The notes beneath the pieces are model-generated. The model had not been told where the DNA came from, made no database searches, and saw only the letters and a program-made list of their open reading frames with translations. Source: Isoetes taiwanensis (Eukaryota > Streptophyta > Lycopodiopsida > Isoetales > Isoetaceae). From it: a stretch of 64,000 nt of DNA. The first letter of the stretch is position 1; the number at the start of each line of letters is the position of its first letter. This document shows positions 1 to 64,000 of the stretch, piece after piece. The translations under genes and the position numbers were made by a program. The stretch is from NCBI GenBank assembly GCA_021234155.1, contig JAJEKV010000026.1, positions 1,116,001 through 1,180,000 on the forward strand. The letters are read 5' to 3'.

Positions 1-324
1 GCTTACTGCACTCTGATTGATCAACTAGGTGGGTTTTTTTTTGTTTTGTGTAATGCTAAGTATGATTCCTTATTTATGTTCAAGCTTTATTGCGTTTTCA
101 TATGCAGGACTCTACATACAAGTGTTTTCAAATACTGGTGGATCCATTGCCAAACCCTGAGCACCGTGAGTTGATTGCACCATTTTGAAATTTTTTTGTG
201 GCTGCTTCCTCTACTGGCTGTAAGTTGATTCTTGGGTTTTGAATTGATACATTAATCTGAAATCATAAGGCTTGCATCAGAATGTGTAGTAAAGTATGGC
301 AGCAAGTATCCGGGATCTCAATGG

Positions 325-1240
325 GGTGATGAAGCTCTTCAACTTCAAGCTCTATCAATTGGTTTAAGTCCTCTCTAGAAGATCCTCTTGGCCATTTAAA
401 GGGTTGGAGTTTTGGTGCCAATGCCAGTGCTTGCAATTGGAAAGGAATTACATGCTTTCTTTCCAACAATGCCTTCTGGGTCACTGCTATAGAGCTGCCT
501 TCATGCAACCTATCAGGCACAATTGCTAAAGAAATTCTGCTTCTCAAGTCTCTCAAAACTTTGAATCTTGCAAATAACAACATATCAGGTGAAATCCCTG
601 CAGGTATATTCAACATCACTCAATTGGCAAGTCTTGAGCTCTCCCACAATAAGCTCGGCAGCACAATCCCAAGTGGCTTTCAAAATGCCAGGGCAGTGGA
701 GGTGCTGAACTTGGAAGACAATTACTTCACTGGTGGAATTCCAACTGATATTGGCAATCAAAGCAGCCTGAAGCAACTGAGGCTGAGAGGGAACAATGAA
801 CTGGGTGGTGTTATTCCTGGTAACATCTGCAGTTTGTCAAGTCTAAATAACCTTTCCCTGAGCTCTCCTGCCCTTATAGGCACAATTCCAGATTGTCTTG
901 GAAATCTGACCAATCTAACATGGCTATTTCTTGGGTATAATTCTCTCAATGGCACAATTCCAGCCTCTTTGTCTAACCTGGAGAAGATCAATCGCCTGGA
1001 TTTGGTTCACAACTCTCTAACAGGGCTCATTCCGCCAGAATTAGGTAGGCTCTCAAATCTTACACATCTGTATCTCTTTAACAATGGCCTTACATGAGAG
1101 ATCCCATGCTGGACTTCTCCACATATTCTTGCGAGAAAGGCAAGATTTTTCAAGAACTGCAGGAGCCGGTTTGGATGAAAGAAGAGGAAGCCAGTGCTGA
1201 AGGAGCCTCCTCCAAATCTACCGAATGTGGTTCCATTAGG
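325..1240 (+). pseudogene. Leucine-rich-repeat receptor fragment (pseudogene)
   Basis: The reading begins with an LRR N-terminal cap pattern (Gln-Ala-Leu, then Phe-Lys-Ser-Ser-Leu-Glu-Asp-Pro-Leu, then a CNWKGITC motif at about 433-456). About eight plant-specific LRRs follow, with the LxxLxLxxNxLxGxIP pattern, up to 1,094. Plant LRR receptors use such domains outside the plasma membrane to bind ligands. Three lesions are visible: a frame change around 350-360 inside the cap, a TGA at 1,095-1,097 where the repeat expects the Gly of LTGEIP, and a second in-frame TGA at 1,176-1,178. Beyond the stops the frame still reads as plausible LRR-protein sequence ending in Lys/Pro-rich residues. No transmembrane or kinase part follows. 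It could be an exon of a gene with an upstream start, but the nonsense codons make a decayed fragment more likely. Confidence 0.8.
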
Positions 1241-4200
1241 GTATGTCATTTTCGTTTCAGTCCTGTTAGGGTATTAAGTTCTGATACTATTGACCTAATA
1301 TCATTTCCTTCCAGTTCCTGTATTAGGATATTAAGGTATATATCACCATTAGGGTATTAAGTTCGACCGATTGGCTAGAGTATAAATATCGCTCATCCTT
1401 ACTTTTAGTTATATATGGGACAAATCTTTTCACCGGAGCCTATTTGATCCATATGTCTATTTTTTATGTATAATCTCTCCCTCTTCATCCTCTTTGCCAG
1501 CGTGAGTATTTGAGCTGTTGTCAAAGTTCGAATTTGGGCTTCATGTCTCAGGGGAAGCTCATTACTTCATCCATTGTTGAGGGCTCCATGCCAATTTGAC
1601 ATCACCATTTATTGCGAGAAGGCTGGAGCCCATATTTGCACACGTTTCAATGTCCCTCTTTGCAATGTTGTACATGGCTGCAATGACCTGTGTCCACAAA
1701 TCTGTAAACACAATATTTATCAGAGTATCAATGTAATCATAGTGTATTTTCTCTATATTGCCCAAAAGGTATATGCTCTGCAGTGTGATCATAAAATTTT
1801 GTAGTGTATTTTTCCTATATTGCCCATACTATTCCAGCTTTATAACTGGCATTTCCAACCTTTGCCTCGACACGATATATCATTTACCTGATTTTTCAAT
1901 TCACCTCCAGCCTTCATGTCCTTTGGAGCTCCAAAATGGTATTTATTGTTTGTATTTCTGTTCTTGATCAGATCTGCTGTCATTTTGTTTTATGCAGTTG
2001 GTTAAACCATTGTTCCATTCGTTGTTGTGGGTATTTCATGTAGGTAAATTTTTCATACAATTTGTTTCTTTGAAGTTTTCTAAAATGATCGTTTTAACTC
2101 GATTAACCCATTGTTCCATAATTATCTCATAAATACTGATGTTTTCTTATGTAAACACAGGCATTGCCTACCACAACCAGGGAATCTGCAAGTGCTTTGA
2201 CATATCTGCAAGGTCTATGAAGCAATGCTTTTGAAGTTGTTGATCCTTTACGATGATCTGATGCGCAATCCAAGAACCAGGTAATTATTTCTCTGTGTAA
2301 AGTTAGTTCGTTCTTCATTTTCAAGGCTCTCATATCTGCGACTTATAGTAGATCAAAAGAGTTTCTTGAACAAAAGTATCTTACTGCCCCTCGGAGTCAC
2401 TGTTTGGAGAACACGACGTAGCATTTTGAACTCAATGTTAAAGACCTCCTCCTACACTGGCATCAAAAGTCATGTGAATGCCAATAACATTTACTGGATC
2501 TTTATAGATTTGGAAAGTTGAATTGAGGTGACTGTAATTAGCTACCTCATGCCACTAAAATTATAACATCATTTAAGATCGAATAACTATGTAATCAAAA
2601 GTTGTATTTTTACGTTCTCAAGTATAAATCTGGAATTTTTTCCATTCACATTGTCCCATTTGGATATAACAACACGATTTGTATGGTGCTTTGCTTTTCA
2701 TTGTTATGATTCAATTACATTCTGAATGGACATTTGAGAAAGCGGCATAAGGGATCATATGACAACATACATGTATGCTTTATAATAGCCACGTGATGAG
2801 TATACGACACCTTGCTAACCTAAAATTAGAAGCACACAAGCTGTCGTGGAATCTATCCACTAGCCTAAAGGTAATGGGAATAGTATGCATGAGAGTAGGA
2901 TAATGGACCTGATTACCAAGTTGTCCTAAATTGAACCTTAAACCGGTGCACTTTATTCAACATTTAATTGTGTGCATTCACTCATATCCCTTCTTCTTTG
3001 CGGGATATGATTAGGCCGTTAATGCTGCAATTGTTCATGCAGGGACATGTAAGGTCAGCATCACCTACAAAGATGGAGAAGTTTCTATATGAAAGTTTCA
3101 GAAAATTGTTCATGCATTCTTTTCCCCTTCGGGTATGGCAGAGGCTATGGATCTGCATGCAAGTTTTCTGGTGCTTCAGATTACGCACAAGGGGCCTCAG
3201 AAAACAATACATACCTACAAAGGATGGAGAAAACTTTTCTTGATGGGCAACATTACTTATGATAAGCATGACAAGGTAATGCCCAAGCATGGTAGCTTAT
3301 TTACAGCTCATGAATCGTTTGCTCTAATCCTTTAGTAAATACATGTGGATGATTGCAGGTAGGCCGCATATGAAGGAAATACAAATAGATTCAGGCATGG
3401 AATTTAAGGAACAATAGGTTATATACGTGTCATCGTTGTCAGAGTACCTGATGTAAATGCGCATCAAAATGTGAGCTTTATTCTGATCATCAAGTAGAAA
3501 TTCTTTCTTCTAAACAACTGTGTCTCAGAGGAGATTATTTTCTCAATAAGATAAAGTTTACCTGACTTCTTAAGGAGGACTATTGAAGGCCTGCTACAGA
3601 TATCAAGAAGTTGTTGGTGATTGTTCCTTGGTAAATTATTGGTATTGTTTAGAATTCCCTTCTTATACCCAGACTTGAAATGGAACTTTCGCTTTGCCGT
3701 GCAAGTGCTTAGTTCCAACTTCCCAATCCTTACAGGTTGTGAAATGCTCTCATGTAAGTCTATATATTGCTTGTGCTGACATTATGTATGGGGCTTAAAA
3801 TAGTTCTAAGTAAGGCATCGACTTAGATAAACATTCAGAGCTCAATTAGATGATTTACCGCAACCCATTGCTTCAGCACGTGCATAGCAAAAGTTCAGCC
3901 TGCATTTGTAGTTCTGGCTCAAATTTAATTTGTAGGTATCAATGTACCCTAGCCTTCCTTGCAGCCGTGGCTTTGCTTATGCAGAATATTGGCATATTTC
4001 CACTTTGTTCGGTTAGAAAGTATCCAAGCACTACAGCGACTTAAAAGTGCGGTTTTGGACAATCGATGGGAGTTGCATGATAAGTACTAATGCAATTGGT
4101 GAAGTTAACATGGCATTTGCCATATCTGTCCAAGTTAGACATTTGATTAATACATAGAGTTTATGGAATAGTCTACTGATGCAGGGTTTTTGGGATTGGA

Positions 4201-5076
4201 GCTTGGATGAGCTCCAATCAAAACAAAGAAGAAAACAATAGCAAAAGACTCTGTGAGATTGTTTAGGAAAGCATAGTTGATTTAACTTTTAAACTTAAAA
4301 AGGCTGAAGAACTGCCATAAGAGCAGAAAGAGCCACATTCTAATCTAGAAAGTTACCAAATAACCTCTACAACACATGAATAGCTTCTTTCAACTTCTTC
4401 AATGCAAGGGGAAATAAGACATGTAAAAAATGCAATATGCATTCTATAGTTCTAACATACAATAAACTTAGACATTTGAAGACATGCACATAGTCTCAAC
4501 AATCTAAAGTAGAATGAACACAAAATTCCAGTTACAAGTTTCCAACTTTAGCCCAATGCTTTGCTAGGCACCGTTGCTATAAGTACATAAAGACACATTA
4601 CTTATGCTCTTTTTGCCTTAGCATCCATTTGGTCATATAGCAAATTTTTGAGTAAGTTTGCATGTGTGAAAAAAGACTTCATCTCAATAAAGACCACGTA
4701 TTGTTGACAGGTTCCCAACGTTACATGGATCATGGCAACAAGACTAAAGCTTCCCCTTTCTTCATATGGGCCCAAGCTTCCATAATTATACGTTATAGGC
4801 CTGTTGCGCAAGAAAAACCCATTAGGCTATATTCAATAGTAACTTCAAACTACATGTTTGAACCAGTCTTAAATCACAAAAAAAATCCACTAAGTCCACA
4901 TAAACGACATGTATTTTTTTGTGATATGGTTTTAAAATGTTAAAGACCCGGATATACCCACGGGGCTCCTCAAACTACTGGTAGCACATTACTATCCCAT
5001 TGTTTGTGAACAATCACATAGAATGATCACAATAGGTGATCAATCAAATGTAAAGCCCACATACGTCCACGACTAA
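1241..5076. other. No recognisable gene; AT-rich, minor repeats
   Basis: I see no protein family in either strand here. Open frames are short and lack recognisable motifs. Small repeats are present: the phrase ATTAGGGTATTAAGTTC recurs between about 1,235 and 1,365, and a TAGTGTATTTT..CTATATTGCCCA phrase occurs twice (about 1,738-1,766 and 1,802-1,829). Part of this stretch may be the body of the Helitron whose 3' end lies at 5,077-5,106, but I could not find a matching 5' terminus. Confidence 0.5.
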
Positions 5077-5106
5077 TGCCCGGCATCGCCGGGCACACGT
5101 TTCTAG
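5077..5106 (+). mobile_element. Helitron 3' terminus (hairpin plus CTAG)
   Basis: A perfect 8-bp stem with a 3-nt loop (TGCCCGGC-ATC-GCCGGGCA, 5,077-5,095) is followed seven bases later by CTAG (5,103-5,106) and then a T. A short GC-rich hairpin about ten bases from a terminal CTRR, with T as the next host base, is the known 3' end of Helitron rolling-circle transposons. The same layout is at the end of the element at 7,178-9,022, with different hairpin bases. The 5' end, which should read TC after an A, was not found upstream, so the element's extent is open. Confidence 0.65.
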
Positions 5107-5269
5107 TGAAGTATTAATATTGGAAACTTCATTTGAGCTATGCCTGGATGATTATGCCAGATATCTGTATTAGTGGATGTAAATGCTATAAACTGCAATT
5201 GTTGATGGTCTAGCGTTCTATAATATTTGATAGAATGCTGATAGTCTATCATTGAGTAGTATTGCATCA

Positions 5270-6480
5270 ATAGATGTATGTGGATATGTTATTATGACCT
5301 CTGATAGAACTGTTGATGGTTTGGAAAGCAACGTGTGAGGCATGTGCTGTTGGGAAGCAACATCGCCTTCAAGCAACGTGTGAGGCATGTGCTGTTGGGA
5401 AGCAACATCGCCTTCCTTTCAATGCGAAAGGCAAATGTGCAATTTAGCTTTGGGAGCTTGTACATACCTCTCAGCAAAATAGTGTTGATGAGTGTCAGAA
5501 TCATATGATAATCAATGTATGCTTCCTAATATGGAACAACAGTCGCTAAATCCTAATGTGGATAATAGACCTCCTCATCTTCAAGTTGTTCATCTTTACA
5601 TTCTCATGTTGGGAATGAGCTTGTAAATCCTGAAGTGGAAGATGATTTTGTACAGGAGTTTGATTTGTATGATGGCATTGATGAGGGTCATGATGGTCTA
5701 CTAGATGTGACTTCGATATGAAGGCAATGGAAGCCCACCAGACAGATCTTGAAATCATGAAGCTTTAGCTACTAGTGCAGATCCGGTTATGGTGAAAGAG
5801 GCTATGTCTTTGTTACAAGCCAGAAATTGGCGTATGGAAGCTTGAGAATATTGCTAGCATTTGTTGCTCAGTTTGAGCTTGTGCATGCTGGCATATGTGG
5901 CCTACTACCTTGTGCTTTGAGTGGTGCACGACATTTCGTTTTGTTTGTAGATGATTTTTCCCGTAGAGTTTTTGTATATTTTATCTCTATGAAGTCCCAG
6001 GTTTTCACCAAATTCCAAGTGTTTAAGAATACGATGGAGACTCAAATTGGCAAAGTGATCAAGCGATTACGTACTGACAATAGTGGGGAATTTGCGAGTT
6101 TTTGGTTGTCTCGCCTATGTTGATATTGCTACGCGAAGAATCATTACTAGTCGTGATGCAGTGTTTCATGAGTCTACTATGACTGACATGGTCACTCATC
6201 GTCATGACTATAATCTTGTTCTTAGCGATTCTGAGATACTTGATAGCCTAATTCCTAATGTGGATATTGGGTCTTTACATCCAAAAGTGGAAGATATTGA
6301 GGCGTTTGTTGGAAAAGGATACTTGCGAATGCGTCTTAGAAGTTTAAGACAAACTTCTAGAGCTAAGTTTTGCAGATTTCAATGTGAATATAAGACGTTC
6401 TCAGGAAAATTTTATGGTGATTGCGCTTTATGTGGGTGACACAATTTTGGCTATCAAGAGAAGATTCTCTTCTGCATTTA
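5270..6480 (+). pseudogene. Ty1/Copia retrotransposon polyprotein remnant
   Basis: Pieces of a Copia pol gene occur in different frames. Around 5,326-5,430 is the Cys part of the GAG-pre-integrase zinc finger (CEACAVGKQHRLPF). At 5,827-6,110 is the integrase core start: a HAGICGLLPCALSG-like stretch, the block VDDFSRRVFVYF, then LRTDNSGEF. At 6,083-6,180 is the post-integrase block VFGCLAYVDI. At 6,310-6,470 there is reverse-transcriptase debris, where a LYVGD-like stretch stands where YVDD is usual. Between 5,540 and 5,770 a piece with the feel of the integrase/RT linker is out of normal order. Stops, frame changes, missing segments and rearrangement make it a fossil. No long terminal repeats were seen. 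Confidence 0.75.
5326..5415 (+). repeat. Perfect 45-bp tandem duplication in Copia zinc finger
   Basis: Two identical adjacent 45-bp units (5,326-5,370 and 5,371-5,415) each encode the same 15 codons, including CEACAVGKQH. The duplication is in frame, so the zinc-finger Cys pair and the GKQH block appear twice. Identity of the units implies the duplication is recent compared with the decay of the surrounding element. Confidence 0.9.
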
Positions 6481-7177
6481 GGTTTATTACCAAATCGCAG
6501 GAATAGATATTAGAAAATTGTAGCACTCGGATTTTTTCCTTTGTGACCACCAAAGGTTTTTTTCATCCGAGTGCGAGACCAAATTTGCAGGTGGGGAGAT
6601 TATCTATGAGTTGTGAGTTGCAATATTTGGTCTTCATTATTGGACACGATATTTTCTATATCTTATTTGGTGAAAGGCTAAAGTCGCAGATGGGGTGTTA
6701 GCATATCTGCCTATATTAAGGCAGCGTGCCTTTATAAAAAGGCGACGAGAGCTCCTTATAGCTTTCACCTTTTTCCATATTTGGACCTTTATGATGCCTA
6801 TATATTGTAACATCTATTATTCAATAAACATGTCTTGTATTGTGGTGCATTCCTCTCTTTTATATGTTTTCTTAGTAAAACTAGTAAGTTTAACATTTAC
6901 TTCAACATAAATCCTTGCTCTTGATACTAATAGTCATATTAGCATAGAAGCATAACCTTCTGATATGGTGTTGTGTTTGGAATGGACAGTATTTTATCTA
7001 ATTAGTTATGGTACCCAGTGTTGTTGCTTATAATGTGGAAACCTTAACTTGCTCTCTCGCATAACCCACTCAGCCTTAATTCTTAACCTAGGCCCTTGAA
7101 TCTAGAGGGGTGACCTTCTTGACCATTGATTGACACATTTTGCACACCAAGACATATGGGATAACTTTATAATATTA
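6481..7177. other. Intergenic stretch, no gene seen
   Basis: Nothing with coding character beyond the Copia debris is visible here. The stretch supplies the left target base (A at 7,177) for the Helitron that starts at 7,178. Confidence 0.5.
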
Positions 7178-9022
7178 CTAGTTAAGGTGCCCAGCGTTGC
7201 TGGGAATAGCTAGGAACTGTAAATGATACTGGAGCAATCATTAAATGGATTCACGCTTTTAAAATTAGATAATCAAGAGCATTTGACCACATTTTCCACT
7301 TCCCCTTACCTTTTCTCTTTCCCTTTGCCTTAACTTTTTTTTTCTATTTTTCCCTTGCCCCTTTTCCCTTTTTATATTTTCCAATTTACCTTTTTTTTTT
7401 TCCATTATTCCATTTTCCTCATTTCCCTTTTATGTTTTCTGCTTCCATGTTTTTCCTTTTCTATTTTCCCCTTCCATTTTCTCCAATTTATGGTTGCCCT
7501 TTTTTCGCTTTTCCTGCAGCCCTTTCCCCCCTTCCTTTTCCCATTTCCCTCTTCCTCCTTTCCTCGTGCCTTTTTTTCCAAGTTTTTCTTCCCCCTTTCC
7601 CCTTTCCCCTTTCCTTTCCCTTTTCCCTTTCCCTTTCCCTTTCTTTCTCCCCACCTTTTCTTTTTTCCCCCTTTTCCCTTCATTTTTCCTCCTTTCCCCA
7701 GCCCTTCCGTCTTCCTTTTTTCTAGTGCCTTTTTCCCCTTCCTTTCCCCCCTCTTTTTTTCTTTTTGCTCTTTCCCTTTCCCTTTTTCCATGTCCATTTT
7801 TCCTTCCTTTTTCCCCTTTCCTCACCCTTTCCCTCTTCCCTTTTTTCCCATGTCCCTTTTCTCTTCTATTTTCCCATGCTTTTTTTCGATCGTCTTTTCC
7901 CCTTTCTTCACATTTTTCCTCTTCTTCCTCCTCCCCCCTCCTTTTCCCTCTTTTGCTTCTCTTTTTCTTTTTCTATTTTGCTCTTCCTTTTCGTTCACCT
8001 CCCCTTTCTATTTTCCCATTTTACCCCCCTTTTGTTCCCTTTTGCCTTTTTCTATTTGCTTTTCCCCATTTTTTCACGTTTGCCTTTTCCATTTCCCCCC
8101 TCCTCGCTTTTCCCTTTTTCTATCTTCCCCTTCCTTTTTTTCCCCTCCCCTTTTCACATTCCCTTTTTCCTTTTACCTTTTCTTATTTTACTTTTCTCCC
8201 ATCCCACCCCTTCTTCCTTTCCCCCTTCCCCTTTTTCTTTTGAATTCTTTTTTACCAATGGCCTTTTTCCCTTCCTTTTTCCTCCTCTCCCAACCCTTTC
8301 TCTCTTCTGCTTTTTTTCGTGCCCTTTTCCCTTCCATTTTCCTCTCGTCCACCTCTTTTTTCTTTTATTTTTCCTTTTCTTTTTTCTCGTGTCTTTTTTT
8401 TGCTTCCCTTTATTTCTCTTTCCCTTTTTACAGTGCCCTTTCTTCCTTCCCTTTGCCCACCTTTTCCCTCTTCTCGTAGTCTTTTTCCTTACCTTTCCTC
8501 CCTCCTGTGTTCTTTTCCTTTTCCCTTTTCCCCTATCCTCCCTCCTTTCTCTCTTCCTTTTTTCCGCTTCTCTTTTCCTCCTTTTCTCTTCCTCTTTTCC
8601 CCATGCCCTTTTTCCCTTTTCCCCTCCTTTTACTTTTTCCTTTCCCTTCGATTTTCTACCTTTCCTCACCCTTTTCTTTCTCAGTGTCATTTTTGCTCTC
8701 CCCCTTCCCCCTTTCGCTTCCCTTTACCTTTTCCATGCCCCTTTGCTTTCCCTTTCCATTTTTCCTTTCCCTTTTTCCTCCCTTTTCTTTTTTCTCAGTT
8801 TCCCCTCTCTTTTTCTTTCTTTCCTTTTTCCCTTCCCTTTTCCCTTTTCCCTTCAACCCTTTAACTGTCGGATTGCGCAAATCGTATTGAAGCAATGATC
8901 AAGATGAAATTTTGGTTGGAAACATGCACACGTCATCTTCACCGTTGATCCATCAAATCCTCAACCGTCCGATCTAGGGCACCATTCACAACGGACATAC
9001 GGTATAATTTTATAATATAAGA
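7178..9022 (-). mobile_element. Non-autonomous Helitron carrying a polypyrimidine tract
   Basis: On the minus strand the 5' end reads TCTTATATTATAAAATTA at 9,022 downward. The 3' end reads hairpin CCCAGC-AAC-GCTGGG (7,190-7,204), eight more bases, then CTAG ending at 7,178. The host bases are A at 7,177 and T at 9,023 on the plus strand, the AT target that Helitrons enter without duplicating it. TC start, hairpin, CTRR end and AT target together make a complete element of 1,845 bp. It has no Rep or helicase, so it would depend on another Helitron. The interior is almost entirely a pyrimidine-rich tract as read on the plus strand. Confidence 0.8.
7291..8866. repeat. 1.6 kb polypyrimidine (CCCTTTT-like) tract
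   Basis: About 1,570 bases of nearly pure C and T on the plus strand, built from irregular repeats of CCCTTTT, TTTCCC and CCTTCC with scattered G and A. Long frames exist on both strands (Phe/Ser/Pro-rich on plus, Lys/Gly/Arg-rich on minus), but they only reflect the biased composition and should not be annotated as genes. Such purine/pyrimidine strand asymmetry can adopt triplex (H-DNA) structure. The tract lies inside the Helitron ends at 7,178 and 9,022. Confidence 0.9.
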
Positions 9023-9213
9023 TTATACAAGAATTTTACGCGGCCTATCGGCGCTAACATTTTCTTCACCAACTTATCTATACGTGCTAGAACATGCACA
9101 TTTGAACCTGCACTTTTTTTTTTTTGCCCTGTGTCCAGTGCCTGCACGATAGAAGGATGCTGACCGTAATGACTATAGGATGCCCTTTTTTTTTACAATC
9201 ATGTCATGCAACA

Positions 9214-9728
9214 ATAGCCAGTGGGTTTTGAACCTGGACAGAGGAACACCCATATCCAATGGTCTAACCACCAGGCTATGATCACCATGACATAGATCAT
9301 CCATGCCACCCAATAATGGTCAGTGGAATTTGAGCTTGGACAGGGGACACCCATATCCAACAGCCTAACCACTAGACTACTACTGCGATAAGCACTTTTC
9401 ATAGATCAATCATGCCACCCATTGATAGCAAGTGGGGTTTGAGCCTGGGCGGGGAATACCCGTAACCCGTAGCCTAACCACTATACTGCCAATGCGATAA
9501 GCATTTCTGCTATGTAAGCAAAGGGAATCCCATAGTAACTATGTAGCACGTCGTCTATTGAACATGCTATATATGTATAGGTATGCACATGCACTTTATT
9601 GTTTTGAAATGGATATCTCATTTCCTTCCCTTTTTTTTTTTTACCCACCCGATGATAGTCAGTGGGTTTTGATCCTGGCTAGGGGCCACCTATAACCAAA
9701 GGATTTACCACTAGGCTATCACCGCGAT
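9214..9728 (-). repeat. Array of four tRNA-like (SINE-type) units
   Basis: Four diverged units lie at about 9,214-9,290, 9,315-9,390, 9,425-9,500 and 9,655-9,728. Read on the minus strand, each has an A-box-like block (TAGCCTGGTGGTTAGA in the first unit), then about 30 bases, then a B-box-like block (CCAGGTTCAAAACCCA). In the fourth unit the ends GTGATAG and CTATCAT could pair as an acceptor stem. None folds as a clean tRNA with a clear anticodon arm, so I call them tRNA-derived repeats, not tRNA genes. Units 1-3 are spaced about 100-110 bases apart. Confidence 0.55.
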
Positions 9729-9767
9729 GGATGGTGTTTATTTGCTCACTTTGATCAAACTTGGTCG

Positions 9768-10037
9768 AGGGAAATCCCGTTATAATCAAACAGCACGTCA
9801 TATATCACACAGGCAGGTAATAGTACATGTTAAAGTATAGGAAAAGTACCTTATTTGAAGTCCAGTTGACTTATGACGTACTTGCTTAACCTGCAACTGA
9901 AAAGGGAAATCCCGTTATAATCAAACAGCACGTCATCTATCACACGGGCAGGCAATAGTACCTGTTAAAATATAAGGGAAGTACCTTATTTGAAGCCCAG
10001 TTGTCTTATGACATACTTGCTTATAATATGTAACTAA
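9768..10037. repeat. 135-bp tandem duplication
   Basis: Two adjacent units (9,768-9,902 and 9,903-10,037) both start AGGGAAATCCCGTTATAATC and stay closely similar throughout with scattered substitutions. A weaker relative of the first part occurs at about 9,525-9,560. No coding role is visible. It lies just downstream of the 3' half of the Helitron helicase and may be inside that Helitron's 3' region. Confidence 0.85.
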
Positions 10038-10093
10038 AATGCAAGGAAACATGTTTGTGATACCGGACCGGGGGGGGAAGGGTAATGAGGGAG

Positions 10094-11255
10094 TTATATG
10101 CAACTGCCACTTACTGCATTGGTGTAAATTCCTTCAGATTTGTTAGCAAGGTAACACACATCAATAATAGATGTATGATATGCTAGAGGAAATGTACCTT
10201 TTTGGTAGAGTAACTCCTTGTAGATGACGTTCAGAGTACTTCTGGTTGTGTTCTCTGGGGAGAGGAGTATTAGCAGGTCTTGTCTGTTTCGTACACGAGT
10301 AAAGGCCGTATATAACTGGCCATGTGCAAAGACATTCGTGCGCAGATCAATGACCACTCAATCCAATGTTAAACCCTGACAGCTATTAATAAACGTGGTT
10401 GAATACGATAGTCGGAGTGGTAATTGTCGTCGATGAATCGTCCATGGGCGATTTTCTGGTTGATAGAAGAAATCTGTTCTGGAAATCGGGTACATGTTCT
10501 CTTCTGGATCACCTAAAACCCTCACCATTACAAATTTCTCATGCATCGATTCAATCACAACTCTAGCATTCTTCACAAGTCCCTTCTCCATGTCTAATCG
10601 TTTCATCACATGACATATCGCCCCCACCTTAAGTGTGAGTTCATGATTGGGAATCCCAGTGTGTGTGAAATTATTCAAGAAATCCGATGTTGCGTAGGGA
10701 TGGTCATGAATAAGTTGTATCCTGGTTAGGAACCCTGCTTAAGACCCGACCATTGAAATCATCAACGTGCATGTTGATTGGAGCGAGGGAAATTCGTTTG
10801 TCACATTCGACTGGATCGTGGAGGATATTTGTTGGATAGAGGAATTCAACTATATCTGCAATGTTTGTAGTTATGTTGAATAAATCCAACGATACCGTAG
10901 TTTGTTCCCAGTTCTCCCAAATATTGTCAACAAAACGCATGAGCTCTGGATCCCCTGCATTTCGTATTGGTTGATGCAACCTCAACACGCGAAATACTTT
11001 CCATAACGACAATGATTTTATAGATGCACTGAATGCTGCAATTCTCCCCCCACCCTTTACTACAGGTGCGACTTGCCTAAAATCACCAGCAGCTATGAAA
11101 TGTTTTCCACCAAAAGGAAGACTGTTTCCACACAGTCGTTGCAACACATGATTTACGCTTTCTATTACGGCCTTATTGGCCATTGGAAACTCATCCCAGA
11201 TAATGACTTTAGCCACAACGATGAGTTGTGCTGCTCCTGAATTGGGGTCTAACAT
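10094..11255 (-). pseudogene. Helitron helicase, C-terminal half (disrupted)
   Basis: This minus-strand half contains superfamily 1 (Pif1-like) helicase motifs in order: motif II as IIWDEFPM, the GGKHFIAAGDFRQVAPVV block (motif III), RVLRLHQPIRN, then HELTLKVGA, and near the end NSCQGLTLD (motif V) and HGQLYTAFTRVR (motif VI). These unwind DNA in rolling-circle Helitron transposition. It starts abruptly at the insertion point of the 33.9 kb element; the Walker A half is at 45.2-45.6 kb on the same strand. Lesions are a frame change near 10,680-10,715 (between DTTYS and FLNNFTH) and a TGA at about 10,355 just after LTLD, where Arg is usual. It is not functional as it stands. Confidence 0.9.
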
Positions 11256-11258
11256 CGA

Positions 11259-11288
11259 ATGTGGGTGAAAGCATGTTGTAGTGGAACA
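11259..11288. repeat. E1 left terminal inverted repeat and target copy
   Basis: The left end of E1 starts GGGTGAAAGCATGTTG at 11,263. Its first 26 bases (to 11,288) equal the reverse complement of 45,164-45,189. After a gap both ends share further similar sequence rich in TGTGGTGGGA and AATTTGT, so the full repeat is nearer 100 bp with indels. The four host bases before it are ATGT (11,259-11,262); those after the right end are ATAT, a 3-of-4 match to a target duplication. Confidence 0.85.
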
Positions 11289-11449
11289 AAAACGTGCATT
11301 TTAGCACCACATTTTTGGGTGCTAAGTGTGGTGGGAACTACCGAATTTGTAGTGGGAGAGGCAGTTATTTTTTCAAAAATACACATGATTACTTATTCAA
11401 AATTTTGTACTTTCAGTCTTATTCAGGCTTATTCAGCAATTTACACGAT

Positions 11450-11583
11450 CATTTTCCCTAAAAAACTCTGATCACACTCCCTTAATCCGGCAAAACCATT
11501 TCTGATTCTGAATTTTCATTTTCCCTCAAAAACTCTGATCACGCTCCCTTAATCCGGCAAGACCATTTCTGATTTCTGGCAAG
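11450..11583. repeat. 67-bp tandem duplication near E1 left end
   Basis: CATTTTCCCT..AAAACTCTGATCAC..CTCCCTTAATCC occurs at 11,450 and again at 11,517, a period of 67 bases with a few substitutions. It lies in the leader between the E1 left repeat and the first plus-strand exon, so it could be part of a subterminal or promoter region. Confidence 0.85.
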
Positions 11584-11598
11584 AAGATCAATCACGAA

Positions 11599-11735
11599 AT
11601 GGCTCTGATCATACCGGACTTAAATGCCACGGGATACACCTACAAGAAAATGTACAGGCAAGAAAATCATTACGCCACACAAGAAGAAATCGAGTCTGTT
11701 TGGGGACCGAAAGTATTAGGAAAATCCACTTACAG
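11599..11735 (+). CDS. E1 first plus-strand exon (WGPK protein, N-terminus)
   Basis: An ATG at 11,599 in good context (GAAATGGC) opens 45 codons starting MALIIPDLNATGY and containing EEIESVWGPKVLGKSTYR. It ends at a GT donor at 11,736 (ACAG/GTGGG); without splicing a TAG follows six codons later. The Trp-Gly-Pro-Lys block recurs in the minus-strand protein at the right end of E2 (32,032-32,244), supporting it as a shared gene of this element family. I do not recognise the family. The downstream exon phase could not be resolved, so only this exon is called. Confidence 0.55.
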
Positions 11736-12066
11736 GTGGGTTGCATTCTAGATTCGGGGATGCCCATGATTCTCTGTTGTTTAGAATATTGTTTTGTTTC
11801 ATCATGCAGGTTGAAGAATCTGAGCAAGGAGAGGTATAATGAATATATGTGCCTTTACTACCTATTTTTTCCAAGGGGGGTTCACCTAATGGTCACGTAT
11901 GGACCAACTGCGTGAACGTTTAGGGTTTTCTTTTGGGGTGAGTCGACCGTCTACGGTTGAGTTCTCATGCGGTCGAAAGCCCATACTTCCGGCTTTGAAC
12001 GTGAAGGGAGCAAAGGCGGGAAGGAGAGATCCGTAGGTGGTCGATTTGGGCTGTTCAATCTGGCAG

Positions 12067-12182
12067 ATAGAACAGGGTTTTTTGCCTAAACGACTTGTAT
12101 GCCGTTTTGCAAAACCTTATGAGCCTGGTGCTTATGTGCCATACTGGAATGGGTACGAAGTAGCCGCATTTCAGCACAGAAG
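12067..12182 (+). CDS. E1 exon-like segment (KPYEPGAYVPYWNGY)
   Basis: After CTGGCAG (12,061-12,066) a 116-base segment stays open in one frame and reads FLPKRLVCRFAKPYEPG and then VPYWNGYEVAAFQHR. It ends at a donor, AGAAG/GTAAAG, at 12,183. A third open segment follows ATGGTCAG near 12,262. It looks like the continuation of the WGPK gene, but joining it directly to the exon at 11,599-11,735 gives a stop, so another exon, another splice site or a lesion must intervene. Function unknown. Confidence 0.4.
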
Positions 12183-12459
12183 GTAAAGTTTGGATCCTAG
12201 CCTGTGGTATTTTCATCCATTTTGAATCTAAGCTTTGTTCATTTTGGATTTTAATGGTCAGGTGGGCGCCAATGCATCATACCGAATGAAGTTTTATCTT
12301 CGGTTCTCGGTGGTGCCCGGGTATGATTTTGAGTTACATTCAAGGAGACATATACAAAGGCGTTTTTTCTAGAGCTCCAAAGAAACAATTTCAACAGTTC
12401 AAGATCCCAATAATTAAACGGGAGCTTCCAAATCGTAGACTTAGCCGCATTTCATAACT

Positions 12460-12948
12460 TTAGACCTCGGTTAGAAATGGCGAGTAGTAAATAAGTTGTC
12501 GGGCTGGTTTTGCGTTGTTTTGCTCTGCAAGTATAATACCGCATGGGTTCCTGTTAGTAACTTTTGCAGAGTTTTCATCTAGGTTGCTTATTGTCTTTGT
12601 GATTCCCAAGCAACCAGCCAGTTGTCTTTTTATTTTTGCATGCCAACTGCTCTTCCAAATCTTCCCAAGGTATTCTTTCATCTTATTCATGTTTGTAATG
12701 CCATAAATTTCAATTTCAAAAAGTCTAGAGGTCTTATTGTCTCTTATTGTTTGCATGATGCGATTTGCCCTAGGAGTGTAGCTTAGAAAGCCTGTTTTAT
12801 CTACAGTGTCCCCATAACTCCAAGAACATTCCCTTGCTTTCCATTTCAAGCCTTTTATGTCCATATTTCGAAAGACATGTAGGTTAACATGTTGCCTAAC
12901 TTGGACATGTGTGTTGGACTTCGGTACTTTTCCTGTAGTATTGATCAC
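12460..12948 (-). CDS. Uncharacterised 162-aa open frame
   Basis: A single uninterrupted minus-strand frame of 162 codons with balanced composition, Lys/Arg-rich, containing WKARECSWSYGDTVDKTGF and EIYGITNMNKMKEYLGKIW. No family is recognised, and no catalytic motif, signal peptide or membrane segment is visible. It lies between plus-strand exons of E1, in opposite orientation, so it may be a nested insertion or a decayed retroelement piece. The composition is less biased than chance frames nearby, which is the only reason it is listed. Confidence 0.3.
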   Translation of the reverse strand: MINTTGKVPKSNTHVQVRQHVNLHVFRNMDIKGLKWKARECSWSYGDTVDKTGFLSYTPRANRIMQTIRDNKTSRLFEIEIYGITNMNKMKEYLGKIWKSSWHAKIKRQLAGCLGITKTISNLDENSAKVTNRNPCGIILAEQNNAKPARQLIYYSPFLTEV

Positions 12949-15660
12949 CCTTTTTCTTCTCTGTTGTGAACAGGTATGTTGCGTTTCTGTGTTTGAGGGA
13001 CCTCTTTGGGAGCAATTTCGTCATCAATATTTATATTGAACTTGGTTCCTAGGTCAGTGTTGTCATTTTCAATGTACCAAATGTTAATGTGTGTTATGCT
13101 ATCGGTGGCGAGAGGGGCGTTATTGTTCTTGATCCATTTGCCCTTTTTATTTAACTAGCATCCCATAAAATGTTGCATGCTGGGCTTTGGATGGTGTGAA
13201 GAATAACATAGGCCCTTATAGAACTTTTATAGACGTTAATAGAGCTTTCTCTTGTTTTCAATTTATAGAACGTCTTTAACTATCTGGCCTTTACCCAGAA
13301 GGAACTCTGCAAGCCGTTTTCAAGAAAGGATCTTAAAGCCATTCAGCATGCAATCATTTCTGTTATTGGATGGCAAATGAGCAGTCAAATATTTGATACT
13401 ACAAATAGCTCGCAAATCTTTAATTGTTAATTGTTGTCACGCCATGTAAGTTGGTTATCATTTTGAATACGTTGTTTATTGATTTTGGTTGATCTGTAAT
13501 AAAAGTTGTTTGCGAAAAGAGTTTGAGCATGCAAATCATTTACAGATGTCCCAAGAAAAACCTGAAGAAAGAATGCAAAGAGAAGTGTTACATCAGGTCA
13601 TTTATTTCAATATATCTTGTGCTTTTCACGCATTAACAATCTCATTTGCCGCATTGGGATTTTTAATGTGGCTGTGTAAGAGAAAGCCCGCTGCACTAGT
13701 CCCTATAATATATGTGAGTACATGACTATTTGCTAGCATGTGCTTCATGTAATGTGTGTTCAAACTAAGACAATATGTTAGCAGGAAAGTGCTCTACAAC
13801 CAGTATCCTTAAAATTGCATGGCTTATTAGAGTTGGACATAGATCTCTAGATCATTGTAGCTATGGTTATTGAGGTAATACCTCTAAGTCATTGTATAGT
13901 GGGCAAAACACTTAGCATTGTAATCTCAGGCTTTTATACTGCAACTTAGCATCATTCTTCTGTATGTAGTGCATGTGCTTTGCAAGTAGTTCTGGATGCT
14001 ACTTTAGTTGAGAAAGAGAAACTGCAGCACAAAGGGTAGAGAAATACTAAAGATTGTTTCCGAGGTTGAACAAAATAGAAGGAAGAATGTCATGCAAACT
14101 CTTGTTTATCTAAACCATTATTTAGCTATCTTTGAACGAAACATAGAGGTGATGGAGTCTGAACACTGCAGCTACAAAATGAAATTCAAGGACTGTTTGT
14201 TAATTTCTTTAATCGCATATATATGCGATTCCAACTTGGTTCGAGAGAAGATAATGCTCAAGTGTACATGTTTATTCAACATATATGCGATTCGAACTTG
14301 GTAAGCATAATTCAACTTTTAAATTTTCTATTTGGTGAGGAATTTCTATTTATCCACCTATATGTGTTTCTTTGTAGCTCGCAGTGAGGACTTTGATTGG
14401 TAACACAAAGAAGAAAGCAGTCATTGTGCTAATTTTGATCAAATATTAGGCAAATTCTAAGGACGTTCTCGTTTATGAGCCACACCCACATCTTCAAAAC
14501 ATTCTAAATATCTGGATCATCAATGAACAAGAGTCTTAATTTGAACTTGCTGGAGCATGATTACATGGAAAATGAAAAGCCGTTCCAAGTCTCAAATTCT
14601 ATTATACAAAAGGTGTTGATTTATTGTTTTTGTCGAAGGCCTTGCAAGATTTTCAATGCAAAGCATTCAATTAGAAATAGCATGAGTCTGTGTAGGAGAG
14701 TTACATTTTTTGCTCAGTAATAGTTTTCAATGCCATGTCTATATTACTAGTTTCATGCAGGTTTGTAAATTTTGGAAGTTAGTGCCACATGGATGCCAAT
14801 TGATGTACTTCTGAATGTGCTTTCCAATGTGACACGTTGCATATCTTAAAAAAAAAATGTCTGCTATGTAATTTTGTAAACAAGAATTGCTTCGCATGCC
14901 GTTATATGGTTGCATATGATGCCTATGCTCTACGAATGTTAGAAGTTTGTGTTCGTGAAATAAGCTGTCTCAACTAGCAAAAATAACCATAACAATATGA
15001 ACTCAAGATGTTAACAAATTATAGGTTAATCATACTACTTCTAGAAACAAGTGAAGGGAATCTACAAACCTTTTGAAAGAGCATTGTGGCATATAGCAAA
15101 ACAAATAGATATTAGCACAAGGGAGTGGTACTGGAAAAATGTAGAGAATGTTGTCTCATAAAGTTGACTTCATGTGATCCAACTTGACAACATGAACCAT
15201 TTTACATTGCACCAACTTTGCAAGAGACAACTGCCATTACTTTTTATGGGGCATGTCATTTAATATTAGGCCTCTCTTTGGAATTGAGCTTGACTATCAA
15301 GGGTTAACTTTGACTTATGGCGCTAACTTTGACCTTGAGGTACTTTATCTTCATGGGTTAGCAATCATTTGGCATTCTAATAGCATTTCATTCTAATAGC
15401 ATTCTAAACTAGTTCTCAAGTCCAATGGTGTAATGGGAAAAATATTTCGATTATTCACCTCCTCTGTTGCATAGGCCCCGTGATCAATCTGCCATGTTTA
15501 CCCTGGAACGTGACCAACTCAACGTGGTGGTCCGTGCAAGCATATGGTCCATGCAAGCATATGGTACAAAGTCGGAAAGGGATTATATAATTTGGCACAA
15601 TCAATCGTAAATCTACGGATAGGGGCTATATTGTATGTTAGTTCGAAAAACCGTATGGTA
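12949..15660. other. E1 interior, no convincing gene
   Basis: AT-rich sequence with short frames of no recognisable family. A phrase CATATATGCGATTC.AACTTGGT occurs twice (about 14,214-14,242 and 14,279-14,301). This may be intron sequence of the E1 plus-strand gene or decayed insertions. Confidence 0.4.
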
Positions 15661-15669
15661 TGGGTTTTT

Positions 15670-15957
15670 CTACTCCAAAAAGTCGTATACATGGGTTTTT
15701 CTATGACCCCTCGAACGCAGATGCCATCTGTCCATATATAGAGGTGCACCCCCCGGGATTTTTTCAGTGATTTTCCCCGAGATTCTTCTTACAGCTTGAG
15801 GAGGCTTGAATTGTGGCCTAGTCATTTCAAGAGAGGAAGCATCAGCTGTGGCATGTTGCTCTGCTTCCTCACTATTTGAAATGCTTGCATGCTTCCTCTT
15901 ACGTTGGGACATAGAGGCTTTAGACCCTTTTTCTCTTAACTGTTGCCAGAAACTCAA
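15670..15957 (-). CDS. Possible exon of an unknown basic/acidic protein
   Basis: A minus-strand open frame of 95 codons with a plausible internal start MSQRKRKHASISNSEEAE, a nuclear-localisation-like cluster followed by an acidic, Ser-rich stretch. The first residues (MSFWQQLREKG) could be upstream coding or leader. Nothing else identifies it. It opposes the plus-strand gene block of E1 and could be part of a separate nested insertion. Confidence 0.25.
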   Translation of the reverse strand: MSFWQQLREKGSKASMSQRKRKHASISNSEEAEQHATADASSLEMTRPQFKPPQAVRRISGKITEKIPGGAPLYMDRWHLRSRGHRKTHVYDFLE

Positions 15958-16339
15958 CCAGTTTATTTCTTTTCCTTTGTGTGAAGGTAATACGCAACAG
16001 CCATAGTCTGTGAGGCCATGCCCTCTTCTTCTGGAACCACCATATGATGCAATTTAATATTGGAACTGTTATGTTCCAGCAAGGTCTAGCAAGCTTGAAC
16101 AATCAGGTACACCACTTACTTCTTCATTTGGGTGTGTTGTAAGTTATGTGTAGGAAATTTGTGTTGCTAGTTTCGAGTTGTGGTGGATAATTTCAGTTCA
16201 CAGTAGTATGTAGCTCCAAATGTGTTACAGGACAGTCATATGGTGCCAATTATATGTTAATAATGTAGTTTGTAGCATATATAGTGTCACATATAGTACC
16301 AAACGTGGTATATGTGATGTTAGATATGGTGATACTTGT

Positions 16340-16665
16340 GAATGGTGGATTGTCTGCCATATGTGGTGCCAACTGTTGCGCTAAATATTGCACCACGCTA
16401 TCTGCCACATATGGGGTGGTGGATGCCTGCCGGATGTGGTGCGTTCTGTGTATTGTGGTGCCACATGTGGTGTCTAATGTGGCACCACTATGGATCCACA
16501 TTTTGCACCTTTGACGCCATTTGTGGTGCGAAGTAATGGATTGCCATATGTGGTGCCTTGGGTGCATTGTGGTGCCACACCACATGTGGTGAATATGACG
16601 CCATTTGTGGTGCAAAGTTTGTCATGATGGAATTTGTGGTGTGTAAAGTGGTGCCTGTTGTGTCA
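16340..16665. repeat. TGTGGTG motif cluster
   Basis: About ten copies of TGTGGTG, often as ATTTGTGGTGC or ATATGTGGTGCC, lie within about 300 bases, irregularly spaced at 15-50 bases, along with CCAC complements. The motif also forms arrays near 20.3-20.6 kb, 34.75 kb and (as CACCACA) 43.4-44.0 kb, all inside E1, and is present next to both E1 ends. Confidence 0.8.
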
Positions 16666-16694
16666 TGTGGTACTAACCTTGGATTACTTTCCAG

Positions 16695-17237
16695 TTGAAT
16701 TCAACAGGACACTGGGAGAATGGATCAACTCTACAAGATCAGAAGTGATTCAGTGTAAGGCAAGGTTGCAAACTTGTGATCAAAGCCTGCAGGTGCTACA
16801 AATGAAGGTTCAGCAACTTGAGTTCCAGACCGAGAAGATGAATAAAGATTTAAAAAAATGGGAAGGAATGATTAAGGATAAACCAAGTCGTGCGGGGGCG
16901 GTGATTCGGGCTATATGCCAAGATACGAGGCCGAAATGAAGGAACTATTACGTAACTTGAGCGGACAAAAATCGAAGAGCTTAATCTTGTCGGCCGGGGA
17001 AGCAAACACAACAAAGATTGAAAGTGCCGGAGCCAAGGTTAGAGAGGTTTCGTCTTGCAAGGACCGTCTTCCTTTATTTGTCTTGGATCCACTACTTCCG
17101 GACCTTGATAAGGTGAAGATTATGGTAGTGGTGTCCATTCTGTGGCAAGATCCTCCGGTGGATGGGGAAACCACTACCAACTTTGATTCTTTGAATGCAA
17201 TCACCAATACCATCTTCCATGTCTGCTCAGCCTCTTG
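16695..17237 (+). pseudogene. E1 coiled-coil protein segment (frameshifted)
   Basis: After an acceptor (TTTCCAG at 16,694) the frame reads NRTLGEWINSTRSEV and then a heptad-rich stretch (DQSLQVLQMKVQQLEFQTEK) typical of a coiled coil. Near 16,890-16,915 the reading moves to another frame, continuing as EMKELLRNLSGQKSKS and ending at about 17,237 with a donor-like GAG/GTACTT nearby. The frame change means a 1-nt indel or an unrecognised short intron. E2 carries a coiled-coil exon in the equivalent place of its convergent gene block (31,162-31,735), so this is probably the same cargo slot, but the sequences are not obviously alike. Confidence 0.45.
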
Positions 17238-17529
17238 AGGTACTTCATAACAAAATTCCTGAAGTGCTTAGTATAATTGTATTCTCATTGACAAATTTGT
17301 GTTCACTTTGCAGGATTTGTAATCACTGTTGCATTGAGAATTGTTGTCATGAATTTTCTACAACATGGGTACAAGCCTTAGGTGTGAGTAGGGAGGATCA
17401 AAAGCAACTTCAAGCTACTGAGGCACTTACAGGTGAGCACTTATAGGTAGCTTAGTTTACATGCTAAGGGCCTGATGTAAGTGACAGATGCCAATTAGGA
17501 TTAGTGGACTTCCTAATCTTTCACCCTAG

Positions 17530-17649
17530 CTTAGTCTCTTTCGTTTGTCATGTTTGATGTATCTAATTTGCCCCCTAGGATGAGGTCGCTCACTCATTTC
17601 AGGTGGCGAATTAGATACATCAAGCAGGAAACTCGAAAAGGGAGTAAGC
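17530..17649. mobile_element. Foldback (MITE-like) element, copy 1
   Basis: CTTAGTCTCTTTCG at 17,530 is answered by CGAAAAGGGAGTAAG at 17,634-17,648. The core 17,554-17,622 is a near-perfect hairpin, TTGATGTATCTAATT...AATTAGATACATCAA. A second copy with diverged bases lies at 17,709-17,832. Both are in an intron-like interval of E1. Confidence 0.7.
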
Positions 17650-17708
17650 CCGACATAAAACAAGATAGCAATCTTTCATCCTGGCTTAGTCTCTTCCATC
17701 CTGGCTGG

Positions 17709-17832
17709 CTTAGTCTCTTTTGCTTCTCCTATTTTTTGTATCTAAAGTGCCCCCTGGGATGAGATCGCTCGCTCATTTTAGGGGACACTTTAGATATATA
17801 AAAACAGGAACATCGTAAAGAGAGTAAAAAAG
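17709..17832. mobile_element. Foldback (MITE-like) element, copy 2
   Basis: Same layout as 17,530-17,649: CTTAGTCTCTTTTG at the left, TAAAGAGAGTAA at the right, and a core hairpin TTTGTATCTAAAGTG..CACTTTAGATATATAAA (17,733-17,804). The two copies share the loop region with ATGAG..TCGCTC.CTCAT, so they are duplicates of one foldback unit. Confidence 0.7.
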
Positions 17833-17891
17833 TCTGGAGCTTAGTTAAAAAAACCAAAGCATAGTTACAATCAATTGTGATTCAATTCTAG

Positions 17892-19185
17892 GTTTGCAGA
17901 GCATGGTGCCGTTTACTAATTCAGGTCTAACTATTCATACTGGTGGCAATGACTTTGTGAGTCCATATAGCACACCAAAAAGGGAATTATTTTCTACCCT
18001 CAAAGGTAACCAAGTCTTGTTTGATGCAATTGGGATATGTAGCTTACTTCTTCATCCCTACTTTGTAGATATAGAGGTACAATGTGGTCAGTTAGTGGGA
18101 CAAGACACTCGCACCCCTTCGAAAGCATTAGACACAGATAGAAACTCGGGCAAATCAGAAGATGCATCAGGTTACAGAAACTCGGACAAATTAGTAGATG
18201 TCAACAAATCAGTAGGTGCATCAAGTCAAGCTCCAGTAGGTGCTCCAACTGGACAACAATCTGCCAGATCAGCAGATGCATTAAGTCATGCTCCACACCA
18301 ATATCTGCCAAATCGGCAGATGCATCAGGTTATGATCTGAACAAATCGTTCGGTGAATGTAAGTCACAAGGTAACTTCCAACCTTTTGTGCCTGTCTTCT
18401 TTTTAATTTGACCCATATAGTTACCGAATCTGTTAAATTTTTGCAGCTGGAAGTGTCTCAGAGAAAAAGCAAGAGCAGAAAAGAAATGCTGAAGCAGAAG
18501 TTTCCAGCCCTGCACCAACTCTGTCCATGCAGAAGACTACAAGGTTAAGCCCAATCCTGCTTGTTTTTTACTACAATGGAGTTCTGGGTAGAAGCTATGA
18601 CAAGAGTGAGTTACTACCCACTGCCAAAGAAGTTGGTGTTAAGTTGATCACACTTAACAGAACCAAGTGGGTAGTAACTAGACCAGGCTGGGCCGAGTTC
18701 ATAGATTGGTGCAGTCAGAATTTTCATATAGCACTTTGGTCCAGCCTGCAGGCTCAAAACTTGAGAATCATAGTTAAGGGAGCATTGATGAAACACAAGG
18801 ACAAATTCAAGTTCATATGGAATCAGGATCAGTGTACCAACACAAATTTATTTAACAGTAAAAAGCCAATTTTTTTGAAGCACCTCAAAAAGGTCTACGA
18901 CGAATTTCCAGGTTTCACAAAAGAGAACGTGCTTCTCATTGATGACAGCAGATACAAAGGGTACCTCAATGAGCCAAACACCATGATCTGTCCAAACAAA
19001 TTTGGCCCCGACGGCGAGTAGATGGCAATTTTCTCATGAATGATCTAAAGGTTTGGCTTCAGGGGTTGTTGAAGGCAGGGAATGTGCAAAGTTATGTCGA
19101 AAGCAACAAAATGCTGAATATGTTTGACATTGAGAGTCAAATTTGTATTAATATGATGAAAAAACATAGAACTAAAGCCTAGAAA
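17892..19185 (+). pseudogene. E1 FCP1/NIF-like (HAD phosphatase fold) gene, decayed
   Basis: Exons appear to be 17,892-18,005, 18,069 to about 18,370 (Ser/Asp-rich, with repeated DAS..NSDK phrases) and 18,447-19,021, with GT-AG borders. The last exon reads ILLVFYYNGVLGRSYD, then TRPGWAEFIDWCSQNF, ALWSSLQ and VLLIDDSRYKGYL. These match, in order, the FCP1-like phosphatase motifs (D-x-N-G-V, RPG..eF, vwSS, iDDs.K). The nucleophilic Asp of motif I is Tyr here, so catalysis would be lost. A stop (19,019-19,021) follows GPDGE, but one base off the frame continues sensibly (VDGNFLMNDLKVWLQ) to a TAG at 19,183-19,185, marking a 1-nt deletion. It sits between the coiled coil and the peptidase of E1. 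E2 has no visible counterpart. Confidence 0.65.
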
Positions 19186-19317
19186 TAGTATTATTGTGTA
19201 TATGATGTAACCTCTCTTGACTTTTTAATATAAACAAAGTTTTACTTCAATTGTTCATTTCTTGGCTCCTCAAGGTTTTCAATGATCTTCCATTTGCTGA
19301 ATGTAAACTTACACCAC

Positions 19318-20207
19318 CAGCACGAGGACTGCAGTGTTAAGAGCGCACATCCGACCAGAACACTTGCCACTTGAAGTGTTTAAAGGACAGCAGGAGCCTC
19401 TTGTGCTTGATCAAGAGGCAATCAGAATATTGGAGAAAAGTAGGGATTGGTTCAGTGACAAGATAGTCCATTTCTTCATGAGGTTAGTAATTTAATATAA
19501 ACAACTCAGATTTGAAGTCTTTTGTTGTTTCTTAAATCATCTTGTTTTACCAGACCTTGGACTTTGGCAGGTGTATGCACCAATTCTGCATCAAGCATGA
19601 CATGGAACAGAGGTTCCATTTCATGGATCCGCTCATTTACACATTATTGTCGAACGAGCTTGCTTCAAAGGACAAACTGTTGAACCCTCAACTTGCAATT
19701 TCGGAATGTACCATTCTGCTAGCATGTTATCAGCAGCACTGGACAGTGTATGTCGTTGTAGGTCTTGGAGGTCAGCCAGTTAAATGTCAGCCAGGTGTGT
19801 ACCATTTTGACAGCCTAGAAATGTACAAGGGCTCCGAGCCTGTCATGAGTTTTGTTGAGGATGCAAACACAAAATTCCCAAGCACCATAAAGCTGCGCCA
19901 CAAGAAAATTACAAGTTCCCCACTTTCGGTCGATTCTTTGGTCGTGGTGGTCGCTTTATATGTGTCTTTGTAAAGAAAGTTGTGGCTGCAGTAATGCAAG
20001 ACTTGGACATACTATCCCAATGCAAGGTGAGTTCGTAAAGTTGAAGGTATTACTCATCCAATGTGAGGTCTGGTATGTTTGTTGCAGGGTGTACCAATTT
20101 CTAGTGGCGAGCTGTTGGACACGCGCAGAATGATGATTGATGTTGTGAAGCACAGTTGCTCTAGTAATGAAGCTGAGGTTGACAGATCAATAGATCTTTA
20201 CTTGTAA
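19318..20207 (+). pseudogene. E1 C48 (Ulp1/SUMO-protease-like) peptidase, decayed
   Basis: Exons: about 19,318-19,480 (IRPEHLPLEVFKGQQ..WFSDKIVHFFMR, ending at a GT donor); from 19,571 (DMEQRFHFMDPLIYTLL) through QQHWTVYVVVG and VYHFDSLEMY; and 20,092-20,207 (GVPISSGELLDTRRM to a TAA). The His of HWTVYVV and the Asp of HFDSL fit the C48 catalytic His and Asp. The Gln..Cys block is damaged: around 19,925-19,960 the reading must change frame to reach GRFICVFVKKVVAAVMQDL, and no DCG motif is found. C48 enzymes cleave SUMO-like modifiers; in plant transposons such domains are usually cargo. Convergent with the E1 transposase, as in E2. Confidence 0.6.
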
Positions 20208-20221
20208 TCACATGTTTGTAT

Positions 20222-20782
20222 AGCCTAGGTGGCATGTTTGAGCCACCTTGGTATGTTGGAGCCTAGGTGGCATATTTGAGCCACCTTGGCATGCTTGAGC
20301 CTTTACATGACCTTTGTTACATGTTTGACTTTCATTGACCAACATGTTTGGTGATGCAAATGGTGCATGTGGTGAATCATGTGGTGCATTTAGTGAATCA
20401 TGTGGTGAATCATGTGGTGAATCATAGGTGGCATGTTGGAGCTTACGTGCCATGTTTGAGCCACCTTGGCATATTGGAGCCTAGGTGGCATATTTGAGCC
20501 ACCTTGGCATGCTTGAGCCTTTACATGACCTTTGTTACATGTTTGACTTTCATTGACCAACATGTTTGGTGATGCAAATGGTGCATGTGGTGAATCATGT
20601 GGTGCATTTGGTGAATCATGTGGTGAAACATAGGTGGCATGTTGGAGCCTAGGTGGCATGTTTGAAGCACCTTGGCATGTTGGAGCCTAGGTGGCATATT
20701 TGAGCTACCTTGGCATGCTTGAGCCTTTACATGACCTTTGTTACATGTTTGACTTTCATTGACCAACATGTTTGGTGAAGCG
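20222..20782. repeat. Tandem repeat, about 205-218 bp, 2.6 copies
   Basis: The phrase GCCTAGGTGGCATATTTGAG starts at 20,261, 20,479 and 20,684. Each unit continues with CCTTTACATGACCTTTGTTACATG and a run of CATGTGGTGAATCATGTGGTG. A related phrase (GCCTAGGTGGCATGCATGC) occurs alone at about 22,335. Minus-strand frames here (His/Pro/Ser-rich) repeat with the DNA and are not taken as genes. It follows directly on the peptidase stop. Confidence 0.85.
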
Positions 20783-21068
20783 TAAGTCAACAATTGAAGT
20801 CAACAATCAATTTACACTAGCTAATTATAACTAAAATTACTAAACAAGTGCCAAGCCAACATAATATGATTGGTGTCCAAAAACAAATGGCCAATTCAGG
20901 ATAGATATATATATATATATTTTTTTATGTTTTTTATAAAATAAAATAATGGTCATTTCGAGGTTATTATTAGTATATCCTACTAAATCATTACGATTAA
21001 GATACTAATGGTACAAAATCCTAAAATCGTAGCCTACGAAATTAATTTCACGCCAGCCTTTATAGGCT

Positions 21069-21621
21069 ATGGTCGTGAAGGAGAAGCATCGTCCAATTCC
21101 TTCCAACAGAATGTCGAAGTGCTGCCGCTCTCCCTCCAGCTCTGCCTCTCGCTCTGCCTCCCCTGGCCCTCATAAGCGCCGGAAACTGCTATCAATCCCT
21201 TTGGCTGAGGTCCTTGCCAGTTATGGCATAGGATCTTGGCCAATTTTTCATTTGCAGGAGCCCGATCCTGAGAGCCTACTACCCGAGAGCCCTGAGCCTG
21301 AGAGCTCTGATTCGTATTCCACCTCTTCTGAAAGCTCTGAAGATCTTTCGGAGCTTTCAGAAGAGGTGGAATCCTCCTCTAATTTTGATTCCTCTGATGA
21401 AGCTTCTTCTGATGATCCCCAAGATTCCCAAGATTCTGATAACGAATGGAGCGAAGACCAGACCGAAGAAGAAGAAGAGGTAGAAGACGAAGAAGAACAT
21501 GAATTTTTTTTGGAACTCCAAAATTTTCTACAGAGTAAGTAGCATGCATGCATTAAATTTTTGCTTTCTTTTATGTATTCTAAACTAATTTTCTTCACTT
21601 TTTCTTACAGATGAAGTTTGA
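21069..21621 (+). CDS. Acidic Ser/Glu-rich small protein, two exons
   Basis: Exon 1 opens at ATG 21,069 (an alternative start is ATG 21,111) and runs to a donor CAGA/GTAAGT at 21,535. The intron ends TTTCTTACAG at 21,610 and exon 2 adds Asn-Glu-Val and a TGA. Reading through unspliced also stops within three codons. The protein (about 158 aa) has an Arg/Ser-rich start with a PHKRRKL nuclear-localisation-like cluster, a short hydrophobic stretch, then a long Ser/Asp/Glu region with SSESSEDLSELSEEVESSS and EEEEEVEDEEE. It could be a nuclear regulator or histone/DNA-mimic type protein, but no family is recognised. It lies within E1 beyond the peptidase, with no frame lesions. Confidence 0.6.
21316..21372. 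repeat. 57-bp near-perfect palindrome in coding sequence
   Basis: ATTCCACCTCTTCTGAAAGC starts one arm at 21,316 and its exact reverse complement ends the other arm at 21,372. Arms match for at least 22 bases before one mismatch and a 1-base indel around a central AGATCT. In RNA it would fold into a stable hairpin. It lies in exon 1 of the acidic protein gene and encodes the SSESSEDLSELSEE part. Confidence 0.85.
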
Positions 21622-21654
21622 AGTCCCGGCTGTGCCACCTTTTTTTTTTTTCTT

Positions 21655-22130
21655 CTTCTTTTGATCAAGTTAGTCTACAGGCCTTTTGTGCCTTTGTATT
21701 TTTTTTTTAAAACAGATGGTATATAGGCCTTAGTGCTTTCATTTGATCTCACCCCCTTGTGAACTCACCCCTTGTGATACAGGCCTTAGTGCCTCTTTGT
21801 AATATATGATGGCCTTAGTGCCTTTTTGAATATATGATGGCCTTGTGCCTTTTTGAACCTTGTGTAAATTTCTAATTGGTATTACGGTATTTTTCTGTTT
21901 TAACATATGATGGCCTTGTGCCGATTTGTAATCCGTGCCTTGTGCCTTTTGTTTAATCGAGGAAAAAAGTTTGTAATGGCTTTGTGTCTTGTGTAAATTT
22001 GTGCCTTGTGTAAATTTCTAATTCTGTTTTACCACAGGCCTGTTTCTAAAAACAGATACCACAGGCCTTAGTGCCTTTCTTTGATCTCACCCATATGTCT
22101 AACAGGCCTTGTGCAAGTTTAATTCAGTTT
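21655..22130. repeat. Degenerate GGCCTTAGTGCCTTT repeats
   Basis: About a dozen variants of GGCCTTAGTGCCTTT, GGCCTTGTGCCTTTT and CCTTGTGTAAATTTCTAATT are scattered through this T-rich stretch, with TGATCTCACCC phrases between. It is the 3' flank of the acidic protein gene. No gene is visible. Confidence 0.75.
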
Positions 22131-22522
22131 AATCCAGTTATACCTTGGAATTCATTCAACATTCAAGTATAAATTTCTGTAACTAAAGCATAAAAAATGA
22201 GAATGCAAAACAGAAACTTCTTTATATTCATAAAAGTATCTATACAGTACCCTTTACACAATTGCCACAGTAAGTGGATTTTCCTAATACTTTCAGTCTA
22301 TGTGGCATGCTTGACCCTTTACTGTGGCATGTTGGAGCCTAGGTGGCATGCATGCAAATGTCCCTTTCCTCTTCTGCCTCATTCCCAAAATCGTATGAAT
22401 GCCTACGATTTGCATCCCTTTTATTCCCAAAATTCTGCCCTGCAGCTTCATTCCGTCCCCATCGTCTATTCCGCCATCTCCTTCACTCCTTCTCCATTCC
22501 GTCCATCTCCTTCACTTCTGCC

Positions 22523-22852
22523 ATGGCCAAGTTCAAGACTACACTCCGCAGGAACACTATCCCGGCCATTGTGCTGCTCGCTCCTTCTGCAAGACCAAAG
22601 ACGGAAGAATCCGTGTCTTCCTGCGGAGGATCCATGTCTTCCTCCACCAGAGGAGGCCGCTCGGTTACAGTGGTGGCCAAGTTCACTCCACCAGAGGTGG
22701 AGAAGCTCATCATGGATGCACAGGCTGTCGCTTCGATGCGGGTGCTCGAGTGGGTGCATGCAGGTTATGATGACGAGGAGCGACTCCTCGAAATGAAGAT
22801 GTATGCCTGTGAGGACGACCTCCATATAGAGCTCAAGATGGCCCCCGCCTGA
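22523..22852 (+). CDS. Uncharacterised 109-aa protein
   Basis: An ATG in strong plant context (GCCATGGCC, 22,523) opens 109 codons to TGA at 22,850. The protein starts MAKFKTTLRRNTIPAIVLL, has a Ser/Arg middle (SSCGGSMSSSTRGGRS) and ends VLEWVHAGYDDEERLLEMKM and an acidic tail. No known domain or membrane anchor is evident. The frame is also open upstream, but the Kozak-like context favours this start. The 3' flank is T-rich with TTTGTAAAGG-type sequence fitting a plant 3' UTR. It lies inside E1 close to the left end of E2, and may be E1 cargo or a captured host exon. Confidence 0.5.
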   Translation: MAKFKTTLRRNTIPAIVLLAPSARPKTEESVSSCGGSMSSSTRGGRSVTVVAKFTPPEVEKLIMDAQAVASMRVLEWVHAGYDDEERLLEMKMYACEDDLHIELKMAPA

Positions 22853-23440
22853 TTAGTTTAGATTTGTATTGTAATCCCTGGTTTCAATTTTTTTGGCAAT
22901 AGTCCTTGTGACTATTCTTTGTAAAGGCTTTTCATTAATGACAGAACTTGTTTTGCAATAGTCCTTGTTTTGCAATAGAACTTGTTTTGCTTTAACTGTT
23001 CTCTGAGTTTCCACTGTTCTTTTAGTTAGCTGAACTTTTTGTCATTAATTATAAAATGCAAACAAGGAATTTGAAGGTGCAGAATCTATGATCTGCACAC
23101 TAACGAAATATGGTAACCAGCTCAGCAAATAGAAAAGTATGAGATGGGTGGCTCGGGTTCAAAAGAAATAGACTTCAAAAGAAACTGAAAAGAAAAACAC
23201 AGAATTCCCTGAAGCAAAAGTTAGTGGCCTTGCAAGAATCTTTATGAATTTTGGCCTCATATCAATTCAGGGACCTAATTTGGGATCCATATATTGTTGT
23301 CACCAAAATCAGTCAAGATACTATCAGGAATCTGAGAGCCATTCCATTTTCTGACCGGGTCAAAAAATGGTCAATGCCCCTGGCTGATTATGGTGAAATC
23401 TATGGTGAAAGCCGTGGTGAAAACTGTGGTGAAGCTGTGG
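22853..23440. other. E1 interior left of E2; TGGTGAA repeats
   Basis: No gene recognised. From about 23,390 to 23,444 TGGTGAA is repeated at 12-base spacing (ATGGTGAAATCTATGGTGAA and onward), immediately before the TGAT target copy of E2. This matches the TGTGGTG motif arrays elsewhere in E1. Confidence 0.5.
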
Positions 23441-23444
23441 TGAT

Positions 23445-23467
23445 GGGTAAAAGAAAGCTAGGGTGTC
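23445..23467. repeat. E2 left terminal inverted repeat
   Basis: 23 bases, perfect inverted match to 32,721-32,743; preceded by TGAT. Confidence 0.92.
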
Positions 23468-23758
23468 TTACATTTGGCCAAATGTAGAGTAAGAGATGTA
23501 TCACATTTCAAATACATAACCGTTTTTTCAGTATGTACATAATAGCTATATTATAGAATCTTTTTTTTCGGAACTACTTGCCACGTCAATTAAAACGCAA
23601 TCATGAAGCAGATTTCAATTCCCGCCGCTGTAACCACTCCAAGAAATGCCTGAACGTTAGGAGAATTTCCCACTTTCTGGCTAAAACTTTGCCCAGCTCC
23701 AGGATTTCCCTCCTTCTTGCCAGAATTCCTCCAGCTAACCCTAAACCACGCAAGAACC

Positions 23759-26700
23759 ATGATGAACAACGAAGGAACAGAAATGGCGCAAGAGGATTGC
23801 AATATCGGGAATGTGACAAAGAAAATGAAGCGTAAGATTGATGAAATTTGTAAATTTATATATGATCAGGTTCAAGATTTACGTCATGTGCGAAGGAGAG
23901 CTTTAGCAGTAAAAACTGTTCGGGATGAAAGGCTGCACTTCTTTTTTGAACCTGCCATTGGAAATCCAGCGCAAGCAATTCTGAAGGATACTATGCTAAA
24001 AAATATCCGTGAAGGTCTGCAGGAAGTGAAACAAGCAAATAGCAATGATAAATTAGCAGCTAAGCATTCCCTGTTATCAATGATTGTTGGTGAGAATGGA
24101 AAACTCAGGCAAAAAGGTTCTTCAAGTGCAAGCAAAAAACCTCACAAAAGCTGCAATTAGAAGAAAGCGGATGTCATTATCAGGTGCTAATATGTGGGCA
24201 CTGGCAGGAAGGCAACCCAGGGCAGACATGCTTCCGGAATCAACCAAATAGTTGGTAAATGAGTTTTGGTTAACCCAGCACACAAAAACTTCTCCAAAGT
24301 ACAAGGATGTCAGGAAGAAAAGGACACTTCCAATCCAGTTTTTGGACATGCCCCAGGTCAGTTTTAAGTCTTTTAATCCTCTTTCTTGCAAGCTTGATAG
24401 AAGCTAGCTTATGTGCATCCTGGATAAGTTTAGTAATCCTATTTGCATTCCATGTAAGGGATGTATCTGATATACATTGTAGTACATCCAACTACAATAA
24501 TTATATTTTTACACTTGGAGGTACTGAATGAGCTATGTTTAACAGGAAAAGTACTTGGATGTACTTCCAGTACATCCAATGTGGCATAAGGCAGAAAATG
24601 TGTTGAAAGTCAGGCTGTGTTATTATAGTCTTGCTTTTTGTAGTTCCCAAGTACATTATAGTACATTTTAAGCCTTCCTGATCTCAAGATAGTCTTTAAA
24701 GATAGGGTGATACATAAAAGTATTTAAATGTACTTCCTTCCATAAGAAAAGTATGAAATACATACATCTGTAATACAGTGATACTGTCTGTGACCTGGTT
24801 ACATATTGAGTTTTTTTATGTACATCTGGAACTTTTTGGAGTACATTATTTATACATTTATACATATCATGTACAGGGTATGTATGATGGTGTGGTATAG
24901 TAGTTGAATGTATATCAAATCATGATCTGAGTGCCATAGAACTAATGCAATGTCTGCAACATCTTTGAATTCGTAAGTAGTTCTAATTTATAACTTACTT
25001 ATACATGCTGTTTTTTTCCTTGCGGAGTGAATTGTAAGAGATGTTCAAAGATGAACATCCTGAAGTGAAGATTAGCATCAGAAAGTTCGAGCTGCTTAAG
25101 CCTACGTGTGTGAGAAGGTTGAAAGAGAGGAACACATGCTGTTGCGTGAAGCATGAACAAGCTGATCTATACAGGAAAGCTTTTAGCGTCCTGAGAAGCA
25201 AATTTCATGCCAACTGTACATGTTCTTGTGGTGTTTGTGCAGCAGATGAGAACAATGGCGTCTGCCAAGCTTCTTCTAAAACATTTCAAAATGTTGGTGC
25301 TATGTGGAGAGCTACGGTCTGTGATAAGGAAGGCGAAGAGTGGCATAGTTTGGTGTCAAGGGAGAGTGCCAGAACTGTGGCACTGAAAATATTCAAATCT
25401 GTCCTAAGGAGAAAGAGTCGCAGAATGAGAACATTGAATGGCAAGTTTACAAGCACGCGGAACGAACCTTCCAAAGTCGGCACTTCAAGGAGGTTGAAGC
25501 TTGTTCTTGAAAAGCGGGACTCGTGTACATTGCTTGACAAGATGTTTCAAAGACCTTACAAAGTTCACTATTCACAACTTTTCAGCAAGTTGGCGAGCAA
25601 ATAATTCAGGAAATCGAGTGTAAAATTTGAGGGATGATTCGTTTTGTCAAGAATGGACTTTGCAGAGAACTACACTTTGCGACCATTCGGGGAGGTTCAG
25701 TCCGAGCATTGGAACAATGACCGATAACTATTACGGTGCATATAACCATGATGAAAGTCAATGGCGAGCTGAAAAAAACTGTTCATTTGTATGTTTCCGA
25801 TGTTATGAAGCATGATGCTTTCTTTGTTCAGGCTGCACTCAAGAAGCACCATATTTGGATGATGCAAAAAGGTTTTGGCCACATCAAATACCATGTCATG
25901 TGGTCTGATGGGTGTGCTGCTCAGTTTAAGTGTTCTCGAGCCTTTTATTTGAATGTGGCCCAATATTATAACAGGTATAAAATTAGGATGCAGTGGAATT
26001 ATTTTGGCTCAGGCCATGGAAAAGGAGAACATGATGGGCAGGCTGCTTTGGAGAAAAGGTTCCTAGCAGACGAGCAAAGGAAAGAGAATAGTGTTCCGAT
26101 TTTGGGTGCCAACTCTGCTTGCACTTTGCTGAGACAAAAGAAGTGCAAAATGGACAGAGTTATATGGGAGGTGATGGCAGAAGACATTAACAGGGACCCT
26201 CGTTCAGATTGTGAGACATTGCCTGGTACTCTAGCTATACATTGTGTGTCTGCTATTAATCCAGCTGACCCAACACTTGTCATGTATAGATCCCTATCAT
26301 GTTTTTGCAATGGTTGCTTGAATTTCAGATGGGGAGAATGTGAGAATCTCGAGCATTGTGTTGCGTGGAAGCTGCACAAACTGGAGCCTAGTTCGGCCCA
26401 GGTCGACGAACAAGAAGAGCTAGTTGGTTTTTATGCAGCTGATGAGCAAGAACTATCCGATGTACTCCAAATTGGAGACATATTTGCATCTTTTGCTGCC
26501 CCAGGAAATCATGAAAATGTTCCATACTTCATCCTCCTATGCGTGAAGGAGATGCATATTCTTCAGGAAGATGTGATTGACGACTATGGAAATAGAATGC
26601 TTCTTGGTGATTGGGGGTTATAGCTGGTCATTACTATCAACTGCTACAAGGCACAAAGCACAAGTACAAGTTGCTAGATGACAAAATAGTATTGGTACCA

Positions 26701-26841
26701 GCTGAATCTGTAATTGGAGCAAAGTTCATGATGCAGCAGGTCAAGCATAAGTTGAAGGGGGCACGTACAGCATATATGATTACACAAGAGGTGCATGACA
26801 TGCTTATATCAAGCCTACCTGAGATTGTTGAGTGCACATGA
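23759..26841 (+). pseudogene. E2 transposase-like protein (DFAENY/SDG/HGKGEHDG family)
   Basis: Exon 1 (ATG 23,759 to a donor CAG/GTCAGT at about 24,361) is Lys-rich and includes LKNIREGLQEVKQANSNDK, KNLTKAAIRRKR and FWLTQHTKTSPKYKDVRKK. Exon 2 (from about 25,036) has FKDEHPEVKISIRKFE..LK, then a Cys/His-rich part (RNTCCCVKHEQ, CTCSCGVC). RMDFAENYT and EVQSEHWNN follow at 25,655-25,720, then LYVSDVMKHD, WSDGCAAQFK (25,900-25,930), GHGKGEHDG (26,015-26,040) and a C-terminal KGARTAYM. The Asp blocks could form an RNase H-like (DDE/D) site, as inferred from spacing. At least three frame changes (about 24,110, 25,600-25,650, 25,715) and an in-frame TAG near 24,250 show decay, unless some are short introns. 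E1 encodes a homologue. Confidence 0.75.
24470..24900. repeat. GTACAT/ATGTAC-rich intron of E2 transposase gene
   Basis: Many copies of GTACAT, GTACTT and TACATC/TACATT lie in the intron between the two transposase exons. The same motif is dense at 29,200-29,400 and 30,760-31,170 in the convergent gene block of E2. Confidence 0.6.
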
Positions 26842-26885
26842 CTAAGTTCTGTACAAAGGAACTTTCATATTTGCCATCATCTTCT

Positions 26886-27432
26886 GTTATGTTGAGAAAA
26901 CTAGTCGATTGCTGAAAGTTTTTTAGTTATTTACTTATTTTTTTTAACTGAAGTGCATTTTGATACTTCAATCAAAATTATCACAGAATATCTTACGTGA
27001 CCAAGCAAAATGTATATCAGAAAGTACAAAATGTTTATCAATTGTTGCATGAAGAAGTTAAACTAGTCGTGTTATGTTGAGAAAACTAGTCGATTTTTCG
27101 CAAGTTTTTTTCTTATTTACTTATTTTTAATCGATGTGCATTTTGATACTTAAATTTCAGTATCACACAATATCTTCTGTTTCCAAGCACAATGTATATC
27201 AGAAATTACAAAATGTTTATCAATTGTTTCATGAATAATTTAAACTAGTTTGTGTTATGTTGAGAAAACTAGTCGATTGCTGCAAGTTTTTTCTTATTTA
27301 CTTATTTTTTAATCTGATGTGCATTTTGATACTTAAATTTCAGTATCACACAATATCTTCTGTTTCCAAGCACAATGTATATCAGAAAGTACAAAATGTT
27401 CATCAATTGTTGCATGAAGAAGTTAAACTAGT
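26886..27432. repeat. Three tandem copies of a 182-185 bp unit
   Basis: GTTATGTTGAGAAAACTAGT begins at 26,886, 27,071 and 27,253. Each unit runs through TGCATTTTGATACTT and AATGTATATCAGAAA..TACAAAATGT to GAAGAAGTTAAACTAG or a variant. They lie just beyond the transposase stop, in the likely 3' UTR or the gap between the convergent genes of E2. Confidence 0.88.
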
Positions 27433-28660
27433 CTGCGGAACTTGTTACGTTATAATGGATATCAATAGCTTTTCTTTTGATTCATGAAACAAAGCGAGAA
27501 AGTGGAACATGTATGGAGACAAAACTCTTGTATTACATATCACAAGATATACAACCCGGTCATATCGATAATGATGCCAATATATACAAGTCGTTGTTCA
27601 TGTTTTATATTAACATTAATTTACATTCAAAATCTGGTCACAAACCGATGTGAAGCCGCGACATACTATTCTCGTTGTTTTAATATGTTACTTTCTTGCG
27701 GCTTGTCCATAGCCCGGACATGCCATCTCTGCCCCTCAGAGCCCTCTCAAAAGCATTTGCCTCCAAACAATTTGTTGTTAGTACATCGGATGGATTGCGT
27801 AAAGTATTACGCTTCACATATCGTTGTGTCCGGTGCTATCAACAAACCCTCTAGCCATGGTTTTGAAGTGTCAAGAGACCTGTGTCTTCAACATCACTTT
27901 CCTGCCATGAAGGTGGGCATATGCAATTTTCGTTGGGATTGAAAAGCATCTTGTACTCGGAGTCGTCTACTATTAGTGTGTTGCTGTCATTCCTGTCTGG
28001 ATACTTCTCGTGATATAAACTCAATTGGCTTCAGATACAAAGGTTTATCTTCACTTGCCGCAATCCGAAAAGCAGCTCCAAAGCGTTGGCTTCCATCAAA
28101 GGTGAACCTTAAGTCCCTTATCTGCGTCATTGTGAAGATTTTATCCACTACTCTTGATAGGTTCCATGGAGCTATTGATGACCATATTCCTATTTTAAAG
28201 TGTTCAAATACAAATTCCGTGAATTCGCCTAGGTGGGGCCTTAAAACAACACTTTCTTGCCTATTATGTCATAATTTCCAACTAGTCGATCATCCGATAC
28301 CAAAGTCCTATGTATTTGTTTTGCCAAAACATTATTGATATCAAACACTATCAACCTTTTTAGACACCTGATATGAAAGAACATGCAATTTATCAATAAA
28401 GTATGGTGGAGTTGAATAAAAGAGATTGTATTCAAATTCAATGAAAAAATGTGTATTTTATAATCAAATAGTGTTTAGCATTGACAATAGGGAGAGGTTT
28501 TTCTCACCACATTTATTAGTACCGTGTGGTCTAATAGTTTGGTCTTGGAAGTGAATGTGGTCTAACTCCCCGGAAGTAGTGCTCGGGTGAGAACATCACG
28601 ACGATCGGATGCATACTTTGTCAAGAACCGGTTTCGGTAATCCGCAAATGTGACAACAAT
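27433..28660. other. E2 interior between convergent genes
   Basis: No gene is recognised. Short plus-strand frames (for example 27,484-27,942 and 27,976-28,338) show no family motifs. It separates the 3' end of the transposase gene from the 3' end of the peptidase gene. Confidence 0.4.
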
Positions 28661-28662
28661 AC

Positions 28663-30236
28663 TTACATAATAAGTATTAAAACCATTTGTTTGCAAGACA
28701 AAAGAAGTGAGACACTCACATTGGTAGTTTTACCACACACGATTGTGTCTACAAACCGCATATAAGCTGCAACATAGAGGCCACATGAATCCCCATCTTT
28801 CTGCTGTGGACACTTATGAATCTTCACAACTGGTGAAGGATTTTGTCCATGCTTCAAAAAAGTGGGACACTCGACACAACCGCGTGCCATAGTGAGGATA
28901 TGGAGCCTGCAAAAGACCAGATCTATTTTGTAGCAAATGAATGAAAGAAGCTGCTAACATGGTATCCAATCTACTCAATATTAATAAAAGGAGATGTGAA
29001 ATACAAAATACCTCTTAAGTGCAAGCATGTCAACATCAATGTCCTCGGCAGAATTGAAGAGATCTGAATGTTGATGGTGTTCTTACTCTTAGTAAGTGCC
29101 ATGTTGAAGATGGCCAAAGTGTGATGTTCAGTAACTCTACCTAGCATTGGAATCATGATCCATGGGTAAAAGCATGAAAGGGTGTCTATAAATGTATCCC
29201 TTTTGGTACATGTGGCTATATTACACAAATAACCCAAAGTACCCAAAAAGTACATGCATAGCCAAAACATATCCGAAATTTAGCTTAAATGTATATGCAA
29301 AGTACATAAAATCGAAAAGTGTATGTTTATACAAATAAAAAATAACCAAAATGTACGTGAAAAGTATCCATATTTGTACATCAATTCAGTACAATGTACA
29401 TACACCCTTTCATGCTTTTACCCCCATCTGCACTTCAGCCAATTTATCTCTGTAAGAGCTTCTACCTTTACAATATCTCATCCACGCTCGGAGGCTGCCA
29501 TAGATTTATCCTTTTCGCTTGCCTTGGCCCATGCCGCAAATTCCATGAAGCTGTCCGGGGGGGAGAACCAGACGTCGGCCTTCTTATCATCTGGAACACA
29601 GAGCTGCAGGTACCTATAACAAGTTGAAAAGGATACAATTACTAACTTGACTTACACATACAAATGAACAAGTTCAAAGTCCATACATATCCACATGCCG
29701 GTTGGAAAATTTCCCCACATCCATGTCCAGCACATCTTGTTCAAATAAATAACACTCCATTTCAGGCAAAGATCCTGGGAAAATCCTTGCCTTCTTGAGC
29801 TTCATCATTCGGTTCAACAAGGCATCGTATGGCTCTGTATTGAATCGCGATGCGGGTTCAATGACCAAGTACATTTACACAAATCATCTACATTCGTCTA
29901 CTACTATCCATATTATTTTAAAGTTTTTAACTTGGATACTAGATGTAAAAAAAATGTAAGAAATGTAGATCAAGTTACCTGTAGAGATCATTCTTACGCT
30001 CTAGCGTCATTTTTTTTCTGAGTCGATTATCCATTTCCTTCCCTACTTTTTGGTTTCCTCCCTCGATTCTTATTAGGTCCGGAATCCTCGCGTGCGCAAC
30101 CTCTCCCGATTTCTCATTGTCGGGAAATTCGTCCTTTGCTATGTCAGAAGCAATATTTGACACAAACTTAAAAGTATCCTGCTCTACATCTTGATGCTCG
30201 GAATATTCCTCTTCATTAGGACCTGTAAACATAGGA
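28663..30236 (-). pseudogene. E2 C48 (Ulp1-like) cysteine peptidase, decayed
   Basis: Minus-strand exon-like pieces in order: about 30,236-29,977 (EEEYSEHQDVEQDTF...LERKNDLYR, ending at a GT donor), 29,874-29,674 (EPASRFNTEPYDALLNRM), about 29,615-29,475 (YLQLCVPDDKKADVWF), 29,160-28,975 (TEHHTLAIFNM, catalytic His; then a 1-base frame change to NSAEDIDVDMLALKR) and 28,890-28,715 (IHKCPQQKDGDSCGLYVAAY, catalytic Gln and Cys). Order and spacing fit the C48 fold that cleaves SUMO/NEDD8-like modifiers. The 260-bp MITE at 29,164-29,423 interrupts it just before the His block. It is convergent with the transposase. The damage means no active enzyme, though both His and Cys blocks survive. Confidence 0.7.
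29164..29423. mobile_element. 260-bp MITE of the E1/E2 family
   Basis: The left end reads GGGTAAAAGCATGAAAGGGT; the right end is its reverse complement (22 bases identical). The host bases CCAT flank both sides (29,160-29,163 and 29,424-29,427), a perfect 4-bp target duplication. The first nine bases equal those of E2. It has no coding capacity and is rich in GTACAT motifs. Its insertion splits the peptidase gene of E2. Confidence 0.9.
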
Positions 30237-30259
30237 TGTCATGGATTTCTCATTTCTTT

Positions 30260-30440
30260 GTATTAATCGAAATAAAATGCTTTCTTACTGTTTCTCTTTG
30301 CTTCAATTATCTTCTTCTCGTGGCTTTTTTTAGGCGTGGAGTTCTTCTTTGGAGTCACATTTTCTGCTGCCGCCTTTACTTTTGAAGATGTGGCCTTAGC
30401 CCGCTCCCTCAATCTCTCGAAGTTCCTCGTCATAACGGAA
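30260..30440 (-). CDS. E2 Lys-rich exon (linker of peptidase gene)
   Basis: A minus-strand stretch reads MTRNFERLRERAKATSS and continues through TPKKNSTPKKSHEKKI up to a donor-like site near 30,285. It is strongly basic and resembles a nuclear-localisation linker. It lies between the coiled-coil exon and the peptidase exons, so it may belong to either. Adjoining sequence to about 30,742 stays open in another frame (VPKKIEVQDVAEGKKAK). No family recognised. Confidence 0.35.
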
Positions 30441-31161
30441 TGTCACCATGCGGACACTGGAAGTGCGACCTCCTCAACCTGTATCACCGCATGAATAGTG
30501 ATTTTGCTTTTTCCTTCAATCTTCGCTTTCTTTCCCTCGGCTACATCTTGCACCTCAATTTTCTTTGGAACCTCCAAAACTGTGGAAAACCGAACCAAGA
30601 ATAAGAAATTGCTTCCTCCTCGACACAATGCAAATAGAATTTGAAAACAAGCGCACTGACTCGTGGTGTAATTTCGCTCGGTAGTTTTTGGCACTTTGAA
30701 GCTCGAAAATAAATCACATAACGGTCGGATATCGGGTCTCAAACTAATCAGTCTCTAAGCGCTACGTACATATCAATAGCTGTACATATTACTAGAACTG
30801 ATCTACATTGAAGTACTTTGAGTACATACACATGTAAACAGCTATTTATCCAGATGGAATGTACATGTAATGTACATGAATGTGCTCCAATGTATGCACA
30901 TGTACACATCAGACATTACATAAAATACCTCTAAATGTTCTGCCACAAAACTCAGTACACAACTCCTAATTTTATGTATTTAAGTTCTACATTTAGGACC
31001 CTACACTGTGAATGTACAACATGTATGTAAGAAACACAAATATGTATGACATGCAAGCCAAGGAACTATAAGTATAAAATAACCAGTACACTCCTACATG
31101 CTGTAGCAAAACCTTAAGTGCAGCAATCTACATGTAAATGAATTCTACATGTAAATGGATT

Positions 31162-31735
31162 CTACATTGCAGTAATCCTGGGTGCAACAAATTGAACATA
31201 AATCATGAAATACTGCTTACCTCCAGTGTACACACTCAAGGTCTTTGAAATGTTATCGTCCCATTTGCATGCTCTTGGGCAGGATAGTCTAGCAGAAATA
31301 GAATATGAGAAACAGAAGATATGAAATGAATGCTCGCATGGAGCAACTAGGATAGGTTCATTATTAGCAAAGCCATTACTGCAAAACACACATCCATGCA
31401 CAGATATGAATTTTTCTTCAGCTGGAGAGATCACTAAGCTTATTTTGGGCTGAAGGAGAATCGCTGCAGAATGCATCATGTCAAGCCGTCTGCGGCACTC
31501 AAACTGAACTTTGTGAGCCTCCTCAAGTTCTGCAATCCTCTTTTCACATAACTCCTTCTCCCGAATGGCTTTCTCCAATGGCTCCTGAATTCTCTTCAGC
31601 ATTTCTTCCTTCCTGGTTCTATCCCTCATCAAAAGGTCAACCCTCCCCACGCACAGTCTTGATGTCTCTCTTATCACCTTAGCGTCGTCGAGAACACTAT
31701 TGATGTCTTCTTGTATATCGTGCTAGGTCCTCTTC
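31162..31735 (-). CDS. E2 coiled-coil protein with RING-like Cys/His cluster
   Basis: From about 31,735 down, the frame reads QEDINSVLDDAKVIRE, then a long charged coiled coil (EEMLKRIQEPLEKAIREK, CEKRIAELEEAHK). It ends with a zinc-binding pattern: CVFCSNGF, then PCEHSFHIFCF and CPRACKW, a C-x2-C ... C-x-H-x3-H-x2-C ... C-x3-C arrangement like a variant RING. The coding part stops at a donor (CACTGGAG/GTAAGC) near 31,220. RING domains usually recruit E2 ubiquitin or SUMO enzymes; that link to the neighbouring C48 peptidase is only inference. The frame is intact over this exon. Confidence 0.55.
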
Positions 31736-31914
31736 ATGTGCATCCTTTCTTCACGAAATCTTATTTATATTGTCACGTAATTACATGCATTTGGATTTTC
31801 AGTTCTTCAACCTTGGATGTCTTTGCTAATTAACTCTCCATGACACTGGCAGAATGAGTTTACGCAAATTCAAGCTCTTCCTTAGGGTAAAATCCTTGCT
31901 GAAATTTAGGAACC

Positions 31915-32244
31915 TTGGATGTGGATTTAGAGGTCCCAATTTCTTCTCGTAATAGCAGATTCTTTTGCCCCTCCCTCTCCGCCAAATCTTTGGCCAAAAC
32001 TTTAAAAGTATCCCAATCTACTTTTTTATTGTCAATTGAAGGGCAAATGCACGAGCAAAGTACTTTCAGGTACATGGCGATTTGTGACCTCCCGCTTACC
32101 AAAAACAATTTCATTAGGTTTGTAGAAGTTCTCGCCCACTGGCGGCTTCACGCTTAGATTCTTTGAACCCCGTATGTCTTTTGGGCCCCAACGCTTTCGT
32201 CCATTATCGTTGTAAATCTGGAAAAATTTCATCTGCATTGACAC
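31915..32244 (-). CDS. E2 WGPK protein, first exons
   Basis: The frame starting MSMQMKFFQIYNDNGRKRWG at 32,244 continues PKDIRGSKNLSVKPPVGENF and KPNEIVFG to a donor (TTTTTG/GTAAGC) near 32,100. A second open piece reads WDTFKVLAKDLAEREGQK and LLREEIGTSKSTSK (about 32,015-31,915), ending at an AAG/GTTCC donor. The RWGPK block matches the VWGPK block in the first exon at the left end of E1, so both elements carry this gene in the same place. Function unknown; no lesion is seen in these pieces. Confidence 0.5.
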
Positions 32245-32720
32245 ATCTTACATGCTTTGCCTCCACAACAGCGGGTTCTTCACAAATAAGTCTTCTTTTT
32301 TGCCCTGGTTCCTCAGAAGTTTGAACCTTCCTCTTGTTTTTTTCGGCTTTCTTGCTAGAATCGGCTATTTTCAAATTTTTGTTTAATCACGGGTGACTTA
32401 GGGAGGCAAAGGCGTCCATTGCTTGGATTTGGGCAAGGATTTCGAGGAAGAAGAATAGTTACAGTCGAATTACTTCGTTGATCACTCACAAACACAAAAA
32501 ATTGGAACGGCGGCAAATTTTTTTCCTAAACAGGAAACACTTCGCAATCTCCCTCCGAAAAATTGCAATGAAGGTCCGTTCTGGTTGCCACTGCCACTCA
32601 TAATTTTGAATTGCTGACGTGGCTACTCCTAATCATTACATATCCCAACTAACTAAAATTCAAAAAAAAAAAACAAAAACGGGTGCCTACATTATACATA
32701 ATGTAAGGGCATTTTTTTTA

Positions 32721-32743
32721 GACACCCTAGCTTTCTTTTACCC
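32721..32743. repeat. E2 right terminal inverted repeat
   Basis: Perfect 23-base inverted match to 23,445-23,467; followed by the TGAT target copy. Confidence 0.92.
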
Positions 32744-32900
32744 TGATGCAAACGTTGTTTTTATATTTCAAAGGGAGAAAAATACATATGAAAATCTACC
32801 ATACCCGGTAGAATAGTTCATACCCTGAGCTTCTAGTATTATCAAAATGCATTAGAGATATAATAATAGCTGTTTTGAAGAGGTTAATGATGACATACAA

Positions 32901-33540
32901 TTACTGGGCCTCAATCAGATCCTGCATTGTGAGATCTGTAACTCTTCTTCTTCCAAGTATGTTCAAGATTTCATCAAGTTTTTCTGCTGAATAGTTGTAA
33001 TCCAGCAACACTAAAACATGAGCTTCTCGTTTCTGCTCCCACTTATGATACAGATTCATAAAGTATTGTCTCAGGTTGTTATGTCTCCATGCATCTGGCC
33101 TGTTGAGCACTTTTTTAATGGCTGAAGCATGGATCATTTCCTGCTTTAGTTGGATGAACATATCCTCTTCCTCAAGCATGGAAAGAGCTGCGAACTCATC
33201 CTCAGAATCATACGCCACCCCCAGAACCCTGTCGGCTGCACCAGCTCTGTTAAGTCTCCTGACTGCATCTGTGTAAACAACATCATCTGTGTAAAACAAC
33301 ATCTACTACAAAGAAAGGCAACCGCCTATCACTGCCTTGGCTTCTAATTCTTTAAGCCCATCAGGAATTAACCTATGTTTTAAGCCTAGAATACCTCGGA
33401 ATTCATGGGTTCTCCGCTCCTCTAATATCCGCCTATGTTCCTGATTTATTTGCTCCAGTATAGGTCCTACCAGATGCGGCTGCATTTGAACTGGCGAAAT
33501 TGTTTGTGCTCGTGTTCTTCTTCTGTTTTCTTCTGCCATA
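32901..33540 (-). CDS. Uncharacterised protein, two likely exons
   Basis: Exon 1 opens at MAEENRRRTRAQTISPVQ (about 33,539) and reads through EQINQEHRRILEERRTHEF to LKELEAKAV near 33,320. A likely intron ends ACACAG, and the second piece reads DAVRRLNRAGAADRVLGVAY, EEEDMFIQLKQEMIHASAI, then LDYNYSAEKLDEIL to a TAA-type end at 32,901. A separate frame begins MLFYTDDVVY just after the first stop, which fits read-through of the intron. It is charged, helix-rich and lacks a recognised domain. The second part is not unlike the Asp/Glu-rich N-terminal parts of plant DDE-transposon nucleases, but I cannot support that. It lies in E1, right of E2. Confidence 0.4.
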
Positions 33541-33958
33541 GCTGGATTGGGATAAGCCAATGTCTGCATGCAAAACTAGATTTAGGGTTTCCCCCAATAC
33601 TTTCTGCACAGCCAGCTTTTGAATGATTGACCTTGCATTTGATGTGACAGATTTCCAATGATTCTCTGTCCCATTCTGTTCATCCTTAATGTAATTTTTC
33701 TGTGTGTCACTTTCACCCCGTCAATTAAACAACGAGAGATTGAAGAGGGAAGATTTATATTAAACATATAAAATGATTACATAAGGTTACATTTCAGATT
33801 ACAAGCCAGGATTTCTATTAAACATTTCAGATTACATGAGCAACAAATTTTTTTATATATACCTGCTTTCATTCCTGTGCGTCTATCAAAAAGAGATCTG
33901 GGTCCAGCTCCTCCTCGTCATCTTCTATGACCACCAGATCAGTGGCCACCGGGTCAGC

Positions 33959-34609
33959 TTACCAGCCTATATCATCCCATTCTGGAGGGAAAGCAAAAAA
34001 CCATAATGGTGCAGTGTTACCAAACAGAATAGCAGCTTCTCCATGTGCATCCTGCAAGCCCTTGTGATGATAGAACATATCCCTGAAGTGAAGGAATTGT
34101 TCCTCTGTAAACAACCTATCATAACAAAAGCAGAACCTGTCTAGCGTAAAGGCTTGGTAGCCATTAAGCAGAAAAGGTTTCAACCTTTGCAGATCCTGGT
34201 CAATAGTAGGAGGAATAGGCCAAAGATGTTGGTGTGTAAAAATTTCAGTGGAAGCAGAGAAAGTTGAGAGATCTGGGAGGTTTGGTGTACAATTCATCCT
34301 CCTGGTGAGAGTTTTCAACATTTCTGTGGTCATATTCTCATCCGGTGAATAGAGAAATTTTTGTTGTCTGAGAATGTCCATCCATTCTGCATGGGTGAAA
34401 ATCGGGACAGCACGCCTAGGTATCATGGGCTCTTCTTCTCTGGTGACATTGTCCCATTCCGGAGTGCCATCGTTTTGCAGGATCCAAGAGGTGAAGTTGG
34501 TCATGTCTGCTGAAGTAGCTGCTGTAAACTGTAAACTCGGTTGGGAGCAAGAAGAATGGCACCTCGGGCCCTTTGGGTTGCCCGAGGTCATTATTTTTTG
34601 CCATCCCAT
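33959..34609 (-). CDS. Uncharacterised protein of 181-216 aa
   Basis: One uninterrupted frame. The first ATG gives 216 aa; the ATG at codon 36 (MTNFTSWILQNDGTPEWDNV) is a plausible start giving 181 aa. It contains PIFTHAEWMDILRQQKF, LWPIPPTIDQDLQRLKPF, a Cys/Phe-rich DRFCFCYDRLF, MFYHHKGLQDAHGEAAI and ends FPPEWDDIGW. Aromatic and acidic, no membrane segment or known motif. No stop or frameshift over 650 bases and non-random composition suggest real coding. It lies in E1 between E2 and the end of the E1 transposase gene, same strand as the latter. Confidence 0.5.
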   Translation of the reverse strand: MGWQKIMTSGNPKGPRCHSSCSQPSLQFTAATSADMTNFTSWILQNDGTPEWDNVTREEEPMIPRRAVPIFTHAEWMDILRQQKFLYSPDENMTTEMLKTLTRRMNCTPNLPDLSTFSASTEIFTHQHLWPIPPTIDQDLQRLKPFLLNGYQAFTLDRFCFCYDRLFTEEQFLHFRDMFYHHKGLQDAHGEAAILFGNTAPLWFFAFPPEWDDIGW

Positions 34610-34747
34610 AATGATTTTTGCCCAAGGTACGGCTGTCAGCCAAAGGATGATGAGACGAATTGATGGGACCGAGAGAATTTAAGGAAAAGGAAAGCATTTC
34701 ATTGGAAAAGCTGTTCAGAAGGATCTTTGTCTCGGGGGAAGAGACAG

Positions 34748-34805
34748 AAAGTGAAACACGTGGTGAAACATGTGGTGACACATGTGGTGACACATGTGGT
34801 GAAAT
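34748..34805. repeat. Short array of ACATGTGGTGA
   Basis: Four or five consecutive copies of CACGTGGTGAA/ACATGTGGTGAC at 12-base spacing. Same core motif as the arrays near 16.5, 20.4, 23.4 and 43.7 kb. Confidence 0.8.
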
Positions 34806-34884
34806 TTATGGCGAATTTTCCCAAAAAAAATAAACTTTTACATGGCCCGTCAGCCCTAAATTCAAATTCTCTTTCGCTTTTTCA

Positions 34885-35604
34885 CAATTTCATGCTCCTT
34901 CCTGCTGCTCAAAGGGATGCTCTACTCTCACAGTTAAGTGCATTCCATCTCGATCCCAAGATCCTCTGTCAAAAGATATGAACCACTTCAACTACTTTGC
35001 TCCAAATGGGATACACTCTCTCTGAATCAAAGAGGATCTCAAACTCTGCCAAGATTGGATGCTAATGGTGTACCAGTTCCTCTATTTCTGAGACCAGCTG
35101 GGCCAAGCATCTCGGACGAGCAATTTGCCTCAGATTTTGAATACCAACAATCCAGAGTCCCCACAAACATACAGCTATTCAGAGATTACATGAGGAACCT
35201 TAGCAGAGACATCGGAACTTCAGTGGAACCTGCAGAATATAGATTGTTCCGGAAGGCGTAGATTGGTACACGATATTCAATACACTCATGACATGTGGAC
35301 AAAGGACGATTAGGGGCATCACGAGATATAGATATAATTGATATCCACGATGATGAACTAGAATGGGCTATAGAATTTCTGAGAGAGGCACATATCTTAT
35401 GCATCAAATATGGTGGTTCATGGAAAGCAAAACAGAAGAAGAATGACGGATCGCCAGTTTGAGTACTCTGAGGGGAATGCTATTATCATCACAGTGTCCG
35501 GAGATGCATATGGCACTTTGATAATTTTGATGTCCACTACCAATGCAGACAGCCGACATCGAGCTAAACCGGGGAAATGGCAACACTCTTATACTTCAGC
35601 CTAA
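34885..35604 (+). pseudogene. Uncharacterised plus-strand protein, broken frame
   Basis: Coding-like pieces in successive frames: LLPAAQRDALLSQLSAFHLD (34,894-34,965); SLNQRGSQTLPRLDANGVPV to RDIGTSVEPAEYRLFRKA (35,020-35,261); DIDIIDIHDDELEWAIEFLR and EAHILCIKYGGSWKAKQKK (35,325-35,457); then RMTDRQFEYSEGNAIIITVS to a TAA at 35,604. The pieces are out of frame with one another, so there are several short indels or introns without clear GT-AG borders. No family recognised. It is divergent from the minus-strand gene at 33,959-34,609, the two sharing an interval of about 280 bases with the TGTGGTGA array. Confidence 0.35.
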
Positions 35605-36078
35605 TTTCCGAGCTCACCATGAATTCCTAAACACCTACCATTTCCACACAAATCACCCCACTCTTCCACATCATTGACTTGCACCTCTCCCTTTTTTGAC
35701 AAGAAACAGATCTGCATATAACTTCTGCATCTTATTAACATCTACATCTTTTCTGCAGGAATTGGTCTGCTCACTCTGTTGCAGCATAACACATATCACA
35801 ACTACTACTGTTATTATAAAATATTGCTATGTGCTTTCAACAGCACCTGCTTCATTTGTATTTATTTGCATGCTTTATCATGAGTAGCCTACCTATAAAG
35901 GCTCACTCACTATGTTGTACCTTTTTCTATAATTAATGAAAAAAACCCCATTCACTCAAAAAAAAAATACAATTGAGCATGGAATTGAGTTTCTTATATT
36001 ATTCCCAAACAAGGCAAGGCACAACAACATATATTCAAAATTTCTGAATCATTTCCTAACCTGTAAGAATGTGTTCAA

Positions 36079-37594
36079 CTATTCTTCATCAGACATGCTA
36101 TCCTCATCAGATAAAACCTCGGGCAAGTTTTCTAGAATCTTTTCCTCATCTGCCTGGTCTAGCCTGTAAACAGTTCGAGCACCTTTCTTGATCTGTTGCA
36201 TGGGAACTCGAATAGCACAAATTTGAGTAGAGAATACAAGTGACTTTGGCTCGTTTGTCAACAACTCATACATCACCTTTGACCGAGGCTTCTTTCTATA
36301 GTAAATGCCCTCCACAACGGTTTCACCTCTCATAAACAAGTTTCCGTTCTGTTTGAAGTCATTTTCAACTTCAAATTTTGGCTTGGTGCATAGCAACATC
36401 CAAAATACAGAATCCTCCTCATTCCCTTTAGGTGCGACAAGAAGCGCAAAGTGTCTCCTTCTCTAAGTACTTACGCAAGTACATTTGCCAAGGTTGAGTA
36501 TAGTGGCCTGGTAGACTTGGGTCTCTTCCACATCCGCATGAACATTGGAGGATGGTTCAACGACTACAAGGTTCCATTCATCTACATACAATTTGTTCTC
36601 ACACATGTCCCATTTTCCATCCAAACAATTCCGCAAAAACATGATAGCTTTTCGGTATGTAGTCGTGTTGGATTTCTGTCTTGAATCCATGGGTGAATGA
36701 ATTTGCCTGGTTTCGGAATTGTCTCGCACCCCAAGCCTTTTTCCTGTTGATATCCTCGGGTTTTATTTCCCGTAAGTATCTCCAGAACTTTTCTTCCATT
36801 TTCAGTCCACTCGGATGTACCACATTGAAATTGTTTCTCGCAATTTTCACCACATCGTGGGCATTATCTAGTTTAATGTCGGGGATGTTTAAGCCGTAGA
36901 CCTCGTGATCCATCTTTTCAATTCACGCCTTCCCATCATGTTCACCTTTTCCATGGTTTGATCCAAAGAAGTTCCACATCATGTTGACCTCGTATCACAA
37001 CCGTACCTTCCAACAAAATAAAATGATCCGGCCGCTTTGAATTGTGATGCAAAGACCATCCGAAAATACATAGTGTTGTTGGGGACATTGCCTTTTCGCT
37101 TTAAGTACTCAAAATATTTCATAAAACAATGTTGAACAAAAAGTGTGTCATGTTCCTATCATCCGACACATAGTAGTGTGTTTCCTTCTCAATGGTGTAA
37201 ATGCGTGGATCAATCTGATAAGTTATTTGAACAAATATAGTTATCTGGTTGTTGACCCAGCGCATGGACTGAACTTCATTCTGCTCCTTAAAAGTATAAT
37301 TCTCTGCGAAGTCAACCACGGATAGGTAAGCATCTCCAGGCAAGTTATCAAGGAGTTCTTTGTACTGGCCTGCCTGCCACTTATATCTAAAGTTGTGTAA
37401 AGGAAATTTTGGAAGCTTCTCCAACATTTTGTTCACCAGTGGAAGACTTGCAGTTTCATTGTGTTGGTGAACGAGCTTAGACTTCTTGCTGCCATCTCTG
37501 AATACAGTTTTTTCATAGTCTAGGTATTCCCACTTCACCATGCCACTATCACTAGATTGTTCATGTGGGCAGATAGGGAACTTCTTAATCCCAC
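36079..37594 (-). pseudogene. E1 transposase-like protein, C-terminal part
   Basis: Continues the protein interrupted by E3. From 37,594 down: IKKFPICPHEQSSDSGMVKW, LPLVNKMLEKLPKFPLHNF, then WQAGQYKELLDNLPG, VVDFAENYTFKEQNEVQSM, QITIF, HYYVSDDRNMTHF; an SDG-like Asp block near 37,050 broken by a 1-base shift (followed by ASQFKAAGSFYF); FFGSNHGKGEHDGKA near 36,945-36,905; a middle region with HDYIPKSYHVFAE; and a C-terminus QQIKKGARTVYRLDQ ending in an acidic tail (DEDSMSDEE). Every block matches the E2 protein. At least two frame changes and one TGA (about 36,920) show it is dead. Transcribed inward from the right end of E1. Confidence 0.75.
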
Positions 37595-38157
37595 AACCAT
37601 CATTCATTTAAGTTGGGATTATGTCTTAATTTTGGGACATTTTTCAAGTTGTAGTTTTTTAGTAATGAATTCAAATTTACATTTCTTATTGCTTTTTTAC
37701 AAATATGTAAACATTAACAAATTACATGAGTGCAAATTATTGATCTTTTTGTTTGAAAACAAAAAAGAAGAATAAGCGTACCTATTCCTCTTTCATTTCA
37801 AAAGTAGACAAAATAATAACAAACAAATTAGTTTCATAAAATTGAAGATCCCATACAAGAAAAAAATGTTCCATTATATATTTCCTTAAAAATTACAATG
37901 TTTCTTCACTCATTATCCCAACAGCTTCTACAACTTGTTTTTGAAATTGATGGCCTTCTTATGTAGTCCAAAATAGAACCCATCACAGCATCCATATGTA
38001 GCATAATAACAGGGGGTTTTCTTTGTGTTTTTGTACGCTTTTCACTAAGGTTTTCCTATGATTTCGTGATGTATTCAAATGGATGTACTAATGCGTACAT
38101 CTAGAGTGCACCATTTCCAAGCCATTGATTTTAGCTTTTTTTTTTCAATGGTCAACA

Positions 38158-38411
38158 CCAATGGCTCACAACAAAAGCCCTTTTTTTGTGCGTGTGGTGC
38201 ATAATGGTCAACAACCAATGGCTCACAACAAAAGCCCTCTTTTGTGTGTGTGGTGCATAATGGGCACATGAAGGGCTTGAAAACCAATGGCTCACAATAA
38301 AAGCCCTTTCTTTGTGTGTGTGGTGCATAATGGTCAACAACCAATGGCTCATAACAAAAGCTCTCTTTTTGTGTGTGTGGTGCATAATGGGCACATGAAG
38401 GGCTTGAAGGG
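38158..38411. repeat. Minisatellite with alternating 57/69-bp units
   Basis: CCAATGGCTCA begins at 38,158, 38,215, 38,284 and 38,341. The units share AAAGCCCT..TTTGTGTGTGTGG and TGCATAATGG. Even-numbered units carry an extra GGCACATGAAGGGCTTGA, giving a 126-bp higher-order period. Frames on the minus strand (repeated YAPHTQK phrases) are by-products. Confidence 0.88.
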
Positions 38412-39221
38412 CGCATGTAGTGCAGTTTCCCCACTGGCAACGCATTTCTTATCATAACTTTTGATCCAGAGCTCTGTTTGAGATGATTTTTATTGCGTTG
38501 GAAAGCTCTCTCCGAGATCTTTTTGATAGTGTATGATATTGATATGTTTTGGTTAAGTTATCTATGCTAAAACAGCAATTTTTCGGCCGGGTTTGGTAGG
38601 CTTTCACATCCTACCAGCTGATTAATACAGGATTGCGCTATTGGATATTGTTTTATGGCTCATTCCGAATGAAGCTTGCAAAAAATTACCATGCATTTTT
38701 AGATTTTGAGGCAGTTATTAAGCAAATTCCAAGGCTTCTAGATCCTTGTGCTAACAAGCAGAAAAGTTTCCCACTTTGGTTTCTAGAATCCATGGAGGCC
38801 AAAGGCTGCTGTTAAATTCTAGTTGAAAAATGTTTGTGTATGGGTGTTGCAAACTTTATGACTTTCAGAATAATGGGATCAATATGCTCTATCTTTATGG
38901 TAACTTTTACTTATGTTCTATTTGTTTTATTGTGATGAAATTCAAAAGCTACAGGTGATGAAAGCCTCAAATGAATTCTAGTTTTTTTCTGGTTTGAATT
39001 CTAAATTTTTTTGTCACTGGGGAGGCCGTCCCTAAGGCCCCGAAGGGGCCAAAAAAAATTTTTTGCAACACAAACCATTAACATCCAACATATAAATATT
39101 AAATCCCCCAACACATAACAACCATTGACATTAACAACCAACACATAACTACCGTTGATATTAATTAACACAACCATTGGGTCCAACACATTTAAATTAA
39201 AATCCCCCTTAAACCCCCTTT

Positions 39222-39496
39222 GGTTTTGGTGCATATTCACACGGGGGGTGACGTAGGGCAGCGAGAGCCCTCATAATTGTATTTTGCACGTACGAAATCA
39301 ACACCATATAGTATTCCGCTTGAAATTTTATAGTATTTTGCAAATCTTGTTATACAGTATAGCAAATTTTGTACTTGCATACCCCACAAACGAGGAACTT
39401 TACGTACGGTGTAGATTAAGGAATAAGGGGTGAATATGCCTATCCAACAGCTCTCGTTGCCCGGAGTCACCCCCTGTGTGAATATGCACCAAAACC
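39222..39496. mobile_element. 275-bp inverted-repeat (MITE-like) element
   Basis: The left arm 39,222-39,269 starts GGTTTTGGTGCATATTCACA; the right arm 39,449-39,496 is its inverse, with about 42 of 48 bases matching. About 180 AT-rich bases lie between. No clear target duplication was found at its borders. Located inside E3, so a further nesting level. Confidence 0.75.
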
Positions 39497-39499
39497 ACA

Positions 39500-41700
39500 A
39501 AACAAGTAGTATTTTCATTACTAACGTGAAATATGATATTTACAATTAAAAAGCTGCATGGTAAGACTTAAACTACAGAAAATAGAAATCTCTAAGTGAG
39601 TGCCATAATTACAATTCTATACGACATTCTGAACTAGAAGAAGCCACGGTGCCATATCAAACATGGTTTTATATTTCCAATTAGCCATGGCATACCAAAC
39701 ATGGTTTCGTATTTCTAAATAAAAGTTCTAAATATCTTGAAATAATCTCAAAGGAAAACAACTCAAAAAATGAACGCTTTAGCTAGGCTAGTAATGGTTA
39801 AAATGTCTATGTGTGCTTCTTCCTATCTAATACACAAATATAATAATAAGATTCTAAATAGATAAGATATTATATTCACTCAAGCTCATGGTGTAATGTG
39901 AAAAATGCTTAGTTTACCTTGAAAATAAGCTTGAAAATAACATGAAAAGGCTCAACGATATGTCCCAACAATTTATTTGGTTCACCTAAGAAAATACCCA
40001 AAAAGATTGTTTTGACTCAAAAATAACTAAAAAATAAAAAGCTAATTGTTAGCATAAAAATAAGCCAAAACATGCTAGAAACACACGCTTGGCGTGAACA
40101 TGGTGGAAGGCAAAAAAGCTTCGAAATTGATGAAATCTAAAATCTCAAATATAAAAAACCTGAAAGAACTTAAATTGCTTACAAAAATCAAACTCTAGCT
40201 CTGGATTGCTTGCTGTGGCCAAGATTGCTTGCTTTCTATAGACCAGGATAAATTTGTTCTTGGTTACAATTTGTAGATGACATCTTTTTTGCAGGTACAT
40301 CAAGAGTGAGCATCAAAACATATGGCTGCCAGAAACAAAAGCGCAAATCTGTAAGAAATGAAAACAAATAAAACCTGGAAGCTCATATTCACACTGTCGG
40401 ATTCGTTTGTGTCTGTTTCTGCCAGATCACTCTGTTTTGTTTTCGGGCAATGCTTTGGGCCGTAGTATGGGTGGCTGCATCGAAAACAAGAAGGTTAAAA
40501 GAAAGCGCAGGAATTCAAATTTCAAGAAACAGAGCAAATTTCAAAAAACAGAGCAACACGTGCGTGAAATTCAAATTTATAAAACACATTTTGTGCTTCT
40601 TTTGTGCCTCTTCTTCCAGCTTCTTACTCGATCCATGGCTTCGCCTTTCATCCATTCATGATACAGATATGATTCTTCAATTGTATTCGTGGTTGCGCCA
40701 ACAGACATACCACAGTTGCTGATTCCGGAACATCATATGCCCATTTCGGCATAGACGTTCATTTTTCTCTGTGTGGCTCTTTGCTATTTCTCTGCGCTAA
40801 TCCAGTTGCTAATTCAGGGCTTCATTATTTCTCTGTGCCTTACGAATCCAGCAATGGTGATCTCTACTTTGATCTGCCCATTTCTTAGAAATAATATTGC
40901 TGAGTGTACTTCTGAATCCTTGCATTGCCGCACAAATTATAGACATGATTTGTGTCCACTGCTGCTTCAGCTACAACCCAAAAGAAAACGAGAAACGCTG
41001 CAACCAAGGGAAGGATGTGGCGCTATGTCTGGAGATCTGTCGTCGCCATAGCTGCCCAGCTTGTTGAGTGGACTTTTGATTCCTGAAAAGAGTAGACGCC
41101 ATAGCCAAGGCTCTTCTTGAGAAAGGGATACAGCAAAAGAAAGAGAAATATATACAACAAAAGAAATCGAGAGGAGAAGAAAAACCGTTGGGATTGAAAA
41201 AATGGCAGACAAAACAGCCGACGGAGCAGGCACAGGGATCGGATTTGGCGATGGCAGCTCCTCTTGATGGCGCAGATAAATATGGCGCAAATCTTTCTGC
41301 TCCAAGCTTGGAGATGCAGCTACAGATGTCAGTTCTAATACTTCTAATGCGGCTCTAATGCGGCTCTTCACTTCTATTTCCTGCAGAAGTAAATCAGCTT
41401 CCTCTTCTATTTCCTGCAGAAGGCCAAGCGTGTGATCAAGGACATGCAGGCGACGGCTATGGTAGAAGATGGCGATGGCAAAATTGATGCAGTGTTATAA
41501 TCCGGCAGATGGAGGTTAACAACTATCCTTACCCTGAGTTTTTTTTTTTCCGTTAAGCTTTCCTCTGAGTTTTTTTTTTGCAGAGTTTTTCTTATGAGTT
41601 TTGTTTTCGCCTTACAATTTCTTTACCCTGAGTTTTTTTTTCTTTATGTCATTTTTTTTGCCTTACAATTTCTTCTGTTCCATGACCACCTGGTCAAGAA
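39500..41700. other. E3 interior without recognisable genes
   Basis: AT-rich sequence. Frames around 40,407-41,371 on both strands are hydrophobic or basic but show no family motifs. T-runs after TGAG recur at 41,540-41,640. Confidence 0.4.
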
Positions 41701-41715
41701 TAAGAGGGAATTTAG

Positions 41716-41940
41716 GACACGCTAGGCGTGATTTGCATAAGAGTGAATATCTTAAATCACGCCAAGCGTGCATTAGTCTATAGCAAAGTGGATCCTAAAC
41801 CACATATTAGCACCTTAGCAATCACCTTTACAATATTATTGTGCTCACTAATACACGCTAGGCGTGATTTGTTTTGTTCCATATTAGGTTTCCTTAAGAA
41901 TATTATGCTTGCTAATACAGGCTTGGTGTGATTTATTTTG
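41716..41940. repeat. Repeated palindromic CACGCTAGGCGTG motifs
   Basis: ACACGCTAGGCGTGATTTG occurs at about 41,717 and 41,853; an inverted relative (AAATCACGCCAAGCGTG) at about 41,755; a diverged copy (ACAGGCTTGGTGTGATTT) at about 41,916; and a related CACGCTTGGCGTG near 40,084. Each is itself an inverted repeat (CACGC..GCGTG). They are spaced irregularly within E3. Confidence 0.7.
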
Positions 41941-42476
41941 TTTCGTAACTAGGTTTCCATAACTAGGTTTTAGTTGTTGAAATAATTAGAGGAATGTGAT
42001 GACGAGTTTGAACCCTCAATCGTCGAATCAAATAATGCACAAGGGGCATGGAACTCTAAGAGTAGCCTAGAAAATAATTAGAAAGGACTTGGCTACGAGG
42101 TATAGTCATCTTTCCCTCATCTTGCTGTTAGCTGAAGAATCTCTACTATCAATCTCATTTCTCTATTGGATTATATTAAGAGTTTCCTTGTCCACATGAA
42201 AAATGTGACATACTTGTTATCAGGATATGATGTTATTAATGTTAAGAAGTTTGTCTCTTTTTATAATACCTCGAGTGCTTCTACCATCAAACTCAAACCC
42301 AAAAATCAACCATCTTATGATCAAGACAACTTTGCAACAGATGAGTTCGTGGTCCAATTTATAGCTATTGCGAATAACTTTTGCTAGGGGGGATGACAGT
42401 TTGTGGAGTGTTAGAATTGCATCCAGAACTAGACATGGCAGCTAACATGGAAGATGATTTTGTTTTTTATGTGGGA

Positions 42477-42700
42477 AAACATGGATTGATCCCTTAATGT
42501 TTATTGGAATATATCATTGTATTGATATTTGTTTGATATATCCATAATTTTAAGGTTGTTCTTGTCCAAAAAAAAAAAACCACCTTGTTAAATAGGTAGA
42601 AAAACATGGATTGATCCCTTAATGTATTATTGGAATATATGATTGTTTGTAATGATATTTGTTTCATGTATCCATAATTTTGGGGTTGCTCTTGTTCCGA
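42477..42700. repeat. Tandem duplication of about 120 bp
   Basis: AAACATGGATTGATCCCTTA occurs at 42,477 and again at about 42,602. The two copies run in parallel through TATTGGAATATAT..GATATTTGTTT..ATATCCATAATTTT and end with a GTTG.TCTTGT phrase. Located near the right end of E3. Confidence 0.8.
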
Positions 42701-42961
42701 AAATAATGTCATTTGTTAGCAAATTACATATTATTTTCGTCCCAATGTTCTTGGATTTTGATATCATGCACTTAAACAACTTGCCCTTCTATTTTGCATA
42801 TTTCAAGTCGCATCTAAAATGACTCATAGAAACTGCAACGTTTATGTGATTTGTCACGTCCAAAAAAAAGATTAAAAAAAAAACAAAAACCCCCTAGAAG
42901 ACAACAGCAGGTTGGCGTGATTTTGGAGTTGACATAATCCCAATTTAATTGGATGATGGTT

Positions 42962-44914
42962 CCACACTCTTTACACTCACCCAGAATGCATTCCCTCTTA
43001 TGGTAAGGTTGGAAGCTAGTTTTCTCACATAAGATTCCCTGCCACAGACTTCTTGTGCTACTTATTTTGTATTCAGACGCCCTGCATTCACCATATATGT
43101 CTGACCTGCAAAGCTGACAAGTGCAGCTGCAGCTTTTTGGGTGCTTAGTTCTCATACTATTGAAGCCATCTATTAGCATCTGCATTCTAACATGGTATAT
43201 ACAGCAGCAACTATTGAAGTCCTTTAATTTTACAACAAACCATGGTTTCAGCTTTTCAAACATCCTCTGTTTGATCATAACACTAGGATGTTCCGTCTTG
43301 AATTTCCTGAACAATTGCAACTGCAAGGAAGATAACAAGGTGATCAGCATATTTATTGCACACTACATTTTCCACCACACTAGGCACCACATAGCATATA
43401 TTACAGACATTCATCTTATACCTCATTATTCACCACACTAGGCACCACAAAGCATATAATACATAATTTATTGTACACCATATTTTTCAAAGACTTTGGG
43501 CATCACATAGCATATATTACGTGGACATTCATCTTACACCTCTTTATTCACCACACTAGGCACCACAAAGCATATAATACATAATTTATTGCACACCATA
43601 TTTTTCACCACACTAGGCACCACATAGCATATATTACAAAGATTTATTTTACACCATATTTTTTCACCACACTAGGCACCACATAGAATATATTACAAAG
43701 ATTTATTTTACACCATGTTATTCACCACACTAGGCACCACATAGCATATATTATATCATTTATTTTATACCATTTTATTCACCACACTAGGCACCACAAA
43801 GCGTATATTTATAGCATTTATTTTTCACCATATTTTTCACCACACTAGACACCACATAGCATATATTACAAAGATGTATTTTACACCATGTTATTCACCA
43901 CACTAGGCACCACAAAGCATATATTTACAAAGATTTATTTTACACCACGTGCCTCACCACACTAGGCAAAGCACATATCATATATCACAAAGATTAATAG
44001 GCACCACACACCACGAGCAATCACTAACCACACCAACCACATATCACAAGCAATCACTAACCACATACAACATACCACATTAACAATAAAAATGTGGTGA
44101 AGATGAAGAAATGAAATAACCCCGTGATTCTTCCGGATAGTGAGTGGCATGATCCTCTCTTACATTTCGTTCCAATCTTCGAACTTAACATCCTTTGCAT
44201 TTGAGAGACCCTCTTGTTTTTCGGTCCAAAATTGCTGCACAAGTTCTATGACATAATTGGGAATTGTATCTGCTCTTCTAACTCTTTTGTACAAAACCCA
44301 TTTCCCCCCTTTGCAATCTATCTCTTCCCTCTTCAATTTTGCTTTGGTAAGATTCCTAGGATGAACACCCAGCAGTTTACCAAAACCCCGAAGCACCGAT
44401 GGGGATTAGCACTTTTGGTATTAATGCTTCCTCTTACGGCCATAGCAAGGCAACTACTTTTGGCTGCTAAACTGTCATTGTTGTTAGACTTCTTCACAAG
44501 TTGAATGCAAGCCCTGAGGTTGCTGACCACAATGCTCTTGGCTTGCAAATCTTTCAGCTCTTCACCAAGTACGCTGTCCATTGTGTCATCCTGCAGAAAA
44601 TCTCGTAAAACCTCTTTCTTATCACTGTCAGCCAAGCCTTTAGTGGTGCTATGAAATGAAGATAGCAATTTTAATACCATCCGATGCCTAGTAGAGGCCG
44701 TTCTGGTGGATCCTCCCTCTGCTGATGCAATTTTTGCTAATTCTTCTTTAGCTTCCCTTTTTCTTTTCCTTTGGCGTCTTTTATGATCCCGTTCTTGTTC
44801 TGGAGTTCTCTTTCTCTTACCTGTGCTCCGTTTCGAGATTTTAGGCAGATTTGCTTCCAAATTAAATGATTCAAAGTATGAACCGGATTGATCCACAACC
44901 GGATTAAGCGCCAT
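42962..44914 (-). pseudogene. E1 transposase-like protein, N-terminal part
   Basis: The ATG at 44,914 lies about 275 bases inside the E1 right end. Pieces: a very basic stretch (KRTPEQERDHKRRQRKRKRE); SNLRACIQLVKKSNNNDSLA, matching the E2 block NIREGLQEVKQANSNDK; RNLTKAKLKREEIDCK and RRADTIPNYVIELVQQFW (44,350-44,200) after a frame change; an intron-like interval holding the CACCACA array; then from about 43,327 FRKFKTEHPSVMIKQRMFE, FNSCCCIYH, SCTCQLC and ILGECKECG, where E3 interrupts (42,961). The Cys clusters suggest zinc binding. Homology with E2 exons 1 and 2 is clear throughout. The remainder is at 36,079-37,594. Confidence 0.75.
43373..43990. repeat. 58-bp tandem array with CACCACA motif, 11 units
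   Basis: CACCACACTAGGCACCACA starts at 43,373, 43,431, 43,549, 43,606, 43,665, 43,723, 43,780, 43,838, 43,896 and 43,955, with a degenerate unit near 43,489. The period is 57-60 bases. Each unit contains two CACCACA copies (TGTGGTG inverse) and a CATATATTACAAAGATTTATTTTACACCA-like body. The array lies in an intron-like gap of the E1 transposase gene, 1.2-1.8 kb from the E1 right end. Confidence 0.92.
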
Positions 44915-44974
44915 AGCCGTGTGCTTCAGGAAAGGCGCGGGTGGGTCGTGGGTTTAGAAATCGGTTCGGTGGAG

Positions 44975-45028
44975 ATTGGAATGGGACGGGTGGCGTAGGA
45001 AATTGGAATGGGACGGGTGGCGTAGGAA
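44975..45028. repeat. 27-bp direct tandem duplication
   Basis: ATTGGAATGGGACGGGTGGC and seven further bases are repeated exactly at 44,975 and 45,002. It lies between the E1 transposase start and the right end, so a subterminal or promoter position. Confidence 0.85.
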
Positions 45029-45163
45029 TCGGGTTGTTGCATTTCAAGAAATGATTGAATCCGGGCAGTACATGCACTAGGTGCCAAACAAACATTTAAA
45101 ATCGCACCACAAATTTGATATCTCCCACCACATTTTTAGGGGGGGCAGGGGGGACACCCAGGG

Positions 45164-45193
45164 TGTTCCACTACAACATGCTTTCACCCATAT
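45164..45193. repeat. E1 right terminal inverted repeat and target copy
   Basis: 26 bases ending CATGCTTTCACCC at 45,189, a perfect inverted match to 11,263-11,288. The next bases ATAT (45,190-45,193) correspond to ATGT at the left side. Beyond them the Helitron helicase reading frame resumes (minus strand, IPVIENNAGLH). Confidence 0.85.
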
Positions 45194-48100
45194 GTAGCCC
45201 AGCATTATTTTCAATTACAGGGATCTGAAATAGGGAATGTGTCGTTCGCCCGCCTGCATATAATCGAGCTGCGAGTGCCGTTGTACCACATGGAAGGACT
45301 ATGCCTCTGTTGCTGCGTATGAGAAAGCATATGCATTTCAAAACAAATGTTTTCCCTGTGCCAGCTTTTCCATCTACAAATATAGGGCCATTGCTTACAG
45401 GAGATTCCAACCATTGTTTTATGAAATGAAATATTTCTAGCTGGTTATCATTCATCATACTTGACATTCGAAGCATAGATTCTAGGTACGATGCGTGGTC
45501 AGAAAATTTTGCTAGCTCGTGCATCACATCTCTACCAATACGATGTTGCATTGTAGCCCAAATGCCATGATGTTAGTCCCATGTTGAACGAGAATATTAT
45601 TGACTAAGTGCAGAGATTCATTGAATGCAATTACATCATCATTTGGATATTCGTCTAATAAGTCAAGGCTCATAGGCACCTGAAACTTGGTCCATAAATC
45701 GACTGCTGGTCCCTGATCAAGTATTAACATGGCAAAAAGAAAACGTAGCTGCGTAGGACTCAATGATAGAGAAGTTGCCTCTTCAATAACTAGCATTGCT
45801 TCATTGTGTGCCGCAAGCAAACCCCCCGCTTCTGCAGCCTGTTGATATGTCTCATAAGTTTGATCATTAACCCTCTTTAATTCATCCCACGTCCTGGCTG
45901 GACGGTGCAACAAAATTTGTCTTAAGTAGGACGCCTCGCCGACCTTAGGTAATAGTAAACGTATTCTACATACTAATGGTTGTCTAATCCTTTTCTTCAC
46001 GATGCTTCGTGTAGTTCCTTCTTGCTCTTGTTCTACATATGATCCAGATTAAAGGGTGTTAACGTATATTGTTCGTAGTATTGAATATAAGTAAGCGTAT
46101 CGAATACATGATCAAGCGGTCGTAAGAAGTATCGGTCCAACAATGATCTTGTATTCGGTCGCAACAGATGCAAAGGTAGACATTTAACAGCAGGGGACTT
46201 GTTCGTTATGTCGTATGACATTATTCTCCAAGATGCCTCCATGGCCGAAAGGTATCGTGCCTTTAAGTACTCACGTATCTCATCTCTAGGAACTGATGCA
46301 GTAGTATGCGTCTGCGGAATGTTTTCAGAGCAATGACCTGTATTGAGATTTGTATGCTCAACACTCGCTTGTGTATCTCGTGTGATCGGAACTCTCTGCT
46401 GATCAAGGCCCGATGACGTCTCCGTGTTTGTATGCCTCTCTTGAGTAATTTGAAATCTTGCAGTATCAAAGCCCTTATATATGTAACCATAGAGATAAGA
46501 GAAGACATGCACGGTGGATGCGACGTCAACCATAATATGGCAATCGAATTCATGTAGCAAGAATGCATTATATGGAACTACCCACGCGTCATCTACACTC
46601 CTCCTCCTATATTGCACGTACCCTTTCGAGTCAAGGTGCGTCGTTGGATTAACTAGCTTTGGATAGTTATAGCAGCAAGAAGCACCATGTGGGGAGCATC
46701 TATTAGAATGTCTATGAATCATAAATTTTTGGACCTGCGCTCGAATAATCGGATCACTTGGTAGTTCTGCAGATATAATTTCATCAACACATTCTATTGG
46801 TATATCTGGTTCGGTACGTAACACAAGATGCGAATGTGGTAATCCTCGCTTCTGAAACTCTACTATTGTTATTATATATGATACCCGCTGAAAGAATTTA
46901 TGCAATAATTCTTTTAGGCGTTGCAACCTTCCATGAATACATCGGACAATAGTGATAGGTATATCAGAAGCATTTTGTCCAGGCCCAAGGGCAGCCCTTA
47001 TTTCTGGCCAATCCATGTTTGTCGTCGTCATTGTAATGAATAGAGTTGACCGGCCTTTTGACCTAGACAATGCCAACGCATCAGCAACCTGTACAGAGCA
47101 CCACCTTTGACAACCCAAGAATGACGAAGGAAGGATAACATCATTTTGATTGTCATTTTCTCGCTCAGAGTAATCCTCATCGTATTGAATCCTCCTATTC
47201 CTGAAGGCGGAAGTCCTAAAGTAATTTAGTCGTGCGTCCTCAACTCTTGAATACATATCAACGAGATACTCCCCACATAAACGGCCAGCTGAAGGAACCT
47301 ATCCTCATGCAAGATTCTTGCTCTGTGCCATTGTATTTGCGTGAGACCGTATTCATTCCTAAGACCCCACCCTGGTGTACCATGCGGAAATAGTAGTGGA
47401 TATTGCAAAGGTTCATACACGGGATCAAGAATATTCATAAACATCGGTTCACCCGCATTTCGAGCCCAAAAGCCCGCAACTCGGGATGCAATATCAGCGG
47501 TATTGCTAACCTCTGCAATTGCCGCTATTTCATCGCTCCCAATTATTCCCTCAACTGTAATATATGCCGAAGGCATATGCACACTCCCCATAGTTCGAAG
47601 GTGTCTAATAAATGGATTTGCTCGATCGAGAATTGAACCAATGGTTGCAACCCACTGAAAGGGCACACCATGAAGTCCTGCCTGCACATAACGTTGTGAA
47701 TCGTCATATATATACCAGTGTATGGGATTTCCAGTATCTCTTGTTGGAAGCAATCGATGATACGTACGACCCATGATCGTCACTGATGAAAGGAAGTCCA
47801 AGTTGACAAACTCTCCATCAACACCAAGCACGCTGAAGCAAAATAGTCTATTTATCTTTCTACATACTCCATTGAAACCCGGCATGTTATATAAATTAAC
47901 CAATGCATCAGGCAAGGAAGGTAACTGCGGGAGCAACCACTTTCCCTTATTACAACAAAACCCATTTTGTTCAACATTCAACAATGGAATATGGCAATAC
48001 GTGCATCGTTTATTCCATGTGTGCATCGTGAACGTTCGATTAATTGCTGTTCTCATATGTTGTGCACGAGCCTGCCAATGTGCAAGCACCCTTGACACTG

Positions 48101-48368
48101 AGTCGTCCTCCATACTACCTGCTTGCATCTCGATACGGCTAGATGTCGTGCCTGCAGCAGCTATATTTGTGTGACGTCCTCTGTCCATTAGACGTATACG
48201 ATCCCTTTCTTCATCAGGCAAGTTCGCATAACACTCTCTTCGAATATGGCGTACTTCACCTCTGTCCTCCTCAGCTAACCTTGCATACCATCCTACTCTG
48301 TACGTGTTATGATCACCCGCAATTGCCGATGAGTCATTGACCAACTCGTCTGCATTGGTCGTTAACAC
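45190..48368 (-). pseudogene. Helitron Rep/helicase, N-terminal and Walker A half
   Basis: Minus-strand pieces: 48,368-47,226 (upstream domain ending in an LDPVYEPLQYPLLFPHG block), 47,256-46,033 (Rep: FITMTTTNMDWPEI, the HUH motif in FQKRGLPHSHLVL, and SYLYGYIYKGFD with the two candidate catalytic Tyr, although the usual Lys residues beside them are changed), 46,000-45,524 (helicase N-terminal region) and 45,551-45,190 (Walker A DGKAGTGKTFVL, then ALAARLYAGGRTTHSLFQIP). Together these initiate rolling-circle Helitron transposition. Frame changes at about 47,240, 46,010 and 45,535, and the E1 insertion after NAGLH, make it non-functional. The continuation is at 10,094-11,255. Confidence 0.9.
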
Positions 48369-48369
48369 G

Positions 48370-50310
48370 TTCAGAGTTGGAACAGATCTTTTTGTTCCAT
48401 CTCCAGGTTATCCCTCGTGTAACTCCCCAACTCTAGCCGTGAAGGAGGATTCACGTAAATTTGCATAGCGTTCCCTTCGCCTAGGACGCACTTCCGCCCT
48501 GCCTTCCTCACTCAATCTAGCATACCAGCTCGAGTTACAGCTATTCTGCTCACCTCCAACTATCGGTGACTCCTCAAGTAGTTCGCCTTCACTAGCAGAC
48601 GGAACATTTGCACTTGGAGCAAATTCGTTTACCCTAAGTTCATTTGTTCCATCTCCATGTATGTTTGTTCCATGTCCATTCAGAGTTGGAACAGTTCTTT
48701 TTGTTCCATCTCCAGGTGACCCCTCATGTAACTCCCTAACTCCAGCCGCGAAGGAGGATTCACGTAAATTTGCATACCGGATTTCCTTAAGCCACGACGC
48801 CTTCCGCCCTGCCTTCCTCACTCAATCTAGCATACCAGCCCGAGTTACAGGTATTCTGCTCACCTCCAACTACCGGTGACTCCTCGAGTAGTTCGCTTTC
48901 ACTAGCAGATGGAACATTTGCACTTGGAGCAAATTCGTGTACCCTAAGTTCATTTGTTCCATCTACATGTATGTTTGTTCCATGTCCATGTATGTTTACC
49001 ATTCCAGGTTGAGACTGTCCTGCTCGATGTCCACTCCTAGCACGAGCTACATCTCGAGCAGCTTCACGCAAATTTCTATATCGCTCTATTTGCCTACGTC
49101 GGTCGCACCTCATCCCTGCCTTCCTCACTCGAACTAGCATACCATCCTGATCTATACGTACTCTGTTGGCCTCCAACTACTGGTGACCCATCGTGTAACT
49201 ACCTTTCAAATGTAGGTAGGACATCCAGGCTTGAAATAGAGTCACTTATCCTAACCCCAGCCGCGAAGGAGGATGTAAATTTGCATACCATTCCCTTCGC
49301 CTACGACGCACTTCATCCCTGCCTTCCTCACTCAATCTAGCATACCAGCTCGAATTACAGGTATTCTGCTCACCTCCAACTACCAGTGACTCCTCGGGTA
49401 GTTCGCTATCACTAGCAGACGGAACATTTGCACTTGGAGCAAATTCGTCTACCCTAAGTTCATTTGTATATAAAGGAGCTCTGTCTAATTCGCTAGCTCT
49501 CCTAGGTTGACGTTGTATTGGTTGTCGTCTCGCTCTCTCACGTACCACCTCTCGAGCTACCGGTGACTCCTCGAGTATGTTTGTTCCATGTCCATGTATA
49601 TTTACCATTCCAGGTTGAGACTATCCTACTCGATGTCCACTCCTAGCACGAGCTACATCTCGAGCAGCTTCACGCAAATTTCTATATCGCTCTATTTGCC
49701 TACGTCGCACCTCATCCCTGCCTTCCTCACTCGAACTAGCATACCATCCTGATGTATACGTACTCTGTTGGCCTCCAACTACTGGTGACCCATCGTGTAG
49801 GTAGGACATCCAGGCTTGAAATAGAGTCACTTATCCAGCCGCGAAGGAGGATTCACGTAAATTTGCATACCGTTCCCTTCACCTACGACGCACTTCATCC
49901 CTGCCTTCCTCACTCAATCTAGCATACCAGCTCGAATTTCAGGTATTCTGCTCACCGCCAACTACCAGTGACTCCTCGTGTAGTTCACTATCACTAGCAG
50001 ACGGAACATTTGCACTTGGAGCAAATTCGTCTACCCTAAGTTCATTTGTATGTAAAGGAGCTCTGTCTAATTCGCTAGCTCTCCTAGGTTGACGTTGTAT
50101 TGGTTGTCGTCTCGCTCTCTCACGTACCACCTCTCGAGCAGCATCACTCAAACTTGCATGCCGCTCACGCTCCAACTGTTGATTCCTCCCCCTATAATCT
50201 ATTGTTGGTAGAGCACGAGGGGTCTCCCCTATCTGTCCAGCTAGACGTCGTCTAGCACGATCTCTTGCCATTGCTCGCAAATTTGCATATCGTCCTATCC
50301 TTCTCGATTC
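48370..50310 (-). pseudogene. Helitron N-terminal repeat region (Arg-rich repeats)
   Basis: Minus-strand frames contain repeated phrases such as WYARLSEEGRAEVRPRRRE, RYANLRESSF and NELRVDEFAPSANVPSASDS. The DNA segment beginning GCATACCAGC and including CAGACGGAACATTTGCACTT recurs at about 48,518, 48,829, 49,338 and 49,920. The Arg/Tyr/Ala-Asn-Leu-rich units of roughly 20-25 residues resemble the STPR-type repeats described in some DNA-binding and Helitron proteins; that is an inference. An Arg-rich opening (MESRRIGRYANLRAMARDRA) lies near 50,310. Frameshifts and stops separate the pieces, and the repeats have probably recombined. Confidence 0.6.
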
Positions 50311-50479
50311 CATGTGGTTCTCAATTGGGCTCAATGTGTTATCATCCATATTCAATGCAAATTCTATTACGACACACAATGATACAGAAGAAGACTTACA
50401 TGTTTGTCTCATCCAAGAATACCTTCCCTCGGATAGATAGCAATGAGATTGGGAGTCTGCAATTAGGATCAAAGGAATC

Positions 50480-50970
50480 GCATTTGTTAACGTAGTTCAT
50501 CATCATGCATTCTATGACACAACTCATAATTCATAGCATCTAATGTATCATATAGGATGTCCATAGTAATGGCACGATTATCTTATAAGATGTCGATAGT
50601 AATGGCATGATTTTATAATTATCCCATAGTATATACCATAGGTAATGAGTTTATTGTAACGAAAATATATCAAGAGCATATAACGACTGGCAAGGAAAAA
50701 GTATCTTATAATATGTTCACAATTTAGCTCACAACATATACCTCATATAATGTGTTTATTGCGATGGAATTATGTTGATAGTATATTATGCCTCACAAGG
50801 ATTATCTAATTATTATAATGGCGTAATCCACAATTCATCTCACAGTATATACTTATTATAACAAATATATATTGAGAGCATATTACGTCTCGCAAGGAAA
50901 AAGCATCCTATAATATGTCCATGGCAATGGCATTATCATCTAGTTATCATAAGCACATAACATGATCGAG
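50480..50970. other. AT-rich interval, no gene
   Basis: No coding feature. Phrases like ATGTCCATAGTAATGGCA and CATATAATGTG..TTATTG recur loosely. It separates the Helitron repeat region from two upstream open frames on the same strand. Confidence 0.4.
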
Positions 50971-50974
50971 TCAT

Positions 50975-51382
50975 CTACATCTCTCCCTCTAATACTGCCG
51001 ACCTTACAACATCACTAGCCTCAACAATTTGCAATAATCGGTGGAGACGCGTTAATTGCGCCGTGAGCCTTTTAACACTGATCGAAAGAGTGATATAATC
51101 CTTAGATATTTTATCTAGCTCTTCAGAAAGCCTATTCACCTGTTCTCGAAACTTCCTTGCCATCACTGGAGGAGCACGTTTCCTATGCGATGCTATGTGC
51201 ACAGCGATTTGGTTCCGTCTATACTTGCGAAGGGTTCCCTTCCTGACAGTCATCACAGATACCTTGCAACTGTTCTGATTATTATTCAAATCTGCATTCA
51301 TATCGTGAACAGTTAGAGACTCGTCAGTCCCATTACCCAGGTCAACTTTAGCTGCAATGGTCTGCTCAACCAATTCTGCCAT
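50975..51382 (-). CDS. Uncharacterised 135-aa protein or exon upstream of the Helitron
   Basis: An intact frame from ATG 51,382, preceded by TTTAGTAG (acceptor-like). It reads MAELVEQTIAAKVDLGNGTD, then a basic part (MTVRKGTLRKYRRNQIAVHI) and a heptad-like helix (REQVNRLSEELDKISKDY, VKRLTAQLTRLHRLLQIV). This suggests a DNA-binding or dimerising coiled-coil protein. No family is recognised. It lies between the Helitron repeat region and the 119-aa frame on the same strand, so it may be an accessory exon of the Helitron transcript. Confidence 0.5.
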   Translation of the reverse strand: MAELVEQTIAAKVDLGNGTDESLTVHDMNADLNNNQNSCKVSVMTVRKGTLRKYRRNQIAVHIASHRKRAPPVMARKFREQVNRLSEELDKISKDYITLSISVKRLTAQLTRLHRLLQIVEASDVVRSAVLEGEM

Positions 51383-51514
51383 CTACTAAAATGCAAGACA
51401 TAAAAAACAAAAATCAAAATAGATCCAAACATGCAATAGATCCAAACATTAACGTGATGTTAACATCGATATTAAATTAAACAAAGGTACATTCAATAAT
51501 TCAAGTCTGTTCAA

Positions 51515-51874
51515 TTACTGACGATGGGATAAGATGTCACTAAATATCCCAACTTCAATCCTACCATCCACCATTTCAGTCTCCACTCTGAAGATACCTG
51601 CAGGACCAATGGAGCCACAACCCATGTACTTCTCAAGATAATAGGATATGGCGCCTAAAGGGTAATTTGTTTCGATTACTTCTACTTTGTTGAGCAAGGA
51701 GCTAGTCAGAAAACGTTCCACAGCTAAAGTATCAAAAAGAAACTCCGAGGATCCATGGATCCAACCACATTCCACATGGTATAACTCATCTCCCTTTACT
51801 TTAATCGTTACATATAGAAATTTTTTAATCTTAGATGTCATCATAACCACGGCCTCCGGCAATGGCTTGCCCAT
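51515..51874 (-). CDS. Uncharacterised 119-aa protein or exon with upstream promoter
   Basis: The ATG at 51,874 is directly preceded by a splice acceptor (CTAATTTCAG). The frame reads MGKPLPEAVVMMTSKIKKFL, YVTIKVKGDELYHVECGW, then VEVIETNYPLGAISYYLEKY and ends at a TAA (51,515). Uninterrupted and balanced in composition, but not recognised. An internal CAG/GTATCT near 51,602 could be a donor joining it to the exon at 51,382. An upstream leader exon and TATA-like box (52,088-52,165) point to a spliced minus-strand transcript that starts here and may feed the Helitron genes downstream. Confidence 0.55.
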   Translation of the reverse strand: MGKPLPEAVVMMTSKIKKFLYVTIKVKGDELYHVECGWIHGSSEFLFDTLAVERFLTSSLLNKVEVIETNYPLGAISYYLEKYMGCGSIGPAGIFRVETEMVDGRIEVGIFSDILSHRQ

Positions 51875-52087
51875 CTGAAATTAGCAGACACTATTAACTC
51901 ACAGAGCAAGGAATATTCAAACAGTTTGAACTTAGTAAAGGATTCAAAGTAAGTGGTAATAGTATACATGAAATATTAGTGTAGATCTTAATGGAGATAC
52001 ATAATGTACTTATAGAATGGTCAAGAGAAGGGAATCAGAAATATAGAATGTAAGGAGCAAGAAGAACATCGCAAAGGATTGATTACC

Positions 52088-52165
52088 TTAGAAGTAGGAG
52101 CAGAGCGACCCAAAGGAGTTCGAGTTGTGTTTGAACGTTTGAGGATGCATTCTATTTATATGCCA
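52088..52165 (-). promoter_or_regulatory. TATA-like box and non-coding first exon
   Basis: On the minus strand GGCATATAAATAGAATGC (TATA-like, about 52,145-52,162) is followed by a C-rich leader and, near 52,088, a donor (TCTAAG/GTAATC). The matching acceptor lies at the ATG 51,874. The arrangement is that of a plant gene with a leader intron. Confidence 0.5.
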
Positions 52166-52207
52166 ACAATACGTGCACGTTTTTGTAAAACTAAAACACC
52201 ACGAGTG

Positions 52208-52315
52208 CACATGCAAATATCTTAAATCCGATATCTATATGATTATAGTGAAACATTTGCACATGCAAATATCTTAAATCCGATATCTAAATGATTATAT
52301 GATTATAGTGAAACA
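52208..52315. repeat. Direct duplication of about 52 bp
   Basis: GCACATGCAAATATCTTAAA followed by TCCGATATCTA.ATGATTATA occurs at 52,208 and again at 52,259, the second copy with an extra ATGATTAT. It lies upstream of the TATA-like box. Confidence 0.8.
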
Positions 52316-53039
52316 TTATCTGATACCTACGTGATAATAGTGATATATAAAGGTAATTGTAATGATGTGAAACAATAATGGGCCGAATTGGGAATTATTA
52401 GCAAGTTGCCACATCATCGTTGCAGTCATTAAAAAGGCACCTCATAATGATGTAATAATGGTGCATTTATTGGCTCCAGCATATCGGACTAAAATTTGGA
52501 GCACAAACTGGCAGATTGGAGTGGTAAAGCTTAGAAATCAATGGGTTTACTTTCCTTTTTAATTTCGGGAGAATTTCCTTTTATTTGGAGATCGTATTAT
52601 TCCGGATCGCTATTTCGATGGGAGCTGTTAGTCCCAGTTTCGATGTGCAGGCATGTTGCTTGTGGATTTCAGAGCCTTAAGAGCCTTAAATCACTGTACA
52701 GACTTGCTGAGGTGCTATCTTTTCCTCTGCATAGCTTCGGGAAGCTCTTCGGAGGGCAGAGGCAGCCATGGCCATACTAAGGGTCGGCTGCACATCTTTC
52801 TTTGTCATATCCGGCTCCTTTTTCTCAACTGACCCAAATCCTGGAGGCGTATGCCATTTCAGGTTTCAGGCTTTTTTTGCATAGTGGAGTTTTGATGTAT
52901 ACTCAGCCGATAACCACCAAAATTACTCCTTTCAAATTGCCTTGTTTATGGGTCACAGGTTGGAATTCGTCTTTGCATTACAGTCAATTGAAAGCAAAGT
53001 TCAGGGTTGCTTCTGCAATTTTTTCTTATTTGGAGTGCT

Positions 53040-53575
53040 CAGCATTGCTTATACGACCTTCTTATGGAATGGGAAGCCACAAATGATTCACGGCTAGTTC
53101 CTCAAGTTCTTTCATTAGAGAATGTGCATCAGTATGAGATTGATCAGAAGGAATGGCTTTGGAAAGAAGATGTTGCATCTAGATGTCAATTTCAAAAAAT
53201 TAGTAAACCTGCAGCTTTGGACTTGCTTGCAAATGCGCATATTTTAGTAACAGGGGATTCTCGGGTTAGATTTTTGGTTGTTTGAAAGTACTCTTACCAG
53301 AGGTGCAAACAGTAAAGGCTAAGCTATTTAAGCACCACAGTAATTATGGGCACAGGATTCCAGAACATGGAATATGGATCGAGTTTGTTTGGGCTCCTTA
53401 TGTTGATAATGTCACTACTTTGTTATCACAGTTAGATCCTGATCTTGTTATCATGGGCACAGGATTGTGGCATATGTTTCATGTAACAAATGCTTCTGAT
53501 TATGGCGACTCTTTGCAGAACAAACGATGCTATGGCGATGTAAGATACTGTTTATTTCATATATATAGATAAACT
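53040..53575 (+). pseudogene. SGNH/PC-esterase-like protein fragment
   Basis: The frame reads QKEWLWKEDVASRCQF, ALDLLANAHILVTGDSRVR (GDS, block I of SGNH esterases), then LFKHHSNYGHRIPEHG, IEFVWAPYVDNVTTLLSQL, DPDLVIMGTGLWHMFH and NASDYGDSLQ. This order resembles plant PC-esterase/TBL-type or CAS1-like O-acetyltransferase proteins, which act in the Golgi; the assignment is by motif only. A 1-base loss near 53,282 breaks the frame between FLVV and KVLLPEVQ. The first exon is not clear and no C-terminal Asp-x-x-His block was found, so it is a fragment. Confidence 0.45.
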
Positions 53576-53579
53576 ACAA

Positions 53580-54189
53580 CAGTATTTAGAGCTACGATTG
53601 CATTCTACCCATTCCTTGATAGCAAAAATTTTAGTGGCCCCGGCGGGCCATTTGGCCACAAATTACAGGTTCAGGCAAAATGCGACGGCCGGCTTGAGTA
53701 GGATGCCTTACCTACGGTCGACCTGCAGATTCGCCATTTCGTGGCACTTTATTTCCTATTACGATATAGGATGGCCAATTAGATATTTGCTAATTGGAGT
53801 GGTATTGACTTTGTGGCCAATTTAGTCCCAAGTGAGAACTAAATATACTTATGGAATGGCCATTTAGGCCACTTGGCCAAATCCTGTAATGCCTTAAGTT
53901 CGCCAAATCTTAACTTATTAAGAGCCCCCCTCATAAATTCGTCACTTATGGAGGGCTAACATTATTAGAATTTTTTATTCCTAAATATATCCACCAACTA
54001 AGAATAATCCTGCTATTTTGGAAAATCAAATGTCGAGGCACTTTTCAATCCTCTTTATGAAGATTCCGGCATCCGATTTTCGATTCTCCCTACCAGCAAT
54101 ATGTGCATTATTGAAATATATGGGGTATGAATTCAAATTCATACAACATGTAACTTGAATACATTTATATAGGGTAGCGACTTTTTTAT
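53580..54189. other. Intergenic, no gene
   Basis: Repeated TTGGCCA and GCCAATT phrases (for example at 53,645, 53,772, 53,811 and 53,870) occur, as they do again at 55,590-55,750 on the other side of the retroposed insert. This suggests the insert landed in one repetitive unit. Confidence 0.4.
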
Positions 54190-55584
54190 GTTCGGCAACT
54201 AAAATTTGGATGAACGGAAGCGGCAGCGGCTAGGGCGATGGCGGAGGTGAGCTACCGCCGCTTCACCTTGCTTCCGGATTAGCAGCGAGGCATGAAGCAA
54301 AGATTTGGAGTTGGATGCCAGGCCATGATGCTCTCTAACCGCAAGATTTGATTATCACAGGTTTTCTCCAGATTTTCCAGGGATGTAGTCTGTAGGCGAT
54401 CTTCAACTTTGGGTCAGTTTTGGTTGCATTTCCCACTCTTTCCTTGCAGTTCTCGAAGGATTCCTTTGAGGCTGGGTCGACCTGGGATGGATGGAATTTA
54501 TGCAGGCTAATTGGATCAAACTGAAGCAGGCTCATGTTCCGGTTTAGTACGGGGTAAGCTTCATCTAAAGAGGTAAAGTCTTGCAGTTCTGTGAAGTATC
54601 TTGGATTTACTCTTACCCTTTCTTGCTGGCGGAAAGACAAAGTGTGTATTAAGAACAGATCAGGTACTCAGGCACTTTTGGGGCTTTCTAGTTTTTATGC
54701 AAATAAATTGCTGGATTTGATTTGAATAGAATAGCCGAGCTAGGGATATGATGTAGGCAGGAAGATTACACATCTTGCATCGGGCTTTTTGAGGGAGGAG
54801 TCTGGCGGCTGGGCATATTTTTTGTCTAGCCAGCCTCAATTGGATTGCCTACCCCGACAATGCAGCATTTTATTTGATGCAATTCACAGGTGATTTATTT
54901 GAGTAAAGCTGAGAGACCAGAATCCATGAAGCGGTGGCAGCTTCTATGAGCAGAGTGGCAGGCTGCTCTTCTTACACTGATTTGTTTCTTTATTTCACTT
55001 CTTTGTGTCTCGGTAAGAGTAAAATGTGTGCAGTGACAGCTGGTGGTATAGCCGGTCTTCTATGCTACTTCAAAAGTAGTATACAGGTAGATTTGGTGGT
55101 AGTTGCCATGATCAACAAGATGGATGTGCTTATTTATCAAGGATGTATGGGCTCCTTGATGGGACAATGGAAGTGGAAGACTCCCTTACAGGGTGACCCT
55201 TTCAGTGGAGATTGCCGAGCTAGGGGGCTATACAGGAGCTTCTATATCCTGCACCAGGCTTGTAGGGGAGGAGTCTGGCGGCTGGGCATTACTAAGCCTA
55301 GCCAGCTTTAGGCTATCTGTGACCCCGACAATGCAGCACTCTACTATGCACCTCAGACACAACATTTTGAGAGTCAGGTTTCTTTAACCATTGTTAGCTA
55401 TCTTATACTTCTTTTGTTTTGCTGTTACTCATTTGAATAAGTTTCAGTTCATAGAGGATGAAGAGGTTGAGGTTACTCCTGTAGTATTCCTCTGTGAAGT
55501 TTGAAACATTGTACTCTGTACTTTTTATTCTATAAAATATAAAAACTTCCTTTTCTCCAAAAAAAAAAAAAGGTTCGGCAACTA
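54190..55584 (+). mobile_element. Poly(A)-tailed retroposed insert with 12-bp target duplication
   Basis: GTTCGGCAACTA stands at 54,190-54,201 and again at 55,573-55,584. Between them about 1.37 kb ends in a run of A (55,559-55,571), the mark of LINE-driven retroposition on the plus strand. The body has no recognisable protein. A 101-aa minus-strand frame (54,335-54,640, FRQQERVRVNPRYFTELQDF) is unsupported. Two parts are duplicates: about 54,735-54,890 and 55,205-55,350 share GCCGAGCTAGGG, GGAGGAGTCTGGCGGCTGGG and CCCCGACAATGCAGCA. Confidence 0.75.
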
Positions 55585-55754
55585 GCTCTATATTTATCTA
55601 GCTAAAAATCGCCATTTGAGCTACACATTATTAGATATTTGGTTCAAAAATCGCCAATTGGGTTGCAGCCATATTAGAAAAAAATAGGAAAAACGGCCAG
55701 TTCAAGCTACACTTTTGGGGGCATATTTTACAAGGAATGGCCAATTCATTATAC

Positions 55755-56216
55755 TTATACAAAATTATAGGTCCCTTGCTTGATACATGTTTTACAACAG
55801 CCAGATTCGTCCACTTCATCATTGCTAACAAAACAGAGGCAGCTACTACAGGTTACGACCGTATCATATCCGAATATGAATGGTAAGATACCAACATCAG
55901 AGAGATCTTCAGAAAAGTCATCCAATTCAAATGTATCGATTTGAGCAGGTAAATCAAAGTCAAGTTCAAAGGGATTGAAGCTGTCGGAAACATCAAACAA
56001 CTGGTCATCCAGGCTACCAGAAACAGCTGCCAAATTGTCCCCAATCTTATGGCTTCCACCCTGCTCCACATTAGAACCTTCGTCATCCTCACCACCACAA
56101 TTTATCCAACCATCCACAAGCACCAGAAGATCGAATCTGTGGCGTTTTGGATCCGGAAGATAATCATCCAAGAAGCCAAAAATTGTCTCCTCAAATTTTC
56201 TCTTCTTCGAAGCCAT
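55755..56216 (-). CDS. Small acidic protein with C-terminal CxxC pairs
   Basis: A single intact frame of 153 aa opening MASKKRKFEETIFGFLDDYL at 56,216. It has a basic nuclear-localisation-like start, a long acidic middle (FNPFELDFDLPAQIDTFELD, DDFSEDLSDVG) and a C-terminal Cys cluster: TCSSCLCF, then ESGCCKTC, which could bind zinc. A TATA box (CTATATAAGC) lies about 40 bases before the start. The acidic-then-zinc layout could suit a transcription cofactor, but no family is recognised. The frame shows no lesion, and with its promoter it is one of the best candidates for a live gene here. Confidence 0.6.
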   Translation of the reverse strand: MASKKRKFEETIFGFLDDYLPDPKRHRFDLLVLVDGWINCGGEDDEGSNVEQGGSHKIGDNLAAVSGSLDDQLFDVSDSFNPFELDFDLPAQIDTFELDDFSEDLSDVGILPFIFGYDTVVTCSSCLCFVSNDEVDESGCCKTCIKQGTYNFV

Positions 56217-56247
56217 GTCTCCTGAAGCAGAATGCCATTACCAGCAG

Positions 56248-56262
56248 CTCGCTTATATAGCT
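56248..56262 (-). promoter_or_regulatory. TATA box of the acidic CxxC protein gene
   Basis: CAGCTATATAAGCGAGC on the minus strand, about 35-45 bases upstream of the ATG at 56,216, implying a very short 5' leader. Confidence 0.5.
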
Positions 56263-56514
56263 GTGAGAGAAGGATTAAATTGAATGCAAAATATTCCAAC
56301 ATGTACGGCACTGAGGCACTCAATCTAGGGCTGGATTCGTACTGCATTCGAAATAATCTAGAATGGATTCTTACTATAATTCCTGTTTACCAGGTTTTAT
56401 CACCGGTTTTATTCCTTAGATGGAGACGTGAGACAATTCCAGACCGTTAGGGTGTGCTGCAAATCTCAAACATGACGTCACTACAATTATTAGGTTCCAA
56501 TGTTTATTGCGCTC

Positions 56515-56625
56515 ACGTGTCAGTACCATAAGACTTCAAACAAAATAACATACGTGTCAGTACCATAAGACTTCAAACAAAATAACATACGTGTCAATAC
56601 CGTAAGACTTCAAACAAAATAACAT
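56515..56625. repeat. 37-bp tandem repeat, three copies
   Basis: ACGTGTCAGTACCATAAGAC begins units at 56,515 and 56,552, and the third (56,589) differs by two bases. The unit ends CAAACAAAATAACATAC. Confidence 0.9.
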
Positions 56626-57423
56626 CAAACAAAATAGGCTCAAACAGAAAAGCAAACTGCATTATATATGAGTTGATATATAAAAAAAAAAAAACTAGAA
56701 AATTGCCCACCTTTAATGAGCAGTCTATGTCGTTGCATGTCAATAACTATATTCGTTACAAGTGGGTAGTGCAGTGCCATGCACCACATTTGTTGTGATA
56801 GAGGAGGAATAAAGGATTTGGTTAAGGTAAAGTATAGAAGAGGATAGTATGGTGATATCACATGCAAACACCCCACTTCTTGAGTATTAAAATCAAAACA
56901 TATGGATTATGCAAATATTTTTTGAATTTTAATCTATGTAGCATTTGAACATCTTTTTTTTTTTTTTGAAGAACTGTGTCATCAATATATTAAAAGAATG
57001 GTAATGTTACAAAGCAAGTGAGGAGGAAGGAGAACTGCCCCAAAGAGACAGTGATACCTCGACACTCCACAACAAACTCACAGAAAAACTGCAACTCTAC
57101 TGCTGTACAAACTGACCATCACCGTCTACAACACCCAGGAAGTCCCCCTAAATGGCAAACTTCCGCTCTACTAATCCTGGGAACACCAGAAAGCTTTGAA
57201 ATAGCTTGTACCTGAGTCGAGGAATCAGAGAGGCTGCAGGCTGCTGAATCCCCTGAAAGATCTACAACCGCCGCCGCTTCCAAATCAGCCATACCAACCA
57301 AGCCACGCACAGATGCAAGGCTTGCTGTCGCAAGAGCGGCCAAGTACTAGGATACACATGAAGCAGCAACTGCTGGCTAGTCAATCTCATCTGAAACAGA
57401 GCCCTAACCCAATCCCAGGCAGC

Positions 57424-57723
57424 CTACAAATGAGGGCATAAAACCAGACAATGCTCCACAGTCTCACGATGAAGGCCACAACAAGGGCAGAGAGGGCTCA
57501 CACCCGGCCTAAACTGACTCACAAGGGCATTCACCCTGATACAGCGGTGCACCACCTGCCACAGAAGCACCCTAACCTTTGGTGGGGGAAGTGAGCTCCA
57601 TGTCCACGTCCAAACCGAATGCCATCGAGAACCCGGAAGCTGCAGAGACCACTTGCCTGAAGGGGGCAGTGTGTCATGAATAGCCAGCACCCGGTAACAA
57701 GACCGCACAAAACAAGAAGACAC
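57424..57723 (-). pseudogene. LINE zinc-binding (zf-RVT) domain
   Basis: Contains LPPPKVRVLLWQVVHRCI, then CPCCGLHRETVEHCLVLCPH, the C-x2-C ... H-x3-H/C pattern of the zinc-binding domain that follows plant LINE reverse transcriptases. It is separated from the preceding RT frame by a frame change near 57,740. Confidence 0.7.
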
Positions 57724-57741
57724 AACATCTGGATGAACCTT

Positions 57742-60077
57742 CTAAACCTGCACCACCACATCATCCTGAGGGACTATAGGTATGTATAGCGGAATACTCC
57801 CCGCCACTTGTTCCCAGATAGCCCGGTCACTGCCCCTCAGGCGAAAGCGAGCTCGAAATAACTCCCACGAAGCTAGCTGACCACCCCAATACCAATCCTC
57901 CAAGGTGAGCACAACAGCTCGCCTCCAACGGGCCTGCGTCCGAGCATGCACGGTGGTAGCCAAGGGCAAGTGCGCATGGGGTAGAGGAACCCACAAGAAA
58001 GGAGAAGAGTGGTGATAAACTGAGGCATAATCTAGCTGGAAGAGCACACGCACATGATCCCAAGCCCACAGCACCCCCGTGAGAAAAGGGGATGCATGTG
58101 GGAAAGGCCGGAGACAATACAACAATGCCCAGGGCAACTCCACATGCACCGACGGCTTCCCAAACGCCACACAATGGCGAAAAGACTGCAACAACAGCGC
58201 TGCACCAGGAGAAGATGCTCCATCCTGCAGTATGCTCCAAACAAACTTGGAGACCAACACCTTACTATGAAGTGCCAAATCCAGAATGGCCAAGCCCCCA
58301 TCTTCCCGGGGGCGGAGACACTTCCACCAAGCCACTTTAACAATCGCCCCTTCATCATCCCCGCCCCACACAAAATTTCGAACAATCTTATCCAAAGCCT
58401 GTATCTTACTCTCAGGAGCTAACATCGCAGATGCTGTATACACATGAGTGCTACAAAGTACTGACTTGGCAATAGTGATCCTATCTGCCATGGACAACTT
58501 GCTACCCTTCCACCAATTGAGGTGTTTCTGCAACCCCTGCAAAATCGCATCCCACACCCTCCCCATGGAAACATCCCCTCCAAAGGGAATACCCAACAGC
58601 TTAGTACACACATTACCTGGAAGCACCTTCCAAGGGAATAAAGCCAAACAAGGGGGAGGCGGAGTCAGCTGGGCCCATAATGCGGAGCACTTACCCCAAT
58701 TCAGAAGAATGTCCGAGGCCAAGGAGAAAGTATCCAACAAACCCTTCACATTCCGCAAATTCCTCTCTTCTGCCACCAAGAAAAGGAAAGTGTCATCGGC
58801 AAACTGGTTAATAATCTGCTGGCTACCATCCTGCATCCGAAGCCTATTTACCACCCCCTCCTCCACTGTAGCCAAAAACAACTGAGACAGTGCCTCCGCC
58901 ACAATCGTAAACAAAAAACGGCGCCAAAGGGCACCCCTGACGCACCCCTCTGCCTAAGGAGAAAAAGGCAGAGGGTTCACCCTGGCACACCACACCACCG
59001 TAGCCCGTGCTGATCTATGCAGCTTCATGACTGTCTCTGTAAAGCGTGGACCACAGCCCAACGCTAACATCATAGCAGACAAGAACTCCCAACGGACACT
59101 ATCGTAAGCTTTGGCAAAGTCAAGCTTAAGATAGGAAATGCCTTGACCTGTTCTCCTGGCCCAATAAAGGCCCTCATAAGCTGCGGCAACATTAGTCAAA
59201 ATGTTCCTCCCAGGGACAAACCCAGACTGCACCTTACTAATGGAAGAATCAACACCGGCTTCAACTTCTCTACCAGGGCTTTCGCAATAATCTTATGCAC
59301 AGAGGACAACAAGGAGATAGGCCTCCAATCATTAATAGTAGAAGGCTGCTTAACCTTAGGAATCAAGGAAATGCATGCAGTATTCAAGATCCTATCCATT
59401 TGAGAAGACTGCAACAACTCAAGATACACCTGGTACACAGACTCACCAGCCCACTCCCAATAAGTCTGAAAGAACTCCACAGGAATGCCATCCAGCCCAG
59501 GACATTTATCCTTGGCCATGCACATACATGCCTCTGCTAAATCCTCTCTAGAGAGCTCCTGCTCCAAGCTCTCACGCTGGTGAGGCAGAATAGATGGTTT
59601 AACAGCCCCCAAAACAAGCTCCTGCATCTCCTGCTCATAGGGAAGAGTACGTTGTGTGAAAAGCCCTGAGAAATGAGCATGCACATACCTCTGCAAATCA
59701 GTGGGATCCTCCAAAGTCCGGCCATTAGGCAAAGCGAGGGACGCCATAGATGCTGCATATCGCCGCTGCCTAGCTGCTCTGAAGAACACCGACGAACTTG
59801 TGTCCCCCTTCTTCAACCAGGTAAGGGCCGCCTTCACACGCGCCTCCTGCACTTTAACCTGCTCCAGAGCAACAATACGCTGCAACACTGCATTCTCCCT
59901 AATGCCATCAGAAGGCTGCGCCCGAATCGTCTCCAACTCCTGATAGAGACCATGCAACTTCTGCCGCTCCTGCTGCACACGCTGCCTACCAAAGACCTTG
60001 GCAAAACGCTTCACCCTGGCCAACGCAGTCACCATACCAGACATACCCTTCAGAGATGAAAAGGTATCAAGCCACAA
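57742..60077 (-). pseudogene. LINE reverse transcriptase
   Basis: Minus-strand pieces: 60,077-59,230 (LKKGDTSSSVFFRAARQRR, KDKCPGLDGIPVEFFQTYW, ISLIPKVKQPSTINDWRPIS), 59,232-58,954 (SGFVPGRNILTNV, LDFAKAYDSVRWEFL) and 58,914-57,742 (the catalytic FADDTFLFL, then LNWGKCSAL, KLLGIPFGGDV, a downstream RVLWAWDH-like region). These blocks, in this order, are typical of plant L1-clade LINE ORF2. RT copies LINE RNA into DNA at the nicked target. Two frame changes (about 59,230 and 58,930) interrupt the protein, so it would not work as it stands. Confidence 0.88.
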
Positions 60078-60080
60078 CTC

Positions 60081-60905
60081 CTAGCACTGGGCCGAGAAAT
60101 CTGCATCAGCCAGGAGCCGGGTGTTCAAACGGAACACCGTCCTAAAGGGCCGAGAGGCAATCGCACCCTGACTGGACACAACCTGAGGGTAATGATCAGA
60201 AATGGAGGTAGATAGAATGTTACTCTGGCGCAAAGAGAGCACACCATTCAGTGCGCATGGGGAAGCATAGCACAGGTCATGCCTAGCATACGTCCGGCCC
60301 GCACCAATCTGCCTATTATAATAGGTGAATGACAAGTCCCCAGGGACCTCAACCAAGGCCAAATCCTGCAACAAATGAGACCATTGGTCCCTCTCAAACC
60401 CATGCACAACCTGGGTTCCAGAACCAGAGTGACCCTCTACTCGCTCTACCATATTGAAGTCCCCTAACAGCAACCAAGCGACCTGCAACCCACCAAGAGC
60501 TCGCAACTTATTCCAGACTGTGGCCCACAAAGCACCCCGCTGAGAAGGCTGATTAGGGGCATAAACATTAACAATCCCCACTCTTGCCCTCCCTCCAACC
60601 ACTTAATTATTGCCCACCGACCAAACCTGTCTGCTGCAGAGTACGTGACCTGCACATCCATCCTCCAAGCAATAAGAGTACCCCCACTAGTCCGCCCAGA
60701 AGAAGAAGCAATAGAGGCAAAATGCCTGGACATTCATGCCTGGATATTCATGAGCCTGGACATATCACCCCTGTGACACTTATGCTCCTAAATGCAAACA
60801 ATATCAGGACGCAACTGCCGAAGTGCCAAAGAAACACGGGCCCTCTTACTACCAGAGGACCGCACCCCCCGCACATTCCAACTAAGGATCGACCTATTCA
60901 TCCCG
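60081..60905 (-). pseudogene. LINE apurinic-type endonuclease
   Basis: Opens ILSWNVRGVRSSGSKRARVS at about 60,900, then LRPDIVCI followed by TAG where Gln of QEHK is expected, then SGRTSGGTLIAW; from 60,602 VGIVNVYAPNQPSQRGALW, LLLGDFNMVE, FTYYNRQ and SISDHYPQVV. These are the EEP nuclease blocks, in order, that nick the target DNA for LINE integration. The TAG near 60,790 and a frame change about 60,600 disable it. Confidence 0.8.
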
Positions 60906-60909
60906 GAGG

Positions 60910-61485
60910 AGAAGTGTCCAGCCCCACATGCCTATCCACCATGCCATCAGCCCACTCCACGGAGTCATCATCTAGAGCCAGAGGATTAATCACAGCAATG
61001 TGACTCACAGCCGCTCTATGTAAAATTCCACTTCCAAGTCCCCCAGGCACCTCCATAGAGTCATGGGCCACACTAGTCTCTACCTCCAACCGGGCTGCTC
61101 CAGCCACCTTATGCTCAGCACATACCGCTACCGGGACATCCCCAACAGGATCATCAGCCCCTCCCACACTGTCCTCAGACCTAGCCATAACCAAATCATC
61201 TGAGCCCTCTCCTGAGCCACCACGTCCCCTAGCCCCGCCATCCAATGGGCAGCCAGCAGCAAGCCTGCCCGGGCCTCGTCCCACACCATCTCTCCCAACC
61301 ACATCACCTCGTCCAACTCCACTCACTGCACCACGGAGTCCTCTGCCTGTTACCTCAGGAACAAAGGAATCCCGGGCCCCTGCATAAGCAGCCGCAACCC
61401 CTACCACATCACAAGCACCAACAGGATCATCAACAGGGTTAGATGGTAGCACAATAGATGGAAACATCCGCATTAAGATATGCAA
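60910..61485 (-). CDS. LINE upstream Gly/Val/Asp-rich region
   Basis: A frame of about 190 codons starting MHILMRMFPSIVLPSN, rich in Gly, Val, Asp and Arg (GAVSGVGRGDVVGRDGVG), immediately upstream of the endonuclease. It may be the linker between ORF1 and ORF2 or the tail of ORF1. There is no CCHC knuckle, so the LINE is probably 5'-truncated before ORF1's nucleic-acid-binding part. Confidence 0.4.
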
Positions 61486-61489
61486 GTCC

Positions 61490-62790
61490 TTGACTTGTCT
61501 TGCGAGCCTATCTTTATTTCTGCTCTATCATTCTTACCTTTTGCCATTAGGTCAGTCCATGCACGCCCTTTCACTTGTGTTATATATGCTTTGTTTTAAA
61601 AAACGAATTTTAATTCTCTTAGATGGTTGCTTTTCAAGAAACAACCTTTGTCACATCCCCATATTCCTGCCTTATCCGATCCAAGTTCGTACCTTACCTC
61701 AGATTGAGATGGTTTGACCCTTTCTTTTCCAACAATTATCTATCTATCGGCGATTCTGTTAGTGTGTCTTCTCTATGTTTTCCCTTTGAAGGTGATATTT
61801 GTTGCTTGCAGTAGATGCAAGCTTTTTTTTAAGGAGACGTTGCATTTTCTCTGAATTTTTTTGATCTGGATACAAGCTTCTGTAGGCAATTATTCCAAGT
61901 TCCTTTCATTATCTTCATAAAAGTATCTTCATCAAAGTTATTTTTTGGATTGGGCATGTTGGGGATTTCTTGTATTACTGCCTATGAATCATCTATGCTC
62001 GTGAACAATTATGTGACTTTTGTATGCTCTGGAATATTTCCGTGACTACAGTATATACTTCAGGATTCAAGTTTATAGATCTTACAAGCACTCCTTGGTA
62101 AATTTTATGCATTGCTCTTTGCTCTACTTCTTTAAAATTGATCCTTCGATGTTTAGTTTACTCTGTTTCTTATGCAGTTTGATTATGCATTTGAACTTAG
62201 TTTATGGATCATGTTTTTTCTCCTAATTCATTGCATGGATATTGATGTCCAATTATATATTGATACCCAATTTTAGAAAGACAATTAATAAAATCTCGCT
62301 TCAAATAAACAAATTAACATGGAACATGTCATTCCAATATGAATAACATAGAAGACCTCCACATCAACTTTCCCTAATGCAAAAACTAATCCTTTGACAA
62401 CTTTTCAAAAAGTCCAGTAACTCTGTGAGACAATTCCTTCAACGTGGTGCTTTTTTCCTCCTCGTAGCTGCATTTCTTCTTCTCCAGTTCAAAGCTCTCT
62501 TCGTGAGTCCTCTACCCTGTCATAGCATTGATGGCCTTCACTACCTCTGCTGTAGTGTTTTTAACCCGGCAACTAAGCCTGGTTTTTTATCACATTCCTT
62601 CGGTGTATCCTCCGGTGCCTAAATATCAACACCCTGTTTACCAGCTTTAGTCAGAAACTCTTCATGCATTTGTCCACAAAGATGAATTAGTGTAACAACC
62701 CAATGATCCTTCAAGCTAGTTCCCCTACCCTTTACAATATCTCTTGCTGGTGTTCTAGCAATTTTGGTTTTATGACTCGCCCCTTTTTCT
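61490..62790. other. AT-rich interval without a recognisable gene
   Basis: Short frames only, no motif recognised. It lies between the two LINE copies. Confidence 0.4.
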
Positions 62791-62796
62791 TTTTCC

Positions 62797-63345
62797 TTTT
62801 TTTTTTTTTTTTGTTGAAGAACGTCATACTTTATTTAATCAAAGAGTTAAATACAAATATAAGTGCAAAGACAAGAATAAAGTCTCAGTGGATAAGCAGA
62901 GACCTATTGAGTGAAGCAACTTGTAAGAACAGATCCAAATACTCCTCAAAGATAGCCGCCTCTCACAAGGGGCAAGTAAACAACAATGGTATGACTTAGC
63001 AATGTGACCTTGAGCTTGGAGAATATGGTTATCTGCCACATCCAAACCTTTGAAGATTACCAGGCTTCGTCTTTTCCAGATAGTCCAAAGCAACCATCTT
63101 GCTGCAACATGAAAAGCCTGGCTTTGTAACTCCGTCCAAGTACTTGGGTAAATTGCCAAGAGCACTTGTTGACTTGTTAGTGAAACTTGAAAAAGAGAGA
63201 ACAATCAATCCCATACCTATCTGAGGTGGTCACACATAAAAAAGCAATGCTCAATGGTCTCAGATTCATGCTTGCATACTGGACACTGATCTAACATTCT
63301 AGGGTTAAACTTGTGGACAAGCACGTTAACAAAAAACATCTATGA
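62797..63345 (-). pseudogene. LINE 3' fragment (zinc-binding domain plus tail)
   Basis: On the minus strand NPRMLDQCPVCKHESETIEH with CFFMCDHL (63,300-63,225) gives the zf-RVT Cys/His pattern and ends at a TAG. A downstream tail frame (63,204-62,839, STWTELQSQAFHVAARWLLW) continues in another phase, then GTATGACGTTCTTCAAC and a poly(A) (T-run 62,796-62,814 on plus). It is a 5'-truncated LINE related to, but diverged from, the element at 56,953-61,485. Confidence 0.75.
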
Positions 63346-63569
63346 AAATCACCCTTACTGGAAAAAAGTCAGGGAAAAATCATGCTTTAACGTTAGAATG
63401 CACGATTTGCTGCCACGTGGGCATCCTTATGCGTTTGTCCCCATCGGACAATATCAATTACATATGTTTTGAAAGGCGCCTGCCTAAACATATTGTGACA
63501 ACAATTTAAAGAGCAAGCAAAATTCTCACTCACTTGCATTATATTAGGTACTATCAGCATATCAAAGAA

Positions 63570-64000
63570 AGATTGGCACCTAAAACTCCATGATGCACTT
63601 TGGGCCTATAGAATCACAATCAAAGCATCCACAAGGCACACGCCTTTTAGTTTGGTTTATGGCATATAATCAGTAGTGCCTGTTGAATTGGAACTTCCTT
63701 CACTTAGATTGGCATATCAAATAAATCTAGAAATGGATGAGGCTCTAAAGGAAAGATGTGTGAGATTAATGCAGCTTGAAGGACACAGGTATGAGGCAGA
63801 GAATGTTGTTATGATGAAAAAGGCCAAAGACATTGCAGCTTTCAAAGCAGCTTATAAACTCCAAGGTACTCTGAAAACATGTGAGTTAGTCTTGAACTGG
63901 AATAAAGCAAGAGAAGAAATAGCATCCAAATTTGAAAAACTCTGGGAAGGGCCTTTTGAGGTCATTGGCAGGAAAAGATGCTTACTGGCTGAGAGATGTG
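63570..64000 (+). pseudogene. Ty3/Gypsy integrase C-terminal region (runs off window)
   Basis: Reads HDALWAYRITIKASTRHTPF, SLVYG, a TAA (about 63,669), then SVVPVELELPSLRLAYQINL, EMDEALKERCVRLMQLEGHR, FKAAYKLQGTLKTCELVLNW and KFEKLWEGPFEVIGRKR. These are the integrase-tail blocks (ALWAYRT..TPF.LVYG, then GP..V) of Ty3/Gypsy elements. One nonsense codon is visible, so it is probably decayed. It continues past the window end; no long terminal repeat is in view. Confidence 0.8.

Follow-up and report, generated by a model that had tools for sequence, protein, structure and literature searches.

A TIR transposon swollen by nested insertions within a Helitron helicase gene of Isoetes taiwanensis

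The window, by which is meant the whole 64,000-nucleotide stretch of Isoetes taiwanensis DNA analysed here, contains two parts of a Helitron that are separated by a transposon with terminal inverted repeats (TIRs), referred to below as the outer element. The principal features are arranged as follows.

10097..11258, minus strand: Helitron helicase, downstream part, from Walker B (PIF1 profile match and reading frames)
11259..11262: left target-site duplication, ATGT (from empty-site copies)
11263..45189, no strand assigned: outer TIR element with all nested inserts, 33,927 bp, of which its own part is about 15,359 bp
11263..11288, plus strand: left 26-bp TIR (sequence comparison of both ends)
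45164..45189, minus strand: right 26-bp TIR (comparison of both ends and flanks of other copies)
45190..45191: two extra bases, AT, between the right TIR and the duplication, missing from all eight empty sites read
45192..45195: right target-site duplication, ATGT (from empty-site copies)
45196..48407, minus strand: Helitron upstream part, comprising Rep/Helitron_like_N and the helicase up to Walker A (Pfam Helitron_like_N and PIF1); the limit at 48407 is that of the upstream ORF

Pfam Helitron_like_N is matched at 46036-47298 (E 1.7e-27), whilst positions 1-84 of the PIF1 profile are matched at 45174-45572 and positions 90-191 at 10707-11300, both on the minus strand. The disrupted host element thus combines Rep/Helitron_like_N with a PIF1-type helicase, the combination by which Helitrons are recognised. 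Helitrons typically have 5' TC and 3' CTRR ends. This arrangement agrees with an earlier sequence-only reading, which had described one helicase on one strand, cut between Walker A and Walker B. That reading had also proposed a search of the genome for the empty site, and when 40 of 327 candidate places in the same genome were scored for the joined Helitron flanks (the window and 39 others), the alignment ran unbroken across the insertion junction at all 39 of the others. Eight empty-site copies read base by base give a perfect duplication, ATGT/ATGT, and collapsing one ATGT yields an open helicase frame of 161 codons. The near-perfect duplication ATGT/ATAT originally put forward proved to be a misalignment of this perfect repeat and the extra AT at the right end, and was dropped, as the frame breaks under that join. 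Candidate sources of the two extra bases are AT slippage and imprecise cutting.

The distance of 34 kb between the halves could also be read as the joining of two different Helitron copies by rearrangement or mis-assembly, and the nearest single copy is indeed L081 for the upstream half but L086 for the downstream one, with a further copy, L087, matching the two unequally at 96.3% and 89.8%. However, four of the eight copies read (L080, L081, L082 and L086) match both halves at 96.0-97.5% identity, and a junction of this kind, to which we attach almost no probability, was rejected on these common nearest copies, the perfect target duplication and the frame that stays open across the joined site. 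Halves from clearly different Helitrons, an outcome that the sequence-only reading had named as fatal to its claim, were therefore not encountered. The terminal branch of the window Helitron is near 1.4%, by hand calculation from the identities of the empty-site copies.

The 26-bp outer TIRs are identical as inverted repeats, as had been claimed for 11,263 and 45,189, and similarity between the two ends stops directly inside them. A whole-genome search for other copies of this end, likewise proposed beforehand, found the exact 26-mer 330 times in forward and 329 times in reverse orientation, with a reversed-26-mer control giving 0 in both. Exact 4-bp duplications flank 25 of 28 paired ends of the family; C674 and C230, two of the 27 pairs other than that of the window, are without an exact 4-bp match, and C112 was left out of the set, both of its ends having the same orientation. 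Since the host flanks of paired copies vary right up to the TIR, the outer boundary is placed there. Inside the TIRs the adjoining sequence is of the same two types throughout the 27 other pairs, and not the unrelated DNA by which the original claim might have been overturned. When the left 500 bp of the outer element served as query, itself beginning at base 1, base 1 was reached in 37 of 40 scored matches (of 586 candidates). TIRs with a sharp boundary common to many copies, and a fixed-length duplication together with an empty site, are both hallmarks of a cut-and-paste TIR DNA transposon, and both are found here.

Within the outer element lie three inserted segments, together with an inverted block and the contents of the largest insert.

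11872..15757: hAT-like insertion, 3,886 bp, with the 8-bp duplication ATTTTTTC at 11864-11871 and 15758-15765
15759..16022: block in the opposite orientation to that in all 19 other copies (copy alignments)
23445..32743, plus strand: nested sister element, 9,299 bp, TIR GGGTAAAAGAAAGCTAGGGTGTCT, with the duplication TGAT at 23441-23444 and 32744-32747
24114..26817, plus strand: nested transposase remnants (DFAENY, WSDGCAAQFK, FGSGHGKGEHDG), with stops and frame changes
28666..28953, minus strand: Peptidase_C48 (Ulp1) fragment of the nested element (Pfam E 7.3e-4; 19.9 bits, just under the cut-off of 20.7)
29164..29423: MITE, 260 bp, TIR GGGTAAAAGCATGAAAGGGTGTC, with the duplication CCAT at 29160-29163 and 29424-29427
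31165..31722, minus strand: RING-like ORF of the nested element (Pfam zf-RING_11 E 3.4e-5, under the cut-off)
37596..42961: TIR element, 5,366 bp, ends ACCATCATYC..., with the duplication CCACA at 37591-37595 and 42962-42966

Each of the three segments, the 3.9-kb hAT-like insert, the 9.3-kb sister and the 5.4-kb TIR element, has ends and a target duplication of its own, and none is present in any of the 19 other whole copies, which are the shorter of the 27 pairs (9.1-17.6 kb each). The sister's empty site is found in all 19 of these copies and that of the 5.4-kb element in all eight that retain its flanks, whilst none of the 19 matches the sequence of the 3,886-bp insertion, whose ends are CAAGGGGGGTTCACC and CCCGGGGGGTGCACC. 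The sole feature suggesting that this insertion is hAT-like is its 8-bp duplication; no hAT protein was found. The 5,366-bp element breaks the outer transposase gene.

Without the three segments the outer element measures 15,359 bp. The sequence-only reading had described a 33.9-kb TIR transposon, of which the TIR insertion into a Helitron stands and the size does not, because three separately bounded segments are missing from the 19 other copies read whole. A single 33.9-kb transposon would accord with the identical outer ends and their target duplication, and long spans also occur elsewhere in the family: in four of the 27 other pairs the ends lie 36.8-60.5 kb apart, and each of the four is flanked by an exact 4-bp duplication. 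Nevertheless, the independent ends and duplications of the inserts and their absence from the whole copies make such a transposon very improbable. The whole-copy reading took in the 19 shorter pairs, and some of the three segments could therefore be present in the eight longer ones, of 21.9-60.5 kb: C46, C66, C166, C223, C224, C230, C468 and C23.

The outer element's own part carries the following genes and remnants.

18437..19018, plus strand: NIF (FCP1-type) phosphatase-like ORF (Pfam NIF E 6.3e-11, above the cut-off)
19536..19970, plus strand: Ulp1-like ORF, read by eye, with no Pfam match
36082..37595, minus strand: outer transposase remnants, catalytic part, frameshifted and with stops (tblastn of the moss protein P0022)
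42962..44953, minus strand: outer transposase remnants, Cys-rich and N-terminal parts (P0022 and the nested remnant)

Among 11 other copies compared, the NIF-like ORF is unbroken in C499 only. The Cys-rich part of the outer transposase (43311-42961) matches P0022 with E 9.6e-18 and its N-terminal part (44953-44336) resembles the nested remnant with E 6.7e-5; judged by sequence similarity, the outer and sister remnants are homologous and form one family. The same protein family occurs in three separate elements with GGGT ends and 4-bp duplications: the outer, the nested and a third of 7,648 bp within copy C67b. The C67b element contains a 377-aa ORF of this family, and no longer ORF was found in 20 elements translated as unspliced sequence, so that no complete transposase was seen. 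No match above threshold was obtained in Pfam or NCBIfam, and the best match in a PDB search, at E 0.25, was to an unrelated protein. In the family alignment (A1), D234, D327 and D375 are nearly invariant and would fit an RNase H-fold DDE/D transposase. The outer and sister protein is probably a DDE/D transposase that cuts with a 4-bp stagger, and the decayed window copy was presumably mobilised by enzyme from another copy. Named relatives in moss, lycophyte and charophyte genomes are annotated as 'hypothetical protein'.

We are highly confident that the locus represents a cut-and-paste TIR element about 15.4 kb long, inserted into a Helitron helicase with a 4-bp ATGT duplication and swollen to 33.9 kb by three nested transposons. 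An element of this size, from a family with hundreds of genomic ends, would have landed in a single Helitron copy, within the helicase gene, duplicating the 4 bp ATGT at the target. Before or after landing, it would have received the hAT-like, sister and 5.4-kb inserts, the sister, whose transposase belongs to that same family, being struck afterwards by a related 260-bp MITE. The 5.4-kb insert would have broken the outer transposase gene, and the total span would so have reached 33.9 kb.

The outer element is a member of a large, little-described plant TIR family. Target duplications are 8 bp in hAT elements and 3 bp in both CACTA and PIF/Harbinger elements. Those of Mutator are 7-12 bp and those of Tc1/Mariner 2 bp (TA), according to PMC10741241. 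The 4-bp duplications of the outer and sister elements exclude all five assignments. Ginger elements are recognised by a Gypsy-integrase-like transposase, but neither the transposase ORFs that were scanned nor the relatives P0022, P0024 and P0111 gave a Pfam match to an integrase.

The transposase motif of the family may resemble that of Sola1, and assignment to Sola is offered as a guess. In PMC10741241 and PMC9033089, Sola is described as having 4-bp target duplications, TIRs, an occurrence in mosses and some elements of more than 15 kb, in all of which it is like the outer family; the first of these sources gives the 4-bp duplication as a Sola criterion, and the outer family shows it.

As in ordinary nested plant TIR transposons, insert lies within insert and each has its own duplication, and the outer copies of about 10 kb that are without the transposase catalytic region recall the short, internally deleted copies of such transposons. 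Unlike in ordinary nesting, two of the 20 elements scanned (the window copy and C67b) have been entered by a relative from their own transposase family. Teratorn, Polintons and enlarged En/Spm, giant transposons reviewed in PMC6431247, likewise hold tens of kb between short TIRs, whereas the window copy owes its excess length to nested insertions. None of the ORFs scanned was recognised as viral.

LTR elements are reported as the most abundant class in the I. taiwanensis genome paper (PMC8566536), the passages seen of which contain no mention of the outer TIR family; nothing on it was found among the literature listed on Isoetes TIR elements, which led to a baobab paper, on Isoetes Sola, which led to an unrelated one, or on Sola, giant transposons and nesting. 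A broader proposal, which we consider unlikely, is that of a hitherto undescribed streptophyte lineage of TIR elements, of superfamily rank, whose members repeatedly insert into one another and can then spread to new places as composites, nesting thereby building larger mobile units. The marks of such a lineage would be GGGT ends, 4-bp duplications and the transposase blocks DFAENY, WSDGC..QFK and GHGKGEHDGAGA; its passengers would be phosphatase, Ulp1 and RING-like. An apparent 34-kb jump is here resolved to a nest at base-pair level, within a transposon family of several hundred copies. Neither Pfam nor NCBIfam has a model for its transposase, and one would aid the annotation of moss, lycophyte and charophyte genomes.

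A nesting-first version of our preferred explanation holds that the outer element, with the sister and perhaps other inserts, moved into the Helitron as one unit of at least 25 kb. We regard this as doubtful, though worth considering because the outer and sister pair recurs at a second locus, C907, where the nested element lacks the 260-bp MITE. The left junction between outer element and sister is found again at C907:22298-22330 with two mismatches, the alignment is contiguous across it, and C907 and the window have seven derived sites in common, other pairs among nine sequences having 0-6; a copy of the nested pair has therefore arisen elsewhere. Near the expected outer ends at C907, L091, L092 and L093 have no match in the window, Helitron included. 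However, no outer TIR was seen at C907, and the 40 matches to the left 500 bp that were scored, out of 586 candidates, do not include this locus, so that this copy may be truncated. Segmental duplication is an equally possible origin, and C30, which is without the sister, is nearly as near to the window beside the junction, differing at 1.7% of 296 sites where C907 differs at 1.1% of 526. Whether a transposon can carry its own sister as cargo can be tested directly at C907, where this nested pair recurs. Over the outer part, the window and C907 copies differ at 33 of 1,431 sites.

The interest of this region centres on a pair of transposons, one nested within the other, that is present at two loci of the genome. 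The outer element (window 11,263-45,189) is bounded by inverted repeats of 26 bases (11,263-11,288 and 45,164-45,189), and direct comparison confirms the claim of the sequence-only reading that these are identical; divergence starts immediately inside them. The search for other copies of this end that the same reading had proposed, covering the window's own genome (1,658,258,908 bases, 1,110 contigs), found 659 exact places (330 forward, 329 reverse), versus none in either orientation for the reversed 26-mer control. All 27 adjacent convergent pairs seen among the 100 places listed of the 659 were taken, together with the window, as a set of 28, with spans of 9.1 to 60.5 kb. An exact 4-bp target duplication is found in 25 of the 28 end pairs, including all four of 36.8-60.5 kb (copies C66, C224, C468 and C23), the remaining three being C674, C230 and the window, where three of four bases agree when the flanks abut the TIRs directly. 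These duplications follow no strict consensus, C never occurring at position 2 (n=25). The boundary of the outer element is fixed because the copies have dissimilar flanks as far as the TIR itself, whereas the adjoining inner sequence falls into the same two types across the 28 pairs, one type at each end. When the left 500 bases were used as a query, 37 of the 40 matches scored (40 of 586 candidates), the window among them, reach base 1. The 26-base ends define a transposon family.

The 33.9-kb length is that of a nest of insertions. Among the 27 other copies, 19 were fetched whole, these being shorter ones only (9.1-17.6 kb), and element positions 597-4,496, 12,183-21,481 and 26,334-31,699 have no match in any of the 19. 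Since these segments also have their own duplications, they are three insertions:

11,872-15,757: first insertion, 3,886 bp, 8-bp duplication ATTTTTTC
23,445-32,743: second insertion (the sister element, a transposase relative), 9,299 bp, TIR GGGTAAAAGAAAGCTAGGGTGTCT, duplication TGAT, with all 19 copies showing its empty site
29,164-29,423: MITE inside the second insertion, 260 bp, duplication CCAT
37,596-42,961: third insertion, 5,366 bp, duplication CCACA, empty in all 8 copies keeping its flanks

The first insertion lies in a block that has the opposite orientation in all 19 copies. Once the three insertions and their extra duplications are subtracted, 15,359 bp are left, and the proposal of a single 33.9-kb transposon is not upheld, the headline length being a sum of nested insertions.

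The left junction between outer and sister elements occurs, at three or fewer mismatches, at two genomic places: the window and C907:22298-22330 (2 mismatches). Alignment of the C907 locus (L088-L090) is unbroken across this junction, with differences from the window at 33 of 1,431 sites in the outer parts and 25 of 508 in the sister parts. In the tail adjoining the junction the two loci have seven derived sites in common, other pairs of the nine sequences having 0-6, although C30, an outer-family copy that lacks the sister, is also near the window here (1.7% of 296 sites, against 1.1% of 526 for C907). The nested pair was thus copied once, through either composite transposition or segmental duplication. 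The sister copy at C907 is without the MITE, an exact absence with a 4-base overlap, and the MITE is therefore a later arrival in the lineage of the window. Sequences fetched close to where the outer ends would be expected at C907 (L091, L092 and L093) match neither the window nor other copies, and C907 is absent among the 40 scored left-end matches (40 of 586 candidates); its outer ends may therefore be lost.

The disrupted host is a Helitron of the ordinary kind, its helicase split by the insertion:

45,174-45,572, minus strand: PIF1 positions 1-84 (Pfam)
10,707-11,300, minus strand: PIF1 positions 90-191 (Pfam)
46,036-47,298, minus strand: Helitron_like_N, upstream of the helicase (Pfam)
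11,259-11,262 and 45,192-45,195, plus strand: target duplication ATGT, perfect, from empty-site copies
45,190-45,191, plus strand: extra bases AT, between right TIR and duplication

A 480-base query joining both flanks was used to seek the empty site, and all 39 listed non-window alignments cross the junction uninterrupted (best 96%; 40 of 327 candidate places scored). Eight empty-site copies were read; all are without the two bases AT, and the coding strand has ACAT at the site in seven and TCAT in L086. The duplication is therefore a perfect ATGT with AT as extra bases, so that the 4-bp length proposed earlier stands while the near-perfect pairing ATGT/ATAT gives way. With ATGT collapsed to one copy, the reading frame stays open across 161 codons. 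Of the uninterrupted Helitrons aligned with the halves, L080, L081, L082 and L086 are each 96.0-97.5% identical to both, the nearest single copy being L081 for the upstream half (97.5%) and L086 for the downstream half (97.1%); L087 fits the halves unequally (96.3% and 89.8%). The empty sites, the collapsed open frame and the same four near copies establish at base level that one helicase gene was cut in two, as had been claimed.

Both members of the nested pair retain coding remnants:

18,437-19,018: NIF phosphatase-like ORF (Pfam, E 6.3e-11), unbroken in C499 only among 11 other copies compared
43,311 to 36,082, minus strand: outer remnants matching P0022, with stops and frame changes
44,953-44,336: N-terminal piece of the outer gene, linked through similarity to its nested counterpart (E 6.7e-5)
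24,135 to 26,608, plus strand: sister remnants matching P0022, with stops and frame changes

P0022 comes from the moss Ceratodon purpureus and is 774 aa long. The family of these remnants numbers 130 members in one search and 156 in another (both at E 0.001), Klebsormidium nitens included, and one Klebsormidium member, P0134, additionally carries LRR domains. Its conserved blocks are DFAENY..EIQS..W, ISDD..HD, WSDGC..QFK and GHGKGEHDGAGA. Pfam and NCBIfam scans of the window's pieces and three relatives gave sub-threshold matches only, and the family profile had no match below E 0.25 in the PDB. A third element, 7,648 bp long, is nested in another outer-family copy, C67b (L064-L065, element positions 5543-13190), with GGGT ends, TIR GGGTGTAAAATCG and duplication ATGT, and its 377-aa ORF belongs to the same family; insertion into kin is therefore not unique to the window. 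Because the three elements agree in the type of their ends, in duplication length and in protein family, the protein is likely to be their transposase, with a putative catalytic role. Copies of the 10-kb type are without the catalytic part, and so resemble deletion derivatives that were mobilised in trans.

The outer element behaves as common cut-and-paste TIR transposons do. According to PMC10741241, Sola elements have 4-bp duplications and TIRs, occur in moss and can exceed 15 kb in length; the outer family fits this description in these four respects. A search of the literature on Isoetes TIR and Sola elements found nothing on the outer family, which is therefore probably new by name; the kind of transposon is already known.

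A minisatellite of ~58-bp units (TCACCACACTAGGCACCACA core) lies at 43351-43998, within the outer element and close to the gene for its transposase, and self-overlapping matches in other copies suggest that its unit number varies. Imperfect direct repeats of 130-280 bp occur at and upstream of the Helitron coding start (48213-50139), and shorter ones, of 36 bp and 121 bp, close to the left-hand limit of its coding region (9243-10023). A nearly pure pyrimidine tract of ~1.6 kb, rich in TTTCCC, occupies 7273-8898 and contains plus-strand chance ORFs of up to 390 codons. Minus-strand ORFs at 57427-61524 appear LINE-like by eye, with a putative endonuclease and reverse transcriptase.
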